From an uncultured Bacilli bacterium (GTDB taxonomy: Bacteria > Bacillota_I > Bacilli_A > Izemoplasmatales > UBA1188), in assembly GCA_905235635.1 (NCBI GenBank), contig CAJOMC010000006.1, positions 24,109-88,108 on the forward strand: a DNA stretch of 64,000 nt. The letters run 5' to 3'. Positions 1 through 64,000 of the stretch are shown here, piece by piece; positions within the stretch are counted from its first letter, which is position 1; each line of letters begins with the position of its first letter. The notes beneath the pieces are model-generated. The model did not search any database. It saw nothing but the letters and a program-made list of their open reading frames with translations, and had not been told where the DNA came from. Both the position numbers and the translations under genes were made by a program.

Positions 1-1
1 A

Positions 2-1822
2 ATATTAAAGGTAGAAGTAAAAGATTCAGAAATAGAAGAAAATGGATACGCAAAGACTGTTAAATCTATTAAGAAAAATGATGATGGTACTGTCGCAAGA
101 GATGAAGATGGTAATCCTATCATTCAAGAAGTCACAACTGTATATAACTTCGCGTTAGCGTCATTCTCATTATTTCAATATTTTGGATGTGTTGGCTATA
201 ATACTAACTTCGAAAATAGAATCAACGGCTATGATTTTATACCTGATGGATCGGGCGCCTTATCAAGATTCCAATATGATAGAAAGTATACTACTAGACT
301 CGCAAAGAGAATCTATGGCGATGATATGGGCATAAAGAAACAATCAACATTTAATTCTCACTTAAGTGATGACATTAGAATGTCACTACCTATATATGGT
401 GTAGTTCATGGTTATAACCAAAATGCTTTCCTTGCGACTATGACAAAAGGAGATGGAGAAGCGGAAATAATTCTTGAACCATTTGGATATGGTAATAGAA
501 CTATTCAAACTACTTACTTTAAGTTCTATACAAGAGAGCAATACACTATCCAAATAGCAACAAGTGAACAAGGTTCAACAACTACTCTTCCAGTAAATAG
601 ATATGGTGATGATTATAAGGTTGAATATTCATTCCTTTATAACGATGACGCTAACTATTCTGGCCTTGCGAGATACTATAGTAACAACTATTTAAATCTT
701 ACAAATGAGGTTGAAGAAGAAGTTATGCCTTTAGGCTTAAATGTCTTAGCTCAAGACTATAAGAAAGGCTTATTCGGAAAGAAATATATCTCTATGACAT
801 CTTATAGTGAACTATCTCAAATTATTGAGATTTTAGAGAATAAGGGCGTAGGAAACTTCTCAATAAGTTATGTGGGTTGGAATAAAGGTGGTTACTACAA
901 CAATAATTCATATAAACCAAGAATATCTCATAATCTTGGTTCTACTAAATCATTCAATAACTTAATGAGCTATATGAATACCAATAACTACAATATTGAG
1001 TCTTGTATAGACATACTCTCTACATACAATCAATCAAAGAAAGGCGTAGTTAAGAAAACTAATCTAGATATATTTAAGAAATATTCGGATTCATCACTGT
1101 TTGATGAAGCATACCTTATGAATCCAGTAGATTCATCTAAACTAGTTCTTAAATATAATAAACGTTATGAAAGATTAGGATTTAGTTCAATTAATCTAGG
1201 TTATTACTCTTTAAATAACTTCCAATATCGTTATAAGAGTAAAAACTATTCAAGAGAAATCGCTATCAGTGAAGCAAGAGAAGAGCTTAAGAAATTAAGT
1301 GAAGTATATTCTATCTCACTTAATGGCGCAAATAGTTATACATTTGATTATCTATCAAGATTTTACAATATGGAAACAAGTGCGACAGGATATACCTATT
1401 TAACTGATTCAGTACCATTTATTTCAATTATTTTATCTGGACATACTGAATTATTCTCTCCTGAAATCAACTTTATGGCGGATTATGATAGACTCGCTTT
1501 AAGACTAATTGAATATAATATCTATCCTTATTTCACTATCACAAATGAAGATTCATCAAAGCTTAGATATACAAACTCAGAATATCTTTATACATCAATG
1601 TTTAGTTTATGGGAGAGCGATATTATAGAATTTTATAGCTATATTAGTGGCGCATTAAATAATACTTTAGGCGCTAATATGATTAGCCATAAAGCAATTC
1701 TAGATGGTGTATCGAAGGTTACATATTCAAACGGAGTAACCATTTATGTTAACTACAATAATAGTCAAGTTACTTTAGAAGGTGTGACTCTAGATCCACT
1801 TTCATATGAGGTGAGAAAATGA
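2..1822 (+). CDS. DUF5696-like protein, 5'-truncated by window edge
   Basis: Frame is open from base 2 (…YDFIPDGSGALSRFQYDRKYTTRLAKRIYGDDMG…), so the listed ATG at 326 is internal; 'IPDGSGAL' motif and position beside sugar ABC permeases are typical of DUF5696. Confidence 0.7.
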   Translation: MLKVEVKDSEIEENGYAKTVKSIKKNDDGTVARDEDGNPIIQEVTTVYNFALASFSLFQYFGCVGYNTNFENRINGYDFIPDGSGALSRFQYDRKYTTRLAKRIYGDDMGIKKQSTFNSHLSDDIRMSLPIYGVVHGYNQNAFLATMTKGDGEAEIILEPFGYGNRTIQTTYFKFYTREQYTIQIATSEQGSTTTLPVNRYGDDYKVEYSFLYNDDANYSGLARYYSNNYLNLTNEVEEEVMPLGLNVLAQDYKKGLFGKKYISMTSYSELSQIIEILENKGVGNFSISYVGWNKGGYYNNNSYKPRISHNLGSTKSFNNLMSYMNTNNYNIESCIDILSTYNQSKKGVVKKTNLDIFKKYSDSSLFDEAYLMNPVDSSKLVLKYNKRYERLGFSSINLGYYSLNNFQYRYKSKNYSREIAISEAREELKKLSEVYSISLNGANSYTFDYLSRFYNMETSATGYTYLTDSVPFISIILSGHTELFSPEINFMADYDRLALRLIEYNIYPYFTITNEDSSKLRYTNSEYLYTSMFSLWESDIIEFYSYISGALNNTLGANMISHKAILDGVSKVTYSNGVTIYVNYNNSQVTLEGVTLDPLSYEVRK

Positions 1823-2724
1823 AAGATACTTCTTTAAATCAAGCTAAAAGAAGATTGTCTAACACAAAGAAAAAGTCTTTAATAGGACTCGCCTTTGTCT
1901 CACCATGGATAATCGGTTTCTTATCCTTTGGTTTATATCCATTACTTAGATCAATTAGATTTGCGCTAGCGACATCTGGCAAGACTGATTTTGAAACATT
2001 AAAGTTTACTCTAACTGGTTTTGGTTTTGCACAATTTAAGAAAATATTTACACAGGAGCCAGAACATTTACTTGCGGTAGGAAACTTTGCGCTAGACCTT
2101 GCGGTAGTGATTCCAGTAGTTCTTGTATTTTCGCTAATTCTAGCCCTTCTCCTTAATCAGAATATTAAGGGTAAAGGTATATTTAGATCGATATTCTTCC
2201 TTCCTGTAGTATTGCTTTCAGGAAGTATGCTTAGATACTTTAATTCATATAATCTACTCACTGTGCCATCTATCACAAATGGGGCATTAGAGAGTGTGAT
2301 TGATACATACTTCCCATCGTTTATCTCAACGCTAGTAATAACCGCATTTTCAAAGATAGTACTAATACTCTGGCTATCAGGTGTTCAAACACTCATCTTC
2401 CTTGCGGGTCTTCAAAAGATTGATAAATCAATCTATGAAGCCGCAAAAGTCGATGGCGCATCTGGCTGGGAATGTTTCTGGAAAATCACATTTATGGAAC
2501 TTATACCACTTATGTATATAAATATTGTATATACGACAATCATTTATTCTAACCTAGGTGAGTATAACCCAATCATAAACATCATCAGTAGTGTTCAAAG
2601 TGATGAAGTCAACTATGGTAAGGCATATTCAAGTGCCCTTGCGTGGTTACTATTCTTTATCGATATTATAGAGATAGGTCTTTTCTGTCTATTCATAAGA
2701 CTAGGCAGTAAGAAATATGAATAG
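1819..2724 (+). CDS. Sugar ABC transporter permease (MalF/UgpA-like)
   Basis: Multi-TM; EAA-loop 'YEAAKVDGASGWECFWKITFMELIPLM'; overlaps upstream CDS by 4 nt. Confidence 0.9.
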   Translation: MKDTSLNQAKRRLSNTKKKSLIGLAFVSPWIIGFLSFGLYPLLRSIRFALATSGKTDFETLKFTLTGFGFAQFKKIFTQEPEHLLAVGNFALDLAVVIPVVLVFSLILALLLNQNIKGKGIFRSIFFLPVVLLSGSMLRYFNSYNLLTVPSITNGALESVIDTYFPSFISTLVITAFSKIVLILWLSGVQTLIFLAGLQKIDKSIYEAAKVDGASGWECFWKITFMELIPLMYINIVYTTIIYSNLGEYNPIINIISSVQSDEVNYGKAYSSALAWLLFFIDIIEIGLFCLFIRLGSKKYE

Positions 2725-2736
2725 GAGGAGGGTTTT

Positions 2737-3654
2737 ATGAGAGCACACACATTGGTTAAAAAAGCAGTAAGACCTGACGGATTAATCTATAAGATTGCGC
2801 TTTACGCTATCTTAATTGGTATTAGTTTCATCTATTTATATCCTATTTTAAGAATGCTTGCGATGAGTCTTATGACTCTCGAAGATTTAAATGATGTCCA
2901 AAGAAACTGGCTTCCGTCCACTTTATATTTCCAAAATTACGTGAAAGCATTTAAATCTCTTGATTATCTTAAATCACTCAAAGATTCACTCCTAGTATCA
3001 GTCGTTCCATCGCTCGTATCACTCATCTCATCATCATTAATTGGATATGGACTTGGAATTTATGACTTTAAAGGTAAAGAGGTGATACTTGGAATCTTAG
3101 TTGCATTATTTGTAGTACCTACAGTACTCACATCTCTTCCAACATTTATTCTTTATAGATCAATTGGAATTCTAGATTCTCTTTTGGCCTACATAGTTCC
3201 TGCGATCTTCGGATTTGGAATTAGACAATCACTATTCATTCTAATCTTCTATCAGTTCTTTAGACAAATACCAAAAGAACTCCTAGAAGCCGCAGAAATA
3301 GATGGCGCTAGTCAAATTAGAATATTCATTCAAATTGCAGTGCCACTAACTCTAACCGCATTCCTAATATGTTTCCTATATTCATTTGTATGGTATTTTA
3401 ATGAAACTACTTTAGTAACATTATATTTTCCTACAAAATATCATCCACTTGCGCGTGCAATAAATACTTTTGACCAGATGTATAGAAAGATTTTCACGAC
3501 TGGTACAGGTATGGGCGCAGAGGCTGAACAATACAATGAAGGAATACTATTCTCTGGCACAATACTATCAATTCTTCCACTACTCTTGGTTTACGGAGTA
3601 GCACAAAGGTGGTTTATCGAAGGTATTGATAAATCGGGTATTGCGGGTCAATAA
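2737..3654 (+). CDS. Sugar ABC transporter permease (MalG/UgpE-like)
   Basis: EAA-loop 'LLEAAEIDGASQIRIFIQIAVPLTLTAF'; strong RBS aggaggag upstream. Confidence 0.9.
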   Translation: MRAHTLVKKAVRPDGLIYKIALYAILIGISFIYLYPILRMLAMSLMTLEDLNDVQRNWLPSTLYFQNYVKAFKSLDYLKSLKDSLLVSVVPSLVSLISSSLIGYGLGIYDFKGKEVILGILVALFVVPTVLTSLPTFILYRSIGILDSLLAYIVPAIFGFGIRQSLFILIFYQFFRQIPKELLEAAEIDGASQIRIFIQIAVPLTLTAFLICFLYSFVWYFNETTLVTLYFPTKYHPLARAINTFDQMYRKIFTTGTGMGAEAEQYNEGILFSGTILSILPLLLVYGVAQRWFIEGIDKSGIAGQ

Positions 3655-3723
3655 AATCATTAACTAAACAGAAATGTTTACAAATAAAAACAATAAAACA
3701 AAATACATTTAAAAGGAGAAGAC

Positions 3724-6700
3724 ATGAAAAAAATTTACTTTGTTTTGTTATCATTAGCATTCGTGTTCTGTCTTGCAAGCTGCAGGAAAGAAACGACTAC
3801 TGAAACACCAACAACAGTAGTAACAAAAGCCGCACCTACTATTAGTGGTGCTCATGATGTTGAATTGGAATTAAATGAAAGATATATTCCAATGGCTGGA
3901 ATTAGCGCTGTTGACGCTGATGGAAACGACCTCACTGATGATGTTGTATACAATGGTGACGTTGACACTTCTAAAGCGGGTGTATATCATGCTACATTTA
4001 GTGTAACTGATTCAAACGGAAATACTGCTTCTGTTACTATTACTGTCACAGTAGTATCAAGCGACAAAGATGCACCAGTTTTATCTGGTGTTTCAGATAT
4101 AGAAATTCCTGTAACAAGCGAATTTGATCCTATGCAAGGAGTAAGCGCAATTGATACTGTTGATGGCGATCTAACTGATAAAGTTCAAGTTGAAGGCACA
4201 GTTGATACAAAGAATTTAGGTACACAAACACTTAAATATACTGTAACTGACGAGGCTGGAAACAAGGCTGAAAGAAGTAGAGTTGTTAGAGTTACTGAAG
4301 GCAGATTCGTATTCGAAGAAGTATCAGAAGAAAATAAGGTTACATGCGATCCTGCAGATCTAAATGGTGTTTATACATTTGTATTAATCAAGGTTAAATA
4401 CGCTATTACTGAAGCAGGTGATGTTACTGTAGCTTTAGGCGAATACTCAGTTACACATCATCATGATGCAGCAGGAGAATTTGAAGCTTATGTCAGAGCT
4501 GATGAAGCTTTAACCGATCAAGCTGTTACTCTTACAGGCGCTACATTTGTACAACTAATGGTTGCTGGATGTCCAGATATTACTGCACCAGTTATTACTG
4601 GTGAATTCAACCAAACATTTATGGTTTCTAAAGATCATAAAGATTTAGCTGCACAATTCGTATCTGAAATGGCTGAAGCAGTAGCAAGAGATGATACTGA
4701 TGGATTCATCACTAAAGATTGCTATATGGAATATCCAGAAGGATTTGATTGGGATTCAACTGAAGAACAAACTGCATACTTCTGCGCTAAAGACCAAGCT
4801 GGCAACGAAACTAAGAAAGAAGTTAAAGTTGTTGTTGCAGCTGAAACTAAGTTAGCTGATATGCTTCCAGTAGGAGAAGGACCAGATAGTGGACACGATA
4901 ATAACCCTCAAATCTTAATGTATAGAAATATGACCATGACTAAACAAGCTGATGGCACTATTCTATTAAGTGGAATGCAATCTGGTGGTTATGCATCACA
5001 TCAAATGATTAAGTACGATTTATCTAACTTATCATATGGTAATACTTATATGTTAAAACTTACTGCTAAATTCCTCCCTGGCGAATCAGAACAATTAACT
5101 CAAGCTGTTGGTTATAGAATTGGTCAATCATTAGATGCTGCACCTTGGTACGTTGAATTCGGTGGATTCTCATATGATTACTTCAATTTAACTCCAGAAG
5201 AGACAACTACTTACCATGTATTTAAATACAATGTAACTGCAGAAGAAGCAGCTCTACAGGGTGGTGTATCTGGCGAAGCTATGGAATTCCAATTTGGTAA
5301 TACTACATACTATACAATCTATGATGTAGTACTCGTAAGTTTTGAATTATATCTCATTTCAAACGAAAACCAAGCTCCAGTTCTTAATAGAAACAATGCT
5401 CTTCCTACTATTTTAGTAAAAGGCGAAGAAGCTCCAGATTTAACTAAGTATTTTACTTCATATGATGTTGAAGATGGAACACCAGAAATAGTAATTACTG
5501 GTGCAGTTGATATGAGCAAGAAAGGAACATACCCTGTAACATTCACTGCAACAGACTCTGAAGGAAAAACTACTTCAGTAACACTCAATTTTGAAGTATT
5601 AAATGAAGCTGATACAATCGCTCCTGAGATTAAATGGGAAAGTCCATATCCTGATCAATTACCAGCTCTTCCAGAAGAAATTGTGATAGGAGAATATCCA
5701 TATTCTACAGAAACACTTAAGAATGGTTTTATACTAGGTCTTAAGATTACTGATAAGAAAGACGGTGAAACTATCGAAATGGCAGCAAAAGACGCTTCGA
5801 TCAACTGGGGTGGATTTGATGTAGAAAAACCTGGAAAATATACTATTAGAGTAACTGCAACTGATGACTCTGGAAACTCAACAACTGAATCATTTGTTAT
5901 TAAAGTAGTTAAAGAAAAAGAACAGGAACAATCTGAACTAACCTTAGTTACTGAACTAAAACCAACTGAATCAGCTTGTGAAAACTTATCATTTGAAGAA
6001 AATGATGGAATCGTAAAACTCACTCCAACTAGTGTAGAAAGCGCATGGGCTTCATTCAACAAGGTTAAGTATACAATTACATCTAATTTAGAAGTAGGCA
6101 AAACTTATAGATTCGTTTTAGAAGCTAAGGCAGACGCCGCAAGAGATATCGCAATTTCTGTGGGTGGTAACTACTGGCCAAATAACGAAAACCTCGCTAA
6201 ACTAATTTGTGACTTAGGAACAGAATTTAAGACATTCGCTTTAGACTTTGAATATACTGGCCAAACTCCTACTGGAGTAGCAGTATCGGTAGTTGAACTC
6301 GAATTCCAAGCAGGTAAAGCTGATGAATTCACTGGCGAACAATCAACTACAAATAGTGTATACGTTAAATCATTCGCACTATATGAAGTAACAAATGCAC
6401 AATCTCACGAAGAACCAGAAGAACCTGCAGATCCTGAAGGATGTTTAGCTAATGCACTAAAAGCAACAGCATATTCTGATGGTTCAGCTATCCAAATGAC
6501 TAAAAACGAAGATGGATCATATAGTGTTCAATCTATAAATGCAAAATGGTTTGGATGGAAAAACTTTAACGTTCCAGCTGAAGCCAAATATTTAGTTTTA
6601 GTTATTGATGCAAAAACATCTATTCAATATAAGATTGATGATGCAGAAAACAAATATGATACTGCAGCAAAAAGAACAAAAACCCTTAATGGAGAAGAAA

Positions 6701-8196
6701 CTATTGTTTACACAATAGCTGATGTAATTTCTGATCCAACTCAAGTTAAGAAGATAGTAATTTGGGTATTCGATGAAACTAACCCTACTATAACTGTTAA
6801 AGCTGCATACTTTGCTGCAACTGATCCTACAACTGCTCAAGAACCAGAAGAACCTGAAACTCCTGCAGAACCTACAAAAGCTAATTTGTTAATAGATTTT
6901 GAAGATGGAGCTGGTGTATCTGGAGCTTCATATGACAACGATAAATGGTCTCAAGAAAAATACCAAGACGATGCTTGGAAATCTATGTCTGGACAAATGA
7001 ATTCCAGAACAAAAGTTACAAAAGTAGCTAATGTTGTTGGAACATCTGTAACTACTAGATATACATATAGTGATGGCGATTCACTTGGACTTGCTAACCA
7101 TCTATCTATTGAAATGGGTAACTACTGGGATCCAAAACAACCAATCAGTATGAAACTTATCTTAATTGATAAGTCAGGAAATAGTATTTATTTACTTGGC
7201 AGCCAAAATGATTGGAATTCAGTTCCAGTTGGTGAAACTCTAGTTAAATCTGAATTCTCATTTGATGAAGCAGAAATTGCTGGTATCAGAATCGTTTTAA
7301 AGAACGCTAGCGGTAACTATTATCTCTATTTAGATAACATCGAATTAAAGTATGTAGAAGCCGAAGAACCAGAAGAACCTGAAACTCCTGCAGAACCTAC
7401 AAAAGCTAACCTTACACTAGATTTTGAAGATGGTTCTGGAAATTCAGAATATACTAGTTCTAAATGGGCTAGAGAAAAATACAACTGGAATTCTGCTGAA
7501 AACAAGGGAGAATGGGTTGTTATGTCTGGACAAATGAACTCTAGAACTAAAGTATCAAAAGTAGTAAATGTTGTTGGAACATCTGTACCTACAAGATTTA
7601 CATATAGTGATGGAGATTCACTTGGACTTGCTAACTATTTGTCTATTGAAATTGGTAACTATTATAGTGGTGCTACTTCAACTAATATGAAACTTATCCT
7701 AATCAATAAGGAAGGACAAAATATCTACTTATTAGGCGGAGAAAGTGAATGGTATTCACTTCCAGCTGGTACTGATTTAGTTAAATATGAATTTTTATTC
7801 GCTGAAGCAGAAATTGCCGGTATAAGAATTGCACTAAAGGAAAAGAGCGGAAGTTTCTATACTTATCTAGATAACATCACATTAAAAGATCTTGATACTA
7901 CAGAAGCATATGAAGCATCTATTATGGGTAAAAAGGTAGTTCTCAGCACTGTTGATAATAAAAACTATGTTGAATTATCATGTGCAGATTTAGGAGTTAA
8001 ATTAATGCTTAAATCTGAAATTAATAATGAAACTGGTGCTGTAGTACTAAAGGATGCTTTAAATGATGGTGCACAACTAACATTAAATGGTCAAGCTGAT
8101 GCTAATCATAACATTACTATTACATCTGCAGAAGGCTCATTTACATATAAAGATTTATTTGTAAATGCTGTATTTGCTCCTATCGTAGCTGAATAA
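3724..8196 (+). CDS. Large modular lipoprotein with Ig-like (DUF5011/HYR type) and tandem jelly-roll-like domains
   Basis: Lipobox signal 'VFCLASC'; repeated 'DAPVLSGVSDIEI…GVSAIDTVDGDLTDKVQVEGTVDTKNLGTQTLKYTVTDEAGN' modules; tandem C-terminal repeat. Confidence 0.85.
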   Translation: MKKIYFVLLSLAFVFCLASCRKETTTETPTTVVTKAAPTISGAHDVELELNERYIPMAGISAVDADGNDLTDDVVYNGDVDTSKAGVYHATFSVTDSNGNTASVTITVTVVSSDKDAPVLSGVSDIEIPVTSEFDPMQGVSAIDTVDGDLTDKVQVEGTVDTKNLGTQTLKYTVTDEAGNKAERSRVVRVTEGRFVFEEVSEENKVTCDPADLNGVYTFVLIKVKYAITEAGDVTVALGEYSVTHHHDAAGEFEAYVRADEALTDQAVTLTGATFVQLMVAGCPDITAPVITGEFNQTFMVSKDHKDLAAQFVSEMAEAVARDDTDGFITKDCYMEYPEGFDWDSTEEQTAYFCAKDQAGNETKKEVKVVVAAETKLADMLPVGEGPDSGHDNNPQILMYRNMTMTKQADGTILLSGMQSGGYASHQMIKYDLSNLSYGNTYMLKLTAKFLPGESEQLTQAVGYRIGQSLDAAPWYVEFGGFSYDYFNLTPEETTTYHVFKYNVTAEEAALQGGVSGEAMEFQFGNTTYYTIYDVVLVSFELYLISNENQAPVLNRNNALPTILVKGEEAPDLTKYFTSYDVEDGTPEIVITGAVDMSKKGTYPVTFTATDSEGKTTSVTLNFEVLNEADTIAPEIKWESPYPDQLPALPEEIVIGEYPYSTETLKNGFILGLKITDKKDGETIEMAAKDASINWGGFDVEKPGKYTIRVTATDDSGNSTTESFVIKVVKEKEQEQSELTLVTELKPTESACENLSFEENDGIVKLTPTSVESAWASFNKVKYTITSNLEVGKTYRFVLEAKADAARDIAISVGGNYWPNNENLAKLICDLGTEFKTFALDFEYTGQTPTGVAVSVVELEFQAGKADEFTGEQSTTNSVYVKSFALYEVTNAQSHEEPEEPADPEGCLANALKATAYSDGSAIQMTKNEDGSYSVQSINAKWFGWKNFNVPAEAKYLVLVIDAKTSIQYKIDDAENKYDTAAKRTKTLNGEETIVYTIADVISDPTQVKKIVIWVFDETNPTITVKAAYFAATDPTTAQEPEEPETPAEPTKANLLIDFEDGAGVSGASYDNDKWSQEKYQDDAWKSMSGQMNSRTKVTKVANVVGTSVTTRYTYSDGDSLGLANHLSIEMGNYWDPKQPISMKLILIDKSGNSIYLLGSQNDWNSVPVGETLVKSEFSFDEAEIAGIRIVLKNASGNYYLYLDNIELKYVEAEEPEEPETPAEPTKANLTLDFEDGSGNSEYTSSKWAREKYNWNSAENKGEWVVMSGQMNSRTKVSKVVNVVGTSVPTRFTYSDGDSLGLANYLSIEIGNYYSGATSTNMKLILINKEGQNIYLLGGESEWYSLPAGTDLVKYEFLFAEAEIAGIRIALKEKSGSFYTYLDNITLKDLDTTEAYEASIMGKKVVLSTVDNKNYVELSCADLGVKLMLKSEINNETGAVVLKDALNDGAQLTLNGQADANHNITITSAEGSFTYKDLFVNAVFAPIVAE
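6841..7890 (+). repeat. Two tandem ~525-bp in-frame repeat units (EEPEEPETPAEPTKANL…DNI.LK)
   Basis: Linker gaagaaccagaagaacctgaaactcctgcagaacctacaaaagcta repeated near 6840 and 7363; both units share 'MSGQMNSRTKV.KV.NVVGTSV.TR.TYSDGDSLGLAN'. Confidence 0.9.
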
Positions 8197-8219
8197 GAAA
8201 TAGTATTAATAAAATCCAT

Positions 8220-8249
8220 ATAGGTAGTGGCTTTTATGCCACTACCTAT
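8220..8249 (+). other. Perfect 12-bp-stem inverted repeat without adjacent U-tract
   Basis: ATAGGTAGTGGC-ttttat-GCCACTACCTAT between the two lipoprotein genes. Confidence 0.75.
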
Positions 8250-8281
8250 AATGGTAGATGTTTTAAATATAAAGGAGACCT

Positions 8282-9805
8282 ATGAAAAAGATATTAATAT
8301 CTGTTTTTTCTCTTATGTGTTTGGTTCTAATAGGTTGTAGTAACGATGTCACCAGTACGACAGAAATACCTACTGAACCAACTACTGATAGTTCTAGTGT
8401 TAATCTAGAAACACCAGGAGATCTTCAAATAGATAAAGGAATTGTATCTTTTACACCTGTTGAGGATGCAGATAGTTATACTTTAAAAATAATGCAAGAT
8501 GGTGTACTAGTTATGAACTATAATGTCAATCTAGAAGATGATTTATCATCAGTATTAGAAGATGGTGATTATTCTGCACAAATATGTGCTAAAAAAGGAA
8601 ATAATAAATCACCATATAGTGATCCTGTTGAATTTACTATTGGTATAAAACAAATAGATATTACATCTTTTACAGAAATTAAAGGTGAATATCTAGCTAG
8701 TAGTAAATATGTTAATATGAGCGGAAGATCATATTATGATGCCGAAGAAGAAAGAATGTATTTCTATTACACCGCATCTGGTTTTAAAGTATCATTCACA
8801 GGAACTAGCTTAGAAGCTAAGTTATTTGCTACTGGATATAATAATAAAAATAATGAAGCAAGACTAGTGGTACTTGTTGATGGAGAAGTATATCCAGATG
8901 GTGGTACTACTATAGTATTAGATAAAGGTGCAGAAGAACTATATACACTATGTGAAAACCTAGAAAACAAACTACATATTGTAGAAGTACTTAAAAGAAG
9001 TGAAGCATCTGATAATACAGTAGCACTTAAAGAATTGCATACTGATGGTCATTTTGATACACCACCACAAGATAAAGAAAAGAACATATTAGTTATAGGT
9101 GCATCTGGATCTACTGGTTATGGTAACCTTGCGAAGAATACAAGTGTTACAAAAAACACTTATAATTCTGATGGATTAAAAGCTTTTGCATACTTAACAA
9201 GTAGAATGTATGATACAGAAATAACTGAGATTAATGCATCTGGTTGGGGTGTTAAATGGGGTTGGAATTCTCAATCTGGTTCAGCTAATATCCCAGCAGC
9301 ATTTACTAAGACAGGTATACTATCTACAAATAATGCAACTAAGATTAACTATAGTTATAGTAAAGATCATTATGACCTAATTATCATTAATTTAGGTATG
9401 AATGACTTTAATGCATATCTTAAAAATATCAAAGATGAAGATAAGTTTAATGAAGAATTAATGAAATATATGAATGCAACTAAAGCATTCTATAACACAT
9501 TACTTAATACATATGATTGTCCGATAATCTTGCTTCATACATCTAATATAGATAAAAAAGCAGAAGGCTACTATAACGAACTTGTAGCAGGTGATATTAA
9601 CGCCGTTCTTGAATCTCCAAGAATATTCTCAATCATAATTCCAGCAAATGGTAGAAATACTTCACTTGGCGCAAATAGCCACGCAAATGTCCAAACTCAT
9701 ATTTGGACTGCAGACCTAATTGCTGAATGGATTGAGGCAAATCTTCATTGGGAAAAAGCAATAGACAATATTGTATTCGATTCTACAAGAGATACAGTTA
9801 ATTAA
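8282..9805 (+). CDS. Secreted lipoprotein esterase, CE2-like (N-terminal jelly-roll + SGNH/GDSL hydrolase)
   Basis: Lipobox 'VLIGC'; 'ILVIGASGSTGYGNLAK', 'YDLIIINLGMNDF' SGNH blocks; FN3-like N-terminus. Confidence 0.8.
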   Translation: MKKILISVFSLMCLVLIGCSNDVTSTTEIPTEPTTDSSSVNLETPGDLQIDKGIVSFTPVEDADSYTLKIMQDGVLVMNYNVNLEDDLSSVLEDGDYSAQICAKKGNNKSPYSDPVEFTIGIKQIDITSFTEIKGEYLASSKYVNMSGRSYYDAEEERMYFYYTASGFKVSFTGTSLEAKLFATGYNNKNNEARLVVLVDGEVYPDGGTTIVLDKGAEELYTLCENLENKLHIVEVLKRSEASDNTVALKELHTDGHFDTPPQDKEKNILVIGASGSTGYGNLAKNTSVTKNTYNSDGLKAFAYLTSRMYDTEITEINASGWGVKWGWNSQSGSANIPAAFTKTGILSTNNATKINYSYSKDHYDLIIINLGMNDFNAYLKNIKDEDKFNEELMKYMNATKAFYNTLLNTYDCPIILLHTSNIDKKAEGYYNELVAGDINAVLESPRIFSIIIPANGRNTSLGANSHANVQTHIWTADLIAEWIEANLHWEKAIDNIVFDSTRDTVN

Positions 9806-9856
9806 TTTAATTAATTAGTAAGATAAGAGGGAATTAATATCCCTTCTTTCTTAATG

Positions 9857-9894
9857 AATGAAATATCGCTAATTTTTGCGATATTTCATTTTTT
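9857..9894 (+). terminator. Rho-independent terminator
   Basis: aatgaaatatcgc-taattttt-gcgatatttcatttttt. Confidence 0.85.
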
Positions 9895-10056
9895 GTATAT
9901 AAAAATAATAAAAATATTCAAAAAAATGTACTTTAGTATGTATATATAAATAGAATGGTTTAAATTTATGAGGTGAGTCGCAAAAGATTGTGCAATCTAA
10001 TTACTCCACTCTAGAATGATATACCCTTTAATAATTTATAGTTAGAGGAGATTTAA

Positions 10057-11121
10057 ATGAATACCCAAGATAAGAAGTATAACCTAGTAAAATTTGAAGA
10101 TGGTGATTTTAGCCTAGACATTAAAGTTGATTGCGAATATCAAACAGTTTGGCTTACACAAAATGATATGGCAGAATTATTTAATGTTAATAGGGCAGAA
10201 ATTTCATATCACGTAAAAAAGGTATTACAGGACAATGAATTCAATAATTCAACATGTACGCTAAATGCACAAGTTGGTCCAGTATGTAAATACGATTTAC
10301 TAACTGAGCCAGTGTGTAAGTCGTACTTACATACTGCATCCGATGGAAAAACATATAATGTTGATCACTATAACTTAGCGTTTATTTCTTTAATAAGTAA
10401 TCGTGTAAAATCTAATAAATTTGTAAAATTTAAAGAGTGGGCTTTAAATGTATTAAAGAATTTAAAACAGGAAAATGGCGAAATTCAGTCATTATTGGTG
10501 TTCAAGCATAATGATATATCACTAGATGTTGCCGTCTCGTCAAGCGAGGAAACTGTTTGGTTAACAACTGAACAAATGGCCTTATTATTTGATAGAGATA
10601 AGAGTGTTATATCAAAACACATTAGAAATATATTCATTGAAGGAGAACTAGAAGAAAAAAGCAATGTGCATTTTTTGCCAATTGCAAATTCTGATAAACC
10701 TGTCCAACACTTTAGTCTAGACGTAATAATATCCGTTGGTTATCGTGTTAAATCTAAAAACGGAATTATATTTAGAAAATGGGCTAATTCAGTTTTAAAA
10801 GAATATCTATTAAAAGGATATGTATTGAATGAAAATAGAACCTTAATTACAGATGAAAACTATGTTAATTTAATTAATAAAGTAGACTCAATTGATAATA
10901 GATTAAAAAAAGTAGAAGGGAGTGAGCTTTACTATAAAAAAGAAAAGCTAATTGTAAATGGTCAGATATTTGATGCCACCGCATATTTAGAAGGCATTGT
11001 TTCAATCGCGAATACTAAAATATTATTGGTCGATCCTTATGTAGATTCAAAAGCCTTAAATATAATGAAATACGTTAATGGTAAAGTAAACATAAGAATT
11101 ATCTCATCTAATAAATCATAA
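10057..11121 (+). CDS. RhuM-family (virulence RhuM-like) protein with two tandem RhuM-type domains; probably C-terminally truncated
   Basis: Two copies of '…TVWLT..(D/Q)MA.LF…I..H(V/I)(K/R)…' followed by '…(V/I)GYRVKSKNGIIFRKWANSVLKEYLLKGYVLNENR'. Confidence 0.75.
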   Translation: MNTQDKKYNLVKFEDGDFSLDIKVDCEYQTVWLTQNDMAELFNVNRAEISYHVKKVLQDNEFNNSTCTLNAQVGPVCKYDLLTEPVCKSYLHTASDGKTYNVDHYNLAFISLISNRVKSNKFVKFKEWALNVLKNLKQENGEIQSLLVFKHNDISLDVAVSSSEETVWLTTEQMALLFDRDKSVISKHIRNIFIEGELEEKSNVHFLPIANSDKPVQHFSLDVIISVGYRVKSKNGIIFRKWANSVLKEYLLKGYVLNENRTLITDENYVNLINKVDSIDNRLKKVEGSELYYKKEKLIVNGQIFDATAYLEGIVSIANTKILLVDPYVDSKALNIMKYVNGKVNIRIISSNKS

Positions 11122-11184
11122 TTATCTAATATAGATATAAACAATTTTATCAAACAATACAACACGAACATTAACCTAATATAA

Positions 11185-11676
11185 GATACATGCATCTGGT
11201 TATGTTACTAAACCAGTAAATGTTACTAAAATAAAAGAAGAACTAGAAGGATTACGCTATCCTATCGAACTTCCTGAAACTAAAGACTTACAAGTTAAAT
11301 GTTTTGGTAATTTTGAATTATTCAAAGATGGTGTACCTATTAAGTTTTCAAGAAGCAAAAGCAAAGAACTTTTTGCTTATCTTGTAGATAGAGAAGGTGT
11401 CGCTGTAAATATTAATGAATTAAATACAATTTTATGGGAAGAAGATAAAAAATCATATCTAGAAACTTAATTGTTGATATAAAAGCTACACTCAAAAATC
11501 TTGGTGTAGAAGATGTTTTCATCAAAAGAAGAAATGAATGTTTCATTGACCCTACTAAAATTGACTGTGATGCCTATGAATATAAAAAAGATAATCCTAC
11601 CGCAATAAGAATGTATCGTGGTGAATATATGTCACAATACTCATGGGCACTATTTAAGATTAATGATATTATTTAA
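11185..11676 (+). pseudogene. Remnant of response regulator with C-terminal wHTH/BTAD (SARP-like) region
   Basis: HASGYVTKPVNVTKIKEELEGLRYPIELPETKDLQVKCFGNFELFKDGVPIKFSRSKSKELFAYLVDREGVAVNINELNTILWEEDKKSYL then -1 frameshift near 11460-11463 and RNLIVDIKATLKNLGVEDVFIKRRNECFIDPTKIDCDAYEY…YRGEYMSQYSWA; receiver domain missing. Confidence 0.8.
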
Positions 11677-11696
11677 AGAATAAAATACTAATATTT

Positions 11697-11730
11697 ATAC
11701 CTCTTAAGACTTATATAAGAGGTATTTTTA
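11697..11730 (+). terminator. Rho-independent terminator
   Basis: atacctctta-agacttata-taagaggtatttttaaa. Confidence 0.75.
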
Positions 11731-11967
11731 AATTTATATGTTGATAATCAATATAACTTCACTTTTTTATATTATTTTTTTTGATAAAAACACATATAAA
11801 TATCAATTTATGTAAGCGTTTGTAATAAATATTATAATTATTATAGGTATTAATAGTTTTTGACAATAAAATAATAGTTTTTTACATTGTTAATGAAATT
11901 AATAAAAACTATCATATAGTTGATGAGAAATAATTTTATTTCATAAAAAAATTTAGGAGAATAAAAA

Positions 11968-14900
11968 ATGAGCAAAAAACGTACTAGTTTACTTTTTATT
12001 ATGCCTCTTATTGTACTATCACTTATGGTAGTACTCGCTGGCTGCGGTAGAACAACTACTGTTACACCTACCGCTGAAAAGCCTACAACTACTGTTACTG
12101 AACCTGTAGAAGTAGTTGTTAGTGGTCATGAAACTGCAGTTAAAGTGAAACAAGGGGCTGAGGTTAGTGATAGCGATTTAATCGCTGGTGTTACTGCTAC
12201 TCGTGGAAGCGAAACCCTCACTGTATACGTTCAGGATAAATCAGCTTTAAATACTGCTAACCTAGGAACTGTCGAAATTACACTCGGACTTAAAGATAGT
12301 AGTGGCGCTGTCATAAGCGGCGAAACTTATAAACGTAGCGTTACTGTTGAAGAAAATTTCTATACTGATATTACTATTGGTGGAAATTCAACTTTAACAT
12401 TCTTAACTGATGCTGAAATAGATGATAATGCTTTATTAGCTGGTTTAACAGTTAATGAAGGCTTTACTTTATATGTTAAGGAAAGCGATGCACTCGATTC
12501 ATCTACAGCTGGTGATTACTATGTTACTATCGGTGTAAAGAAAGACGGTAGAGTTGTTAAATCTTCACAACAAACAGAAGTTACAGTTCAAAGAAAGGTT
12601 TCAATTGTAGAACCTGAACCTGAACTCCATATCACATTCTATTTTAATGATACAGAAGTTATTCCAGATGCATACATTGAATTAAATGAAGCAAATGAAA
12701 ATACAATTAAAGCAGCAATTCTTGCTGGTTTAATTGCTAAAGATGATGACTTCAATGAATATCTAGTAAAGATTGTTAATATGGAAGCATTAAACACTGG
12801 TGCTAACGGAAAATATGAAGTTACTCTTGGTGCTTATGATGGAACTGAATTATTAAAAGATAAGGATGGCAATGATTTTGTTGTAACTAGAAATGTTGTT
12901 GTTCAAGCATTCGAAAAACTTACGACTCCAAGTAATTTCTTTATCGCTGGATATGCTGATCAAAAGGGTAGAATCAGATTTGATAATGTACCTGAAGGTG
13001 CAGAATCATTCGTTGTTAAGTTTGTTGCACGTGGTGAAGAAGCAAGTGCTCAAGCTGTATGCGAAACTACAGTTGATCATGCTTATGTTGAAATGGGATT
13101 CTTACCACTTCAAACAGGCGATTATACAATGTATGTTAAAGCACAAGGAACTGGATACTTAGATTCAGAATTCAGTGCTGGATACGATATTACCTATACA
13201 TTATTTGCTGAATTCACTCCTGAAGTAATTGCTGAATGGGCTAATAAAGATCACGGCATCCCATCACTAGTTAATGGTGTTGCTAAGATTGAAACTCCAG
13301 TTGACGGATGGGGTAAGGCAATGAGTGATGAAATTCAAGTTAATTTTAATAAAACTTTAATTCTTGCACTTGATATCAATAAAGTTGATAATGCATTCTT
13401 CGCTACACTATTAATTGATGGTAGTGAAATCTCTATTATTGGCGATACTAGAAGTGGTGATCCAATTATGAGAGAAATTAAAGCTAATGGTTATACTGGA
13501 ACTCAAACTGTTAATATTGTTGTTGGTCCTACAGGTGGAGGTCCTGCTATCTACTTAAATGGTGTTAGAGTATTCTCAATTGAAAAATATGTTGCACCAC
13601 AACAAGACGTTAAATTAAATAATCCAAGTGAATTTGGTATTGGTATTGATGGTTCATCAATTAAGTGGAAAGGCGATAGCTTATGTGAAAGTTATAGCGT
13701 TAAGATAACTAAACGTGGAGAAACAGAAGTTCTAAAAGAAGCAACAACCGACCAATTATCATTCCAAGTTGCAACTCTAGAAGCTGGTGATTATACAATC
13801 ACTGTTAAATGCTTAGGAAATGCACCTTTAACATCAGATTCAGAAGCTGTAAGTTATGATTTCAGTGTTAAAGAATATGCAAACTTCAATGCAGAACAAA
13901 TTGGACAATTTACTGGTAACGGCTGGGAAGCTGATTCAACTGTTCAATATGATTTAGAAACTGGCTACGCAGTAATTAACTTTGACGGACATCGTTCATA
14001 TGGTGCAGTAGGTAATGAAGGCGTCACAGTAGATTTATCTAAGAGACCAGTAGTTATATTTGAAGATCTTAATATCACTGGTGGATGGCTTGCTAGAGCA
14101 TTCTTTGGAACATCTGTAATCTATGCAATGCAAAATGATACATTTGGTGATGCTCATTATGATTATCTAATCAGAAAGATTTGGCTAAATGTTGATGGCA
14201 ACTTAGTTCCTGGCGCAACAGGAGATAAGGATAACCCTCAAGGCGTAGCTCAATATAGATTCCTCCTCGGTTTCGTTGGTGGAAATGATTCAAGAGTAAC
14301 TGTTAAGGGAATGAGATTTGTATATCTACAAGAATATACAGAAGCAGCTCCAGAACAGCTAGATAAACCAAAAGATTTTGCTCCAACAACAAGCGGTAGC
14401 GAAATTGGATGGTCATCAAGTGCTTTATCTCATGAATATGTAGTATATGCATTTGGAACTGAAAACGAAATTCAATCTGGTACAGTAAAGGGTGCTTCAC
14501 TAGAAGTTTCATCTCTCCCTCAAGGAAGATATACATTAAAAGTTAAAGGGTTAGGAGATAATGTTGAATCTCTTGATTCAGAATATGCAACATATGATTT
14601 CGCAGTTAAAGATTTAGCATTCTATTCTGCAGCTGACGTTGCTAATACTGATCTATTTGCTGTAAGCGATGGTAATGTATCAGCAGAATTAAATGGAAAT
14701 AGAGTCACTATTTCTAACAATTCTGATTGGGGTGTTTGGTCACCACTAGTTGGAACTACTATAGATTTATCTATGCGTCCAGTTGTAGTTGTTAAAGGAA
14801 TTACTCTAGAACATGAATGCTGGCTTGCAAGAGCGTATGCCGCAGGCAAGACAATCGTAATGCAAAATGATACTAATGGTACTTGGAATAACGTTACTAT

Positions 14901-16500
14901 TATTAGAAGAACATGGGTTAACGTTGATGGAAACAAGATTGATGCTAACACAGGTAGTGCTAATGATCCTCAAGGTATAACTGAATATAGATTTGGTATC
15001 GGTGTAAATGGCAGTGGTATCGTATCTTACGAATCAATTAGAATTGTTGTCGTTACTGCATATACAGATTGTGGTAATAATCATGATTTAAAAGAAGTTG
15101 CAGAAGTTCCTGCAACTTGTATGACAGAAGGCCACAACCAATATTGGGTTTGTGATAACTGCGGTAAAGTATTTAAAGCAGACAAAACTACAGAAACTAC
15201 TCCTGAAGCAGAAGTTACTGAAGCAAATCCTAATAATCATGGTTCAAGCTTAGAACACGTTAATGGTACTGCAGCACACGGTGTTGCTGGACATAAAGAA
15301 TATTGGCATTGTACAGCTTGCAATAAGTACTTTGAAGATGAAGCAGCAACTAAGTTAATTGCTGATATCGAAGCTTGGAAAGCTGAAAATGGCGCTGGAT
15401 ATGTTAGTGATTCACACTCATGTGAACACACTAATACCATTCCTTCAACTTGCCTTGCAACAGGTACTAAAGAATACTGGCAATGTACTGAATGTCATAA
15501 ATATTTCTCTGATGCTGAATACACTCAAGAAATAGCTGATCTTGATGCTTGGAAAGCAGCTGATGGCTTACTTCCAATAGGTGACCACGCATTAGTAGAA
15601 ATGCCTGCTAAGGCACCTACATGTGAAGAAACTGGGAACAACCAATACTGGACTTGTTCAGTATGTGGAAAAGTCTTTAAAGCTAATAGAACTGATGAAA
15701 CAACAGTAGAAGCAGAACAATTACCAATTAGTGGTCATTCTTATGGAAATCCAGTTTATGAATGGGTATTTGAAGAAGGCGTATGGAAATGCCAAGCTTC
15801 ACGTACATGTAGTGTAAATAGTGAACACGTTGAATTAGAAAAAGTTGCATCTAGTTCTTCTGCAACACTAGAAGCAACAGAATCAACAAAAGGTGAAGTC
15901 ATTTATACTGCAGAATTTACAAATGAAGCATTTGAAACTCAAACAAAAGTGGTTGAAACAACTATGTTAGCTAAACCAGCTAATATGGTTATAAGAGGTG
16001 GTTATGAATCTGGACGTATCATGTTTGATGCTGTTGAAAATGCAGCAGCATACGCAGGAATCTTTGTAGCGCTTGGTGAAGCACCTACAGCTACACGTCT
16101 AGCTTATACAGAATCTTATACAAATGAATTATCACTTAAATCAGTATTTCTCCCTACAGGAAACTATACATTCTATGTAATTGCTGTATCAAATGATACT
16201 CAATATGTTGCATCTTGCAGTGAAGGACTTGATCTTACAATAACTGTAGTTAAATCATGGACTGCACAAGAATTTGTAGACAGCTTTGAAAATGTTGAAC
16301 ATTGTCAAGCAGTAATGGATGGCGAATTTGCAAAAGTTACTCCAATAAATGATAGTTGGGGATATGGTAGATTAAGCCAAGAATTAACAATTGACTTTGC
16401 TAAGAACCCAATTATTAACTTTGATATAGTTTCTCTAACTAATAATTATTGTTCATTCGCGTTTGATGGAACACAAGCGCTCCGATCAATCAAATCCTGA
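11968..16500 (+). CDS. Very large modular surface lipoprotein, 5' part (frameshifted relative to 3' part)
   Basis: Lipobox 'VVLAGC'; FN3-like modules, repeated 'DLSxxP' modules, four CxxC repeats; terminates abruptly inside a module whose continuation is the next ORF. Confidence 0.8.
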   Translation: MSKKRTSLLFIMPLIVLSLMVVLAGCGRTTTVTPTAEKPTTTVTEPVEVVVSGHETAVKVKQGAEVSDSDLIAGVTATRGSETLTVYVQDKSALNTANLGTVEITLGLKDSSGAVISGETYKRSVTVEENFYTDITIGGNSTLTFLTDAEIDDNALLAGLTVNEGFTLYVKESDALDSSTAGDYYVTIGVKKDGRVVKSSQQTEVTVQRKVSIVEPEPELHITFYFNDTEVIPDAYIELNEANENTIKAAILAGLIAKDDDFNEYLVKIVNMEALNTGANGKYEVTLGAYDGTELLKDKDGNDFVVTRNVVVQAFEKLTTPSNFFIAGYADQKGRIRFDNVPEGAESFVVKFVARGEEASAQAVCETTVDHAYVEMGFLPLQTGDYTMYVKAQGTGYLDSEFSAGYDITYTLFAEFTPEVIAEWANKDHGIPSLVNGVAKIETPVDGWGKAMSDEIQVNFNKTLILALDINKVDNAFFATLLIDGSEISIIGDTRSGDPIMREIKANGYTGTQTVNIVVGPTGGGPAIYLNGVRVFSIEKYVAPQQDVKLNNPSEFGIGIDGSSIKWKGDSLCESYSVKITKRGETEVLKEATTDQLSFQVATLEAGDYTITVKCLGNAPLTSDSEAVSYDFSVKEYANFNAEQIGQFTGNGWEADSTVQYDLETGYAVINFDGHRSYGAVGNEGVTVDLSKRPVVIFEDLNITGGWLARAFFGTSVIYAMQNDTFGDAHYDYLIRKIWLNVDGNLVPGATGDKDNPQGVAQYRFLLGFVGGNDSRVTVKGMRFVYLQEYTEAAPEQLDKPKDFAPTTSGSEIGWSSSALSHEYVVYAFGTENEIQSGTVKGASLEVSSLPQGRYTLKVKGLGDNVESLDSEYATYDFAVKDLAFYSAADVANTDLFAVSDGNVSAELNGNRVTISNNSDWGVWSPLVGTTIDLSMRPVVVVKGITLEHECWLARAYAAGKTIVMQNDTNGTWNNVTIIRRTWVNVDGNKIDANTGSANDPQGITEYRFGIGVNGSGIVSYESIRIVVVTAYTDCGNNHDLKEVAEVPATCMTEGHNQYWVCDNCGKVFKADKTTETTPEAEVTEANPNNHGSSLEHVNGTAAHGVAGHKEYWHCTACNKYFEDEAATKLIADIEAWKAENGAGYVSDSHSCEHTNTIPSTCLATGTKEYWQCTECHKYFSDAEYTQEIADLDAWKAADGLLPIGDHALVEMPAKAPTCEETGNNQYWTCSVCGKVFKANRTDETTVEAEQLPISGHSYGNPVYEWVFEEGVWKCQASRTCSVNSEHVELEKVASSSSATLEATESTKGEVIYTAEFTNEAFETQTKVVETTMLAKPANMVIRGGYESGRIMFDAVENAAAYAGIFVALGEAPTATRLAYTESYTNELSLKSVFLPTGNYTFYVIAVSNDTQYVASCSEGLDLTITVVKSWTAQEFVDSFENVEHCQAVMDGEFAKVTPINDSWGYGRLSQELTIDFAKNPIINFDIVSLTNNYCSFAFDGTQALRSIKS

Positions 16501-17425
16501 TGTCTTCCCAACAAGTATGTTTAGAGGAAATGTTCAAGGAAACTCATATTCTGGTGTAAATGTTATGAGAGTTGGATTTGGTGCGACCGGTGCTAGTGGA
16601 TGTTCAGTTTACCTAAGAAATGCAGCTGTATACTACTTAAGTGAATATGTTGAACCATCTGAAGAAAAGAATCCTGTTCAAACAGCAACAGATATGGCTT
16701 TAACTTCAGACAAGATGAATATTACTTGGACTACTGATGCTATAAGCTTTGAATATACAGTATATGTTAAAGATACAGAAACAGTAGTTGAAAGTGGTAC
16801 TAAGAACGGAACTAAATATAGTCCTGCACATTTAGCTGCCGGTGAATATACTATTAAAGTTAAATGCTTAGGTGATGGCGAAACCACACTTGATGCTACT
16901 GAATATGGAACATTTAATTTCAAAGTTACAGATTACTATTCTTATACTGCAGCTGATATTGCTACTTGGGCAAAAGTTGATGGCGATACAGTAGGTGCAT
17001 CTTTATCACAAGATGGCACTAAAGCTGTTATTACAGCACAAGGTTGGGGTATTGTTGCTCCACAAGCACCTAATACATTAAATAGTGAATCATCTAAGTT
17101 TACCGGAAGTGCTTGCCCAATATTAGTAATTAAGGGAATTAATGTTCAATCTGGTCGTTGGTGCTTAAGAGCATATGTTAGAGGTAGTGTAAATGGTTAC
17201 TCAACAACTATGGCTGTAATGCACAATGATGATGAAAAATCTTGTGAATTATTAGTTCACCCAGCATGGCAAAACGTTGATGGAAATAAGATAGATTCAT
17301 TCAGTGGTGATAAGACTAACCCTGGTGGATATATTCGTGATTACATGATTGGATTTGGCGCAACAAGTGATGGTACTGTTGAAGTTGAATCAATCCGTAT
17401 TATTGGTATTTCCGCAATAAAATAG
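16463..17425 (+). pseudogene. 3' continuation of the 11968 surface protein in a different frame
   Basis: SDQSNPDVFPTSMFRGNVQGNSYSGVNVMRVGFGATG…YYLSEYVEP completes the module truncated at 16500; no credible RBS or signal peptide of its own. Confidence 0.75.
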
Positions 17426-17459
17426 ATATTAGAGGTGGGTTTCATCTCACCTCTAATAT
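17426..17459 (+). terminator. Strong hairpin, possible terminator (short T content)
   Basis: ATATTAGAGGTG-ggtttcatct-CACCTCTAATAT. Confidence 0.6.
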
Positions 17460-17476
17460 TTAATGAGAGGTATACA

Positions 17477-20400
17477 ATGACTATGTTTAAAAAAATAACT
17501 ACATGCTTATTAGCTATAATAGAATCAGTCTTTGTTTTTGTTGTTATCTCGAACACAAATAAGGTAAATGCAGCAATCAATATGTCAATACCAAGAATGG
17601 ATAGCCTTCCAGGCGTAGCTACTGATTATGAGTATAAAGACTGGAAAGAAACAACTATAAACTATATTAACTATATACTTGATGAGTCATCTATATTTAA
17701 TGGGATGGATGCAAAAGGAAACTCACTCGCAGAAAAGCCTATTAAGATAGTTCAATCTAATGCTGCTAAAAATATAGACGCTTTCTTTAATGAAAGCGGC
17801 AATAAGTTTTGGGGTATTAAATCATATCTAGGACTATCAGGTGGTGGAGTTGAAGGAATTAACTGTATAGCCGCAATATTATCAGGTGCTCAGGTTGGGC
17901 TTGATATGACTAACTATTCAGTTAACGGTCAAGAACCACATAATTATGTTCGTGATATGGTTGCCTTCTATCAAGCAGAAAACGGACAAAATGTCGTATT
18001 AAATAATGCATCTGCATCAACAGGCGGATCTTTTTGGTATGAACTACTTCCAGGATGTTTATTTGTAAACTTATATGAATATTATCCAGAAGAAACATAT
18101 CTAAAAGAAATCATCGCAGAAATGTCTAAAAAATGGATGAAATGTGTTGATGATTTAGGTGGAGCTAACTGCGACTTTAGTAGTGGATATGGTTATAGTA
18201 TTGCAAAAGGTGTTCAAACATATGGTAACTGGAGAGAACCAGATGCTGCTGCAGGCCTAGCTTATATCCTTTATGGTGGATATAAAGCAACCGAAAATGA
18301 TCCAGTATATGGTGAATATAGTAGTCAATTTTTAACAAGAGCTATGTGGTGTATGGACTTCCTAGATAGACTTGAGTATTCACCATTTTATGAAGTTCTA
18401 ACATTCCTCGCCCCTCCAATAGCATCTAAACTTAATGCCTTCCATAATAAAAATTATGATATCGCAAAATATATTAATTGGACTTTAGATGGTTCAAGTG
18501 CTGTCCGTGGTGGATGGGGTATGATAAATGAATCATGGGGTGGGAAACACACCTATGGTTTAATGGGTAGTTTAACTGATGGCGGCGGATATGCGTTCGC
18601 TATGAATACATTTGATGCAGCTTGGGGTTTCATTCCTACTGTTAAATACGATACTCGTTTCGCTAATTCTATTGGTAAATGGATATTAAACGTATCAAAC
18701 TCATCACGTTATTACTATGGAAAATATAGTAGCGATGATGGTGAATATATCACTAACACCTACGGTGAAAAAAGTTATACTCACTGGAGCGGATACTATC
18801 AATCTTCTAACTATTTCGCACCAACTGATCCTGAGGCATCATTTATAGCCTATGAGGGCTTACGTAAATACCAAAAAGGATTCAACTGGAATGCGGATGG
18901 TAATAGTAAATCTAATTTCACTAACTATAATCACTCACCTTACGCAAGTTGTGATAGTTTTACCTATGCTTGGGGTGGAAACACTGATTATGGTATGTAT
19001 GGCTCAAGCCATGTCGGTATGTTTGGCGCAATAATAGACAAAACAAACGTATCACAAATATTAAAGATCGATTTAAATGCGCTAGATTATTTTGGAGAAG
19101 AAACATATCCAACATATATGTTCTATAATCCTTATAATCAAGCCAAAGAAATAGAATACAAAAAAGAAAAAGCATCAAATAGATTATATGATGCGATTAA
19201 TAAAAAATGGTTAACTACTACTGGTAGTGGAGAAACTGTAAAATTCTATGCACCAGCAGGTGTATCAACAATAGTTGTTGAACTACCAGCTGATGGTGAT
19301 ATTGAAACAAGTGGTGGTGTTTATTATTTAGATGGTAAATATGTAACATCATCAAGAAGTAGCCTTAATATGACTGTTGAACACTACGATGATAACTCTT
19401 GGAGTGAGATTAGTAGTGGTGCTGTTATAAGAAACAAACTTAGAATCTATCTAGATGCTCAAGTTGATTCATCAACTACATTAAAAGAAATTAATGTAAC
19501 AATTAACGGGAAAGAAGTTTATAAGACTACGTCTATCCCAACATCTTATATTGAAATAGATGTTGAAAATAATGATTTAATTAGAAGTGGTAATGGTTCA
19601 ATTATCGCTAATATGAAATTAAATAATGGTGCTATTGAAAAACGTTCTATAGGAATTACGGTCGCTAAATCAAGGCTTGAGACCGCAGTTTCGTTTGATA
19701 GTCATGATAAACAAACAGAATCATTTACTAAAACAATAGATGTATGGAATAATGGTCCAAATGCAGTGCTTTTACCGTTTGATTGTTCTGTTGAAACGGT
19801 AGATAGTGGTACAAAGATCACCGCATCAAGCGTTTTATCTTATGGTTCATCATTCACTGAATACTTTAGAATTGACTTATCAAGGAATCCAATTCTTGAG
19901 TTAGATATTAAAGAAACAACTGCAAGTTGGGCTTTAAAAGTATTCATAGAAGATGGCGATGCAACTGGTTACTATATGATAAGAGATATTGATACAACAG
20001 GTAAACAAAGTGTTAATATCATTGAACAAATCTTAATAGAAGATCGTTCATTTGATTTAACTGGAATACATAATCTAGCTGTATGGATTCTTCCTGCGGG
20101 TAAGCCTGGATGTAGTGTTACTGTGAGTGATATCTATATTTATTACTTATATGATTCGCCAATAGTAAATGAACCAAATCAATATGAATGGGGCTTTAAC
20201 TTTAACCCTGGATACATTAATATTTGGGATAGTTTTGAAGATAACCTCCCTGATGCAGGCGCAAACTTAGAATATACAAGTAATGCGACCGAAAAGTTGT
20301 CTATTCAAAACGGGAAGGTGAGTGCTTATATCACAAGTCCATACGTATATGCGGATATTGCCAAAAACCCAGTAATAAGTGTTATGCCATATTCAGTTAG

Positions 20401-22894
20401 TGGCACATATTCAATAGGTGTCATATTTGAAGGTGATCCAACAATTTATGAACTTGTATCTGATATTCCAAACGCTAAAGAACAAACCATTTCAATAGCG
20501 CAAACAATGAAAGCTCTATATCCTCAAAAGGTAAAGAGCGGAATGAATAACATTAAAATAGTTATTATTTTAGATGAAGCAAATTCAAATGTTGAACTAT
20601 CGCTTGTTAAAACATATTATCAACTAACGAGTTGGGGTGTTACAACTTCTGGAATAATGTTTGAAGAATGGTCAGGTGCTGTAAATGACCTTAATAAAGG
20701 TACAATAACACCTACAGGTAACGCTCAAGAGGATTATAGAATTACTAATACTGATAACGAATCTAATAGTACTAGTAGTCGTGGAGCCGCTGGTAAATTT
20801 GAACTTAATTTAGATAGAAATCCTGAACTATCAATTTCAATAGCGGATGTTAAAGGAAAGTGGTCTGTAAGTGTTGTATTCTTTCAAGATTTAAGCAAAC
20901 GTTATGAAATAATCCCACAAAATACATCTAAGAATGTTAACAAGAAAGTTAACTTATTAGATGCAATATTAGCGATTGATCCATCATTTAGTTTATCTGG
21001 AGTTCAATCTATATACCTCCAAGTAGAGGTAGTTGGTGGTGAAAATTACGCTGATATTCGTAAGGTTCAAACATCATATAATAAAGTTGCACCTAAGTTT
21101 GAAGATGGAGCATCTTTATCAGGAAGAAGTATTACAAGTTGGGATGCTGATGCATCATTAAATAGTTTATCGTATCTTAAAGGTGGTGTTGCGGTGTTAG
21201 AAGAAAATCTTAAGGGGTCATCTATCATCACAACTCCTCAAGTTAAACTAACTACATCTAAAAATCCACAATTAATAATATCTAGTGAAATAAAAGGAAC
21301 TCTAAGAGTATATGCAAATATCCAAGGAATAAGATATGAATTATCACCTAAGAATGGATATACCTCATCAGGTGTAATTAGTATAGATGTTAATGAAAGA
21401 CTAGCTTTAGCTGGATTTAATACAACCAATTTCAATCAAAATGTAACATTTAGCTTTGCATCAGATGGAGCTAATAGTAAAGTATCATTTGATTATATTA
21501 AGTTCATAAACAAACTCGCATCAGTTGGTAAAATCAATGTAAATGGTAATGAATTATCATGGGATAGAGTACCTGGTGCTGAATACTATAGTTTATCTAT
21601 TTACGACTCAAATGATAATAACGTATTAAGTATAAATAACTATAAATCTAATCTATATGATGTATCAGGTCTACTTTTACCTGATGGTATATATAGAATA
21701 GTTGTATCTGCAGGAAGCTCTAAATCGCTTCCAAGTGATACACAACAACAAGGCTTCAAACAAGGTAATGTTGAAAGCATTCCACTAGGCAAAATCGAAA
21801 GCATTTCATATGATGGAATGTATATTAGATTTAATAGTGTTGATAATGCCCAAGGATATAAAGTTACCCTTAAAGATGTAGATACAAATGAAATTGTATT
21901 AGAAAATCAAATAATTACTACTAATTATCTTGATTTATCTAGTATAGGTTTATCTGGTTTTAACTATTCACTAACCATAAACGCTCAAGGCGATGATATT
22001 GCATATTTAAGTTCTGAAGCTAAGACATTTGCCTTCGCAACACCAACAGAAGCACGTTATACTCCAAAAGTATTATCTACCGCAACACCAGTTAATAATG
22101 ATGCATTTATTACTGTTGAAAGTAATGGATTAGCATTACTTCAACTCCCTACTGGTGGTAACTGGGGTGAAGTTGGTACATCAGCATTCTATTTAAATAT
22201 GAGTGCTAACCCAATATGGTACGTAGATTTTGGCACAGTAACTCATGGTTACTATATGAGAATGTATATAGATGGTACTCTATACTACATCACAGATAAC
22301 GTATTCTCAAGTGAAACTTGTTGGTTTGATTTAGTAGGTATTCTTAAAGAAAGGGGAGAAGCACCATCATCAGCTTTAAGTGGTAATCACTTAGTAAGAT
22401 TCTGCTTCGGTGTAACAGGTGGCACTGCAGATGTGGTAAATCCAACTGTTGAAATAGTTGAATCAAGAGTATTTACTATGTCAAATGGTTATATTCAACC
22501 AATAATTGGAGAATTAAATTCTCCAGTACTAAGAGTAGATGACAAAAGTGTTGTTTGGGATAGTGTTGCCAACGCTCAACAGTATGTTATTACTATTTTC
22601 AATGAATTTGGTTTATTATATAGTGAGACAGTATCATCAACAAGCACTGATTTATCATTCTTAGTTCAACCAGATACATATACAGTTAATGTATTCTCAA
22701 GGGGCTCAAATTACTATGATAGTGAATTAAGTTCAATTGAGTATGTTGTAACTGAAAATATTGAACCAGCACCTCCTAAAAAAGGTTGTCGTTCAGAGAT
22801 TGGTTTAAACCATTCATTATATGTAATCTTATTATTATCATTAATAACAATTCCTGTATTTACTACATTAAAAAAACATTCAAGAGGAGAATAA
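17477..22894 (+). CDS. Giant secreted, C-terminally anchored modular protein; helical-rich N-terminal region of unknown, possibly glycan-active function
   Basis: Signal peptide MFKKITTCLLAIIESVFVFVVISNTNKVNA; Trp/Tyr/Gly-rich ~500-aa N-terminal domain; repeated modules; C-terminus PPKKGCRSEIGLNHSLYVILLLSLITIPVFTTLKKHSRGE; start moved from 17435 to ATG 17477. Confidence 0.8.
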   Translation: MTMFKKITTCLLAIIESVFVFVVISNTNKVNAAINMSIPRMDSLPGVATDYEYKDWKETTINYINYILDESSIFNGMDAKGNSLAEKPIKIVQSNAAKNIDAFFNESGNKFWGIKSYLGLSGGGVEGINCIAAILSGAQVGLDMTNYSVNGQEPHNYVRDMVAFYQAENGQNVVLNNASASTGGSFWYELLPGCLFVNLYEYYPEETYLKEIIAEMSKKWMKCVDDLGGANCDFSSGYGYSIAKGVQTYGNWREPDAAAGLAYILYGGYKATENDPVYGEYSSQFLTRAMWCMDFLDRLEYSPFYEVLTFLAPPIASKLNAFHNKNYDIAKYINWTLDGSSAVRGGWGMINESWGGKHTYGLMGSLTDGGGYAFAMNTFDAAWGFIPTVKYDTRFANSIGKWILNVSNSSRYYYGKYSSDDGEYITNTYGEKSYTHWSGYYQSSNYFAPTDPEASFIAYEGLRKYQKGFNWNADGNSKSNFTNYNHSPYASCDSFTYAWGGNTDYGMYGSSHVGMFGAIIDKTNVSQILKIDLNALDYFGEETYPTYMFYNPYNQAKEIEYKKEKASNRLYDAINKKWLTTTGSGETVKFYAPAGVSTIVVELPADGDIETSGGVYYLDGKYVTSSRSSLNMTVEHYDDNSWSEISSGAVIRNKLRIYLDAQVDSSTTLKEINVTINGKEVYKTTSIPTSYIEIDVENNDLIRSGNGSIIANMKLNNGAIEKRSIGITVAKSRLETAVSFDSHDKQTESFTKTIDVWNNGPNAVLLPFDCSVETVDSGTKITASSVLSYGSSFTEYFRIDLSRNPILELDIKETTASWALKVFIEDGDATGYYMIRDIDTTGKQSVNIIEQILIEDRSFDLTGIHNLAVWILPAGKPGCSVTVSDIYIYYLYDSPIVNEPNQYEWGFNFNPGYINIWDSFEDNLPDAGANLEYTSNATEKLSIQNGKVSAYITSPYVYADIAKNPVISVMPYSVSGTYSIGVIFEGDPTIYELVSDIPNAKEQTISIAQTMKALYPQKVKSGMNNIKIVIILDEANSNVELSLVKTYYQLTSWGVTTSGIMFEEWSGAVNDLNKGTITPTGNAQEDYRITNTDNESNSTSSRGAAGKFELNLDRNPELSISIADVKGKWSVSVVFFQDLSKRYEIIPQNTSKNVNKKVNLLDAILAIDPSFSLSGVQSIYLQVEVVGGENYADIRKVQTSYNKVAPKFEDGASLSGRSITSWDADASLNSLSYLKGGVAVLEENLKGSSIITTPQVKLTTSKNPQLIISSEIKGTLRVYANIQGIRYELSPKNGYTSSGVISIDVNERLALAGFNTTNFNQNVTFSFASDGANSKVSFDYIKFINKLASVGKINVNGNELSWDRVPGAEYYSLSIYDSNDNNVLSINNYKSNLYDVSGLLLPDGIYRIVVSAGSSKSLPSDTQQQGFKQGNVESIPLGKIESISYDGMYIRFNSVDNAQGYKVTLKDVDTNEIVLENQIITTNYLDLSSIGLSGFNYSLTINAQGDDIAYLSSEAKTFAFATPTEARYTPKVLSTATPVNNDAFITVESNGLALLQLPTGGNWGEVGTSAFYLNMSANPIWYVDFGTVTHGYYMRMYIDGTLYYITDNVFSSETCWFDLVGILKERGEAPSSALSGNHLVRFCFGVTGGTADVVNPTVEIVESRVFTMSNGYIQPIIGELNSPVLRVDDKSVVWDSVANAQQYVITIFNEFGLLYSETVSSTSTDLSFLVQPDTYTVNVFSRGSNYYDSELSSIEYVVTENIEPAPPKKGCRSEIGLNHSLYVILLLSLITIPVFTTLKKHSRGE

Positions 22895-22896
22895 TT

Positions 22897-23862
22897 ATGG
22901 CCTCACACAAAGCATTAACAAGTATCAAAGAACAATTTGAAATCTTTTCTAAAACAAAAAATGTTCATGATTCTAAACTAGAAGAATTTGAGATTGACTC
23001 AAATCTTGACTGCTATAACCCATCAATACCTTTTGTTATTGATGAAACTGAATATATTTTGTGTCGTACCCAAGAAAGAAAAGGTGAATATTCTAAGGTA
23101 TATTGTTTTAAAAAAGAAGATAGCAAATGGGTAATTGAGAAGAGTTTTAAACCTCTTCCTTTAGAGGACCCATCTATCGCCTTTATCAATGATAAAATAG
23201 TTGTTTCTGGTGTAAATGTCACATTTGGAGATAACATAAATACTTTTACTGAATGGAAAACTGATTTCTATGTTGGAGACAGCATTCAAAATTTAGAATA
23301 TTTTACATCTGGCCCAGATCATATGAAAGATATTAGATTAGTTCAATTAAAAAATTCTAAAATTGGTATTTTCACAAGACCATTAGGTAAAAATGTGGCA
23401 GATGGACATAAAGCTAAGATAGGTTTTACTATTGTTGATAGAATTGAAGACATCAATAAAGATGTTATAAATAATGCACCACTACTTGATGATTTCTTCT
23501 TGAAAGAAGAATGGGGTGGGTGCAATTCAGCATATCTTCTTAAAAACGGTCTAATTGGTGTAATTGGACATAAAAGTTATTATAGTAATGAAGATGGTAA
23601 AGACCACCTTCATTACTATGGGACATATTTCGTTATTAATCCAAAAACATATAAAACAACGGATATGAATATTATTATTAGTCGTGATTGTTTTCCTTAC
23701 TTTGAACCAAGGGAAGAAAGACTAACTGATATCACATTTACATCAGGAATAGTTAGAAACTCTGATGGGACAGCTAAAATTTACGCTGGATTAAGCGATA
23801 GCGCTATTGGAAGCGCAATTATAAAGGATCCATTTATTGAATATGAAAAACTCAAAGTCTAA
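22897..23862 (+). CDS. DUF1861-like protein (beta-propeller glycosidase/phosphorylase-like)
   Basis: Pattern 'YNPSIPFVIDETEYILCRTQERKGEYS…LEDPSIAFINDKIVVSGVNVTF…GPDHMKDIRLVQLKNSKIGIFTRPLGK…KIGFTIVD…EEWGGCNSAYLLKNGLIGVIGHKSY'; start moved to ATG 22897. Confidence 0.75.
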   Translation: MASHKALTSIKEQFEIFSKTKNVHDSKLEEFEIDSNLDCYNPSIPFVIDETEYILCRTQERKGEYSKVYCFKKEDSKWVIEKSFKPLPLEDPSIAFINDKIVVSGVNVTFGDNINTFTEWKTDFYVGDSIQNLEYFTSGPDHMKDIRLVQLKNSKIGIFTRPLGKNVADGHKAKIGFTIVDRIEDINKDVINNAPLLDDFFLKEEWGGCNSAYLLKNGLIGVIGHKSYYSNEDGKDHLHYYGTYFVINPKTYKTTDMNIIISRDCFPYFEPREERLTDITFTSGIVRNSDGTAKIYAGLSDSAIGSAIIKDPFIEYEKLKV

Positions 23863-24787
23863 GATTCCTTTTAAGCAAAGACTTGCGAAAAAAGAACTAA
23901 TTAAAAATGGTGGTAGATACTTACTTCTTTTACCGGCTATAGTTTTTATAGTTATTTTCGCATATCTTCCAATGATTGGAATTATTATTGCTTTTGAGGA
24001 TTATGACCCTGCAAGAGGTATTCTGGGCAGTAAATTTGTGGGACTTGAGAATTTTAAATTTTTCTTTAGTGGTTCTAAATGGTTAGAAGTAACGGTTAAC
24101 ACTTTATATCTAAATATTATATTTATCATTACTGGTACAATCGCATCACTAATTATTGCGATTGTATTAAGTGAATTAAACAAAAAGATATTCTTAAAAG
24201 TATCTCAAACATTTATGACTCTCCCTAACTTTGTGAGTTGGGCGTCAATAGCTTTATTCTCAGTTGCATTCCTTTCAGCTGATGGAATAATCAATAGTTT
24301 AATTGTAAAAATGGGTGGTAATGCAATCAGTTTTAGTACTGATCCTTCCGTATGGAGATTTACCTTTGTGGTAATTAGAATTTGGAAAGGTGCTGGTTGG
24401 GGTTCTATTATATATTTAGCTTCAATCACGGGCATTTCACCAGAACTATATGAGGCGGCAAAGATCGATGGTGCAAGTAGACTTCAGTGCATCTTTAGAA
24501 TTACCTTACCTCTTTTAAAAAGCGTAGTCATTATTCAATTATTACTGAGTATTGGAAATGTATTCCGCGGAGACTTCGGAATGATTTATCCGTTTATAGG
24601 TGATAACGCTCTCCTTTATTCAACAACTGATGTTATTGATACATATGTGTATAGAGCGGTTAGAACTCAAAGTGATTTTAGTAAAACAATGGCTGTGGGA
24701 CTTTATCAATCAATCATGGGCCTTATTATGGTATTTGTCGCAAACGGACTTACTAAGAGATATGCCCCTGAATCGTCACTATTCTAA
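23843..24787 (+). CDS. Sugar ABC transporter permease (LplB-like)
   Basis: 'LLLLPAIVFIVIFAYLPMIGIIIAFEDYDPARGI' and EAA-loop 'LYEAAKIDGASRLQCIFRITLPLLK'. Confidence 0.9.
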   Translation: MKNSKSKIPFKQRLAKKELIKNGGRYLLLLPAIVFIVIFAYLPMIGIIIAFEDYDPARGILGSKFVGLENFKFFFSGSKWLEVTVNTLYLNIIFIITGTIASLIIAIVLSELNKKIFLKVSQTFMTLPNFVSWASIALFSVAFLSADGIINSLIVKMGGNAISFSTDPSVWRFTFVVIRIWKGAGWGSIIYLASITGISPELYEAAKIDGASRLQCIFRITLPLLKSVVIIQLLLSIGNVFRGDFGMIYPFIGDNALLYSTTDVIDTYVYRAVRTQSDFSKTMAVGLYQSIMGLIMVFVANGLTKRYAPESSLF

Positions 24788-24788
24788 T

Positions 24789-25691
24789 ATGAAAACGAAG
24801 AAAAATAGTATAAAGAAAACAAAAGGAGATATTGCACTTGAAGTCTTATTCTATATATTTATCACAATATTCTCGCTTTTATGTTTGTACCCTTTCTATC
24901 AAGTATTAATTAGTTCATTTACTGATGAAAACACTCTTGTGAGAGAAGGATATAAACTATTCCCATCTAAGTTATCACTTGACGCTTACAAAACAATTTT
25001 CTCTAATAATGTAATACCTCGTGCTTACTTAGTAACTATATTTATTACCGTTGTAGGTACAGTACTTACTCTTATTGTAACGGGTCTTGCGGCTTACGCA
25101 TTATCCGGAAAGAAGCTTAAATACCGTGGTGGTATTAGTTTATTCTTTTATTTCACTTGTCTATTCTCGGGTGGACTTGTGGCATATTATTTGCTGATCA
25201 CAAACTATCTTCATTTAGATAATTCAATTTGGGTGTATATCATTCCTGCAATGTTTAATGTTTGGAATATGTTCCTACTTAGAAACTTCTTTAATGAAAT
25301 ACCTATGTCACTCATTGAATCAGCGAAGATGGATGGGGCAAATGAACTTACGATTGCTTTTAGAATCGTTCTTCCATTATCTCTACCTGCGCTTGCGACT
25401 ATTGGGCTTTTCACAGCGCTTGGATTCTGGAATGAATGGATGGCAAGTTCTTTATATATTGACGACGAAAAATTATATACACTTCAATACATTATAGTAC
25501 GTATGGTTAATAGTATATCTGCGGCCCAAAACGTTGGACAGGCAGGACTCCCTCCTGGAGTTATATCTGTGCCCGCAAATACAATAAGACTCGCAACTGC
25601 GATGGTCACTGTTGGTCCAATAATACTACTTTATCCATTCCTTCAAAAGTACTTTGTTAAAGGCTTACGTGTTGGTGGTGTTAAAGAATAA
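24789..25691 (+). CDS. Sugar ABC transporter permease (LplC/YtcP-like)
   Basis: 'LIESAKMDGANELTIAFRIVLPLSLPALATIGLF'; C-term 'QKYFVKGLRVGGVKE'; start moved from 24600 to 24789. Confidence 0.9.
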   Translation: MKTKKNSIKKTKGDIALEVLFYIFITIFSLLCLYPFYQVLISSFTDENTLVREGYKLFPSKLSLDAYKTIFSNNVIPRAYLVTIFITVVGTVLTLIVTGLAAYALSGKKLKYRGGISLFFYFTCLFSGGLVAYYLLITNYLHLDNSIWVYIIPAMFNVWNMFLLRNFFNEIPMSLIESAKMDGANELTIAFRIVLPLSLPALATIGLFTALGFWNEWMASSLYIDDEKLYTLQYIIVRMVNSISAAQNVGQAGLPPGVISVPANTIRLATAMVTVGPIILLYPFLQKYFVKGLRVGGVKE

Positions 25692-25705
25692 AGAAGAGGT
25701 AATTT

Positions 25706-27475
25706 ATGAAAAATATATTTAAGAAAACATTTATATTAGTTGTTACATTATTAATGGTTTTATGCCTTGCATCATGTAATAAAAAGACTGATGAGTATTC
25801 TAATAAAATTAAATTTTATCTATGGAATGCTGATGGCCTTATGCCTACAGGATTTGAAGATGTATTAAAAGAATACAATGAAAAATATGCTAAGGAAAAT
25901 GGTGGTCTTGAACTCGAATTTAAATTTGAGGCAACACAAGATACCTATAAGCAAAATCTAAATCTATATTTCAGTGCTCAAAAGAATACCTATGATGTAG
26001 TCTTTGATGCACAGTGGATTCTTCTTGAAAGATTCTCTCAAACTGGATATTATTATGATTTATCTAGCTATTTTAACAATGATAATTATCCAGGTCTTAA
26101 GAAAGCATTCTCTGAAGAATTTATAAATAATAATAAATATAATAATGGTGTATATGGTATTCCAATCACTGAATCATTTGGTGATATTGCGGTAACATTT
26201 ATTCGTAAAGATTGGAGAGTACTATGTGCAAGTGATACTATTTGGGAAAAACCAGAAGATTTAATAAACAACCCAACAAAGGCATCTGATTTAGCCGATA
26301 GAATCGATAATTATAATGAATATGAATACTATATTTATTGGGTTAAAGCTCATGCGGGGGAAGGCTCTATTCCATCAAACGTAGTACCTATTATTTGTAA
26401 TAATGATGGTTCATATAGTGCATATGAAATTATAAGTGGCAGAAACGCTCGTTCAGTTCTTCCAAAAGATTATTATAATAATGGAATTAAAACTGATATT
26501 TTAATCAATTCAGGTGGCTTAAGTGGGCAAGTTTATGTTGATGAAAGATCAGGCGAAGCTGTTGCAGCTGATGTAAGTAATCTTAATCCATCCGCAACTA
26601 ATGGTAGAAATTCATTCCCTCAACAATTCCAAAGTGAAGATACTTCATGGCAAGAAAACTATGAAATAGTCAGAAGATGGAATCAAGCTGGTATGATGGG
26701 TGATGTATCAAATGAAACTGAAGCATATGCTAAATTCAAGCTTGGTCTTGCGGGATCAGTTATTCAAAGTATCGATAACTTCAATGAATATGAAGCTGCG
26801 ATTAAAACTCAAGATAGTAATGCAGAACTTGAAATATTCATTCATGATACAGATATTAGAAACAAATCAGAAGGCGTTCAAGCAACAGATTATCGTGCTT
26901 GGAATTATCTAGCTATTCCAAAGAACGTTCCAGAAGCTAAAGTTGAAAAGATAATGAAGTTCTTCGATTGGTTGTTTGAATCAAGAGAACATCATGATTT
27001 ATTCCAATACGGTATTAAAGGTGTTAACTGGGATGAAGCAAAAGATGATAATGGTAATTATATAGAAAATACAGTTACTACACTTGGTTTTGAACCTTAT
27101 ACTTTTACAGCATATTTACTAACATGGAATCCAACCTACATTAGACTTCCTTACGCAAGTGATCCTAAAGTACTTGAATATAGTTCATATATGTATAGCA
27201 TTGAACGTTATTCACCACAATTATATTCTGGATTTGTCTTCTCTACAGTTGGACGTTCATCTGAGGTTACAACTGCATTAAACAACCCTGATATCGCATC
27301 CGCAAAGAGCGATATTACTGCATATCAACTAGGACTTGTGAATAATCCTGTTAGCTCATGGCAAGGATATCTCGATAGTCTAAGAAATAATACTTCACTT
27401 CAAAATTCACTAACAATAATTCAAAGAGACCTAATTGCACAATTCAATGAATACCTTGAGAAAAACACTAACTAA
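25706..27475 (+). CDS. Extracellular solute-binding lipoprotein (LplA/DUF3502-like)
   Basis: Lipobox 'VLCLASC'; adjacent to LplB/LplC permeases; binding-protein architecture. Confidence 0.85.
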   Translation: MKNIFKKTFILVVTLLMVLCLASCNKKTDEYSNKIKFYLWNADGLMPTGFEDVLKEYNEKYAKENGGLELEFKFEATQDTYKQNLNLYFSAQKNTYDVVFDAQWILLERFSQTGYYYDLSSYFNNDNYPGLKKAFSEEFINNNKYNNGVYGIPITESFGDIAVTFIRKDWRVLCASDTIWEKPEDLINNPTKASDLADRIDNYNEYEYYIYWVKAHAGEGSIPSNVVPIICNNDGSYSAYEIISGRNARSVLPKDYYNNGIKTDILINSGGLSGQVYVDERSGEAVAADVSNLNPSATNGRNSFPQQFQSEDTSWQENYEIVRRWNQAGMMGDVSNETEAYAKFKLGLAGSVIQSIDNFNEYEAAIKTQDSNAELEIFIHDTDIRNKSEGVQATDYRAWNYLAIPKNVPEAKVEKIMKFFDWLFESREHHDLFQYGIKGVNWDEAKDDNGNYIENTVTTLGFEPYTFTAYLLTWNPTYIRLPYASDPKVLEYSSYMYSIERYSPQLYSGFVFSTVGRSSEVTTALNNPDIASAKSDITAYQLGLVNNPVSSWQGYLDSLRNNTSLQNSLTIIQRDLIAQFNEYLEKNTN

Positions 27476-28931
27476 ACTATTACTAGTTCTAGTTACCGTA
27501 TCAATCATTTCGCTTTTCTTAAACGTAAAAGTATACGCTAAAGAAGACTATAGTTATAAAATCAAGCATTACGCTGGTAATGCTGGATTTTCATTCTATA
27601 TTAATGATGAAAATAAGTTATTCTCAATAGGTGAAAATGGTTCAGGCCAGTTAGGCATTGGTAATCAAAAATCACATTTTGATCCACAACATGTAATGGA
27701 TGATGTTAAAGATGTTATCGTTGGCGGTGGACCATTTGTATTTGCGATTAAACTTAACGGTGATGTATATGCGTGGGGTAAAAACCAACATTGCCAACTA
27801 GGTCTTGGTGGCACATATAATACTGATTCAGATACAAACTACATTTCTTATCCAGAACAGTTATCTTTAAACTTTAACGTTAAACAAATAGTTTGCGGTA
27901 ATAGTTTCGCACTTATTCTCGATGATAATGGAAATGTATATGGTGCAGGTAGCAATGAATATGGTCAACTTGGACTTGAGTCAAGTTATACTAAATCATC
28001 AGTTGTTTCTACATTCACCAAAATAGATATCTTATCGGGTAAAAATATTGTGATGATTGCTGCATCAGGATATACATCTTATGCATTGACTGATACTAAT
28101 GAACTATATTCATTTGGTGATAATTATTATGGTGAATTAGGCACTAATTCAGAAGTTAAACATCCTAATGATAGTGCATTAAACAAGTGTTTAATTGATA
28201 ACGTTATAGCTGTTTCTGCATCGGATAGTAACGCTCTTGCGTTAACAAGTGATAATAAAGTGTACTCTTGGGGTAGAAACCAATATAGTCAGTTAGGTGT
28301 TGAATGGTATAGCGAAACATCATCACTTAAACCAATAGAAATTATGAATTATTATGATGGAGAAAGCCTTATAAATGTTACCCCAAGCAAGATACTTTCT
28401 TGTGGTAACACAAACTTCATCATTTCAACAGATAACGATTTATTCTCATTTGGCGCAAATAATGAGTCAAATGCGGGAATTGATAACGGAAAACAAACGG
28501 TCCTCGTCCCAACAAAAGTTACATTCTATAAAGCACTCGATATTCAGAAAATGAAAGAAGATGGCGAAAGTGATGTAGTTCTATCATCTGTCCCTGTAGA
28601 TAAGGATGTGATTATAAAATTAAAGGTTTCTAATTTCGCTGGTGGATGTATATCGAGAGTATTTATTACTGATGATAGTGGTGAGGTATGGTCATTTGGT
28701 AATAATAGTGCTACACAGTTATGCATTGGAAATACTGCCACATCAAATGTACCAGTAAAGGCGACACTTTATAGGATTGATTCGTATGATGGAGAATATA
28801 AAGAAAAGGACTACCTGACTTGGCCAATTATATTCTTATCAATCGTGTTTACAGGATTAATTGTATTTATTGTTTATTCAGAAATTAAAATATATAAAGT
28901 AAAGAAAAGAAGTAAAGAAAATAAATGTTAA
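27447..28931 (+). CDS. Secreted, membrane-anchored RCC1-repeat (beta-propeller) protein
   Basis: Repeats 'LFSIGENGSGQLGIGN', 'VYAWGKNQHCQLGLGG', 'VYGAGSNEYGQLGL', 'LYSFGDNYYGELGT', 'VYSWGRNQYSQLGV', 'VWSFGNNSATQLCIGN'; C-terminal TM. Confidence 0.9.
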   Translation: MNTLRKTLTKLLLVLVTVSIISLFLNVKVYAKEDYSYKIKHYAGNAGFSFYINDENKLFSIGENGSGQLGIGNQKSHFDPQHVMDDVKDVIVGGGPFVFAIKLNGDVYAWGKNQHCQLGLGGTYNTDSDTNYISYPEQLSLNFNVKQIVCGNSFALILDDNGNVYGAGSNEYGQLGLESSYTKSSVVSTFTKIDILSGKNIVMIAASGYTSYALTDTNELYSFGDNYYGELGTNSEVKHPNDSALNKCLIDNVIAVSASDSNALALTSDNKVYSWGRNQYSQLGVEWYSETSSLKPIEIMNYYDGESLINVTPSKILSCGNTNFIISTDNDLFSFGANNESNAGIDNGKQTVLVPTKVTFYKALDIQKMKEDGESDVVLSSVPVDKDVIIKLKVSNFAGGCISRVFITDDSGEVWSFGNNSATQLCIGNTATSNVPVKATLYRIDSYDGEYKEKDYLTWPIIFLSIVFTGLIVFIVYSEIKIYKVKKRSKENKC

Positions 28932-29794
28932 GTATATTTAAAGATCCAAAGCATCAAGGTCCACTTCCAAAGAATAGGTTTGAACAATTTTTTGATATTG
29001 TTCAGTTTAATTATCGTTCTTTAATGCTTTTAAGTTTTTTAACATTTTTATTCTTTATTCCTCTAATTATATGGATGTATATATCCACAATTACAGATAG
29101 TGCACTATACGCCGAAATCTTAAGTTATGGAGATGATGTACCGCTTGAATTATATAATGAGTTAAAAACTCAAACACTTATTAACGCAATTATATATGTT
29201 CCATTAATCTCTATCACATTCATTGGTTTAAGTGGAATGATCGGAACATTTAGAAAGTTCTTTTATAGAGATATAGTTGAACTACCAGCTAATTATTTTG
29301 AGTGTGTAAAAAAGAACTGGTTATCATCTCTTTTAATCGGATTATTCTACTCTATGGCAATATCATCTATCACATTTAGTAATCTATTCTTTAATGAATC
29401 AGTAATCTGGAACATTATAGGTATTGTGTTAATAGTGTTTGTGAGTATATTCTTCCTGTTTGTCCTATCTCTTAATGTTTATTATACTGAAAGTATAGGA
29501 TCACTATTATTCAATTCGTTTATTTTATTAATAGTACGTCTACCTCAAAACTTATTAAGTATTGTAGTTTTAGTTCTTCCAGTATTGTTTGTTGTATTCT
29601 TACCTAAAATACTAGGAATAACCCTAATGATTATTGTATATACGATAATTTGGTTAGCTTTTGGAATATTAGCATTTGAGGCGAATGCTATAGGTGCATT
29701 TGATAAATATATTAATCAAAAATCTTTTCCTGACATTTATAAAAAAGGATTGGTAAAAAAAGATGGCAAAGAAAACTCAGAACATAGTTTATAG
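28925..29794 (+). CDS. YesL-like (DUF624) integral membrane protein
   Basis: Multi-TM, within lpl-type sugar locus. Confidence 0.6.
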   Translation: MLSIFKDPKHQGPLPKNRFEQFFDIVQFNYRSLMLLSFLTFLFFIPLIIWMYISTITDSALYAEILSYGDDVPLELYNELKTQTLINAIIYVPLISITFIGLSGMIGTFRKFFYRDIVELPANYFECVKKNWLSSLLIGLFYSMAISSITFSNLFFNESVIWNIIGIVLIVFVSIFFLFVLSLNVYYTESIGSLLFNSFILLIVRLPQNLLSIVVLVLPVLFVVFLPKILGITLMIIVYTIIWLAFGILAFEANAIGAFDKYINQKSFPDIYKKGLVKKDGKENSEHSL

Positions 29795-30653
29795 AGAAAA
29801 TATTATAACTCAATCAGTAAATGTAGTTTGTAAGTTTATGAATATGGGAAGACAAGATAGTAAAAATGGTTACTATTACAAGCCTCATATTCATGAGGAG
29901 TTTGAAATACTATATATTATTTCAGGAACGCTTACTCCAAAAATAAATGGAGTAGATGTTACTGTAAAAGAAGGAGAAACATACTTCCTTCAACCAGGTC
30001 AAACACATGAGGAATTTTCAGATAGTAACTTTGTGTCTTTCTATTATATAAAATGTAACTTCTATAGAATTGATGGTAAGGTTGCATATCTAACTAATAA
30101 TATTCAGGATCAGATTATTAATTCTAATAAAAAAGAATTCAAAAAATTATTTGAAGATATGTTTAAAGAGGTTCAAAACAAAAAGTTGGGGTACTGGCAA
30201 ATTCTTGAATCCACCCTTGTGAAAATGTTTTGTAATCTTTTAAGATGTAATACTAGTTTAAACTCAACAAATTATGAGGCATATGGTATTCAAGAATATA
30301 AACAAGAATATAGTAATCCAACTATTAATCTTGTAATAGAGTATATGAAAGCTAATGAACATAGAATCTTATCGATGGAAGAATTAGCTCATAGCGCATC
30401 TGTATCGACCTCACATCTTCATTATTTATTTAAAAAATACCTTAATATGTCACCAATAAAATATATGATGACGCTAAAGATGGATGGAGTTAAGTTAATG
30501 CTTGTCCAAACAGATCTTCCAACTAAATCTATCGCACAATTTTTTGGATTTGAAGATTATTCATATTTTTGTAAGGTATTCAAAAGGTATTGTGATGTTA
30601 CACCTTTAGAATACAAAACTCAATTTACTAAAGGTATAAAAGATGAAATTTGA
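29763..30653 (+). CDS. AraC-family transcriptional regulator with N-terminal cupin
   Basis: 'HIHEEFEILYIISGTLTPKINGVDVTVKEGETYFLQPGQTHE' cupin; C-terminal two HTH '…SMEELAHSASVSTSHLHYLFKKYLNMSPIKYMM…FGFEDYSYFCKVFKRYCDVTPLEYK'. Confidence 0.95.
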   Translation: MAKKTQNIVYRENIITQSVNVVCKFMNMGRQDSKNGYYYKPHIHEEFEILYIISGTLTPKINGVDVTVKEGETYFLQPGQTHEEFSDSNFVSFYYIKCNFYRIDGKVAYLTNNIQDQIINSNKKEFKKLFEDMFKEVQNKKLGYWQILESTLVKMFCNLLRCNTSLNSTNYEAYGIQEYKQEYSNPTINLVIEYMKANEHRILSMEELAHSASVSTSHLHYLFKKYLNMSPIKYMMTLKMDGVKLMLVQTDLPTKSIAQFFGFEDYSYFCKVFKRYCDVTPLEYKTQFTKGIKDEI

Positions 30654-31707
30654 AAGATGTAAATATAACCCTATAATAAAAGCTAGTAATTTTATACCTT
30701 GTAATGACAAATTAAAGGTATTATTAAGTTTTAATCCGGGAGTTACTACATATAAAGGTGATGTAGTATTAATTGCACGTGTTGCGGTACTTGCAAAAGA
30801 AAACAAAGAAAATACCATTGGTGTTCCAATATATAATCCTAATACTGGTGATATCGATATAAAAGAATTTGATAAAAAAGATAGTAGTTGTGATTTTAGT
30901 GATCCAAGACTTATAAGAAGGGGTAATGATTTATATTTAACAACACTATCATATTTTGCCCTTCTCACAAGCAAAGATGGTATTCATTTTAAAATAAAAA
31001 ACAAAGCCTTTATGATTGGCGATAATGATTATGAGTCGTTTGGAATTGAAGACCCAAGAATCACTAAGATAAACGATTATTACTACATAAATTATAGTGG
31101 TGTATCAAAAGATGGCATATGTACTATGCTAGCGAGAACTAAAGACTTTGAATCAGTTGAAAAACTAGGTCCTATCTTTATGCCAGATAATAAAGATGTA
31201 GTTATTTTCCCAAAAAAGATTAATAAAAAATATGTCGCAATAAGTAGACCTGAGTCTGCGTATTTTAAAAAGCCTAATATGTGGATGTCTTATTCAAAAG
31301 ACTTACTTTCATGGGGAGAACATAGAATATTTTTAAGGTTAAGAGAAAACCACTTTGATTCATCTAGACTAGGCGCAAGCTGTGTACCATTTGTGGTTAA
31401 AGAAGGATGGCTTCTTATATATCATGGTGCAACAAAAAATAATGTATATACTTTAGGAGCATGTTTGCTTGATAAAAATGATCCGAGTATAGTCCTTAAA
31501 AGGACAAAAGAACCTATAATGGTTCCTCTAACTGATTATGAAAGAAACGGGTTTATGCCTAACGTTGTTTTCTCTTGTGGATGCATTAAAAAAGGCAATA
31601 ACCTTTACATATATTATGGAGCGTGTGATGAATCTATTTGTCTTGCGTCTACCAAAATTAGTAATATTTTAGATTTATTAAATAATGAGGAACAATGTGA
31701 AAAATAA
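30643..31707 (+). CDS. GH130-family beta-mannoside phosphorylase-like protein
   Basis: 'FNPGVTTYKGDVVLIARV', 'SDPRL', 'GIEDPRITKIND', 'LGPIFMPDNKDVVIFPKKI', 'GWLLIYHGA'. Confidence 0.85.
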   Translation: MKFERCKYNPIIKASNFIPCNDKLKVLLSFNPGVTTYKGDVVLIARVAVLAKENKENTIGVPIYNPNTGDIDIKEFDKKDSSCDFSDPRLIRRGNDLYLTTLSYFALLTSKDGIHFKIKNKAFMIGDNDYESFGIEDPRITKINDYYYINYSGVSKDGICTMLARTKDFESVEKLGPIFMPDNKDVVIFPKKINKKYVAISRPESAYFKKPNMWMSYSKDLLSWGEHRIFLRLRENHFDSSRLGASCVPFVVKEGWLLIYHGATKNNVYTLGACLLDKNDPSIVLKRTKEPIMVPLTDYERNGFMPNVVFSCGCIKKGNNLYIYYGACDESICLASTKISNILDLLNNEEQCEK

Positions 31708-33031
31708 ATTAGTAATATTTTTTTTCATTTTATTTCTTATATTACTAACATCTTGTGAAAACGTTAGTGTTGTCACAAATATAGTGACTAAAATAAGCGA
31801 AGAAGATGTTGTATCAAATGTTAGTAAAAATATTGTTGAAACACCTGTTATAAGTGTGAGCGAAGATGGAATACTTAGTTCAATGAACTCAACTGGCTCT
31901 ACAAGTTATGAAGTTGAACTAATTTATGAAGACGAAGAATTAAAAACATCATTCGTTATATCTAGTCTTCCATATGAGATAGAAACAGATAGACCTGGTG
32001 TGTATTCTATTAGAATACGCGCTCTTCCAAAAGGCGAGAGTGAAGTTAAATCTAATTGGTCTAATTATTGTCAGTTTTGTTCATCTAAAAGAGATGAAAT
32101 TAGCAGACCACAAAACCTTAAAGTCGAAAACAATGTAATCTCTTTCGGAAAGAATAAAAATGCTAGTTCATATGAAATTAAAATCAATGATGAAAGTATA
32201 ATTTCTGAAACTAATAAATATGAGTATAATTTTATCCCTGGTATTGAATATAAGATTAAAGTTAAAGCTTGTGTTAATGAGAATCTCTATACAGTAGGTT
32301 CTCCTTGGACCGATGAAATAATTTATTCGTATACAGTTGAACTCGCTAAGCCAATTGATTTGCTGTTTAAAGAAGGAATACTAACATGGAACGCTGAAAG
32401 AGCAATCAATGGTTTTACTGTCTGTTGTAAAAACAATGAAACAAATGAAGAAATAGAATATATTGTTAAAGATAGTTCTTTTTCTATTGCAACTTTAAAT
32501 AATGGTACATATACAATCAAAGTTAAGACAAATGGCATTGGCACAAATAGCGATTCAGAATACTCAATAGAAAAGAAATTTAGTGTATCTCATGCATACC
32601 ACTGGTCATCTTCAGATATAGTAAGTAATTTCAGTGGTTGGAACAACGCTACTATTAGACAGAATGATGGATATGCTGAAGTAGTTAGCAATGCTGGATG
32701 GGGCGGAATTATCTCTCCTTATATTACGGTAGATTATAAAAATAACCCATATCTAATTATTGATTATAAGAGGATAAATTATGGATATCTTGGTAAATAC
32801 ATTACTCCAACAAATCAGAATGGATATTACTTTAAAGGTGATACTTTATTTGAAGGTGAAGATGTAATTCAAGTGTATCAAATGGATACATATGTATACG
32901 GAAAGATCCCAAATACTGTTTCCGAAAACTTCAGTATAATCGCTGGATTTACCGGTTCCCCAACATCTGGGTATAATACAGTTCTTGAAATAAGAAGCAT
33001 AGATGTTGTTTATATTAATGAGATTAAGTAG
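31685..33031 (+). CDS. Secreted lipoprotein with FN3-like modules and one copy of the island's shared 'DxxxNP' module
   Basis: Lipobox 'LLTSC'; 'LAKPIDLLFKEGILTWNAERAINGFTVCC…'; 'ITVDYKNNPYLIIDYKRI'. Confidence 0.75.
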   Translation: MRNNVKNKLVIFFFILFLILLTSCENVSVVTNIVTKISEEDVVSNVSKNIVETPVISVSEDGILSSMNSTGSTSYEVELIYEDEELKTSFVISSLPYEIETDRPGVYSIRIRALPKGESEVKSNWSNYCQFCSSKRDEISRPQNLKVENNVISFGKNKNASSYEIKINDESIISETNKYEYNFIPGIEYKIKVKACVNENLYTVGSPWTDEIIYSYTVELAKPIDLLFKEGILTWNAERAINGFTVCCKNNETNEEIEYIVKDSSFSIATLNNGTYTIKVKTNGIGTNSDSEYSIEKKFSVSHAYHWSSSDIVSNFSGWNNATIRQNDGYAEVVSNAGWGGIISPYITVDYKNNPYLIIDYKRINYGYLGKYITPTNQNGYYFKGDTLFEGEDVIQVYQMDTYVYGKIPNTVSENFSIIAGFTGSPTSGYNTVLEIRSIDVVYINEIK

Positions 33032-33039
33032 GTGATGAT

Positions 33040-34011
33040 ATGAAGAAAATAAAACACTTAATTTGTATTATTAGTATTCTTGTTTGTACATTCATATTTG
33101 GAGGTAATAGTAACGTGAGCTATGCTGGTGAAAATGAAACTATAGATGTATTCTTATTGGCTGGTCAAAGTAATATGGTTGGTTTCTCAAGACTAAGTCT
33201 ATTAGATGATAAATATAAGAAAGATTATCCAAATGTATTAATGTATAATGGCGGGGACTGTAATGGTCTTGAAAAAAATAAATTAACATATGTTCATCCT
33301 GGTCAAGGTACCGGAAGTGCGATGTCGCTACTAGGAAGTGAAGGATTTGGCCCAGAACTTGGTATGGCAAGCGTATTATCAAGTGAAACGAGAAAAATTG
33401 CATTTATTAAATTTGCTTATGGTGGAACTGCAATATTCCAAAACCCCGAAGTTAATAACACCGCAACCAATAAAGATAACTGGCATGGTTCATGGGATGG
33501 CGCAACACCTGGTAATCTATATAAAAACTTCTTATCTACAGTTAGAAATGGTCTAAATGCATTAAAAGAGGCAGGATATAGTCCTGTTGTTAGAGGCTTT
33601 GTATATATGCAAGGTGAAACGGATGGTGAAATTCAATTTAATAATGATGTATATAATGCTGCTGATGCATATGAGCATAATCTCACTGAACTCTTTAATG
33701 CAATAAGAGAAGAAGTAAGCACAATCGCAAACCAAGATTTAAGCGAAATGCCTATTGTGTTTGGAGAGATCTTTGAATATAGCAAGGCAGTAATTGAAGT
33801 TAGAAAGATTGTTGAAGCACAAAATAATGTTGGCAAACTTCCAAATAATTATTTAATTGAAACTAGTGATTTACTAATCACAAGTAAGGTTGATGATTGG
33901 CACTGGAATGGAAACTGGATGTACTGGCTAGGTGTACGCTTTGGTGAGAAGATGTATGAAACAGTATATGGTTTAAGCACAAATAATTATAGTGATGGGT
34001 ATGAGAAATAA
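33040..34011 (+). CDS. Secreted sialate-O-acetylesterase-like (SASA) carbohydrate esterase
   Basis: 'DVFLLAGQSNMVGFSR', 'GPELGMASVL…KIAFIKFAYGGT', 'GFVYMQGETDG', signal peptide. Confidence 0.88.
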   Translation: MKKIKHLICIISILVCTFIFGGNSNVSYAGENETIDVFLLAGQSNMVGFSRLSLLDDKYKKDYPNVLMYNGGDCNGLEKNKLTYVHPGQGTGSAMSLLGSEGFGPELGMASVLSSETRKIAFIKFAYGGTAIFQNPEVNNTATNKDNWHGSWDGATPGNLYKNFLSTVRNGLNALKEAGYSPVVRGFVYMQGETDGEIQFNNDVYNAADAYEHNLTELFNAIREEVSTIANQDLSEMPIVFGEIFEYSKAVIEVRKIVEAQNNVGKLPNNYLIETSDLLITSKVDDWHWNGNWMYWLGVRFGEKMYETVYGLSTNNYSDGYEK

Positions 34012-34014
34012 GAT

Positions 34015-34977
34015 ATGAAAAGGACTTTAAGCATTTTTTTAATCTTATTATTTGTATTATCCCTAACATCATGTAATGAAATAGTCACAAGCATTAGTGA
34101 AATAACATCAATCGTTACTAAAACAAACATAGTCACAAGCTATGTTGATCCAACATATTCAGAAGATAATATACTGACTTTAAAGGGTGTTGTTAAGTCA
34201 AATGATGAGTTATTAAGTGGTGTAACTATTACTTATGGTGATCAAGTTGCTTATAGTATGAGAGATGGATCTTATATTATTAGAGGTGCATCAAGTGAAG
34301 GTGGTAAAGTTACTTTCTCTAAAGATGGATTCTTTGATTATAGATATAAATTACTTGAAAGTGATTTTAATGAAGGAGTTGCGATGATCAATATTAATCT
34401 AACACATAAAGTATCAATATCTGGTGTTGTAAGAGATACATGGGGAAATTTATTAAGTGGCGCAACTGTAAAATGTGGTAATTCAACTACTCAAACTGAT
34501 GAATTTGGTAGGTATACTTTAGGTGACTTAACTGTTGCTGACCATTTACTGGAATTCTCCAAATCTGGCTATAATACAGTAACCAGACTCGCACGTTCTG
34601 AATGGTATAACGAATCAGGTGAATTACTAGATTTTGAATGTAATCTTCACTTAATCGCATCTTTATCAGGAACTGTTAGAGACGCTAATGGGAATCCTCT
34701 TGAAGGAGTAAAAGTCATTTGTGGTAGTATTTATACATTCACAGATAGTAATGGAAATTACTATTTATCAGGCATTTGCCCTGAACCCGCATCAGACCAC
34801 CAAAACTCTGGATACGATGTTGAATTTTCTTTGGATGGATATACTTATAAAAATGCTCAATATAGAACTATTAGCTATGGTACAAATGGTAAATCAGTTC
34901 AAAGGATAGTTCATCCAGTAGTTGATTTTTATACAAACAATAGCGCAACACTTGACGTTATTCTAGTAAGTAAATAA
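34015..34977 (+). CDS. Lipoprotein with carboxypeptidase-regulatory-like (Cna-B-type) repeats
   Basis: Lipobox 'SLTSC'; repeats 'SGVVRDTWGNLLSGATVKCGNSTTQTDEFGRYTLGDL' and 'SGTVRDANGNPLEGVKVICGSIYTFTDSNGNYYLSGI'. Confidence 0.8.
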   Translation: MKRTLSIFLILLFVLSLTSCNEIVTSISEITSIVTKTNIVTSYVDPTYSEDNILTLKGVVKSNDELLSGVTITYGDQVAYSMRDGSYIIRGASSEGGKVTFSKDGFFDYRYKLLESDFNEGVAMININLTHKVSISGVVRDTWGNLLSGATVKCGNSTTQTDEFGRYTLGDLTVADHLLEFSKSGYNTVTRLARSEWYNESGELLDFECNLHLIASLSGTVRDANGNPLEGVKVICGSIYTFTDSNGNYYLSGICPEPASDHQNSGYDVEFSLDGYTYKNAQYRTISYGTNGKSVQRIVHPVVDFYTNNSATLDVILVSK

Positions 34978-35957
34978 TGTATATTAATGATAAAATTAAA
35001 CTTTGTGGAAGATATTATTTAGATAATGGGGCATATGCTTTTGATAATGTTTCATCAGGCATAGAAATTCATTTTAAAGGGACGTCTATAAGCATTAGTG
35101 CTAAAACTTATGCTAGAGAACGAATTAACCCTGATTACCCTATGTACACAGTTGTTAATCTAAATATTGATGGAAAAGATTATAAAACCATTGATGTTAA
35201 AAATAATGACTATGAAACTATCCTAATCGCAGACGGATTAGATAATTCTATTCATAATATAACTATCTTAAAAACAGATGATCCACTAATATCAACATTC
35301 TTTGTAAAAGAAGTGTTTGTTGAAGGCGAACTCTTATATCCAATTGAAAGAAAAATTAGTATAGAGGCCTATGGAGACTCTATTCTTTCTGGTGGTGATA
35401 ATTTAATTGGAGATGGACCTAGCCTGGATGTTGTTCCAGGAACTGGTGATGGAACTAAAACATATGTTACACTGGCTGCAAAAAGACTTAACGCTAATGT
35501 AAGCGTATTTTCTAGGTGCGGCCTATGTCTATATCCCGCAAGTTCACTTGACCAAGAAGTTGTTGTATGTAAGATATTTAATAAAGTGTCTACACAAAAC
35601 TTAATTGATTGGGATATGAATAACTATAATCCAAATGTTATAGTTGTTGGTCTTGGTACTAATGATGAACTAGGTAACTGTTTTAGCAAAAAGGATTTCA
35701 TTAAAGCATACGAAGACTTTATTATTGGCCTCTCTAACATATATAATAAGAACATTTTATTTATTTGTTCTTATGGATATATGAATAAAGATGACAGAAT
35801 AAAGAATTCAATCAAAATAATTGTTGAAGAATTAAAATCGAAAAGTTTCTTAATAGAAGAACTGGAACTTCCAAAAGCTAAAAGAGGACATCCTTCAGTG
35901 GATGAACATCTGATGGGTTCATATCTATTAGAGAGAATAATCAAAAATAATATATGA
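34977..35957 (+). CDS. Predicted cytosolic CE2-like SGNH esterase
   Basis: 'ISIEAYGDSILSGGDN', 'NVIVVGLGTNDE', terminal 'KRGHPSVDEH' catalytic block; no signal peptide. Confidence 0.8.
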   Translation: MYINDKIKLCGRYYLDNGAYAFDNVSSGIEIHFKGTSISISAKTYARERINPDYPMYTVVNLNIDGKDYKTIDVKNNDYETILIADGLDNSIHNITILKTDDPLISTFFVKEVFVEGELLYPIERKISIEAYGDSILSGGDNLIGDGPSLDVVPGTGDGTKTYVTLAAKRLNANVSVFSRCGLCLYPASSLDQEVVVCKIFNKVSTQNLIDWDMNNYNPNVIVVGLGTNDELGNCFSKKDFIKAYEDFIIGLSNIYNKNILFICSYGYMNKDDRIKNSIKIIVEELKSKSFLIEELELPKAKRGHPSVDEHLMGSYLLERIIKNNI

Positions 35958-36055
35958 TATTGAACCTTTAAAAATATTTTTATAAAAACATATTTTAATA
36001 CGTATATATAAGTAGAAAAGAATTCTACTGATTAATGCCTGTTGATTATATATTC

Positions 36056-36073
36056 ACATATGATATCATATGT
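36056..36073. repeat. 18-bp perfect palindrome
   Basis: ACATATGATATCATATGT equals its own reverse complement. Confidence 0.9.
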
Positions 36074-36120
36074 CTTCAGTTTAAAAATGACGTCACCATA
36101 TATAGCCTGAATAAAACTAT

Positions 36121-36240
36121 AATCTAGATGTAATCATCTCTGTTGGCTATAGGGTGAAATCTAAAAATGGAGTAATCTTTAGAAAATGGGCTAATTTCAT
36201 TCTAAAACAATATCTATTAAAAGGTTATGTAATTAATAAA
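36121..36240 (+). pseudogene. Remnant of a RhuM-family gene
   Basis: NLDVIISVGYRVKSKNGVIFRKWANFILKQYLLKGYVIN matches LDVIISVGYRVKSKNGIIFRKWANSVLKEYLLKGYVLN of the 10057 gene; no start or N-terminal portion. Confidence 0.9.
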
Positions 36241-36290
36241 AAAGAACCATTATTTGAGAATATCTCAATATATAGTGGTTCTTTTTATTA
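36239..36290. terminator. Bidirectional terminator-type hairpin between convergent genes
   Basis: aaaaagaacca … tggttcttttt with inner TTGAGA-ata-TCTCAA hairpin. Confidence 0.75.
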
Positions 36291-36297
36291 TCAGCTA

Positions 36298-36969
36298 CTA
36301 TACAACCATACTTAAAACCATAAGGAGTAAACCAGTGAAATATAGTGCACTATTTGCTCTTAAACTCCAATTGTTTTTAAATACAAATCTATCAAGAGTT
36401 AACACAACATCTGATAGGAAGAATAAAAGTGATCCAAGTCCTAAAAGAAGTAGTTCAGGCACAAATATTATGATCGCAATACCCATCATACCATGTGTTG
36501 TGATAGATGCTAGATAGAATAACATTGGATACATCATTTTATCTAACTTAAATACATTCTTAAATCTAGTAAAGAGGAAGTAATATAAAGTTAGAAGGGC
36601 TAAAGCTACTATAAATAACCAGAAGTACTTATCGAACGTAATTCCTTTATCACTTAACACCGATATTTCATAAATGATAAAACATACATTACATGCGAGG
36701 AAGAAATCACCACCTCTATTAAAATCAAATAGTAAGAATATATCCCCAAGCATCGCAAGGAACAATCCCGCCATAAATATTGTATGGTATGAGGTTATAG
36801 TATATTTATTGCTTGAGGTAAATACTATTGATGCAAAAACGAAAAACATTAACGCGAGAAGTATTTTATTAGGCGCTCTTAAATACATTTTTCCACTGGT
36901 TTCAGTGTAAAAATATGAGACTAATACTAAAGAATATACTACTGTGAAGATAATTACTGGTACAGTCAT
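36298..36969 (-). CDS. YhhN-like integral membrane protein (lysoplasmalogenase family)
   Basis: 'APNKILLALMFF…GLFLAMLGDIFLLFDFNRGGDFFLACNVCFIIYEI' multi-TM pattern of YhhN. Confidence 0.65.
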   Translation of the reverse strand: MTVPVIIFTVVYSLVLVSYFYTETSGKMYLRAPNKILLALMFFVFASIVFTSSNKYTITSYHTIFMAGLFLAMLGDIFLLFDFNRGGDFFLACNVCFIIYEISVLSDKGITFDKYFWLFIVALALLTLYYFLFTRFKNVFKLDKMMYPMLFYLASITTHGMMGIAIIIFVPELLLLGLGSLLFFLSDVVLTLDRFVFKNNWSLRANSALYFTGLLLMVLSMVV

Positions 36970-36970
36970 A

Positions 36971-38137
36971 CTATAGTTCCTTTAATATATCTAGTGGTGG
37001 AACATCTAGTTCCATATCGCTTCTTGGATATGATGCACATGGATGAATATATCTAAACTTCTTATCCGCAAGTCTCACGTGATCATTCTTACTATCCACA
37101 AAATATGAACCACTAATAAGTCTTGTGTGGCATAATCCACATATTCCGCTCCTACATTTAGATGGAACACATAGTCCTGACCTTTCAAATGCGGTTAAAA
37201 TAGTTTCATTCTCTTTTGCCTTTATGGTATATATTTCATCTCTTAGATGTACCTTAAGTTCAAATTCATGTGGATTCTCCATATCTATTGATTTAATAGA
37301 GTTGTGTTCCATTCTTACTAAGTTTTTATCTATACCTAGTTGACTTAATTCATTAGACACAAAACTATACATCTTATCTGGTCCACACATAAAGATACTT
37401 GAGTCTTTAGGAATATATTTAGAAATTAATTCTTTTGTTATAAAGCCACACTCATATCCAGGTACTCTTTCGTCTGAGAATACAACTATAACTTTTATTT
37501 TCGGATTCTTTAATTTTCTAAAATCATAGAGAAGATGTTTTTTAGTTCTTACACCATAAAGTAGTGTTAAATTAAAGTCTTCTGAACCCTCTTCAATGGC
37601 CTTTATCATAGAGATAAATGGAGTAACACCAGTACCACCCGCAATACCGAAGATGGTTTTCTTATCTCTTAGACTATTATAGTGAAAATCACCTAGTGGA
37701 TCACCTATTATTACTTTAGTACCTAGTTCCATTATATCTATTAGATATGATGAGAAGAAGCCATCTCGTCCCACAGCTATAGATAGTATTCCTTTAAGAG
37801 CTTCCATTGGAGATGAGAATATTGAATATGGTCTTGTGACAATCGATTCATTAACTTTAGCGGATACTGAAATAAACTGTCCAGCCTCAAAATAAGGGAA
37901 CCTTTCATTTTCTGAAAGAGATCTAAAAGTTAAAAGATAAGAATTAAGGCCTATTTCCTCTCTTTTAATTAGTGTTGCCTTAATGTGACCTGGATGAAGA
38001 TCGTGTGCTAGTTCATTTACTTTATATGATTTAGGAAGAGGTGAGTTAGGCGCATCGTCAATTGCTTTTCTTCTTACATCTTGAATCATAAGGCCTTTTT
38101 TCACATCTACTATTGGATCTTTATCTCTTTTAAACAT
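36971..38137 (-). CDS. Ferredoxin-NAD(P)H reductase-type oxidoreductase with C-terminal 2Fe-2S domain
   Basis: 'RPYSIFSSP', 'GIAGGTGVTPFISMIKAI', 'CGPDKMY', C-terminal 'CVPSKCRSGICGLCHTRLISG'. Confidence 0.9.
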   Translation of the reverse strand: MFKRDKDPIVDVKKGLMIQDVRRKAIDDAPNSPLPKSYKVNELAHDLHPGHIKATLIKREEIGLNSYLLTFRSLSENERFPYFEAGQFISVSAKVNESIVTRPYSIFSSPMEALKGILSIAVGRDGFFSSYLIDIMELGTKVIIGDPLGDFHYNSLRDKKTIFGIAGGTGVTPFISMIKAIEEGSEDFNLTLLYGVRTKKHLLYDFRKLKNPKIKVIVVFSDERVPGYECGFITKELISKYIPKDSSIFMCGPDKMYSFVSNELSQLGIDKNLVRMEHNSIKSIDMENPHEFELKVHLRDEIYTIKAKENETILTAFERSGLCVPSKCRSGICGLCHTRLISGSYFVDSKNDHVRLADKKFRYIHPCASYPRSDMELDVPPLDILKEL

Positions 38138-39665
38138 TAGAGTCTTCCTCCATATCTTTTAAAGTTCTTCTGGCTTCATTATAGCCACTTGTGTATGATG
38201 ATGGATATCCTATTCCTCTTTCACCAAAAGCTCCGCCAAATCTAAGACCCTTGATGAATGCATCTTCATTAACCATCATTACACGAGCCATAAGGTTATC
38301 TTTATATGTATTTTCATAGCCATATATAACACCTTCTGGATGTCCTGCATATCTTGCGTATGTTACTGGGGTAGCGATAGCTATTTCCTCAATATGGTCT
38401 TTAATGTTTGTGTGAGTTGCCTTCTCAAATTCATCGATAAAGTGAGATGCAATCTCATTTTTATACTTGAAGTAATCTTTTTCTTCTACATCTTTCCACA
38501 CGTCATCAAAAAATAGTGATGTCATATAAAGAATTGTGGTGCCTTCTTCCGAACATCCTGGGTTAACATTATTAAGACAGCAGGTAGCTTGACCTGCATA
38601 GTGTCCTTTAGCGCTCATTTCCTTATACATTTCCACAGAATCAGAAGAATTATACACAAAGTAAGAGTGTTCAGTGATACCCAATTCTTCAGGAGATTTA
38701 TTTAAACCTAAGAAGACAGTAAGACCACGACCCGCAAATTTTCTAAAGTTGCATAACTTAATAGCGCGTTCAGGTATAGCCTTTTCATCCAACATATTTG
38801 CATATACCTTATGAGGAGAGATGTTTGCGATCACGTGCTTTGTCTCAATAATATCTCCATTTTTAAGTTCTACGCCTTTAACGTGACCATTTTCATCGGT
38901 TAAGATTTTAACTACTTCAGTGTTAAAGAAAATATCTCCACCTAAATCGTGAATACGTTTTTCAAACGCTAGTGACATTTCATGGCTTCTTGATTTAGGC
39001 ACGGTTGCGCCCATTAAGAAATAAGAATAAGCCATATTCGCAAAGTGAACGAAACTCATATTGTCAAATCCTACGCCGAGATATGACCAATAAGCACTTA
39101 AAACATTTTTAATTATTTCTGGTGTATTAAGTGATTCAAACACCTCGTTAACAGAATATGATGATACCGCGAGATAATCATAATATTTAGTTTGCATAAC
39201 TTCTTTATCAGGCTTTCCGTTACATTCACCAATATATGCAACTGCCTCATAAACAGTCTTTGAAAGATCTAAGAACTTTTTTGCCTCAATTCCACCATTT
39301 TCGCATAAGGTATCACAAGCTTTAATTATATTATCAATACCAAATGGAAGAATGAAGTCGATGTTTTCTTTTTTAGAGATTAATCTATAGGCATTTTTAA
39401 TCTGTATCCATTCGACTAATGGTGTAACACCAAGTTCATCCATTATTCTTCTTGTACCGCCGAAAAGATTGCCTTTGCCTATACCATTTAATTCATGAAG
39501 TGATGCTTCAAACTCAAATCTGCCTCTTTTAAAAGAGGTCGCAAAACCACCTGGTATGTTGTGCTTTTCACATACTAGGCAGGTTTTACCTGATAAAAGA
39601 ATTTTAACTGCAGCTGCTAGTCCGCCATTTCCAGCGCCAATAACGACGCAATCATATTTTTTCAT
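38130..39665 (-). CDS. CrtI/CrtISO/RetSat-like FAD-dependent oxidoreductase
   Basis: N-term 'DCVVIGAGNGGLAAAVKILLSGKTCLVCEKHNIPGGFATSFKRGRFEFEASLHEL'; C-term 'GLRFGGAFGERGIGYPSSYTSGYNEARR'. Confidence 0.85.
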   Translation of the reverse strand: MKKYDCVVIGAGNGGLAAAVKILLSGKTCLVCEKHNIPGGFATSFKRGRFEFEASLHELNGIGKGNLFGGTRRIMDELGVTPLVEWIQIKNAYRLISKKENIDFILPFGIDNIIKACDTLCENGGIEAKKFLDLSKTVYEAVAYIGECNGKPDKEVMQTKYYDYLAVSSYSVNEVFESLNTPEIIKNVLSAYWSYLGVGFDNMSFVHFANMAYSYFLMGATVPKSRSHEMSLAFEKRIHDLGGDIFFNTEVVKILTDENGHVKGVELKNGDIIETKHVIANISPHKVYANMLDEKAIPERAIKLCNFRKFAGRGLTVFLGLNKSPEELGITEHSYFVYNSSDSVEMYKEMSAKGHYAGQATCCLNNVNPGCSEEGTTILYMTSLFFDDVWKDVEEKDYFKYKNEIASHFIDEFEKATHTNIKDHIEEIAIATPVTYARYAGHPEGVIYGYENTYKDNLMARVMMVNEDAFIKGLRFGGAFGERGIGYPSSYTSGYNEARRTLKDMEEDSNV

Positions 39666-39673
39666 ACAACCAA

Positions 39674-40519
39674 CTACTTAATAATTACCTCATATTCTTT
39701 AACATCTGGGATTACATCACCATCTATTTGGATAGCGCATGGAATATCAAATGTTACTTTGAAGCTGTGTCCTACTTTATGATTGATCCATTTTTTACCC
39801 TCGTGTTTACCACTTGAGAAAGTCGGGAATCTAAATAGTGTATTAAGACGTCCTACACTAGATAAAGTAGTTAAAGTACAAGTGTGTTCTTTGTTTAATC
39901 TATCTTGGTCTGGCGCGGCCATCATACCACCACCATAGAATTTTCCAAACATCGTACTTGAAAGCCACACATGTTTAAATGATTCTTCATTTCCATCTAC
40001 GATAACTGTAGCTTTTCTAATCTTGTATCCACCAAGAAGAAGTTTAACCGCAATGGATGTATAGTTGATTTCAGCACTTGGGTCAGTTTCCCTTATTAAA
40101 TCACCTTTAAGACAAGTTTCACCATCAATACCATATCCAATACCATTTAAGAATCTTCTTTCGATACCATTTACTTTAACAAGTGGTAGATGTTTTAAGA
40201 ACTGAGTAAATTCGACTCTTCCATCTTTTTCATACTTTTCTACATCACGATAGAAGTCATTTCCCGACCCACACTTAACGTATGATAGTTTGCATTTAAA
40301 CTTATATCCATACATTTCATTGGCGAAATAGTTAACAGTTCCATCTCCACCACAAAGGATGGCTTCGTCATCTTTTGTCAAGCCATCAAAAAACTTTTTG
40401 TAGTCTAAACCAATTAAACTCACAAATTCTGGCTCAGTATCTAGGCATTTTGCCCAGTTTCTCGCGTCTTCTTCGCCACGTGAGTTGTTTGATTTAGAGT
40501 TAAATAATACATAAATCAT
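39674..40519 (-). CDS. Diacylglycerol kinase-like lipid kinase (DAGK catalytic domain)
   Basis: 'DEAILCGGDGTVNYFANEM', 'GSGNDFYRD', 'IQIDGDVI'. Confidence 0.85.
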   Translation of the reverse strand: MIYVLFNSKSNNSRGEEDARNWAKCLDTEPEFVSLIGLDYKKFFDGLTKDDEAILCGGDGTVNYFANEMYGYKFKCKLSYVKCGSGNDFYRDVEKYEKDGRVEFTQFLKHLPLVKVNGIERRFLNGIGYGIDGETCLKGDLIRETDPSAEINYTSIAVKLLLGGYKIRKATVIVDGNEESFKHVWLSSTMFGKFYGGGMMAAPDQDRLNKEHTCTLTTLSSVGRLNTLFRFPTFSSGKHEGKKWINHKVGHSFKVTFDIPCAIQIDGDVIPDVKEYEVIIK

Positions 40520-40919
40520 ATAACCTCCAAATGTTTACAATATTTATATATGTTATGATCTGATTAATTTAATTATAATCTATATAATAGAATAATTAAA
40601 GATTATTCTAAAACACTTACCAAAAAATCATAGAAATATCTTTTTGACAAGAATATATTATTTACATTCAAATGCCATAAAACCATCACTATTAATAATG
40701 TGTGAAGTTTGGCAGTGTTGTAATTTAAATAAAATACTCGAATATAGGAAATCACCAAAAATATTGGTTTCAAAGTGAATGCTACGGTCTTTGGTTCTAA
40801 AGATTTTTTTGCTGGAATAAAAATCACAAAAATAATTAAAAATATTACATCTAATCAGTATATTAATATGAAGGAGGTGTTTTTCTTTTCCCTAATTTTA
40901 AAATATGTATTTACAAAAT

Positions 40920-40955
40920 ATTATATTGTATATACAATGTGTATATAATATGGAG
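40920..40955 (+). promoter_or_regulatory. Palindromic operator/promoter region of toxin-antitoxin locus
   Basis: Perfect palindrome ATTGTATATACAAT (40925-40938) followed by gtatataatat. Confidence 0.55.
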
Positions 40956-40964
40956 GTGAAAACC

Positions 40965-41261
40965 ATGGCTATTATACAAGTCAGAGTTGATGATGAATTA
41001 AAAGAGAAGGCAACCGCTCTGTTTGATGAACTAGGGGTTGATTTATCAACTGCAATCAGAATGTTTTTAAAGAAATCATTATCTGAGCACGGCATTCCAT
41101 TTGAAACTAAAGTTGTAGATTTTTACACAAGAGCAATGAGTCAAATCAATGAATGTAACCGTATATCTCAAGAAAATGGAAATTCTAATATGACATTAGA
41201 TGAGATTAACGAAGAAATAAGACTCGCTAGAGAAGAGGCTAAAAGTAAATCTCATCAATAA
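40965..41261 (+). CDS. RelB/DinJ-family antitoxin (copy 1)
   Basis: MAIIQVRVDDELKEKATALFDELGVDLSTAIRMFLKKSLSEHGIPFE; RBS ggaggtg; start moved from 40905. Confidence 0.9.
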   Translation: MAIIQVRVDDELKEKATALFDELGVDLSTAIRMFLKKSLSEHGIPFETKVVDFYTRAMSQINECNRISQENGNSNMTLDEINEEIRLAREEAKSKSHQ

Positions 41262-41279
41262 TACCTAGGAGGAATGATA

Positions 41280-41582
41280 ATGGCAATTATACAAATTAGA
41301 GTCGATGATGATTTAAAAGATGATGCTCAAGCTTTATATGATGAACTAGGATTGGATTTATCAACTGCAATCAGAATGTTTTTAAAGAAAGCAATAGCTG
41401 TTGGTGGTTTTCCTTTTGATACGAAAGTTGATGAAGCCATATTTAAAGCATTAAAAGCTTTAAAACACTCTCATGTAATATCAAAAGAGAATGGAAACGA
41501 TAAAATGACACTAGACGAAATTAATGAAGAAATTAGGTTAGCAAGAGAAGAACGAGAAAATAATAAATGCAATATTACGTAA
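41280..41582 (+). CDS. RelB/DinJ-family antitoxin (copy 2)
   Basis: MAIIQIRVDDDLKDDAQALYDELGLDLSTAIRMFLKKAIAVGGFPFD; RBS aggagg. Confidence 0.9.
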   Translation: MAIIQIRVDDDLKDDAQALYDELGLDLSTAIRMFLKKAIAVGGFPFDTKVDEAIFKALKALKHSHVISKENGNDKMTLDEINEEIRLAREERENNKCNIT

Positions 41583-41988
41583 TCATTGATACGAATGTGT
41601 TGGTATCCTCTTTTTTAAAAGAAGGATCAAATCCCCATAAAGTAGTGCAACGGGTGATATGTGAAGAATATATACCAATACTTAATAACGAGATTCTGGA
41701 TGAGTATCTTGATGTTCTTGGCAGAAATAAGTTTAAACTTGATAAAAATGATGTTGATAATATGCTAGCTAACTTGTTAGGCAAAGCTATATATGTTGAT
41801 AAAAAACCCACATCCGAAGTATTTATTGATACAACGGATGTGGTTTTTATGAAACACTCGAAAAAGCTAGAAAGTTATATGATGTATATTTAGTAACCGG
41901 AAATATGAAACACTTTCCAAATAAGCCTTATATCTTAACGCCAAGAGAAATGCTAGAATTGACGGAAGATTGTGATATTGTAGTATAG
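41567..41988 (+). pseudogene. PIN-domain toxin, frameshifted
   Basis: MQYYVIIDTNVLVSSFLKEGSNPHKVV…DTTDVVF then frame change in T-run 41844-41848; continuation YETLEKARKLYDVYLVTGNMKHFPNKPYILTPREMLEL. Confidence 0.85.
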
Positions 41989-42071
41989 AATACCACTACC
42001 GGTTAATTTTGTTATGATTCAATGAAAAACCATAATTATTCATCTCTCATAAAATTAGATATCATATACAT

Positions 42072-42106
42072 AAAAGGAGAAGCCTAAGCTTCGTCCTTTT
42101 ATTTTA
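42072..42106 (+). terminator. Rho-independent terminator
   Basis: aaaaggagaagc-ctaa-gcttcgtccttttatttt. Confidence 0.75.
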
Positions 42107-42149
42107 TACATGTTATAATATATTAATCTAAGACAGGAGGAATCATACT

Positions 42150-43190
42150 ATGAAGAATAAATATGAGATTCAAGTAAGAGATTCTTTAACTTTATCTGAG
42201 TATGAAGATAAATATTCATCTAAAGTTGCATCTAAGAGATCAACTCTTATTTTTAACCTGGTTGTTTTACTCATTGGGGTATTTCTTTTCATTTGTGCCC
42301 TTATTTTCTTTAAAGAGATGTATGAGATACATAAATATTTAGGATATGGAAGCATAGGCATTTCGGCTATTCTATATATTGCCCTATTTATTGCCCCAGT
42401 AGTTAAACTTAAAAGAATGAGACGATTTGAGGTTGATGTAACTGCATATACCGCAAAGAGAGCTAAAAGGCATAATGATAGAATTAGAGAAGAACTAGCT
42501 AATCAAATTGTTGAAATGTATGTTATGACTGAAGGTAGTGCGAGCCTATATTCCTCGAAGAATATAGAAACGCTTCTTGATGCGAAAAAGGCAAGAGATA
42601 AGAAAAAACTTATTACGGCACTAAATACCATTTACTTAGATGACGTTAAGCCTGCCGCAAGGGATATCATTAAGAAATGTTCACTAAAATCCGCACTTTT
42701 TTCTTCTTTATCACAGAGAGATACTACTGATGCGATGATAGTTGCTGCGATAAATCTTCAAATGGTGAAAGACATTGTCTTTTTATTTGGTTTTAGACCA
42801 TCTGATGAAAGGTTAGTAAAAATATTATCTACTGTCCTCACAAATTCACTTGTCGCATATGGAGTAGGCAACGTAAATATAGGTCAAGGAGTTGTGAGTA
42901 CTATGGGCGGTGTAGTTAAAAATATTCCACTTCTTGGTAGTGCTATATCTTATTTAATTGATGGATCAATCCAAGGATTAACTAACGCAACACTAACCCT
43001 AATATTAGGTAATCAAACTATTAGATATTTAATGAAAGAATATAATCTTCAAAATATTTTAGATAGTATTCAACTAACAGAGACAGATGAAGAATTCATC
43101 CGTGACTGTGATGAAATAAAAGAAGAAATTTTAAAAACTAAGAAAAATAAAACTAAGGCAACCACTGTTAAAGTAACTGAAGGAGAATAG
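42150..43190 (+). CDS. DUF697-like membrane protein
   Basis: Two N-terminal TMs, then 'DAMIVAAINLQMVKDIVFLFGFRPSDERLVKIL…' and Gly-rich hydrophobic region. Confidence 0.55.
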   Translation: MKNKYEIQVRDSLTLSEYEDKYSSKVASKRSTLIFNLVVLLIGVFLFICALIFFKEMYEIHKYLGYGSIGISAILYIALFIAPVVKLKRMRRFEVDVTAYTAKRAKRHNDRIREELANQIVEMYVMTEGSASLYSSKNIETLLDAKKARDKKKLITALNTIYLDDVKPAARDIIKKCSLKSALFSSLSQRDTTDAMIVAAINLQMVKDIVFLFGFRPSDERLVKILSTVLTNSLVAYGVGNVNIGQGVVSTMGGVVKNIPLLGSAISYLIDGSIQGLTNATLTLILGNQTIRYLMKEYNLQNILDSIQLTETDEEFIRDCDEIKEEILKTKKNKTKATTVKVTEGE

Positions 43191-43193
43191 ACT

Positions 43194-44321
43194 ATGATTG
43201 AGGTAAGAGAGGTCAAGACTAGGAGAGAAAAGAAAGATTTTCTAAAGTTTCCACTTAAACTTTATAAAGGATGCGAGTATTATTCACCAGCGCTTTATAT
43301 AAGCGAAAAAGACATCTTTAAAAAGAATTATTTCTATTATAAGACGTGTGAGGCTATATACTTTAACGCCTATAAAGATGGCAAAATTGTGGGAAGAATT
43401 GGCGGTATTCTTCAAAAAAGTGCAAATGAATACTGGAATCAAAAGAGAGTAAGGTTCACAAGATATGATGTTATAGACGACATTGAAGTATCTAAAGCTC
43501 TTCTTGAAAAGGTAGAAGAGTGGACAAAAGAAAAAGGCATGGAAGAAATATTTGGCCCAATGGGATTCTCTGATATGGAAAAAGAAGGTCTACTCATTGA
43601 AGGGTTTGATGAACCTACCACTTTCTCTGAAAACTATAACTTTCCCTACTATAAGGATCATCTTGAAAAACTTGGATATGTGAAAGATGTTGATTGGATA
43701 TGTCACCAAGTAAGAGATAACCCTGAGTTTGATATAGATAAAGCGGAAAAGTTTGTTAAAAGAGCTTTTGAAAAATATAATTTGAAACCATGTCCTGAGA
43801 CCGATACTAATAAAATACTTGATAGATATGGAAAATCATTCTTTGATATAGTAGAAGAATCATATGGTGACCTATACCAAGTTGCACCATTCACAGAGGA
43901 ACAAATTAACTCTATGATTGATTCGTTTAGATTAATATTAAATAAAAGATATATTTATTTAGTAGTTGATGAAAATGATGAAGTTGCAGCGTTTGGCCTA
44001 TCTTTCCCGTTTGTCGCAGATATCTTAAACAAGACAGGAGGAAGACTTTATCCCTGGATATTTCCATCACTAATTCGTAGAATGAAGAAGTCTAAGGTAG
44101 TAGAATTTGCGCTAATTGGTGTAAGAAAGAAATATTTAAGGACAGGTCTTTCGTGGGCACCAATGATTAACACCGCAAGGGCGTTAAGAAATAAAGAAGT
44201 GGATTATTGTGAAACAAATCTCACCCTTGAGACAAATAATCCAATAATAAATATGCTTTCTCATTTTGATATGAGAGACCATAGAAGAGTCAGAACATTT
44301 ATTAAAAAAATAGATAATTAA
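43194..44321 (+). CDS. GNAT-like acyltransferase family protein
   Basis: Tandem GNAT-like layout 'AYKDGKIVGRIGGILQK…EEIFGPMGFSDMEKEGLLIEGFDEP…'. Confidence 0.6.
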   Translation: MIEVREVKTRREKKDFLKFPLKLYKGCEYYSPALYISEKDIFKKNYFYYKTCEAIYFNAYKDGKIVGRIGGILQKSANEYWNQKRVRFTRYDVIDDIEVSKALLEKVEEWTKEKGMEEIFGPMGFSDMEKEGLLIEGFDEPTTFSENYNFPYYKDHLEKLGYVKDVDWICHQVRDNPEFDIDKAEKFVKRAFEKYNLKPCPETDTNKILDRYGKSFFDIVEESYGDLYQVAPFTEEQINSMIDSFRLILNKRYIYLVVDENDEVAAFGLSFPFVADILNKTGGRLYPWIFPSLIRRMKKSKVVEFALIGVRKKYLRTGLSWAPMINTARALRNKEVDYCETNLTLETNNPIINMLSHFDMRDHRRVRTFIKKIDN

Positions 44322-44335
44322 TATTAGGAGAGAAA

Positions 44336-45236
44336 ATGAACCAAGTAAAGATAATTTCAGACAGCGCATGTGATTTAACGAAAGAATTATTAGATAGATA
44401 TGACGTTGATTATGTCAGAATGATAATCACATTAAACGAAAAGAACTATGAAGCATCCCTCGCGTGGGATAACATGACTCCAAAAGAGTTATATACCTTA
44501 ATGAGAAGTGGGGTGAAACCATATACAACTATGATAAATGAAGCTCAATATGAAGCTAAATTTAGAGAATACTTGGATAGAGGGTTTGATATTGTATATG
44601 TCGCTTGTTCAAGTGGATTAAGTGCATCTCTTCATGCTGCAGAAAGAGTAGCTCCTGAACTCAAAAAAGAATACCCTAATCAGGATATTTATGTTGTAGA
44701 TTCTCTTGTTGGGGATATGTCACAAGGACTTGAATGTATTTATGCAGCAGAACAAAGAGACCTAGGCTTATCCGCAAAAGAGATAGCTGACATACTTAGT
44801 GAAGAAAGATATTTTTTTCCATCAATGTGGTACAGTAGATGATCTTAAATATTTAAAGAATGCAGGAAGAGTTAAAGCACCTACCACATTCTTTGGTAAT
44901 TTATTCTTAATTAAACCAATTCTTGTATCTGATACTCTTGGAAGAAATGTGGCACTAACTAAGATTAAGACAAGACAAAAATCTATTGAATTTATGGCTG
45001 ATTATGTGAAAGAACATATAAGAGAGCCAGAAAAATATTATATCTCTGTCATCCACGCAGACTGCATTGATGATGCGATTAAGTTTAAAGAAGAAATACT
45101 TAAAAGAGTGCCAAACGCAAAAGATGTATTAATCTCAGACTGTGGATGGATTATTGGTACTAATGCCGGCCCAACAACTCTAAATGTTTATTTCCATGGT
45201 GACGATAGAAGACTAATTGATTATTATAAGCAATAA
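44336..45236 (+). pseudogene. DegV-family fatty-acid-binding protein, split by +1 frameshift
   Basis: 'VKIISDSACDLTKELL', 'YVACSSGLSAS', 'VVDSLVGDMSQGLE' then T-run 44812-44818; frame change restores 'EERYFFHQCGTVDDLKYLKNAGRVKAPTTFFGNLFLIKPIL'. Confidence 0.88.
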
Positions 45237-45275
45237 TTTAATCAGTATATATAAGTATAGTAATAGGTAATTAAA

Positions 45276-46595
45276 ATGAAAGAATCAAAACTATCACTTA
45301 GGATGTGGCTAGTCTACATCATTGTTGGACTTATTGGTCAAATAGCTTGGGTTATAGAAAATATGTATCTAAATACATTCATCTTCTCGTTTGGAGTAGG
45401 TGAATCATACTCGACATATATTTCTTTAACTAACGCACTCTCAGCGATTGTCGCAGTCTTAACTACTATCTTTCTTGGTACATTAACTGATAAGATAGGA
45501 AAAAGAAAGTTCTTTATCTCATTTGGTTATATCATTTGGGGTATTTCAACACTAGCTTTTGGATTTATTAAAGTAGATACTATTCAAAGTGCATTCTCGC
45601 TATCAGCTTTATCTGCCGCAAAAACCGCAGCGATACTTGTAATAGTATTAGACTGTATTATGACATTCTTTGGTTCAACGTCTAATGATGCAGCATTTAA
45701 TGCATATGTGACTAAAACCACAGATATAACCAACGTATCCAAGGTTCAAGGTGTCCTCGCAACCTTCCCTATTATCGCAATGCTTATTGTGTTTGCGGGA
45801 TTAAACTCACTCACAGAAAACGGTAAATGGGATATATTCTTCTATATTATTGGTGGTATTACTACTTTAGCTGGTGTATCTTCACTATTCTTAATTCCAA
45901 AAGAAGAAAAAGAAGAAATAGAAGATATTAGTTTCATGAGAAGACTAATTAGTGGATTTCTTCCTAAAAATATAAAAAAGAACCCAAGTTTATATATAGG
46001 TCTTATTGCTTTCTTAATTTATTGTATTTCATGTAATATATTCATGCCTTATCTTATGATTTATATTCAATATACAATGGAAATAACTGGAACTGAGTTC
46101 GTGATAGCACTTGGTGTTGCGCTTATACTTGGTTCAATTATAACTATTCTACTTGGAATACTTCAAAACAAGATAGGTATTGAAAAGATGCTTATACCTA
46201 CAGTATTAATATTTGCAGCTGGTTGTATCCTCTTATCATTTGTAAAAAAAGGACAGGTATTCTTGTTCACATCTCTTGCAACACTAATGATGAGTGGATA
46301 TATGGCTGAGTCTTCAACCTTAAATGCTTTAATAAGAGAATATACGCCTCAAGGTGAAGAAGGAAGTTATCAGGGACTTAGAATGATCTTCCAAGTTGCA
46401 ATTCCTATGTGTACTGGTCCATTTATTGGAAGTGCAATCATAAATGCACTATCTAAAGGAGAATATATTGATTCTTTAACTGGTGCAGCATCTCCACTTC
46501 CACCTTCATTTATCTTTTTAATGGCTGGCCTTGTTGCTCTTTTATCAATTATTCCGTCATTTATTGTGTTAAAGAGAAGTACAAATAAGAAATAA
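45276..46595 (+). CDS. MFS transporter
   Basis: 12-TM hydrophobic pattern; 'GTLTDKIGKRKFFISFGYIIWG'. Confidence 0.85.
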   Translation: MKESKLSLRMWLVYIIVGLIGQIAWVIENMYLNTFIFSFGVGESYSTYISLTNALSAIVAVLTTIFLGTLTDKIGKRKFFISFGYIIWGISTLAFGFIKVDTIQSAFSLSALSAAKTAAILVIVLDCIMTFFGSTSNDAAFNAYVTKTTDITNVSKVQGVLATFPIIAMLIVFAGLNSLTENGKWDIFFYIIGGITTLAGVSSLFLIPKEEKEEIEDISFMRRLISGFLPKNIKKNPSLYIGLIAFLIYCISCNIFMPYLMIYIQYTMEITGTEFVIALGVALILGSIITILLGILQNKIGIEKMLIPTVLIFAAGCILLSFVKKGQVFLFTSLATLMMSGYMAESSTLNALIREYTPQGEEGSYQGLRMIFQVAIPMCTGPFIGSAIINALSKGEYIDSLTGAASPLPPSFIFLMAGLVALLSIIPSFIVLKRSTNKK

Positions 46596-46640
46596 TCATA
46601 TTAACAAATAAATTTATTTAAATAAAATATTAAAAAAATT

Positions 46641-46690
46641 AAGTAAATAATTAATTTTATTAAGTTAGTTATTTACTTTTTTAATTTTTG
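46641..46690. terminator. AT-rich inverted repeat, possible terminator
   Basis: aagtaaataa … ttatttacttttttaattttt. Confidence 0.5.
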
Positions 46691-46719
46691 TATTAAAATA
46701 AAGGTGTGAGGTGATAAAA

Positions 46720-47097
46720 ATGAAGAAAAAGTTACTTGGAACCTGTCCTGTTTGTGATAATAAGTTAGTAGTAAGCGAACTTAAGTGTACGGAATGTGAT
46801 ACTAAGGTTGTGGGTGAATTCTCTTTATCTAAATTTGATTATTTAAGTGAAGACCTTCAAGAATTCGCACTAGTATTTATCAAAAATGCGGGGAATATTA
46901 AATCCATCGAAAAAGAATTAAATATTTCATACCCTACAGTTAAGAAAACATTAGATGATTTGATTGAAGCTCTCGGTTTTGAAGCTATTAATGAAGAGCC
47001 AAAGACCAGATCTTCTATCCTTAAACTCTTAAAAGAAGGCACAATTGATTTTGAGGAAGTAGAAGAAATGCTTAAGGAGATTCAAGATGAAGTATAA
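46720..47097 (+). CDS. DUF2089-like zinc-ribbon/HTH protein
   Basis: 'CPVCDNKLVVSELKCTECDTKVVGEF…IKSIEKELNISYPTVKKTLDDLIEALGF'. Confidence 0.8.
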   Translation: MKKKLLGTCPVCDNKLVVSELKCTECDTKVVGEFSLSKFDYLSEDLQEFALVFIKNAGNIKSIEKELNISYPTVKKTLDDLIEALGFEAINEEPKTRSSILKLLKEGTIDFEEVEEMLKEIQDEV

Positions 47098-47899
47098 CGA
47101 ATATCGTGAGGAACTAAGACAAGCTCTTTTAAACGCAAATCTTGATGCGGACACTATTCTTGAAAAGTACGATAGAAGAATTGAACTCGCAAAAGAAGCG
47201 GGATTCAGTGAAGAAGAGGCTGTGGATAAGTTTGGTTCTATTGATGATATTGTGGAGTCGTATCTATACGCCAATAAAAAAGACATAGAATCACGAAAAC
47301 TAAATATCGCAGTTGGAAGAGGCGAAGTCCTTATCAAGTTTGTGGAAGGTTCAAATATTTCTTACCAAGTTAGTGAGAAATATATAGACGACTATAAGAT
47401 TGAGAATAATAAAGAAGAATTTTCTTTTCAACCAAGAACTGCCAAATTTGAGTCACATAAGAATATAACTTATAGATTTTATATTGGAAAGGATGTTAAT
47501 CTTTCTAAAGTTAGAATAAGTAGCATGTCTGCGGATATTATTGTGAAAGGTGGAGAGTTAAAAGCCGATAGTATCGTTTTTGAGACAGTATCAGGTGATA
47601 TAAATATTGAAGATATGTCCTCAAGAGGTAAAATAGGTTTTGGATCTATATCTGGCGATATCCTTGTACTAAGCCTCAAATCTGATCAGTTATCTTTATC
47701 CACAGTATCAGGTGACTTAACAATTAAACAGGCCGTTGCGAAACAATGTACAATTTCTACTGTATCAGGTGATGTAACAATTAGTGGTTCTATCACCAGC
47801 ATTAAATCATCATCAGTATCTGGTGATGTTATATACAATGATAATTTAGTATCACCCTCACTCACAAAAAGAGTATCAAATATATTTAAGAGAGGATAA
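47087..47899 (+). CDS. HAAS-type N-terminus + DUF4097 beta-repeat protein
   Basis: 'YREELRQALLNANLDADTILEKYDRRIELAKEAGFSEEEAVDKFGS'; repeated 'VSGDI/VSGDL/VSGDV'. Confidence 0.85.
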   Translation: MKYNEYREELRQALLNANLDADTILEKYDRRIELAKEAGFSEEEAVDKFGSIDDIVESYLYANKKDIESRKLNIAVGRGEVLIKFVEGSNISYQVSEKYIDDYKIENNKEEFSFQPRTAKFESHKNITYRFYIGKDVNLSKVRISSMSADIIVKGGELKADSIVFETVSGDINIEDMSSRGKIGFGSISGDILVLSLKSDQLSLSTVSGDLTIKQAVAKQCTISTVSGDVTISGSITSIKSSSVSGDVIYNDNLVSPSLTKRVSNIFKRG

Positions 47900-47903
47900 T
47901 AAT

Positions 47904-48290
47904 ATGACAAGAAAATTTAAAGTAAGATTATGTAGTGCATCAATATTTATTTCGCTATTTATATTCTTTATCCTTGGATATTATCTCCAAGAAAGCGGAG
48001 TAGCATATCCATATGCGTGGTCTTCTATCTCGTTTTCCTTAGTATTACTACTTCCATTTATACTAGGACTTGAAAGGATTAGAATATCATTCCCGTTTCT
48101 TATAGTAGCTACCTATTTAATCTTAGGTTTTACTTTAGGTGCATGGCATCCTTGGTGGGCGCTCTTCCTATTAATTCCTATCTACTATATTGTATTTCCT
48201 AATGATCCACTTATGAGAATAGGATCTAAAAGCAAGATTGTTTTCCATGATGAAGATATTCAGTTTGCGTCTAGGGATGATGATGAATAG
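47904..48290 (+). CDS. Small membrane protein, unknown
   Basis: Four hydrophobic segments; 'LGAWHPWWALFLLIPIYYI'. Confidence 0.6.
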   Translation: MTRKFKVRLCSASIFISLFIFFILGYYLQESGVAYPYAWSSISFSLVLLLPFILGLERIRISFPFLIVATYLILGFTLGAWHPWWALFLLIPIYYIVFPNDPLMRIGSKSKIVFHDEDIQFASRDDDE

Positions 48291-48321
48291 TTAGAAATAT
48301 AGTATTTATACGTTATATCAA

Positions 48322-48358
48322 AATACTCCCACCACTAGAAAAGGTGGGAGTATTTTTT
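48322..48358 (+). terminator. Rho-independent terminator
   Basis: AATACTCCCACC-actagaaaa-GGTGGGAGTATTTTTT. Confidence 0.95.
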
Positions 48359-48504
48359 AATATTGGCTATTCAAATAATAAAATTTTATTTGGCACTAGT
48401 GCCTAAGATATTTATAAACATCACAATAATTAAACAATTATAAATAAAACATCACATTTTAAACACATAAACATTATAATATATATGTATTAGTGAGGTG
48501 TATT

Positions 48505-49200
48505 ATGAAGTCAACAACAATCCTTATCGCTGATGATGAAGCGAGACTTAGAAAACTTTTATCTGAATTTTTTCAAAAAAGATTAGGATATAAAGTTATT
48601 GAAGCCCAAGATGGAGAGGAGGCATTAAATATATTCTTTTCTGGAGATTATAAGATTAATCTCGTTGTTTTAGATGTGATGATGCCTAAATATAGTGGAT
48701 GGTATGTCCTTGAAAAGATTAAATCTTCTTCAAATGTACCAGTTGTAATGCTTAGCGCAAAGGCTGAGGAAGAAAGCCAACTCAAGGGCTTTAAGCTTGG
48801 CGCAGATGATTATGTCACAAAACCATTTAGTCCAAATGTGTTCCTCGCAAGATGTGAGAAACTTCTTAAAGGCAAGATGGGTGATTCACCAGATGTTTTA
48901 ACTTTTGGAATTATCCAGGTAAACAATCTCGCAAGAGAAGTTTATGTATCTGGTGAAGAAATCTTTTTAACACCTAAAGAATATGAATTATTGCTATATT
49001 TCATCTCAAATAAAGGTGTTGCCTTATCAAGAGATAAGATATTAAACAACGTGTGGAATTATGACTATTATGGAGATTTAAGAACTGTAGATACCCACGT
49101 GAAACAACTAAGACAAAAACTAGGTGATGCATCTAAATATATATCCACAGTAAGAAGCGTTGGATATAAACTTGAATCTAAATACGAAAACGATAATTAG
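48505..49200 (+). CDS. OmpR-family response regulator
   Basis: 'ILIADDEARLRKLL', 'VVLDVMMPKYSGW', 'DYVTKPFSP', wHTH '…TVDTHVKQLRQKLG…ISTVRSVGYKLE'. Confidence 0.95.
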   Translation: MKSTTILIADDEARLRKLLSEFFQKRLGYKVIEAQDGEEALNIFFSGDYKINLVVLDVMMPKYSGWYVLEKIKSSSNVPVVMLSAKAEEESQLKGFKLGADDYVTKPFSPNVFLARCEKLLKGKMGDSPDVLTFGIIQVNNLAREVYVSGEEIFLTPKEYELLLYFISNKGVALSRDKILNNVWNYDYYGDLRTVDTHVKQLRQKLGDASKYISTVRSVGYKLESKYENDN

Positions 49201-49203
49201 TAT

Positions 49204-50691
49204 ATGACGGTCACAAAGAAATTAAGACTGGCCTTTACTATAATACTTATCCTTTTCTCAATGATTCTTTTGATACTCGATAATGTATTCTTAGATGATT
49301 TCTACATATTGACAAAAAAGAAAGATCTTTGGGTTATATATGGAAAAGTTTCTATTCTTGTGAAAGAAGAAGGGGCAATAGAGGCAAGTAGTGATAACCA
49401 AATTATTGAATATTCATCAGATAGTGGGGGAATCAGAATTCTCATTTTTGATGTTAATGGTGAATCACTTAATACCTCAAAAGTTATTGATTTGTCTTCT
49501 TTTAAAGTATACAAGAATGATGATAACTATATTGATACCCAATATGAGTATGAAAATAAATTTAAAGAAGAAGGCGAAATAGTTTATTTCGAAGATACCA
49601 CAATTAAAGGAAATAGAACTAATACTAATATTGCAGTAATAGGCAAGATAATAAAGGATAATCAAATTGAAGGATACATCCTAGCTTATACTCCTTTAAT
49701 TGCGCTTGAATCCACAATAAGAATTTTTAACATTTTTATTGTGATAGTAACTATATTTGGACTTAGTTTCTCACTTACCATATCATATGTTTTCTCCTAT
49801 CACTTTGTGAAACCTATAAGAGAGATGGAGAAAGTTACAAGGCAGATTTCTAACCTTGATTTTAGTGATAGTGTATCAGTAGATACATCTGATGAGATAG
49901 GAATGCTATCTCTATCAATAAATAAAATGTCGAAAGAACTAGAAAAAAATATTGAAGAACTTAAAGAAGTTAATACAAAACTCAAAGAGGATATTGAGCT
50001 TAAAGATAGAGTAAATATATTTAAAGAAGAATTTATTTCCAATGTTTCTCATGAACTTAAAACCCCAATATCTATTATTGCGGGTTATAGTGAAGCATTA
50101 AAGCTTGAAGGACTTTCTCAGGATGATATTAACGATTACGCGGATATCATAATTGATGAATCTAAAAGAATGAATAAACTTGTTCGTGATTTAATAAAGT
50201 ATACTCAAATAGAATCAGGATTCCTTGAACTTGATAGTGATGAATTCAGCCTATTTGACTTAGTTGATCCAATACTTAAACCAGAAGAAAGAATTATTAC
50301 TGAAAAGGGAGTAGAACTAGTTACTAATTTTGAAAACGTGCATGTAATAGGTGACTTTGATATGCTTGAAACTGTACTTCAAAATTACCTATCAAACGCA
50401 ATTCACTATGTAACTAATGAAAGAATAATTAGAATTACTGGTGAAAGAAAAGGTGATAAATATAGAATGTCTATCTATAATTCAGGAGATGAAATTCCAC
50501 TTGATAAGATAGATAGAATCTGGGATAGTTTCTATAAAGTAGATAAAGCAAGAGTAAGAAGTTATGGTGGATCGGGGCTTGGCTTATCCATTGTATCTAC
50601 TATTATGAAAGCTTACGGAAACGAATTCGGTGTAATTAATAAAGGTGATGGAGTAGAATTCTTCTTTGATTTAAATATCAAACAAGATTAA
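49204..50691 (+). CDS. Sensor histidine kinase (HAMP, HisKA, HATPase)
   Basis: 'ISNVSHELKTPISIIAGYSEAL', 'YGGSGLGLSIV', two TMs. Confidence 0.95.
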   Translation: MTVTKKLRLAFTIILILFSMILLILDNVFLDDFYILTKKKDLWVIYGKVSILVKEEGAIEASSDNQIIEYSSDSGGIRILIFDVNGESLNTSKVIDLSSFKVYKNDDNYIDTQYEYENKFKEEGEIVYFEDTTIKGNRTNTNIAVIGKIIKDNQIEGYILAYTPLIALESTIRIFNIFIVIVTIFGLSFSLTISYVFSYHFVKPIREMEKVTRQISNLDFSDSVSVDTSDEIGMLSLSINKMSKELEKNIEELKEVNTKLKEDIELKDRVNIFKEEFISNVSHELKTPISIIAGYSEALKLEGLSQDDINDYADIIIDESKRMNKLVRDLIKYTQIESGFLELDSDEFSLFDLVDPILKPEERIITEKGVELVTNFENVHVIGDFDMLETVLQNYLSNAIHYVTNERIIRITGERKGDKYRMSIYNSGDEIPLDKIDRIWDSFYKVDKARVRSYGGSGLGLSIVSTIMKAYGNEFGVINKGDGVEFFFDLNIKQD

Positions 50692-50714
50692 ACTATATTA
50701 GTGAGAGAAATAAT

Positions 50715-52070
50715 ATGAATGATAATTATACAGTTGGTCAAGAAATTAAATTAGAAATAAGAAAGATGGGAATTAATGGTGAAGGTATTGGATACATTAA
50801 TAATATAACCGTCTTTGTTTATGGCGCCATGGAAAAAGAAGTAGTGTATGCATCTATCAAAGAAGTACACGATAATTACCTTGTCACAAGCCTTTTATCT
50901 ATTGAAAAGAAATCGAAACTAAGAGTTGAACCGTTCTGTAAATTCTTTAATCAATGTGGTGCATGTACTATTCAACACATTGATTACACAATGCAACTTA
51001 AAATTAAAAGAAATATACTAATTAACTCACTTAGAAAATATACTAAGAACTTAGATGTAGATAATACCAAAATATATTTAACTGTTCCATCAACCGAAAT
51101 AGCTTATCGTAATAAATCTCAAATGCCTTTTAGAGATACTAATTTTGGTCTATCCTTAGGATTATACGAAGAATCTACTAATAAATTTGTGTTTATTGAT
51201 AATTGCCCTATTGAGAAAGATGAAGTTAATCAAATAAAAAGAGAAGTACTTACTACTTTAATTAAATATAATCAATCAACAAAAAAGAATGGTGGAGTAC
51301 TTAAATATTTGGTAGTAAGATACCTAAATGGTAATGCCCAAGTCACTTTTGTACTTGAAGAATATAAAGACATATTTGTGAAAATAGCCGATGAGATAAT
51401 GGCGAAAAATAGCGATATCCGTACGGTTGCATATACTATCCCAAAAAAGAATAGCGTATCTATATTTGGTGATGAAGTTAATATAATTAAAGGAGTTAAC
51501 TATATTAATGGTTCTATCCTAGGATTAAAAGTAAAACTATCTCCAAAAAGCTTTTATCAGTTAAACGAAGTACAAAGTGAAAAACTATATAAAGAAATAT
51601 ATGATGGAATAGATGAAAATAAAGTAGTATTTGATGGATATTCTGGAATTGGAGTATTAGGTCTTCTTCTTTCAAGGAAGAGTAAACACGTTTATTCAGT
51701 TGATTTTTCAAGCGACTCCATTAAAAACGCAAGAATAAACGCAAGAGAAAATGAGGTAAAAAATATTACATTCTTTAGTGACAAGATAGAAAATAGATTC
51801 CCTCAATTAATTGGTGAAGAAATTAATCCTGATATTATTATTCTTGATCCACCTAGGTCAGGATTATCTGATCAAGTAATCAAAACTATTCTTAAATCAG
51901 GCGCAAATACCGTTTACTACATTTCATGTAATACATCTACTCTCGCGAAAAACTTAAATGAATTACTGGAAAAATATGATGTATCTTATATGAGACCATA
52001 TGATTTCTTTATGGAGACAGCTTTAGTAGAAACAGTCGTTTGCCTATCTTTAAAAGAAAGTTATAGATAA
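50715..52070 (+). CDS. rlmD: 23S rRNA (uracil-C5)-methyltransferase, RlmD/RumA family
   Basis: TRAM-like N-term, 'CKFFNQCGACTIQHIDYTMQLKIKR', 'DPPRSGL', 'YISCNTSTLAKNL'. Confidence 0.9.
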   Translation: MNDNYTVGQEIKLEIRKMGINGEGIGYINNITVFVYGAMEKEVVYASIKEVHDNYLVTSLLSIEKKSKLRVEPFCKFFNQCGACTIQHIDYTMQLKIKRNILINSLRKYTKNLDVDNTKIYLTVPSTEIAYRNKSQMPFRDTNFGLSLGLYEESTNKFVFIDNCPIEKDEVNQIKREVLTTLIKYNQSTKKNGGVLKYLVVRYLNGNAQVTFVLEEYKDIFVKIADEIMAKNSDIRTVAYTIPKKNSVSIFGDEVNIIKGVNYINGSILGLKVKLSPKSFYQLNEVQSEKLYKEIYDGIDENKVVFDGYSGIGVLGLLLSRKSKHVYSVDFSSDSIKNARINARENEVKNITFFSDKIENRFPQLIGEEINPDIIILDPPRSGLSDQVIKTILKSGANTVYYISCNTSTLAKNLNELLEKYDVSYMRPYDFFMETALVETVVCLSLKESYR

Positions 52071-52128
52071 TAATGAATTATCTAACACATTACCCACATG
52101 AGGGAAAAATAGTTATTATAAAATATTT

Positions 52129-52160
52129 ACACCCAATAAATTTAGTGTTTGGGTGTTTTT
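52129..52160 (+). terminator. Rho-independent terminator
   Basis: acacccaa-taaatttagtgt-ttgggtgttttt. Confidence 0.85.
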
Positions 52161-52357
52161 ATAAAAAAATATTGATGCACAATTATTGTTTTTAAAAATT
52201 AGGATTTTTGATATAATTTTCCATTTCAAAAAATAGGGAATCCCGTATATTCTTTACAAAGCGATTACTAATAGTATATAATTAGTGGCTATTTGCGCAA
52301 AAAAAGTTGTATATTAAACTGCTAATGAGAAATATAATAAATATAGGTGAATAGAAT

Positions 52358-52855
52358 ATGAAATATAACGAAATAGGAATAATCGCTAAAGCACATAGCT
52401 TTAGAGGTGATGTAAGAATCAAATCATATACTGATTTCGGTAAAGAACGTTTTAAGGTAGGTTCTATTCTTTATTATTTAGATAAAGACGAATATAAACC
52501 ATTAAAAGTAACTAAAAAGAATGGTTCAAAGGGAAGTGAGATACTTCATTTTGAAGGTTATGATTCTGATACATCTCTTTATCCATTACTTGGGAAGAAG
52601 TTATACGCTGAAAAAGATTATTCGCTATTAAAAGGAAACGATAAGCATTTTCTTTCTGATTATATAGGTATGAACATATCTCAATTTGGTGAAATTAAAG
52701 GCAAAGTTATTTCCATTATTGAACTTCCACAATGTCATCATCTTAATATAAAATGTACGGATAATATAGAAAGATTTGTCCCTATTCTAGATGAATATAT
52801 AAAAGACGTTACTGATGACACAATATATTTAAATGAAATTGAGGATCTTTTATGA
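52358..52855 (+). CDS. rimM: 16S rRNA processing protein RimM
   Basis: 'IGIIAKAHSFRGDVRIKSYTDFGKERFKVGSILY…'; overlaps trmD. Confidence 0.93.
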   Translation: MKYNEIGIIAKAHSFRGDVRIKSYTDFGKERFKVGSILYYLDKDEYKPLKVTKKNGSKGSEILHFEGYDSDTSLYPLLGKKLYAEKDYSLLKGNDKHFLSDYIGMNISQFGEIKGKVISIIELPQCHHLNIKCTDNIERFVPILDEYIKDVTDDTIYLNEIEDLL

Positions 52856-53532
52856 GATTTGATGTATTAACACTTTTTCCTGAAATGATTAAACCAATCC
52901 TAGAAGATTCAATACTCAAAAGAGCTATAGAGAATAATCTTCTTGAAGTAAATCTAATTAATTTTAGGGGTTTTTCTAAACTTAAACATAAAAACGTAGA
53001 CGATACACCTTATGGTGGAGGCGCCGGAATGGTTCTAATGTGTGAGCCTATCTATGATGCCATACATAGTATAGAAGGATACGATAAAGCGCTTAAAATA
53101 TTGCTTACACCACAGGGTATGACATATAATCAAGGTGTCGCAAAAGAATTAAAAGAGTACGACCATATTATTCTAATATGTGGTCACTATGAAGGCTTTG
53201 ATGAAAGAATAAGAAGCTTCGTAGATAAAGAGATATCAGTGGGTGATTTTGTGTTAACAGGTGGTGAAATACCTGCGATGGCTATAATTGATAGCGTATC
53301 AAGATTAATTCCATCGGTGCTTCATAATGGTGAAAGCGCACCAACTGATTCATTTGAAAATGGCTTGCTTGAGTATCCTCAATATACAAAACCATATGAA
53401 TTTATGGGTCTTAAGATACCAGATATTTTATTATCTGGTGATCATAAAAAGATAGATGAGTGGAGAAAAGCAAAATCTCGTGAAAAAACAGCGGAAAGAA
53501 GACCCGATCTCATTAATAAAAATAAAATATAA
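52852..53532 (+). CDS. trmD: tRNA (guanine-N1-)-methyltransferase TrmD
   Basis: 'MRFDVLTLFPEMI', 'DDTPYGGGAGMVLMCEPI', 'CGHYEGFDERI', 'SVGDFVLTGGEIPAM'. Confidence 0.98.
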   Translation: MRFDVLTLFPEMIKPILEDSILKRAIENNLLEVNLINFRGFSKLKHKNVDDTPYGGGAGMVLMCEPIYDAIHSIEGYDKALKILLTPQGMTYNQGVAKELKEYDHIILICGHYEGFDERIRSFVDKEISVGDFVLTGGEIPAMAIIDSVSRLIPSVLHNGESAPTDSFENGLLEYPQYTKPYEFMGLKIPDILLSGDHKKIDEWRKAKSREKTAERRPDLINKNKI

Positions 53533-53537
53533 GTAAT

Positions 53538-53558
53538 ATAATAATAATAATAATAATA
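53538..53558 (+). repeat. (ATA)7 trinucleotide microsatellite
   Basis: Seven consecutive ATA units 25 nt upstream of the 53583 start. Confidence 0.95.
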
Positions 53559-53582
53559 GATTTAAAGCGGTATACAGGTAAT

Positions 53583-54122
53583 ATGCAACATATTTATATT
53601 ATTCAAGATAAAACAAATAGTGATTTTATTTATTATCTAAAATCAAATGATTATGTGAAGAATTTTAAAGAGAAAGAAACATATATTTCTCTATCTTTTG
53701 ATGATGAATTATTACCTGATTTTATTGATTTGTTGAATTCTCTTTCTAATGACCTATTTTTGCCATATAAGGCGATTTCCTCACCATTTGAAATCCCAGA
53801 TAATATACTTCAAATACTAATTGAATACTTAAAAAACTTACCTCAAAATACATATACAATAGGCGAAATATTAATTAATCAAATTAAGAAGAATTTATCT
53901 ATTGATTCATATATAAAAAACTATTTTTTAAGTAGCATTAATCAAGAAATGGTTGAATCTGCGTTGACTTATATTGAGACATCATCCATATATGAGACAT
54001 CGAAGAAACTATATATTCATAGAAATACATTAAATTATAGATTTGATACCATTTATAAGAAAACAGGACTTAATATTAGAAATATGATAGATGCCTTTGT
54101 TTTCTTTATCTTATTCTCGTAA
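53583..54122 (+). CDS. PucR/CdaR-type HTH regulator
   Basis: C-term 'ALTYIETSSIYETSKKLYIHRNTLNYRFDTIYKKTGLNIRN'. Confidence 0.75.
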   Translation: MQHIYIIQDKTNSDFIYYLKSNDYVKNFKEKETYISLSFDDELLPDFIDLLNSLSNDLFLPYKAISSPFEIPDNILQILIEYLKNLPQNTYTIGEILINQIKKNLSIDSYIKNYFLSSINQEMVESALTYIETSSIYETSKKLYIHRNTLNYRFDTIYKKTGLNIRNMIDAFVFFILFS

Positions 54123-54203
54123 TTTGTGCAAATAAACAATATATTTATTTATAAATAAGGACTATAATGTAGCCATAAAAGTCAAAAATATAGGAGAAAA
54201 ATT

Positions 54204-55355
54204 ATGGCAACTTTATCTTTTAGAGGTCTTGATAAGGTATACGAAAATGGCGTACAAGCTGTTTTCGGTTTTACACTTGAAATCACAGACAAAGAATTTA
54301 TTGTATTCGTAGGCCCATCAGGATGTGGTAAATCAACTACACTTAGAATGGTTGCGGGTCTTGAAGAAATTTCTGCGGGTGAACTCTACATTGACGACAT
54401 TTTAGTTAATGATGTTCCACCAAAAGACAGAAATATTGCGATGGTATTCCAATCATACGCTCTATACCCACATATGACAGTATATGATAATATGGCATTT
54501 GGATTAAAGCTAAGAAAAGTACCAAAGGAAGAAATTGACCGTAAGGTTAAACATGCAGCAGACGTATTAGGTTTAACACCATATCTCGATAGAAAACCTA
54601 GAAATCTATCTGGTGGACAACGTCAAAGAGTTGCGCTTGGCCGTGCAATAGTAAGAGACGCTAAAGTATTCTTAATGGATGAACCTTTATCTAACCTAGA
54701 TGCTAAGTTAAGAGTACAAATGAGAGCTGAATTAATTAAATTACATAAACAACTTGGAACTACTACTATCTATGTAACACATGACCAAATTGAAGCTATG
54801 ACTATGGCATCAAGAATCGTAGTTATGAGAGATGGTTATATCCAACAAGTTGGATCACCAAAAGAAATTTATGACTTCCCAAGAAACGTATTCGTAGGTG
54901 GATTTATTGGTACTCCTCCAATGAACTTCGTTGATGGTGTTGTTACAAAAGATGGTGTATTTGAATCTGCAGGCGTTAAACTTGCCCTCACACCAGAACA
55001 AGTTTCACTATTAAAGAAGAAAGGCTATCTTGGCGAAAAAGTTAAACTTGGTATCCGTCCTGAATTCATTTCAGATCTTGATGAAGATATCAAGAAGAAC
55101 CCTAAATCATCTCCAGAAGTAGTAGTAGAAGTATCTGAACTTCTAGGTTCTGAATCTAACCTCCACTTCACTCTTGGTGAAACTTCATGCGTAGCTAAGA
55201 TTGAGGCAAGAGACGACCTCGCTATGGGCGATAAGTTAGTACTCGCAATCGAAATGGAAAGAGCACATTTCTTCGATGTAGATACTGAACTTAGAATCTG
55301 TGAAGGCGTTGACTCTAAACCAAAAGCTCAAGAGGAACAAAAAGAAGAAGAATAA
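54204..55355 (+). CDS. Sugar ABC transporter ATP-binding protein (MsmX/UgpC family)
   Basis: Walker A 'GPSGCGKSTTLR', 'LSGGQRQRVALGRAIVRDAKVFLMDEPLSNLDAKLR', C-terminal TOBE domain. Confidence 0.97.
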   Translation: MATLSFRGLDKVYENGVQAVFGFTLEITDKEFIVFVGPSGCGKSTTLRMVAGLEEISAGELYIDDILVNDVPPKDRNIAMVFQSYALYPHMTVYDNMAFGLKLRKVPKEEIDRKVKHAADVLGLTPYLDRKPRNLSGGQRQRVALGRAIVRDAKVFLMDEPLSNLDAKLRVQMRAELIKLHKQLGTTTIYVTHDQIEAMTMASRIVVMRDGYIQQVGSPKEIYDFPRNVFVGGFIGTPPMNFVDGVVTKDGVFESAGVKLALTPEQVSLLKKKGYLGEKVKLGIRPEFISDLDEDIKKNPKSSPEVVVEVSELLGSESNLHFTLGETSCVAKIEARDDLAMGDKLVLAIEMERAHFFDVDTELRICEGVDSKPKAQEEQKEEE

Positions 55356-55358
55356 AAA

Positions 55359-55745
55359 TTGATGATAAAGTGGATTAAGGTAGAAAAATATAACCTATTT
55401 GTTGATGGTGAAAAACTAAATACAACCATCGGAAGATTCCTAAATAATCTTTCAAGGACAAATAGTGTAGATATCCCTTCCTTGAGAAAAGCCACTTCAG
55501 ATCTTCTTAATATTAAAAGATCTATCCCAATTTTTATAAATTCTGATCTATTACTTGTAAAAGTTAGACTAAATAAAGAGGAAACAATTTATTTTAATTA
55601 TGTAGCCATTAAAGACTACTTAATTAAAGAGAAAATGATTTTCCTCTTTTTTAATGATGGAACTAAAGAAAAATTATTGATTAGTAAACAAAGAAGCAAA
55701 AATTTAATATTTAATGCTGCTAAAGTATATGATTATTGGGCGTAA
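55359..55745 (+). CDS. Small protein with possible ComK-family similarity
   Basis: 'RKATSDLLNIKRSIPIFINSDLLLVKVRL…TIYFNYVAIKDYLIKEKMIFLFFNDGTKEKLLISKQRSKNLIFNAAKV' resembles the ComK layout (basic/'G.RK', 'PI.I', FP/W block, 'F.NG'). Confidence 0.5.
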   Translation: MMIKWIKVEKYNLFVDGEKLNTTIGRFLNNLSRTNSVDIPSLRKATSDLLNIKRSIPIFINSDLLLVKVRLNKEETIYFNYVAIKDYLIKEKMIFLFFNDGTKEKLLISKQRSKNLIFNAAKVYDYWA

Positions 55746-55818
55746 AATCAAAAAAAGAATTATAATATTAGTAATATACAAAATATTATAATTAATGATA
55801 TTCAAAGAAGGAGTTTAT

Positions 55819-57012
55819 ATGAGTAAATTATTAATTACCGATTTAGACCTTAAGGGAAAGAAAGTCTTAGTAAGAGTAGACTTCAACGTTCCTATGAAAG
55901 ATGGGGTCATTACGAACGATAACCGTATTGTTCAAGCTTTACCAACAATCAAATATGTATTAAATAATGGTGGTAAAGCAATTCTATTTAGTCACCTTGG
56001 AAGAGTAAAGACCGAAGAAGACAAGGCAAAGGCATCACTCGCCCCTGTCGCAAAAAGATTAGAAGAATTACTTGGTCAAAAAGTAGAATTCGTTCCAATG
56101 ACTAGAGGCAAAGAACTAGAGGATAAGATTAATGCTTTAAAGGAAGGCGAAGTGTTAATGTTTGAAAACACTCGTTTTGAAGATATTAATGGTAAGAAAG
56201 AATCAGGAAATGATCCTGAACTTGGCGCATACTGGGCATCACTTGGCGATGTATTTGTAAATGATGCTTTCGGAACTGCCCATAGAGCTCACGCATCTAA
56301 CGTTGGTATTTCATCACATATTAAAGAAGCTGCGGCCGGATTCTTAATGGAAAAAGAATTAAGATTCATAGGCGATGCAGTTGATAATCCTGTACATCCT
56401 TTTGTGGCTATCTTAGGTGGCGCAAAGGTTTCTGATAAGATAGGCGTTATTGATAACCTATTAAGGAAGGCAGATAAAGTTATTATCGGTGGTGGTATGG
56501 CTTTCACATTCTATAAAGCTAAAGGATATGAAATTGGTACATCACTATGCGAAGAAGATAAAGTTGATCTCGCAAGAGAGTTACTTGAAAAAGCAAAAGA
56601 TAAATTAGTACTCCCAGTAGATAATGTAGTTGCGGATAAATTTGATAATGAAGCATTCCATAAAGTTGTTAATTCAAATGAAATCCCAAGCGATATGATG
56701 GGTGTTGACTGCGGCCCTAAGACTCTTGAATTATTTAAGGAAATCTTAAAAGGCGCAAAAACAGTTGTATGGAATGGCCCAGTTGGTGTATTTGAAATGC
56801 CTAATTTCGCAAAAGGTACTAAAGCACTCTGTGAAATGCTTGCGAATCTTGAAGGTGCCACAACTATCGTAGGTGGTGGTGATAGCGCAAGTGCCGCAAT
56901 CAACATGGGATTTGAATCTAAATTTACTCATATCTCTACTGGTGGTGGTGCATCAATGGAATATTTAGAAGGTAAAGTATTACCTGGAGTAGCCGCAATA
57001 AACGATAAATAA
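55819..57012 (+). CDS. pgk: Phosphoglycerate kinase
   Basis: '[17 protein letters not shown]', 'LFSHLGR', '[14 protein letters not shown]', 'GGGDSASA'. Confidence 0.99.
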
Positions 57013-57013
57013 G

Positions 57014-57571
57014 ATGGCATCAGAACTTGACAATATTGGGGAGAGACTTAGAAGTTTAAGACTGGAAAATGAGTTAACTCAAGAAGAACTCGCAAATAGG
57101 TGTGAATTATCTAAAGGTTTTATTTCACAACTTGAAAATAACCTTACATCTCCATCTATTTCAACATTAAAAGATATTCTTGAAGTGCTTGGTTCTTCTT
57201 TATCTGAGTTCTTTAATAACCCTTATCTTCAAGAACCTGTCACCTATTCAAGAAATGATTTTTTCGAAAAAGAAGATGATGAATTAAAACATAAGATTGA
57301 GTGGCTTGTTCCATCATCATTAAAATATGAGATGGAACCTATCCTAATCACAATTCTTCCTGGCGGTAAGAGTGAAGAAGATGAACCACACCAAGGAGAA
57401 GAATTTGGTTTTGTCCTTGAGGGTGAAATTATCCTTAAATTAAATAATAAGCATTATAGACTTAAAAGAGGTGAAACCTTCTACTACCAGGCCAATAAGA
57501 CCCACCAACTTATAAATTCATCAAACAAAATTGCTAAAATAATATGGGTGTCAACTCCACCTATGTTTTAA
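57014..57571 (+). CDS. XRE-family regulator with C-terminal cupin
   Basis: 'IGERLRSLRLENELTQEELANRCELSKGFISQLENNLTSPSISTLKDI'; cupin 'PHQGEEFGFVLEGEIILKLNNKHYRLKRGETFYY'. Confidence 0.95.
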   Translation: MASELDNIGERLRSLRLENELTQEELANRCELSKGFISQLENNLTSPSISTLKDILEVLGSSLSEFFNNPYLQEPVTYSRNDFFEKEDDELKHKIEWLVPSSLKYEMEPILITILPGGKSEEDEPHQGEEFGFVLEGEIILKLNNKHYRLKRGETFYYQANKTHQLINSSNKIAKIIWVSTPPMF

Positions 57572-57580
57572 GGAGATTAT

Positions 57581-58342
57581 ATGAAAAGAAAATATATTAT
57601 CGCAGGAAACTGGAAAATGTTTAAGACAAGAAGTGAAGCTATTTACTTCCTTCTTCAGGTACAAGACAAACTACCATCTTCAGAATTAGTTGATAGTGTT
57701 GTATGTGCACAAGCACCTCTTTTAAGAGATTTGGTTAAAAGACAAGGTGATAATCTAAAAATAGGAGCTCAAAATGTTCACTTCGCAGACAGCGGCGCAT
57801 ATACCGGTGAAGTTAGTGCCGTTTTACTCGCAGAACTCGGAGTATCATATGTAGTTATTGGTCACTCTGAAAGACGTGCTATGTTTAATGAAACTGATGA
57901 ATCAGTAAACAAAAAGATCAAGCAATCTCTTGCCTATTCTTTAAAACCAATCGTATGTGTTGGTGAATCACTTGAAATAAGAGAAGCAGGGAACACAAAT
58001 GAATTTGTATCTAATCAAGTTGAAAAAGCAATTGAAGGCCTATCTAAAGAAGAAGTAAAGGATTTAGTATTCGCATATGAACCAATCTGGGCTATAGGTA
58101 CAGGTAAAACCGCAACTCCAGCGATGGCTGAAGATACATGCAAAGTTATAAGAGAAAAGATTGGATCTTTATATGATGAAGAAACTAAAGAAGCAGTAAG
58201 AATTCAATATGGTGGAAGTGTTAAACCAGACAATATTGACGATCTTCTCTCTATGGAAGATATTGATGGCGCATTAATTGGTGGTGCATCACTCAACCCA
58301 GACAACTTCCTTTATATGGTTAACGCTGCATTAAGACACTAG
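57581..58342 (+). CDS. tpiA: Triosephosphate isomerase
   Basis: 'IIAGNWKMFK', 'YVVIGHSERR', 'AYEPIWAIGTGKTA', 'GALIGGASL'. Confidence 0.99.
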   Translation: MKRKYIIAGNWKMFKTRSEAIYFLLQVQDKLPSSELVDSVVCAQAPLLRDLVKRQGDNLKIGAQNVHFADSGAYTGEVSAVLLAELGVSYVVIGHSERRAMFNETDESVNKKIKQSLAYSLKPIVCVGESLEIREAGNTNEFVSNQVEKAIEGLSKEEVKDLVFAYEPIWAIGTGKTATPAMAEDTCKVIREKIGSLYDEETKEAVRIQYGGSVKPDNIDDLLSMEDIDGALIGGASLNPDNFLYMVNAALRH

Positions 58343-58344
58343 AG

Positions 58345-58851
58345 ATGGATTTTGATAAAGTAATTTCATCACGTACTAGCGTGAGAGAATATAGCGACAA
58401 AGAAATCTCAAAAGAACTATTAATTAAAATAGTTAAAAATGGCATGAAAGCTCCATCTGCGGTAAATAAGCGCCCTTGGGTATTTAATATCTACAATAAT
58501 AAAAATGATATTGATAAGATTAGATCTCTTATGCCTCACGGTAAATATGAGGCAAAAAGTATAATCCTTGCCCTCGCTGATTCCACAAAATTTCTCGAAA
58601 ACAATAAAGATTTCTATATTGAAGATATGTCCGCGGCTATTGAAAATATTCTTCTTTCTGCGACAAATGAAGGAATTGGTACTGTGTGGGTTGGAGTATA
58701 TCCCGCAATAGATAGAGTTGATTCTTTAAGAGAAAACTTAAACATTCCTTCTCATCTAATTCCTTTTGGTTTGGTTTATCTTGGATATCCAAAAGATACA
58801 CCTACTCCAAAAAATTTTGATGAATCGGACAAAATCAATTATTTCGACTAA
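58345..58851 (+). CDS. Nitroreductase-family protein
   Basis: '[18 protein letters not shown]', '[15 protein letters not shown]', '[11 protein letters not shown]'. Confidence 0.92.
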
Positions 58852-58873
58852 TATCTCTATATATGGAGTGAAT

Positions 58874-59380
58874 ATGAAAAAAATATTAAAAGAATTTAAA
58901 CAATTTGTCTCAAGAGGAAGCGTTATTGACCTTGCGGTTGGTATGATAATTGGTTCAGCCTTTACCGCTATAGTTACATCTATTGTGAAATACATCTTCA
59001 CACCTCTAATTAATCTAATTCCTATTGGTAAAAAAGGTACTGGCCTTGTGACTGTGCTTCGCCCAGCGGTATTAGATGAAAGCGGAAAAGTATTAACCGA
59101 AGCACTAGTATTAAACTGGGGAGAAGTAATTGGAGCCGTAATCACATTCTTTGTAACCGCAGTAATTCTATTTATTATTGTAAAGGCAATGAATGCCGCA
59201 AGAGCCGCAGCAGAAAAAGCTAAAGCAGACCTTGAGGCAAAACTCTTAAAGGATAAAAAGAAGGATGAAGAGAAAAAAGCTCAAGAGGAAGTAAAAGAAG
59301 AACCTAAAGAACCTGAAGTTACTGAGCTTGACCTTTTAAAAGAAATCCTCGAAGTCTTAAAACAAGAGAAAACTGAATAA
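58874..59380 (+). CDS. mscL: Large-conductance mechanosensitive channel
   Basis: '[41 protein letters not shown]'; start moved from 58766. Confidence 0.95.
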
Positions 59381-59413
59381 ACATATGGGATGGCCTTCCA
59401 TCCCATATGTTTT
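59381..59413 (+). terminator. Rho-independent terminator
   Basis: ACATATGGGATGG-cctt-CCATCCCATATGTTTT. Confidence 0.9.
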
Positions 59414-59465
59414 AATAATATGTTAAAATTAAGTAAACATTCTAACTTAAAAAGGTGAATTATTT

Positions 59466-60323
59466 ATGTATAAAATACTGAATAAAAAAGTTCTTAATAA
59501 TACGGTAATTGAGATGGAAGTCTTTGCGCCACTAGTAGCGGAAAAGGCTAAACCTGGCCAATTCATAATACTTAGGTCACACGAGGATTCAGAAAGAATC
59601 CCTTTAACAATCGCAGGATATGATATAGATAAAGGTACTATTAAAATAATATTTCAAATAGTAGGTGCATCTACTTTAAGATTAAATGAACTAAAAGAAG
59701 GGGATAATATTCATGATTTCGTGGGGCCACTTGGTCTTCCAACTCATACTGAAGGTATTAAAAAGGTATGTGTAGTAGGTGGAGGGGTTGGATGCGCTAT
59801 TGCGCTTCCTATCGCAGAAGAATTCCATACATTAGGCGCAAATGTCACAAGTATAGTTGGCTTTAGAAATAAGGAACTTGTAATCTTAGAAGATGAATTT
59901 AAAAATGCATCAGATACACTTATTATGATGACTGATGATGGCTCATATGGAGAAAAAGGGAATGTCACTATTCCTTTAAAGAACTTACTTGAATCAGGTG
60001 TAAAGTACGATATGGTAATCGCAATTGGTCCACTTGTTATGATGAAATATGTTGTTGAAACAGTAAGGCCATTTAATATTCCAGTAACTGTATCTATGAA
60101 TCCTATTATGATTGATGGGACAGGTATGTGCGGTTGTTGTAGATTATCTTTGATTAAAGAAAATAAAAGAGAAATGAAATTTGCCTGTGTAGATGGTCCT
60201 GACTTTAATGGATATGAAGTCGATTTTGATGAAGCTATTCAAAGAAGCAAACAATATAGTGATTTTGAAAGAAAAGCATACGATAAAGAGTGTAACTTAC
60301 TTGCTAAAGGAGGAAAAAACTAA
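59466..60323 (+). CDS. nfnA: NfnA/SudB-like FAD/2Fe-2S NAD(P)-binding subunit
   Basis: 'GPLGLPTH', 'VVGGGVGCAIALPIAEE', 'MIDGTGMCGCCRLSLIKENKREMKFACVDGPDFNGYEVDFDEA'. Confidence 0.85.
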   Translation: MYKILNKKVLNNTVIEMEVFAPLVAEKAKPGQFIILRSHEDSERIPLTIAGYDIDKGTIKIIFQIVGASTLRLNELKEGDNIHDFVGPLGLPTHTEGIKKVCVVGGGVGCAIALPIAEEFHTLGANVTSIVGFRNKELVILEDEFKNASDTLIMMTDDGSYGEKGNVTIPLKNLLESGVKYDMVIAIGPLVMMKYVVETVRPFNIPVTVSMNPIMIDGTGMCGCCRLSLIKENKREMKFACVDGPDFNGYEVDFDEAIQRSKQYSDFERKAYDKECNLLAKGGKN

Positions 60324-61714
60324 TGGCGTTAATTCCAAAAAAACATGAAATGCCTATTCAAGGTCCTCTAGAACGTACTACTAATTTTTGTGAAGTTGCA
60401 CTTGGATACACTAAAGAAATTGCAGTGGCTGAAGCAGAGAGGTGCTTAAACTGTAAAAATAGACCATGCATTGAAGGATGCCCTGTCCATATAGCTATTC
60501 CAGATTTTATTCAGGAAGTTAAAAAAGGTAATTTTAATGAAGCATATGCAATTATATCTAAATCATCATCTCTTCCAGCCGTGTGTGGAAGAGTTTGTCC
60601 ACAAGAAAAACAGTGTGAAGCAATGTGTACTCTTCACACAAAACTAAAAGTTGATGGTGTAGGTATAGGTAGAATAGAAAGATTTGTGGCTGACTACCAT
60701 AACGAAAACAGTACTAATTCTATAGTACCTCCTAAATCAAATAGCCACAAGGTTGCGATTATTGGCTCTGGACCATCAGGTCTTACTTGTGCAGGAGATC
60801 TCCAAAAACAGGGATTTTCTGTGACAATATTTGAAGCACTTCACACCCCTGGTGGAGTACTTGTATATGGTATTCCCGAGTTTAGATTACCTAAATCAAT
60901 AGTGAAAAAAGAGATTGATAACTTAAAAGCATTAGGTGTTGAGATTAAAACTAATGTAGTAATTGGTAAAACACTCACAATTGATGAATTATTTAATATG
61001 GGATATGAAGCAATTTATATTGCATCAGGCGCAGGCCTACCTAAATTTATGGATATTCCTGGCGAAGGACTTAAAGGTGTATTCTCTGCGAATGAATTTT
61101 TAACCCGTATTAACCTCATGAAGGCCTATGAAGATAATAGTTATACACCTATTATTAAATCTAAAAAAGTTGCAGTAGTAGGTGGTGGAAATGTCGCAAT
61201 GGATGCCGCAAGATCTGCGAAAAGATTAGGTTCAGATGTTACTATTATTTATCGTAGAACCTTTGATGAACTTCCCGCAAGGCATGAAGAGATAGAACAT
61301 GCTTTAGAGGAAGGCATTAAGTTTAACTTCTTAACAAACCCTATAGAAATAATTGGGGATGAAAACGGAAATTGTATAGGTATTAAATGTGTAAAAATGG
61401 AGTTAGGTTCTCCTGATGAATCAGGTAGAAAAAGACCAGTTGTGATAGAAAATAGTGAATTTACTATAGATACTGATGCAGTAATTATGTCCTTAGGTAC
61501 GTCACCTAATCCATTAATCAAGAATACGACAGAAGGTCTATCTACCACTAAATGGGGTGGTATTATGATTGATGAAGACACAGGCCTATCGTCAAGAGAA
61601 AATGTATACGCAGGTGGAGATGCAGTGACGGGAGCTGCGACAGTTATCCTTGCGATGGGTGCAGGTAAAAAGGCTTCCCAAGCAATTTCTAAGAAACTAT
61701 TAAATAAAGAATAA
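60323..61714 (+). CDS. nfnB: NfnB/SudA/GltD-like NADPH-dependent FAD oxidoreductase subunit
   Basis: 'AERCLNCKNRPCIEGCPVHIAIPDFI', 'IIGSGPSGLTCAGDLQKQGF', 'GGGNVAMDAARSAKRLG', overlaps nfnA stop. Confidence 0.88.
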   Translation: MALIPKKHEMPIQGPLERTTNFCEVALGYTKEIAVAEAERCLNCKNRPCIEGCPVHIAIPDFIQEVKKGNFNEAYAIISKSSSLPAVCGRVCPQEKQCEAMCTLHTKLKVDGVGIGRIERFVADYHNENSTNSIVPPKSNSHKVAIIGSGPSGLTCAGDLQKQGFSVTIFEALHTPGGVLVYGIPEFRLPKSIVKKEIDNLKALGVEIKTNVVIGKTLTIDELFNMGYEAIYIASGAGLPKFMDIPGEGLKGVFSANEFLTRINLMKAYEDNSYTPIIKSKKVAVVGGGNVAMDAARSAKRLGSDVTIIYRRTFDELPARHEEIEHALEEGIKFNFLTNPIEIIGDENGNCIGIKCVKMELGSPDESGRKRPVVIENSEFTIDTDAVIMSLGTSPNPLIKNTTEGLSTTKWGGIMIDEDTGLSSRENVYAGGDAVTGAATVILAMGAGKKASQAISKKLLNKE

Positions 61715-61739
61715 TTATTCTAGTATAATATTATGTAAT

Positions 61740-61821
61740 GCGAGTATGGCGGAACTGGTAGACGCGTTAGTCTCAGAAGCTAATGGGTAACACCTTGCAA
61801 GTTCAAGTCTTGTTGCTCGCA
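61740..61821 (+). tRNA. tRNA-Leu (anticodon CAG), CCA not encoded
   Basis: Acceptor GCGAGTA/TGCTCGC, D-arm, anticodon loop CTCAGAA in TTAGT/GCTAA stem, variable arm gggt-aac-acct, T-arm GCAAG-TTCAAGT-CTTGT, followed by T7. Confidence 0.93.
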
Positions 61822-61960
61822 TTTTTTTACGGGAAAAAGTGATTTTTTACAAACTCCACAACATTTAATGTTTTTATTATTAAAATATGGTTGGTGGTTT
61901 GTACGGTATGTGGTTTTACAGCGATGAACCCAATAATTGTACTTATTAATGGAGCGGAAG

Positions 61961-62914
61961 ATGAAAATTCATAAGATTATTTATTTGTTACTTGTATTAA
62001 TAGTATTCTCATTTGCTCTTTCTTCATGCTCGAAATCCGGGAATGTTTATAGAAGAATAGGTAAAGACGATGTTAAAGAAATAAAAATAGGAACTGTTGA
62101 AAATTATTTTGATACATCAAACATAAGAAGGTATAAAGAACTTCATTTTGATATTGTTCTAAACTTTGATAAAAATACAATCACGAATACTAGATTTTCT
62201 GGTACAAAAAAACTAACTGATAAAGAGGTACAAACAATACTTGATATAGTGTGCGAATCTGAATTACTTAATTGTTACGAAAACGAAAATATCAAAACAC
62301 CATATTTAACGGTTGAAATAAAAACCTTTAGTGGAGAAAAAAGAAAAATCGTTTCTCACGAATGGTCATTTTATGAAAAAGTTTTTAATGTATTTCTCTC
62401 TATATCAAAAGCAATAGGTTTTGACATATTTAATTTTGAAGATATTATAACTAGTCTCACACTAAAGCCTATAATTCACTATAGAACACTTGAAAATCCA
62501 GTAATAGATAATAAATTGCCTTTGTACTATAATGAACCGCAAAATCCTATTAGATATAATTATGGTAATTATATAAACAACGATCAGAACATGATTGAGT
62601 ACATTAATAGAAAACAAAGACTATTTTTACCTAAAACCTCAAATATTTATTCATCATATGCAGAGATTATACTAAATAATAAGTATGTGGGATTTAGAGA
62701 TATAATAGTAAAGCAGTATTCGTTAGATGGAACATTTGAGCGCTTGGTTGAAATAGAAATAAACCATAGTTCATTGCTATCTGGTATGATTCCATATAAT
62801 TTGTATTCTTATGATGTCTTATTTAATGTTGAAACAAACAAGTATTATCATATTTATCTTGAAGATATGTCTGATAGTATTTTTGAATATATGATTTCAA
62901 CAGTACTTAAATGA
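61961..62914 (+). CDS. Lipoprotein of unknown function (paralogue 1)
   Basis: MKIHKIIYLLLVLIVFSFALSSCSKS lipobox; similar layout to the next ORF. Confidence 0.75.
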   Translation: MKIHKIIYLLLVLIVFSFALSSCSKSGNVYRRIGKDDVKEIKIGTVENYFDTSNIRRYKELHFDIVLNFDKNTITNTRFSGTKKLTDKEVQTILDIVCESELLNCYENENIKTPYLTVEIKTFSGEKRKIVSHEWSFYEKVFNVFLSISKAIGFDIFNFEDIITSLTLKPIIHYRTLENPVIDNKLPLYYNEPQNPIRYNYGNYINNDQNMIEYINRKQRLFLPKTSNIYSSYAEIILNNKYVGFRDIIVKQYSLDGTFERLVEIEINHSSLLSGMIPYNLYSYDVLFNVETNKYYHIYLEDMSDSIFEYMISTVLK

Positions 62915-62927
62915 TATGAGGTTAAAG

Positions 62928-63854
62928 ATGAAAAAGATTAACATATTATTACTAACCTTTATTTTGTTTGTGATATTTGTTCTTTCATCGTGCACTTCGA
63001 AGTATTATGTTGGGAACATAGATAGTAAGGATATAAGCACAATTGAAATAAATAGAACATATTATATAGGTGATTACTCAAAATATAAAAATACAGCTAG
63101 CGTACTCATAGATTTTAAAAACTTGTCTATTTCAAATAATTTAGATGATGAAGTTATTAAACTATCACATGAAGAAGTCCAAGATTTGCTTAATATCTTT
63201 GATGACAACAAATTATTTAAATATCCTGGATCAGAGAAAAAAGATAAAAATGCATTCTACGAGATAATAATTTCAACGACAGATGACAAAACAAAGCTAT
63301 TATATCCAAATCCTAGTTCTGAGTGGATATTAGAAATATATAAAAATGTTCCTAAATTAATAGGATATGACTTATATGGTTTAAAACCACTAATCTCAAA
63401 TGCCTTAATCTACTCAACAATCTGTTTCACAAAGCCAGAAACTATAGATAGGCTAAATGCACTAGAATGTTATAATGGTTATCAAAACGGTATTAATTAT
63501 TCATATGGTAAATTTATTAAAGATGATATAAATATGTTTGATTATGTTGATGATAATCAAAGGCATCTTAAGAAAGAATATATTTATGATAGTTGTTACA
63601 TAAACTTAATGATTAAAATGAGTTTTGTTCGTTTTACTGAAATAGTGGTAAAACAATATTCTATTGACAAGGTATACGATGGTGATATTGTCCTAATTAA
63701 CCACAACATTACACCTTCTGAACTAAAAGAATTGGGTGACATAGTGGTAGGCAATTTTACATTTAGCGCAGAAATAAATAAATATTATTATATCTATTTT
63801 GAAGACTATGATTCTAACTGGTATGAATTTATGGTTTCTACTGTAACAGTGTAA
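62928..63854 (+). CDS. Lipoprotein of unknown function (paralogue 2)
   Basis: MKKINILLLTFILFVIFVLSSCTSK lipobox; shared blocks 'NGINYSYGKFIKDDINMFDYVDDNQR' vs 'NPIRYNYGNYINNDQNMIEYINRKQR' and 'FTEIVVKQYSIDKVY' vs 'FRDIIVKQYSLDGTF'. Confidence 0.8.
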   Translation: MKKINILLLTFILFVIFVLSSCTSKYYVGNIDSKDISTIEINRTYYIGDYSKYKNTASVLIDFKNLSISNNLDDEVIKLSHEEVQDLLNIFDDNKLFKYPGSEKKDKNAFYEIIISTTDDKTKLLYPNPSSEWILEIYKNVPKLIGYDLYGLKPLISNALIYSTICFTKPETIDRLNALECYNGYQNGINYSYGKFIKDDINMFDYVDDNQRHLKKEYIYDSCYINLMIKMSFVRFTEIVVKQYSIDKVYDGDIVLINHNITPSELKELGDIVVGNFTFSAEINKYYYIYFEDYDSNWYEFMVSTVTV

Positions 63855-63904
63855 AGAAATAGACACACCTCATTATTTATTGAACCATTAAAAATGGGAC
63901 TTTT

Positions 63905-64000
63905 TGTAGTGCACTGAAAAAGTTGTACTCAAAATTATGCTACTAAAGATAAGGACTTTTGTCTATATTCAAATGGACTAAGTCCTTTTCTTTTGATATT
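63905..64000 (-). mobile_element. Right edge of an IS3-family insertion sequence, truncated by the window end
   Basis: Terminal sequence tgtagtgcactgaaaaagttgtactc resembling IS150-group ends, followed by transposase C-terminus on minus strand. Confidence 0.75.
63935..64000 (-). CDS. IS3-family transposase (OrfB) C-terminus, partial
   Basis: Reverse-strand translation NIKRKGLSPFEYRQKSLSLVA*. Confidence 0.8.
   Translation of the reverse strand, partial: NIKRKGLSPFEYRQKSLSLVA

Follow-up and report, generated by a model that had tools for sequence, protein, structure and literature searches.

Eleven copies of a repeat of about 125-165 amino acids are found in the window, the whole 64,000-nt stretch of DNA that we analysed; the repeat has a predicted β-sandwich fold of the type seen in carbohydrate-binding modules (CBMs) and travels near-exclusively with one candidate enzyme. 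On balance we lean towards the reading that this module is a CBM of an unnamed family, capturing substrate for extracellular β-1,2-mannan utilisation together with a candidate endo-β-1,2-mannanase. In the proposed mechanism, the modules of two surface proteins, together with those that follow the enzyme, would hold a β-1,2-mannan chain, and the helical-toroid enzyme of the protein encoded from position 17435 (the 17435 protein), most likely an endo-β-1,2-mannanase, would cut it. An ABC importer would, judging from its protein families, take up the oligosaccharides. In the cytoplasm, a DUF1861/GT108-like protein and a GH130 enzyme would then phosphorolyse these to mannose-1-phosphate, as their close relatives suggest.

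The copies, ten of them intact and one (A4) split by a frameshift, sit in three secreted proteins if open reading frame (ORF) 16463 is counted with ORF 11968 (Table 1). Each intact copy was scored with a profile built from the other nine (leave-one-out), with up to 200 shuffles per copy. The copies scored 12-63 bits against 4.6-12.8 bits for the best shuffles, and for all ten copies no shuffle matched the copy itself. These results bear out the initial annotation, which had counted about eleven copies of a core motif at the same places. It had also assigned them to three neighbouring secreted proteins; the number three holds, with one correction: because A4 is split between two frames, a single gene most likely accounts for both ORF 11968-16500 and ORF 16463-17425, its frame being broken in the assembly or in the organism. 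The FN3-like units that it had described are recognised by Pfam above cut-off in places (in 11968, Y_Y_Y PF07495 at 34.1 bits and Ig_J PF24421 at 32.8 bits) and not everywhere; in a related locus (L084) fn3 reaches 56 bits. With the full module profile, no further copies were detected in the six frames of the window, none beyond those of the window in the whole 1.37-Mb genome and none in six genomes of the same genus. The source bacterium is of gut type.

Table 1. Features of the window discussed in the text
Feature	Position	Strand	Evidence or remark
CE2-type esterase	8282..9805	+	PF17996
Secreted lipoprotein-like protein with Ig/FN3-type spacers and A1-A4	11968..16500	+	ORF list, Pfam spacers, module profile
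Module A1	13207..13593	+	leave-one-out 25.9 bits, shuffle maximum 5.6
Module A2	13879..14340	+	leave-one-out 63.3 bits
Module A3	14617..15066	+	leave-one-out 39.9 bits
Module A4	16252..16651	+	frameshift-split near 16460-16480; two half matches in two frames
ORF with rest of A4 and A5, continues 11968	16463..17425	+	ORF list, module profile
Module A5	16931..17422	+	leave-one-out 28.8 bits
Secreted multidomain protein with a catalytic-type domain, an Ig-like linker, five modules, FN3-like units and a transmembrane segment at the C-terminus	17435..22894	+	
Candidate catalytic domain (~590 aa), N-terminal end of 17435 protein	17588..19357	+	profile, model, conservation
Module B1	19787..20161	+	leave-one-out 47.7 bits; folded as 19736-20170
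Module B2	20216..20638	+	leave-one-out 27.4 bits
Module B3	20654..21094	+	leave-one-out 28.8 bits
Module B4 (most divergent)	21131..21526	+	leave-one-out 12.2 bits, shuffle maximum 5.9
Module B5	22082..22495	+	leave-one-out 28.9 bits
DUF1861 protein, GT108-like (β-1,2-mannan phosphorylase/transferase type)	22786..23862	+	Pfam PF08950, 300 bits
ABC sugar permease	23837..24787	+	PF00528
ABC sugar permease, true start probably inside	24600..25691	+	PF00528
Putative extracellular solute-binding lipoprotein	25706..27475	+	sequence, position after permeases; no Pfam match
AraC-type regulator	29763..30653	+	PF12833, PF02311
GH130, Lin0857-like β-1,2-mannobiose phosphorylase	30643..31707	+	5b0p, E 1.3e-102
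Secreted FN3-like lipoprotein with C1 at its end	31685..33031	+	
Module C1	32600..33028	+	leave-one-out 31.3 bits
SASA acetylesterase	33040..34011	+	PF03629
CE2-type esterase	34977..35957	+	PF17996

Pairwise identity to copy A2 is 13-34% across the window copies; judged by sequence, the copies are therefore homologous and deeply diverged rather than recently duplicated. Conserved positions were read from an alignment of 69 copies drawn from the window and 80 related loci (B1 numbering in the 17435 protein): at D814, 66 of the 69 copies have D or N, P819 is retained in 61 of 68, position 832 is aromatic in 90%, and W/Y-G positions are conserved as well. The 'NP' core of the motif forms the centre of the domain, with a strand ending at D/N814, a turn containing P819, a further strand and then the aromatic residue 832. 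Sequence and profile searches of Pfam, NCBIfam and the PDB sequences matched the module to no family, and similarity to a named CBM family was confined to one stray CBM_11 match (E 0.033) in one of the 69 copies. The initial annotation's failure to recognise a named CBM family is upheld: by these searches the module family is unnamed, none of the profiles matches a described family from end to end, and all copies belong to a single homologous family. A recent CAZy number may exist for the module or the enzyme.

Structure prediction assigns the repeat a CBM-type β-sandwich fold, in agreement with the initial annotation's picture of a β-sandwich, CBM-like module in a glycan island. Copy B1, the one of the eleven that was folded (the fold of the others follows by homology), gave an almost all-β sandwich with a pLDDT of 90.7 and a pTM of 0.83. 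In Foldseek the top match of this model was CBM86 (E 1.3e-4, TM up to 0.57), followed by CBM61, CBM16, CBM15, CBM30 and CBM11 with GH12, GH11 and GH50 β-sandwich matches interspersed. The likeness to named CBMs is at the level of the fold, with TM about 0.4-0.6 (about 0.5-0.6 for the nearest, CBM86, CBM61, CBM16 and CBM30) and mostly 8-18% identity. The module shares with CBM86 (PDB 6sgf, xylan-binding, from Roseburia intestinalis) and with CBM61, 16, 15, 30 and 11 the overall β-sandwich, the size of about 130-175 aa and the position on or beside a secreted glycan-active protein. It differs from them in sequence (at most about 18% identity and no match to a Pfam or PDB HMM), in its enzyme partner and in its predicted ligand.

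The module travels near-exclusively with one enzyme. In collections holding one genome per species, independent searches of 394 other Bacilli genomes detected the module in 17, the enzyme in 17 and both in 16 (hypergeometric p 2e-26, a value that treats kin genomes as independent, five of the 16 being from one genus), and in all 16 the two were fused or encoded by neighbouring genes. Repeating the searches with broader profiles changed nothing in this result. Among 175 genomes of one Clostridial family, module and enzyme were both found in the same single genome, and in six further whole genomes (1.9-6.9 Mb) the module was found at the enzyme locus only. The 80 related loci were gathered with six enzyme sequences. 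The module is present in 34 of the 77 enzyme loci that were found without use of the module, 24 times as a separate gene of about 155-340 aa just upstream and 10 times fused; the 43 enzyme loci without a module lie mostly outside Bacillota. Locus L081 carries modules and a GH130 with no such enzyme in the 20 kb fetched; an uncharacterised 796-aa protein of this locus was considered as a relative of the enzyme and rejected as not related. In L075-L080, the enzyme and two modules have housekeeping genes as neighbours, and the stretch fetched contains neither GH130 nor DUF1861.

Four architectures are seen. A single module has a gene of its own (about 180 aa, in most cases with a lipobox) immediately upstream of the enzyme; the module lies near the N-terminus of a 600-700-aa protein downstream; two modules are fused C-terminally to the enzyme (Paenibacillus L090-L092, and L075-L080); or, as in the window, four or five fused modules are accompanied by an upstream multi-module protein (L084, L086-L089). 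Locus L085 is cut by a contig end. A module that is structural, serving to space or oligomerise the enzyme and binding no sugar, could account for the very low sequence conservation between copies and for conserved positions that are partly core residues, and a separate lipoprotein beside the enzyme in single-module loci would fit an assembly subunit too. We regard this as improbable given the CBM fold, the conserved W/Y-G and aromatic 832 positions, the spread of eleven copies over three proteins of which just one bears the enzyme, and the modules of L081. Long multi-module surface proteins with FN3/Ig spacers would also suit an adhesin, whose modules anchor the cell on host or neighbouring glycans while feeding comes second; the near-exclusive pairing with one enzyme and with genes for sugar uptake and phosphorolysis makes such a role very improbable, as do the module carriers that are not tied to animal hosts (Paenibacillus and digester bins, with sources taken from record titles).

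The copies had been described initially as amplified across one glycan island, and this is not supported by the tree or by the presence of the module in many other genomes. Window copies B1, B2, B4 and B5 cluster with the same array positions from Clostridia and from an Acholeplasmatales bin, and this position-wise grouping led us to reject recent amplification. The array is old and its positions diverged separately, with long branches that make some placements in the tree unsure. Copies A2, A3 and A5 form one group and may be later local duplicates. The GC content of the island carries no foreign signature, and promoter and terminator scans returned nothing useful.

Two features had escaped the initial annotation: the enzyme that makes up the N-terminal part of the 17435 protein, and the pointer to β-1,2-mannan that the GH130/DUF1861 pair provides. 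An 867-aa model of the enzyme (pLDDT 89.6) shows a helical toroid, β domains, an Ig-like linker and module B1. E140, E320, E474 and D507 are invariant across 67 relatives and E268 is kept in 64; L075-L080, a fused group at greater distance, does not keep E140. Neither in the window nor in 66 relatives is the domain recognised by a Pfam or NCBIfam model, and a single-sequence PDB search with module and enzyme gave no match. A profile search of the PDB returned weak matches of the enzyme to a GH76 α-mannanase (the α-1,6-mannanase 6u4z, E 9e-4 over 37 positions) and to cellobiose 2-epimerase, both (α/α)6 barrels; these were gone with a larger alignment. Foldseek found no clear whole-domain match for the model in the PDB, the β domains swamping the output. 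In having β domains and CBMs after a helical toroid, the enzyme resembles (α/α)6-barrel glycosidases (GH76, GH9 xanthanase 6fhn and GH15 glucodextranase 1ug9); it differs from them in lacking a family-level sequence match and in its poor whole-domain TM-scores. The domain of about 590 aa is predicted to be glycan-active, is probably a sugar-cutting enzyme and is a candidate for a new glycoside hydrolase family.

Bacterial β-1,2-mannoside phosphorylases (GH130 and relatives of GT108) are already known, and the proteins encoded around the enzyme resemble them. The known GH130 proteins for comparison are Lin0857 (5b0p, a β-1,2-mannobiose phosphorylase) and Uhgb_MS. Among solved proteins Lin0857 comes closest to the window GH130, with similarity along the full length, and the four best distinct PDB proteins are all β-1,2-mannoside enzymes; the window GH130 differs in scoring under the curated equivalog cut-off (409 bits for NCBIfam NF050092, cut-off 550). 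To our knowledge, Lin0857 is not paired with this enzyme or module. The DUF1861 gene directly follows and adjoins the enzyme gene, and its product matches Leishmania MPT-2 (6q4x) over its full length (E 1.8e-51). The same pair is seen in Lachnoclostridium phytofermentans (L132), where the GH130 is closest to Lin0857 and has β-1,2-mannoside enzymes as its best named matches in the PDB, and where the DUF1861 protein matches Leishmania MPT enzymes (GT108) over its full length. The Leishmania MPT enzymes (6q4x, 6q50) are mannogen phosphorylase/transferases and make up GT108; mannogen, their substrate, is a β-1,2-mannan (PMC8950772). The two DUF1861 proteins differ from them in being products of bacterial genes in sugar-uptake operons, with an activity predicted from sequence.

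This association extends to the related loci. Among those that were retrieved with the enzyme alone and span 12 kb or more, GH130 and/or DUF1861 is present in 25 of 27 loci with enzyme and module versus 8 of 23 without the module, and DUF1861 in 24 of 27 versus 1 of 23 (p 1e-9); both were detected with profiles grown from the window proteins rather than with Pfam models. In loci with a module, the GH130 mostly shares 37-51% identity with that of the window. Other neighbours, read from the sequences, are ABC permeases, solute-binding proteins and LacI-type regulators. Because the module occurs almost only with one enzyme, and in most of those loci with β-1,2-mannan enzymes, module and partner enzyme probably represent new components of a system for feeding on β-1,2-mannan. 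The initial suggestion of mannan as the glycan was close; the evidence points to a β-1,2-linked polymer and not to plant β-1,4-mannan. A known counterpart is the Thermoanaerobacter Teth514_1788/1789 β-1,2-mannan salvage cluster, which shares the ABC importer and β-1,2-mannoside phosphorylases and, with two GH130, a GH5 and a mannose-1-phosphate guanylyltransferase, contains no such module or enzyme as described (PMC4264767).

With its three esterases, the island may be directed at a substrate that carries acyl groups. The esterases suit an O-acetylated glycan and in this respect count against β-1,2-mannan, for whose acetylation we know of no citable case. They also fit an alternative in which a CBM and a glycan-cutting enzyme act on another polymer bearing β-1,2-mannose (yeast mannan, acetylated mannan or bacterial O-antigen), the backbone being cut, for example, by an α-mannanase activity so that only the released caps are β-1,2-mannosides. 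The weak profile match of the enzyme to GH76 6u4z and the β-1,2-mannose that caps α-mannan in Candida (PMC4599007) are consistent with this. We nevertheless consider it unlikely, if a serious contender: GH76, GH92 and GH38 are absent among the island proteins scanned (a subset of the genes, on a contig that runs further left), and most single-module loci are small, consisting of just the enzyme, module, ABC importer, GH130 and DUF1861. Also counted against the β-1,2-mannan system that we favour are the sub-cut-off GH130 score, the L075-L080 loci, the 43 enzyme loci without a module, the CBM likeness at fold level only and the unclear PDB matching of the enzyme model.

More tentatively, the domain of the 17435 protein might found a new family of glycoside hydrolases, endo-β-1,2-mannanases that occur in numerous bacterial phyla and in some archaeal genome bins, and the repeat a new β-1,2-mannan-specific CBM family that co-evolved with it, from a single-module lipoprotein to fused five-module arrays. 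In the open-access literature we found no described endo-β-1,2-mannanase, nor a secreted enzyme or module that captures and cuts β-1,2-mannan outside the cell. β-1,2-Mannan is the reserve mannogen of Leishmania and a surface antigen of Candida (PMC3290622, PMC4599007). With a testable pair of enzyme and module and a named substrate, an unknown repeat becomes a direct biochemical question, and the pair would supply tools for detecting and cutting β-1,2-mannan.

The candidate catalytic domain, which forms the N-terminal part of the protein at 17435-22894, has its nearest relative (51% identity) at locus L083, from a Kiritimatiellaeota bin. This placement beyond Bacillota suggests that the domain spread by horizontal transfer. 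The fetched stretch of L083 lacks the unnamed β-sandwich modules. Further relatives were found at L109, L111 and L119, in bins labelled Hodarchaeota and Thaumarchaeota, and their fetched stretches contain neither the module nor GH130 nor DUF1861, the latter two being the window genes used as a β-1,2-mannan signature.

The window holds additional genes (see table). The RhuM-family gene is possibly a mobile insertion. The large secreted protein also carries a second repeat type of ~170 aa in two copies (about aa 1080-1400), for which the module profile revealed no relation to the module. The DUF5696 ORF starts beyond the left window edge and spans 786 aa on the contig; still further upstream, the contig encodes a secreted protein of 696 aa as well as permease-like ORFs.

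Additional genes in the window
Feature	Position	Observations
DUF5696 protein	326-1822	353 bits
Large secreted protein	3724-8196	Four Bact_surface_Ig-like domains; weak CBM_4_9
RhuM-family gene	10057-11121	Pfam Virulence_RhuM; island genes on both sides
RCC1-repeat (β-propeller) protein	27435-28931	Signal; C-terminal membrane segment; within sugar operon

A frameshift divides module copy A4 (16252-16651), leaving one part in ORF 11968-16500 and the other in ORF 16463-17425. In relatives L084-L089, the counterpart upstream protein is a single ORF.

Locus L081 (6400-8790 and 8799-10769) has modules together with a SASA esterase, and its GH130 is the one closest to that of the window (51%); an uncharacterised 796-aa protein, unrelated to the enzyme, takes the enzyme's place. 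In L075-L080, the enzyme is accompanied by two modules, with a membrane anchor at the C-terminus, and GH130 and DUF1861 are both absent from the fetched stretch. The enzyme/module gene adjoins glycolytic housekeeping genes in L075-L077 and L079. In the L075-L080 group, the enzyme and modules may target the cell's own surface polymer.
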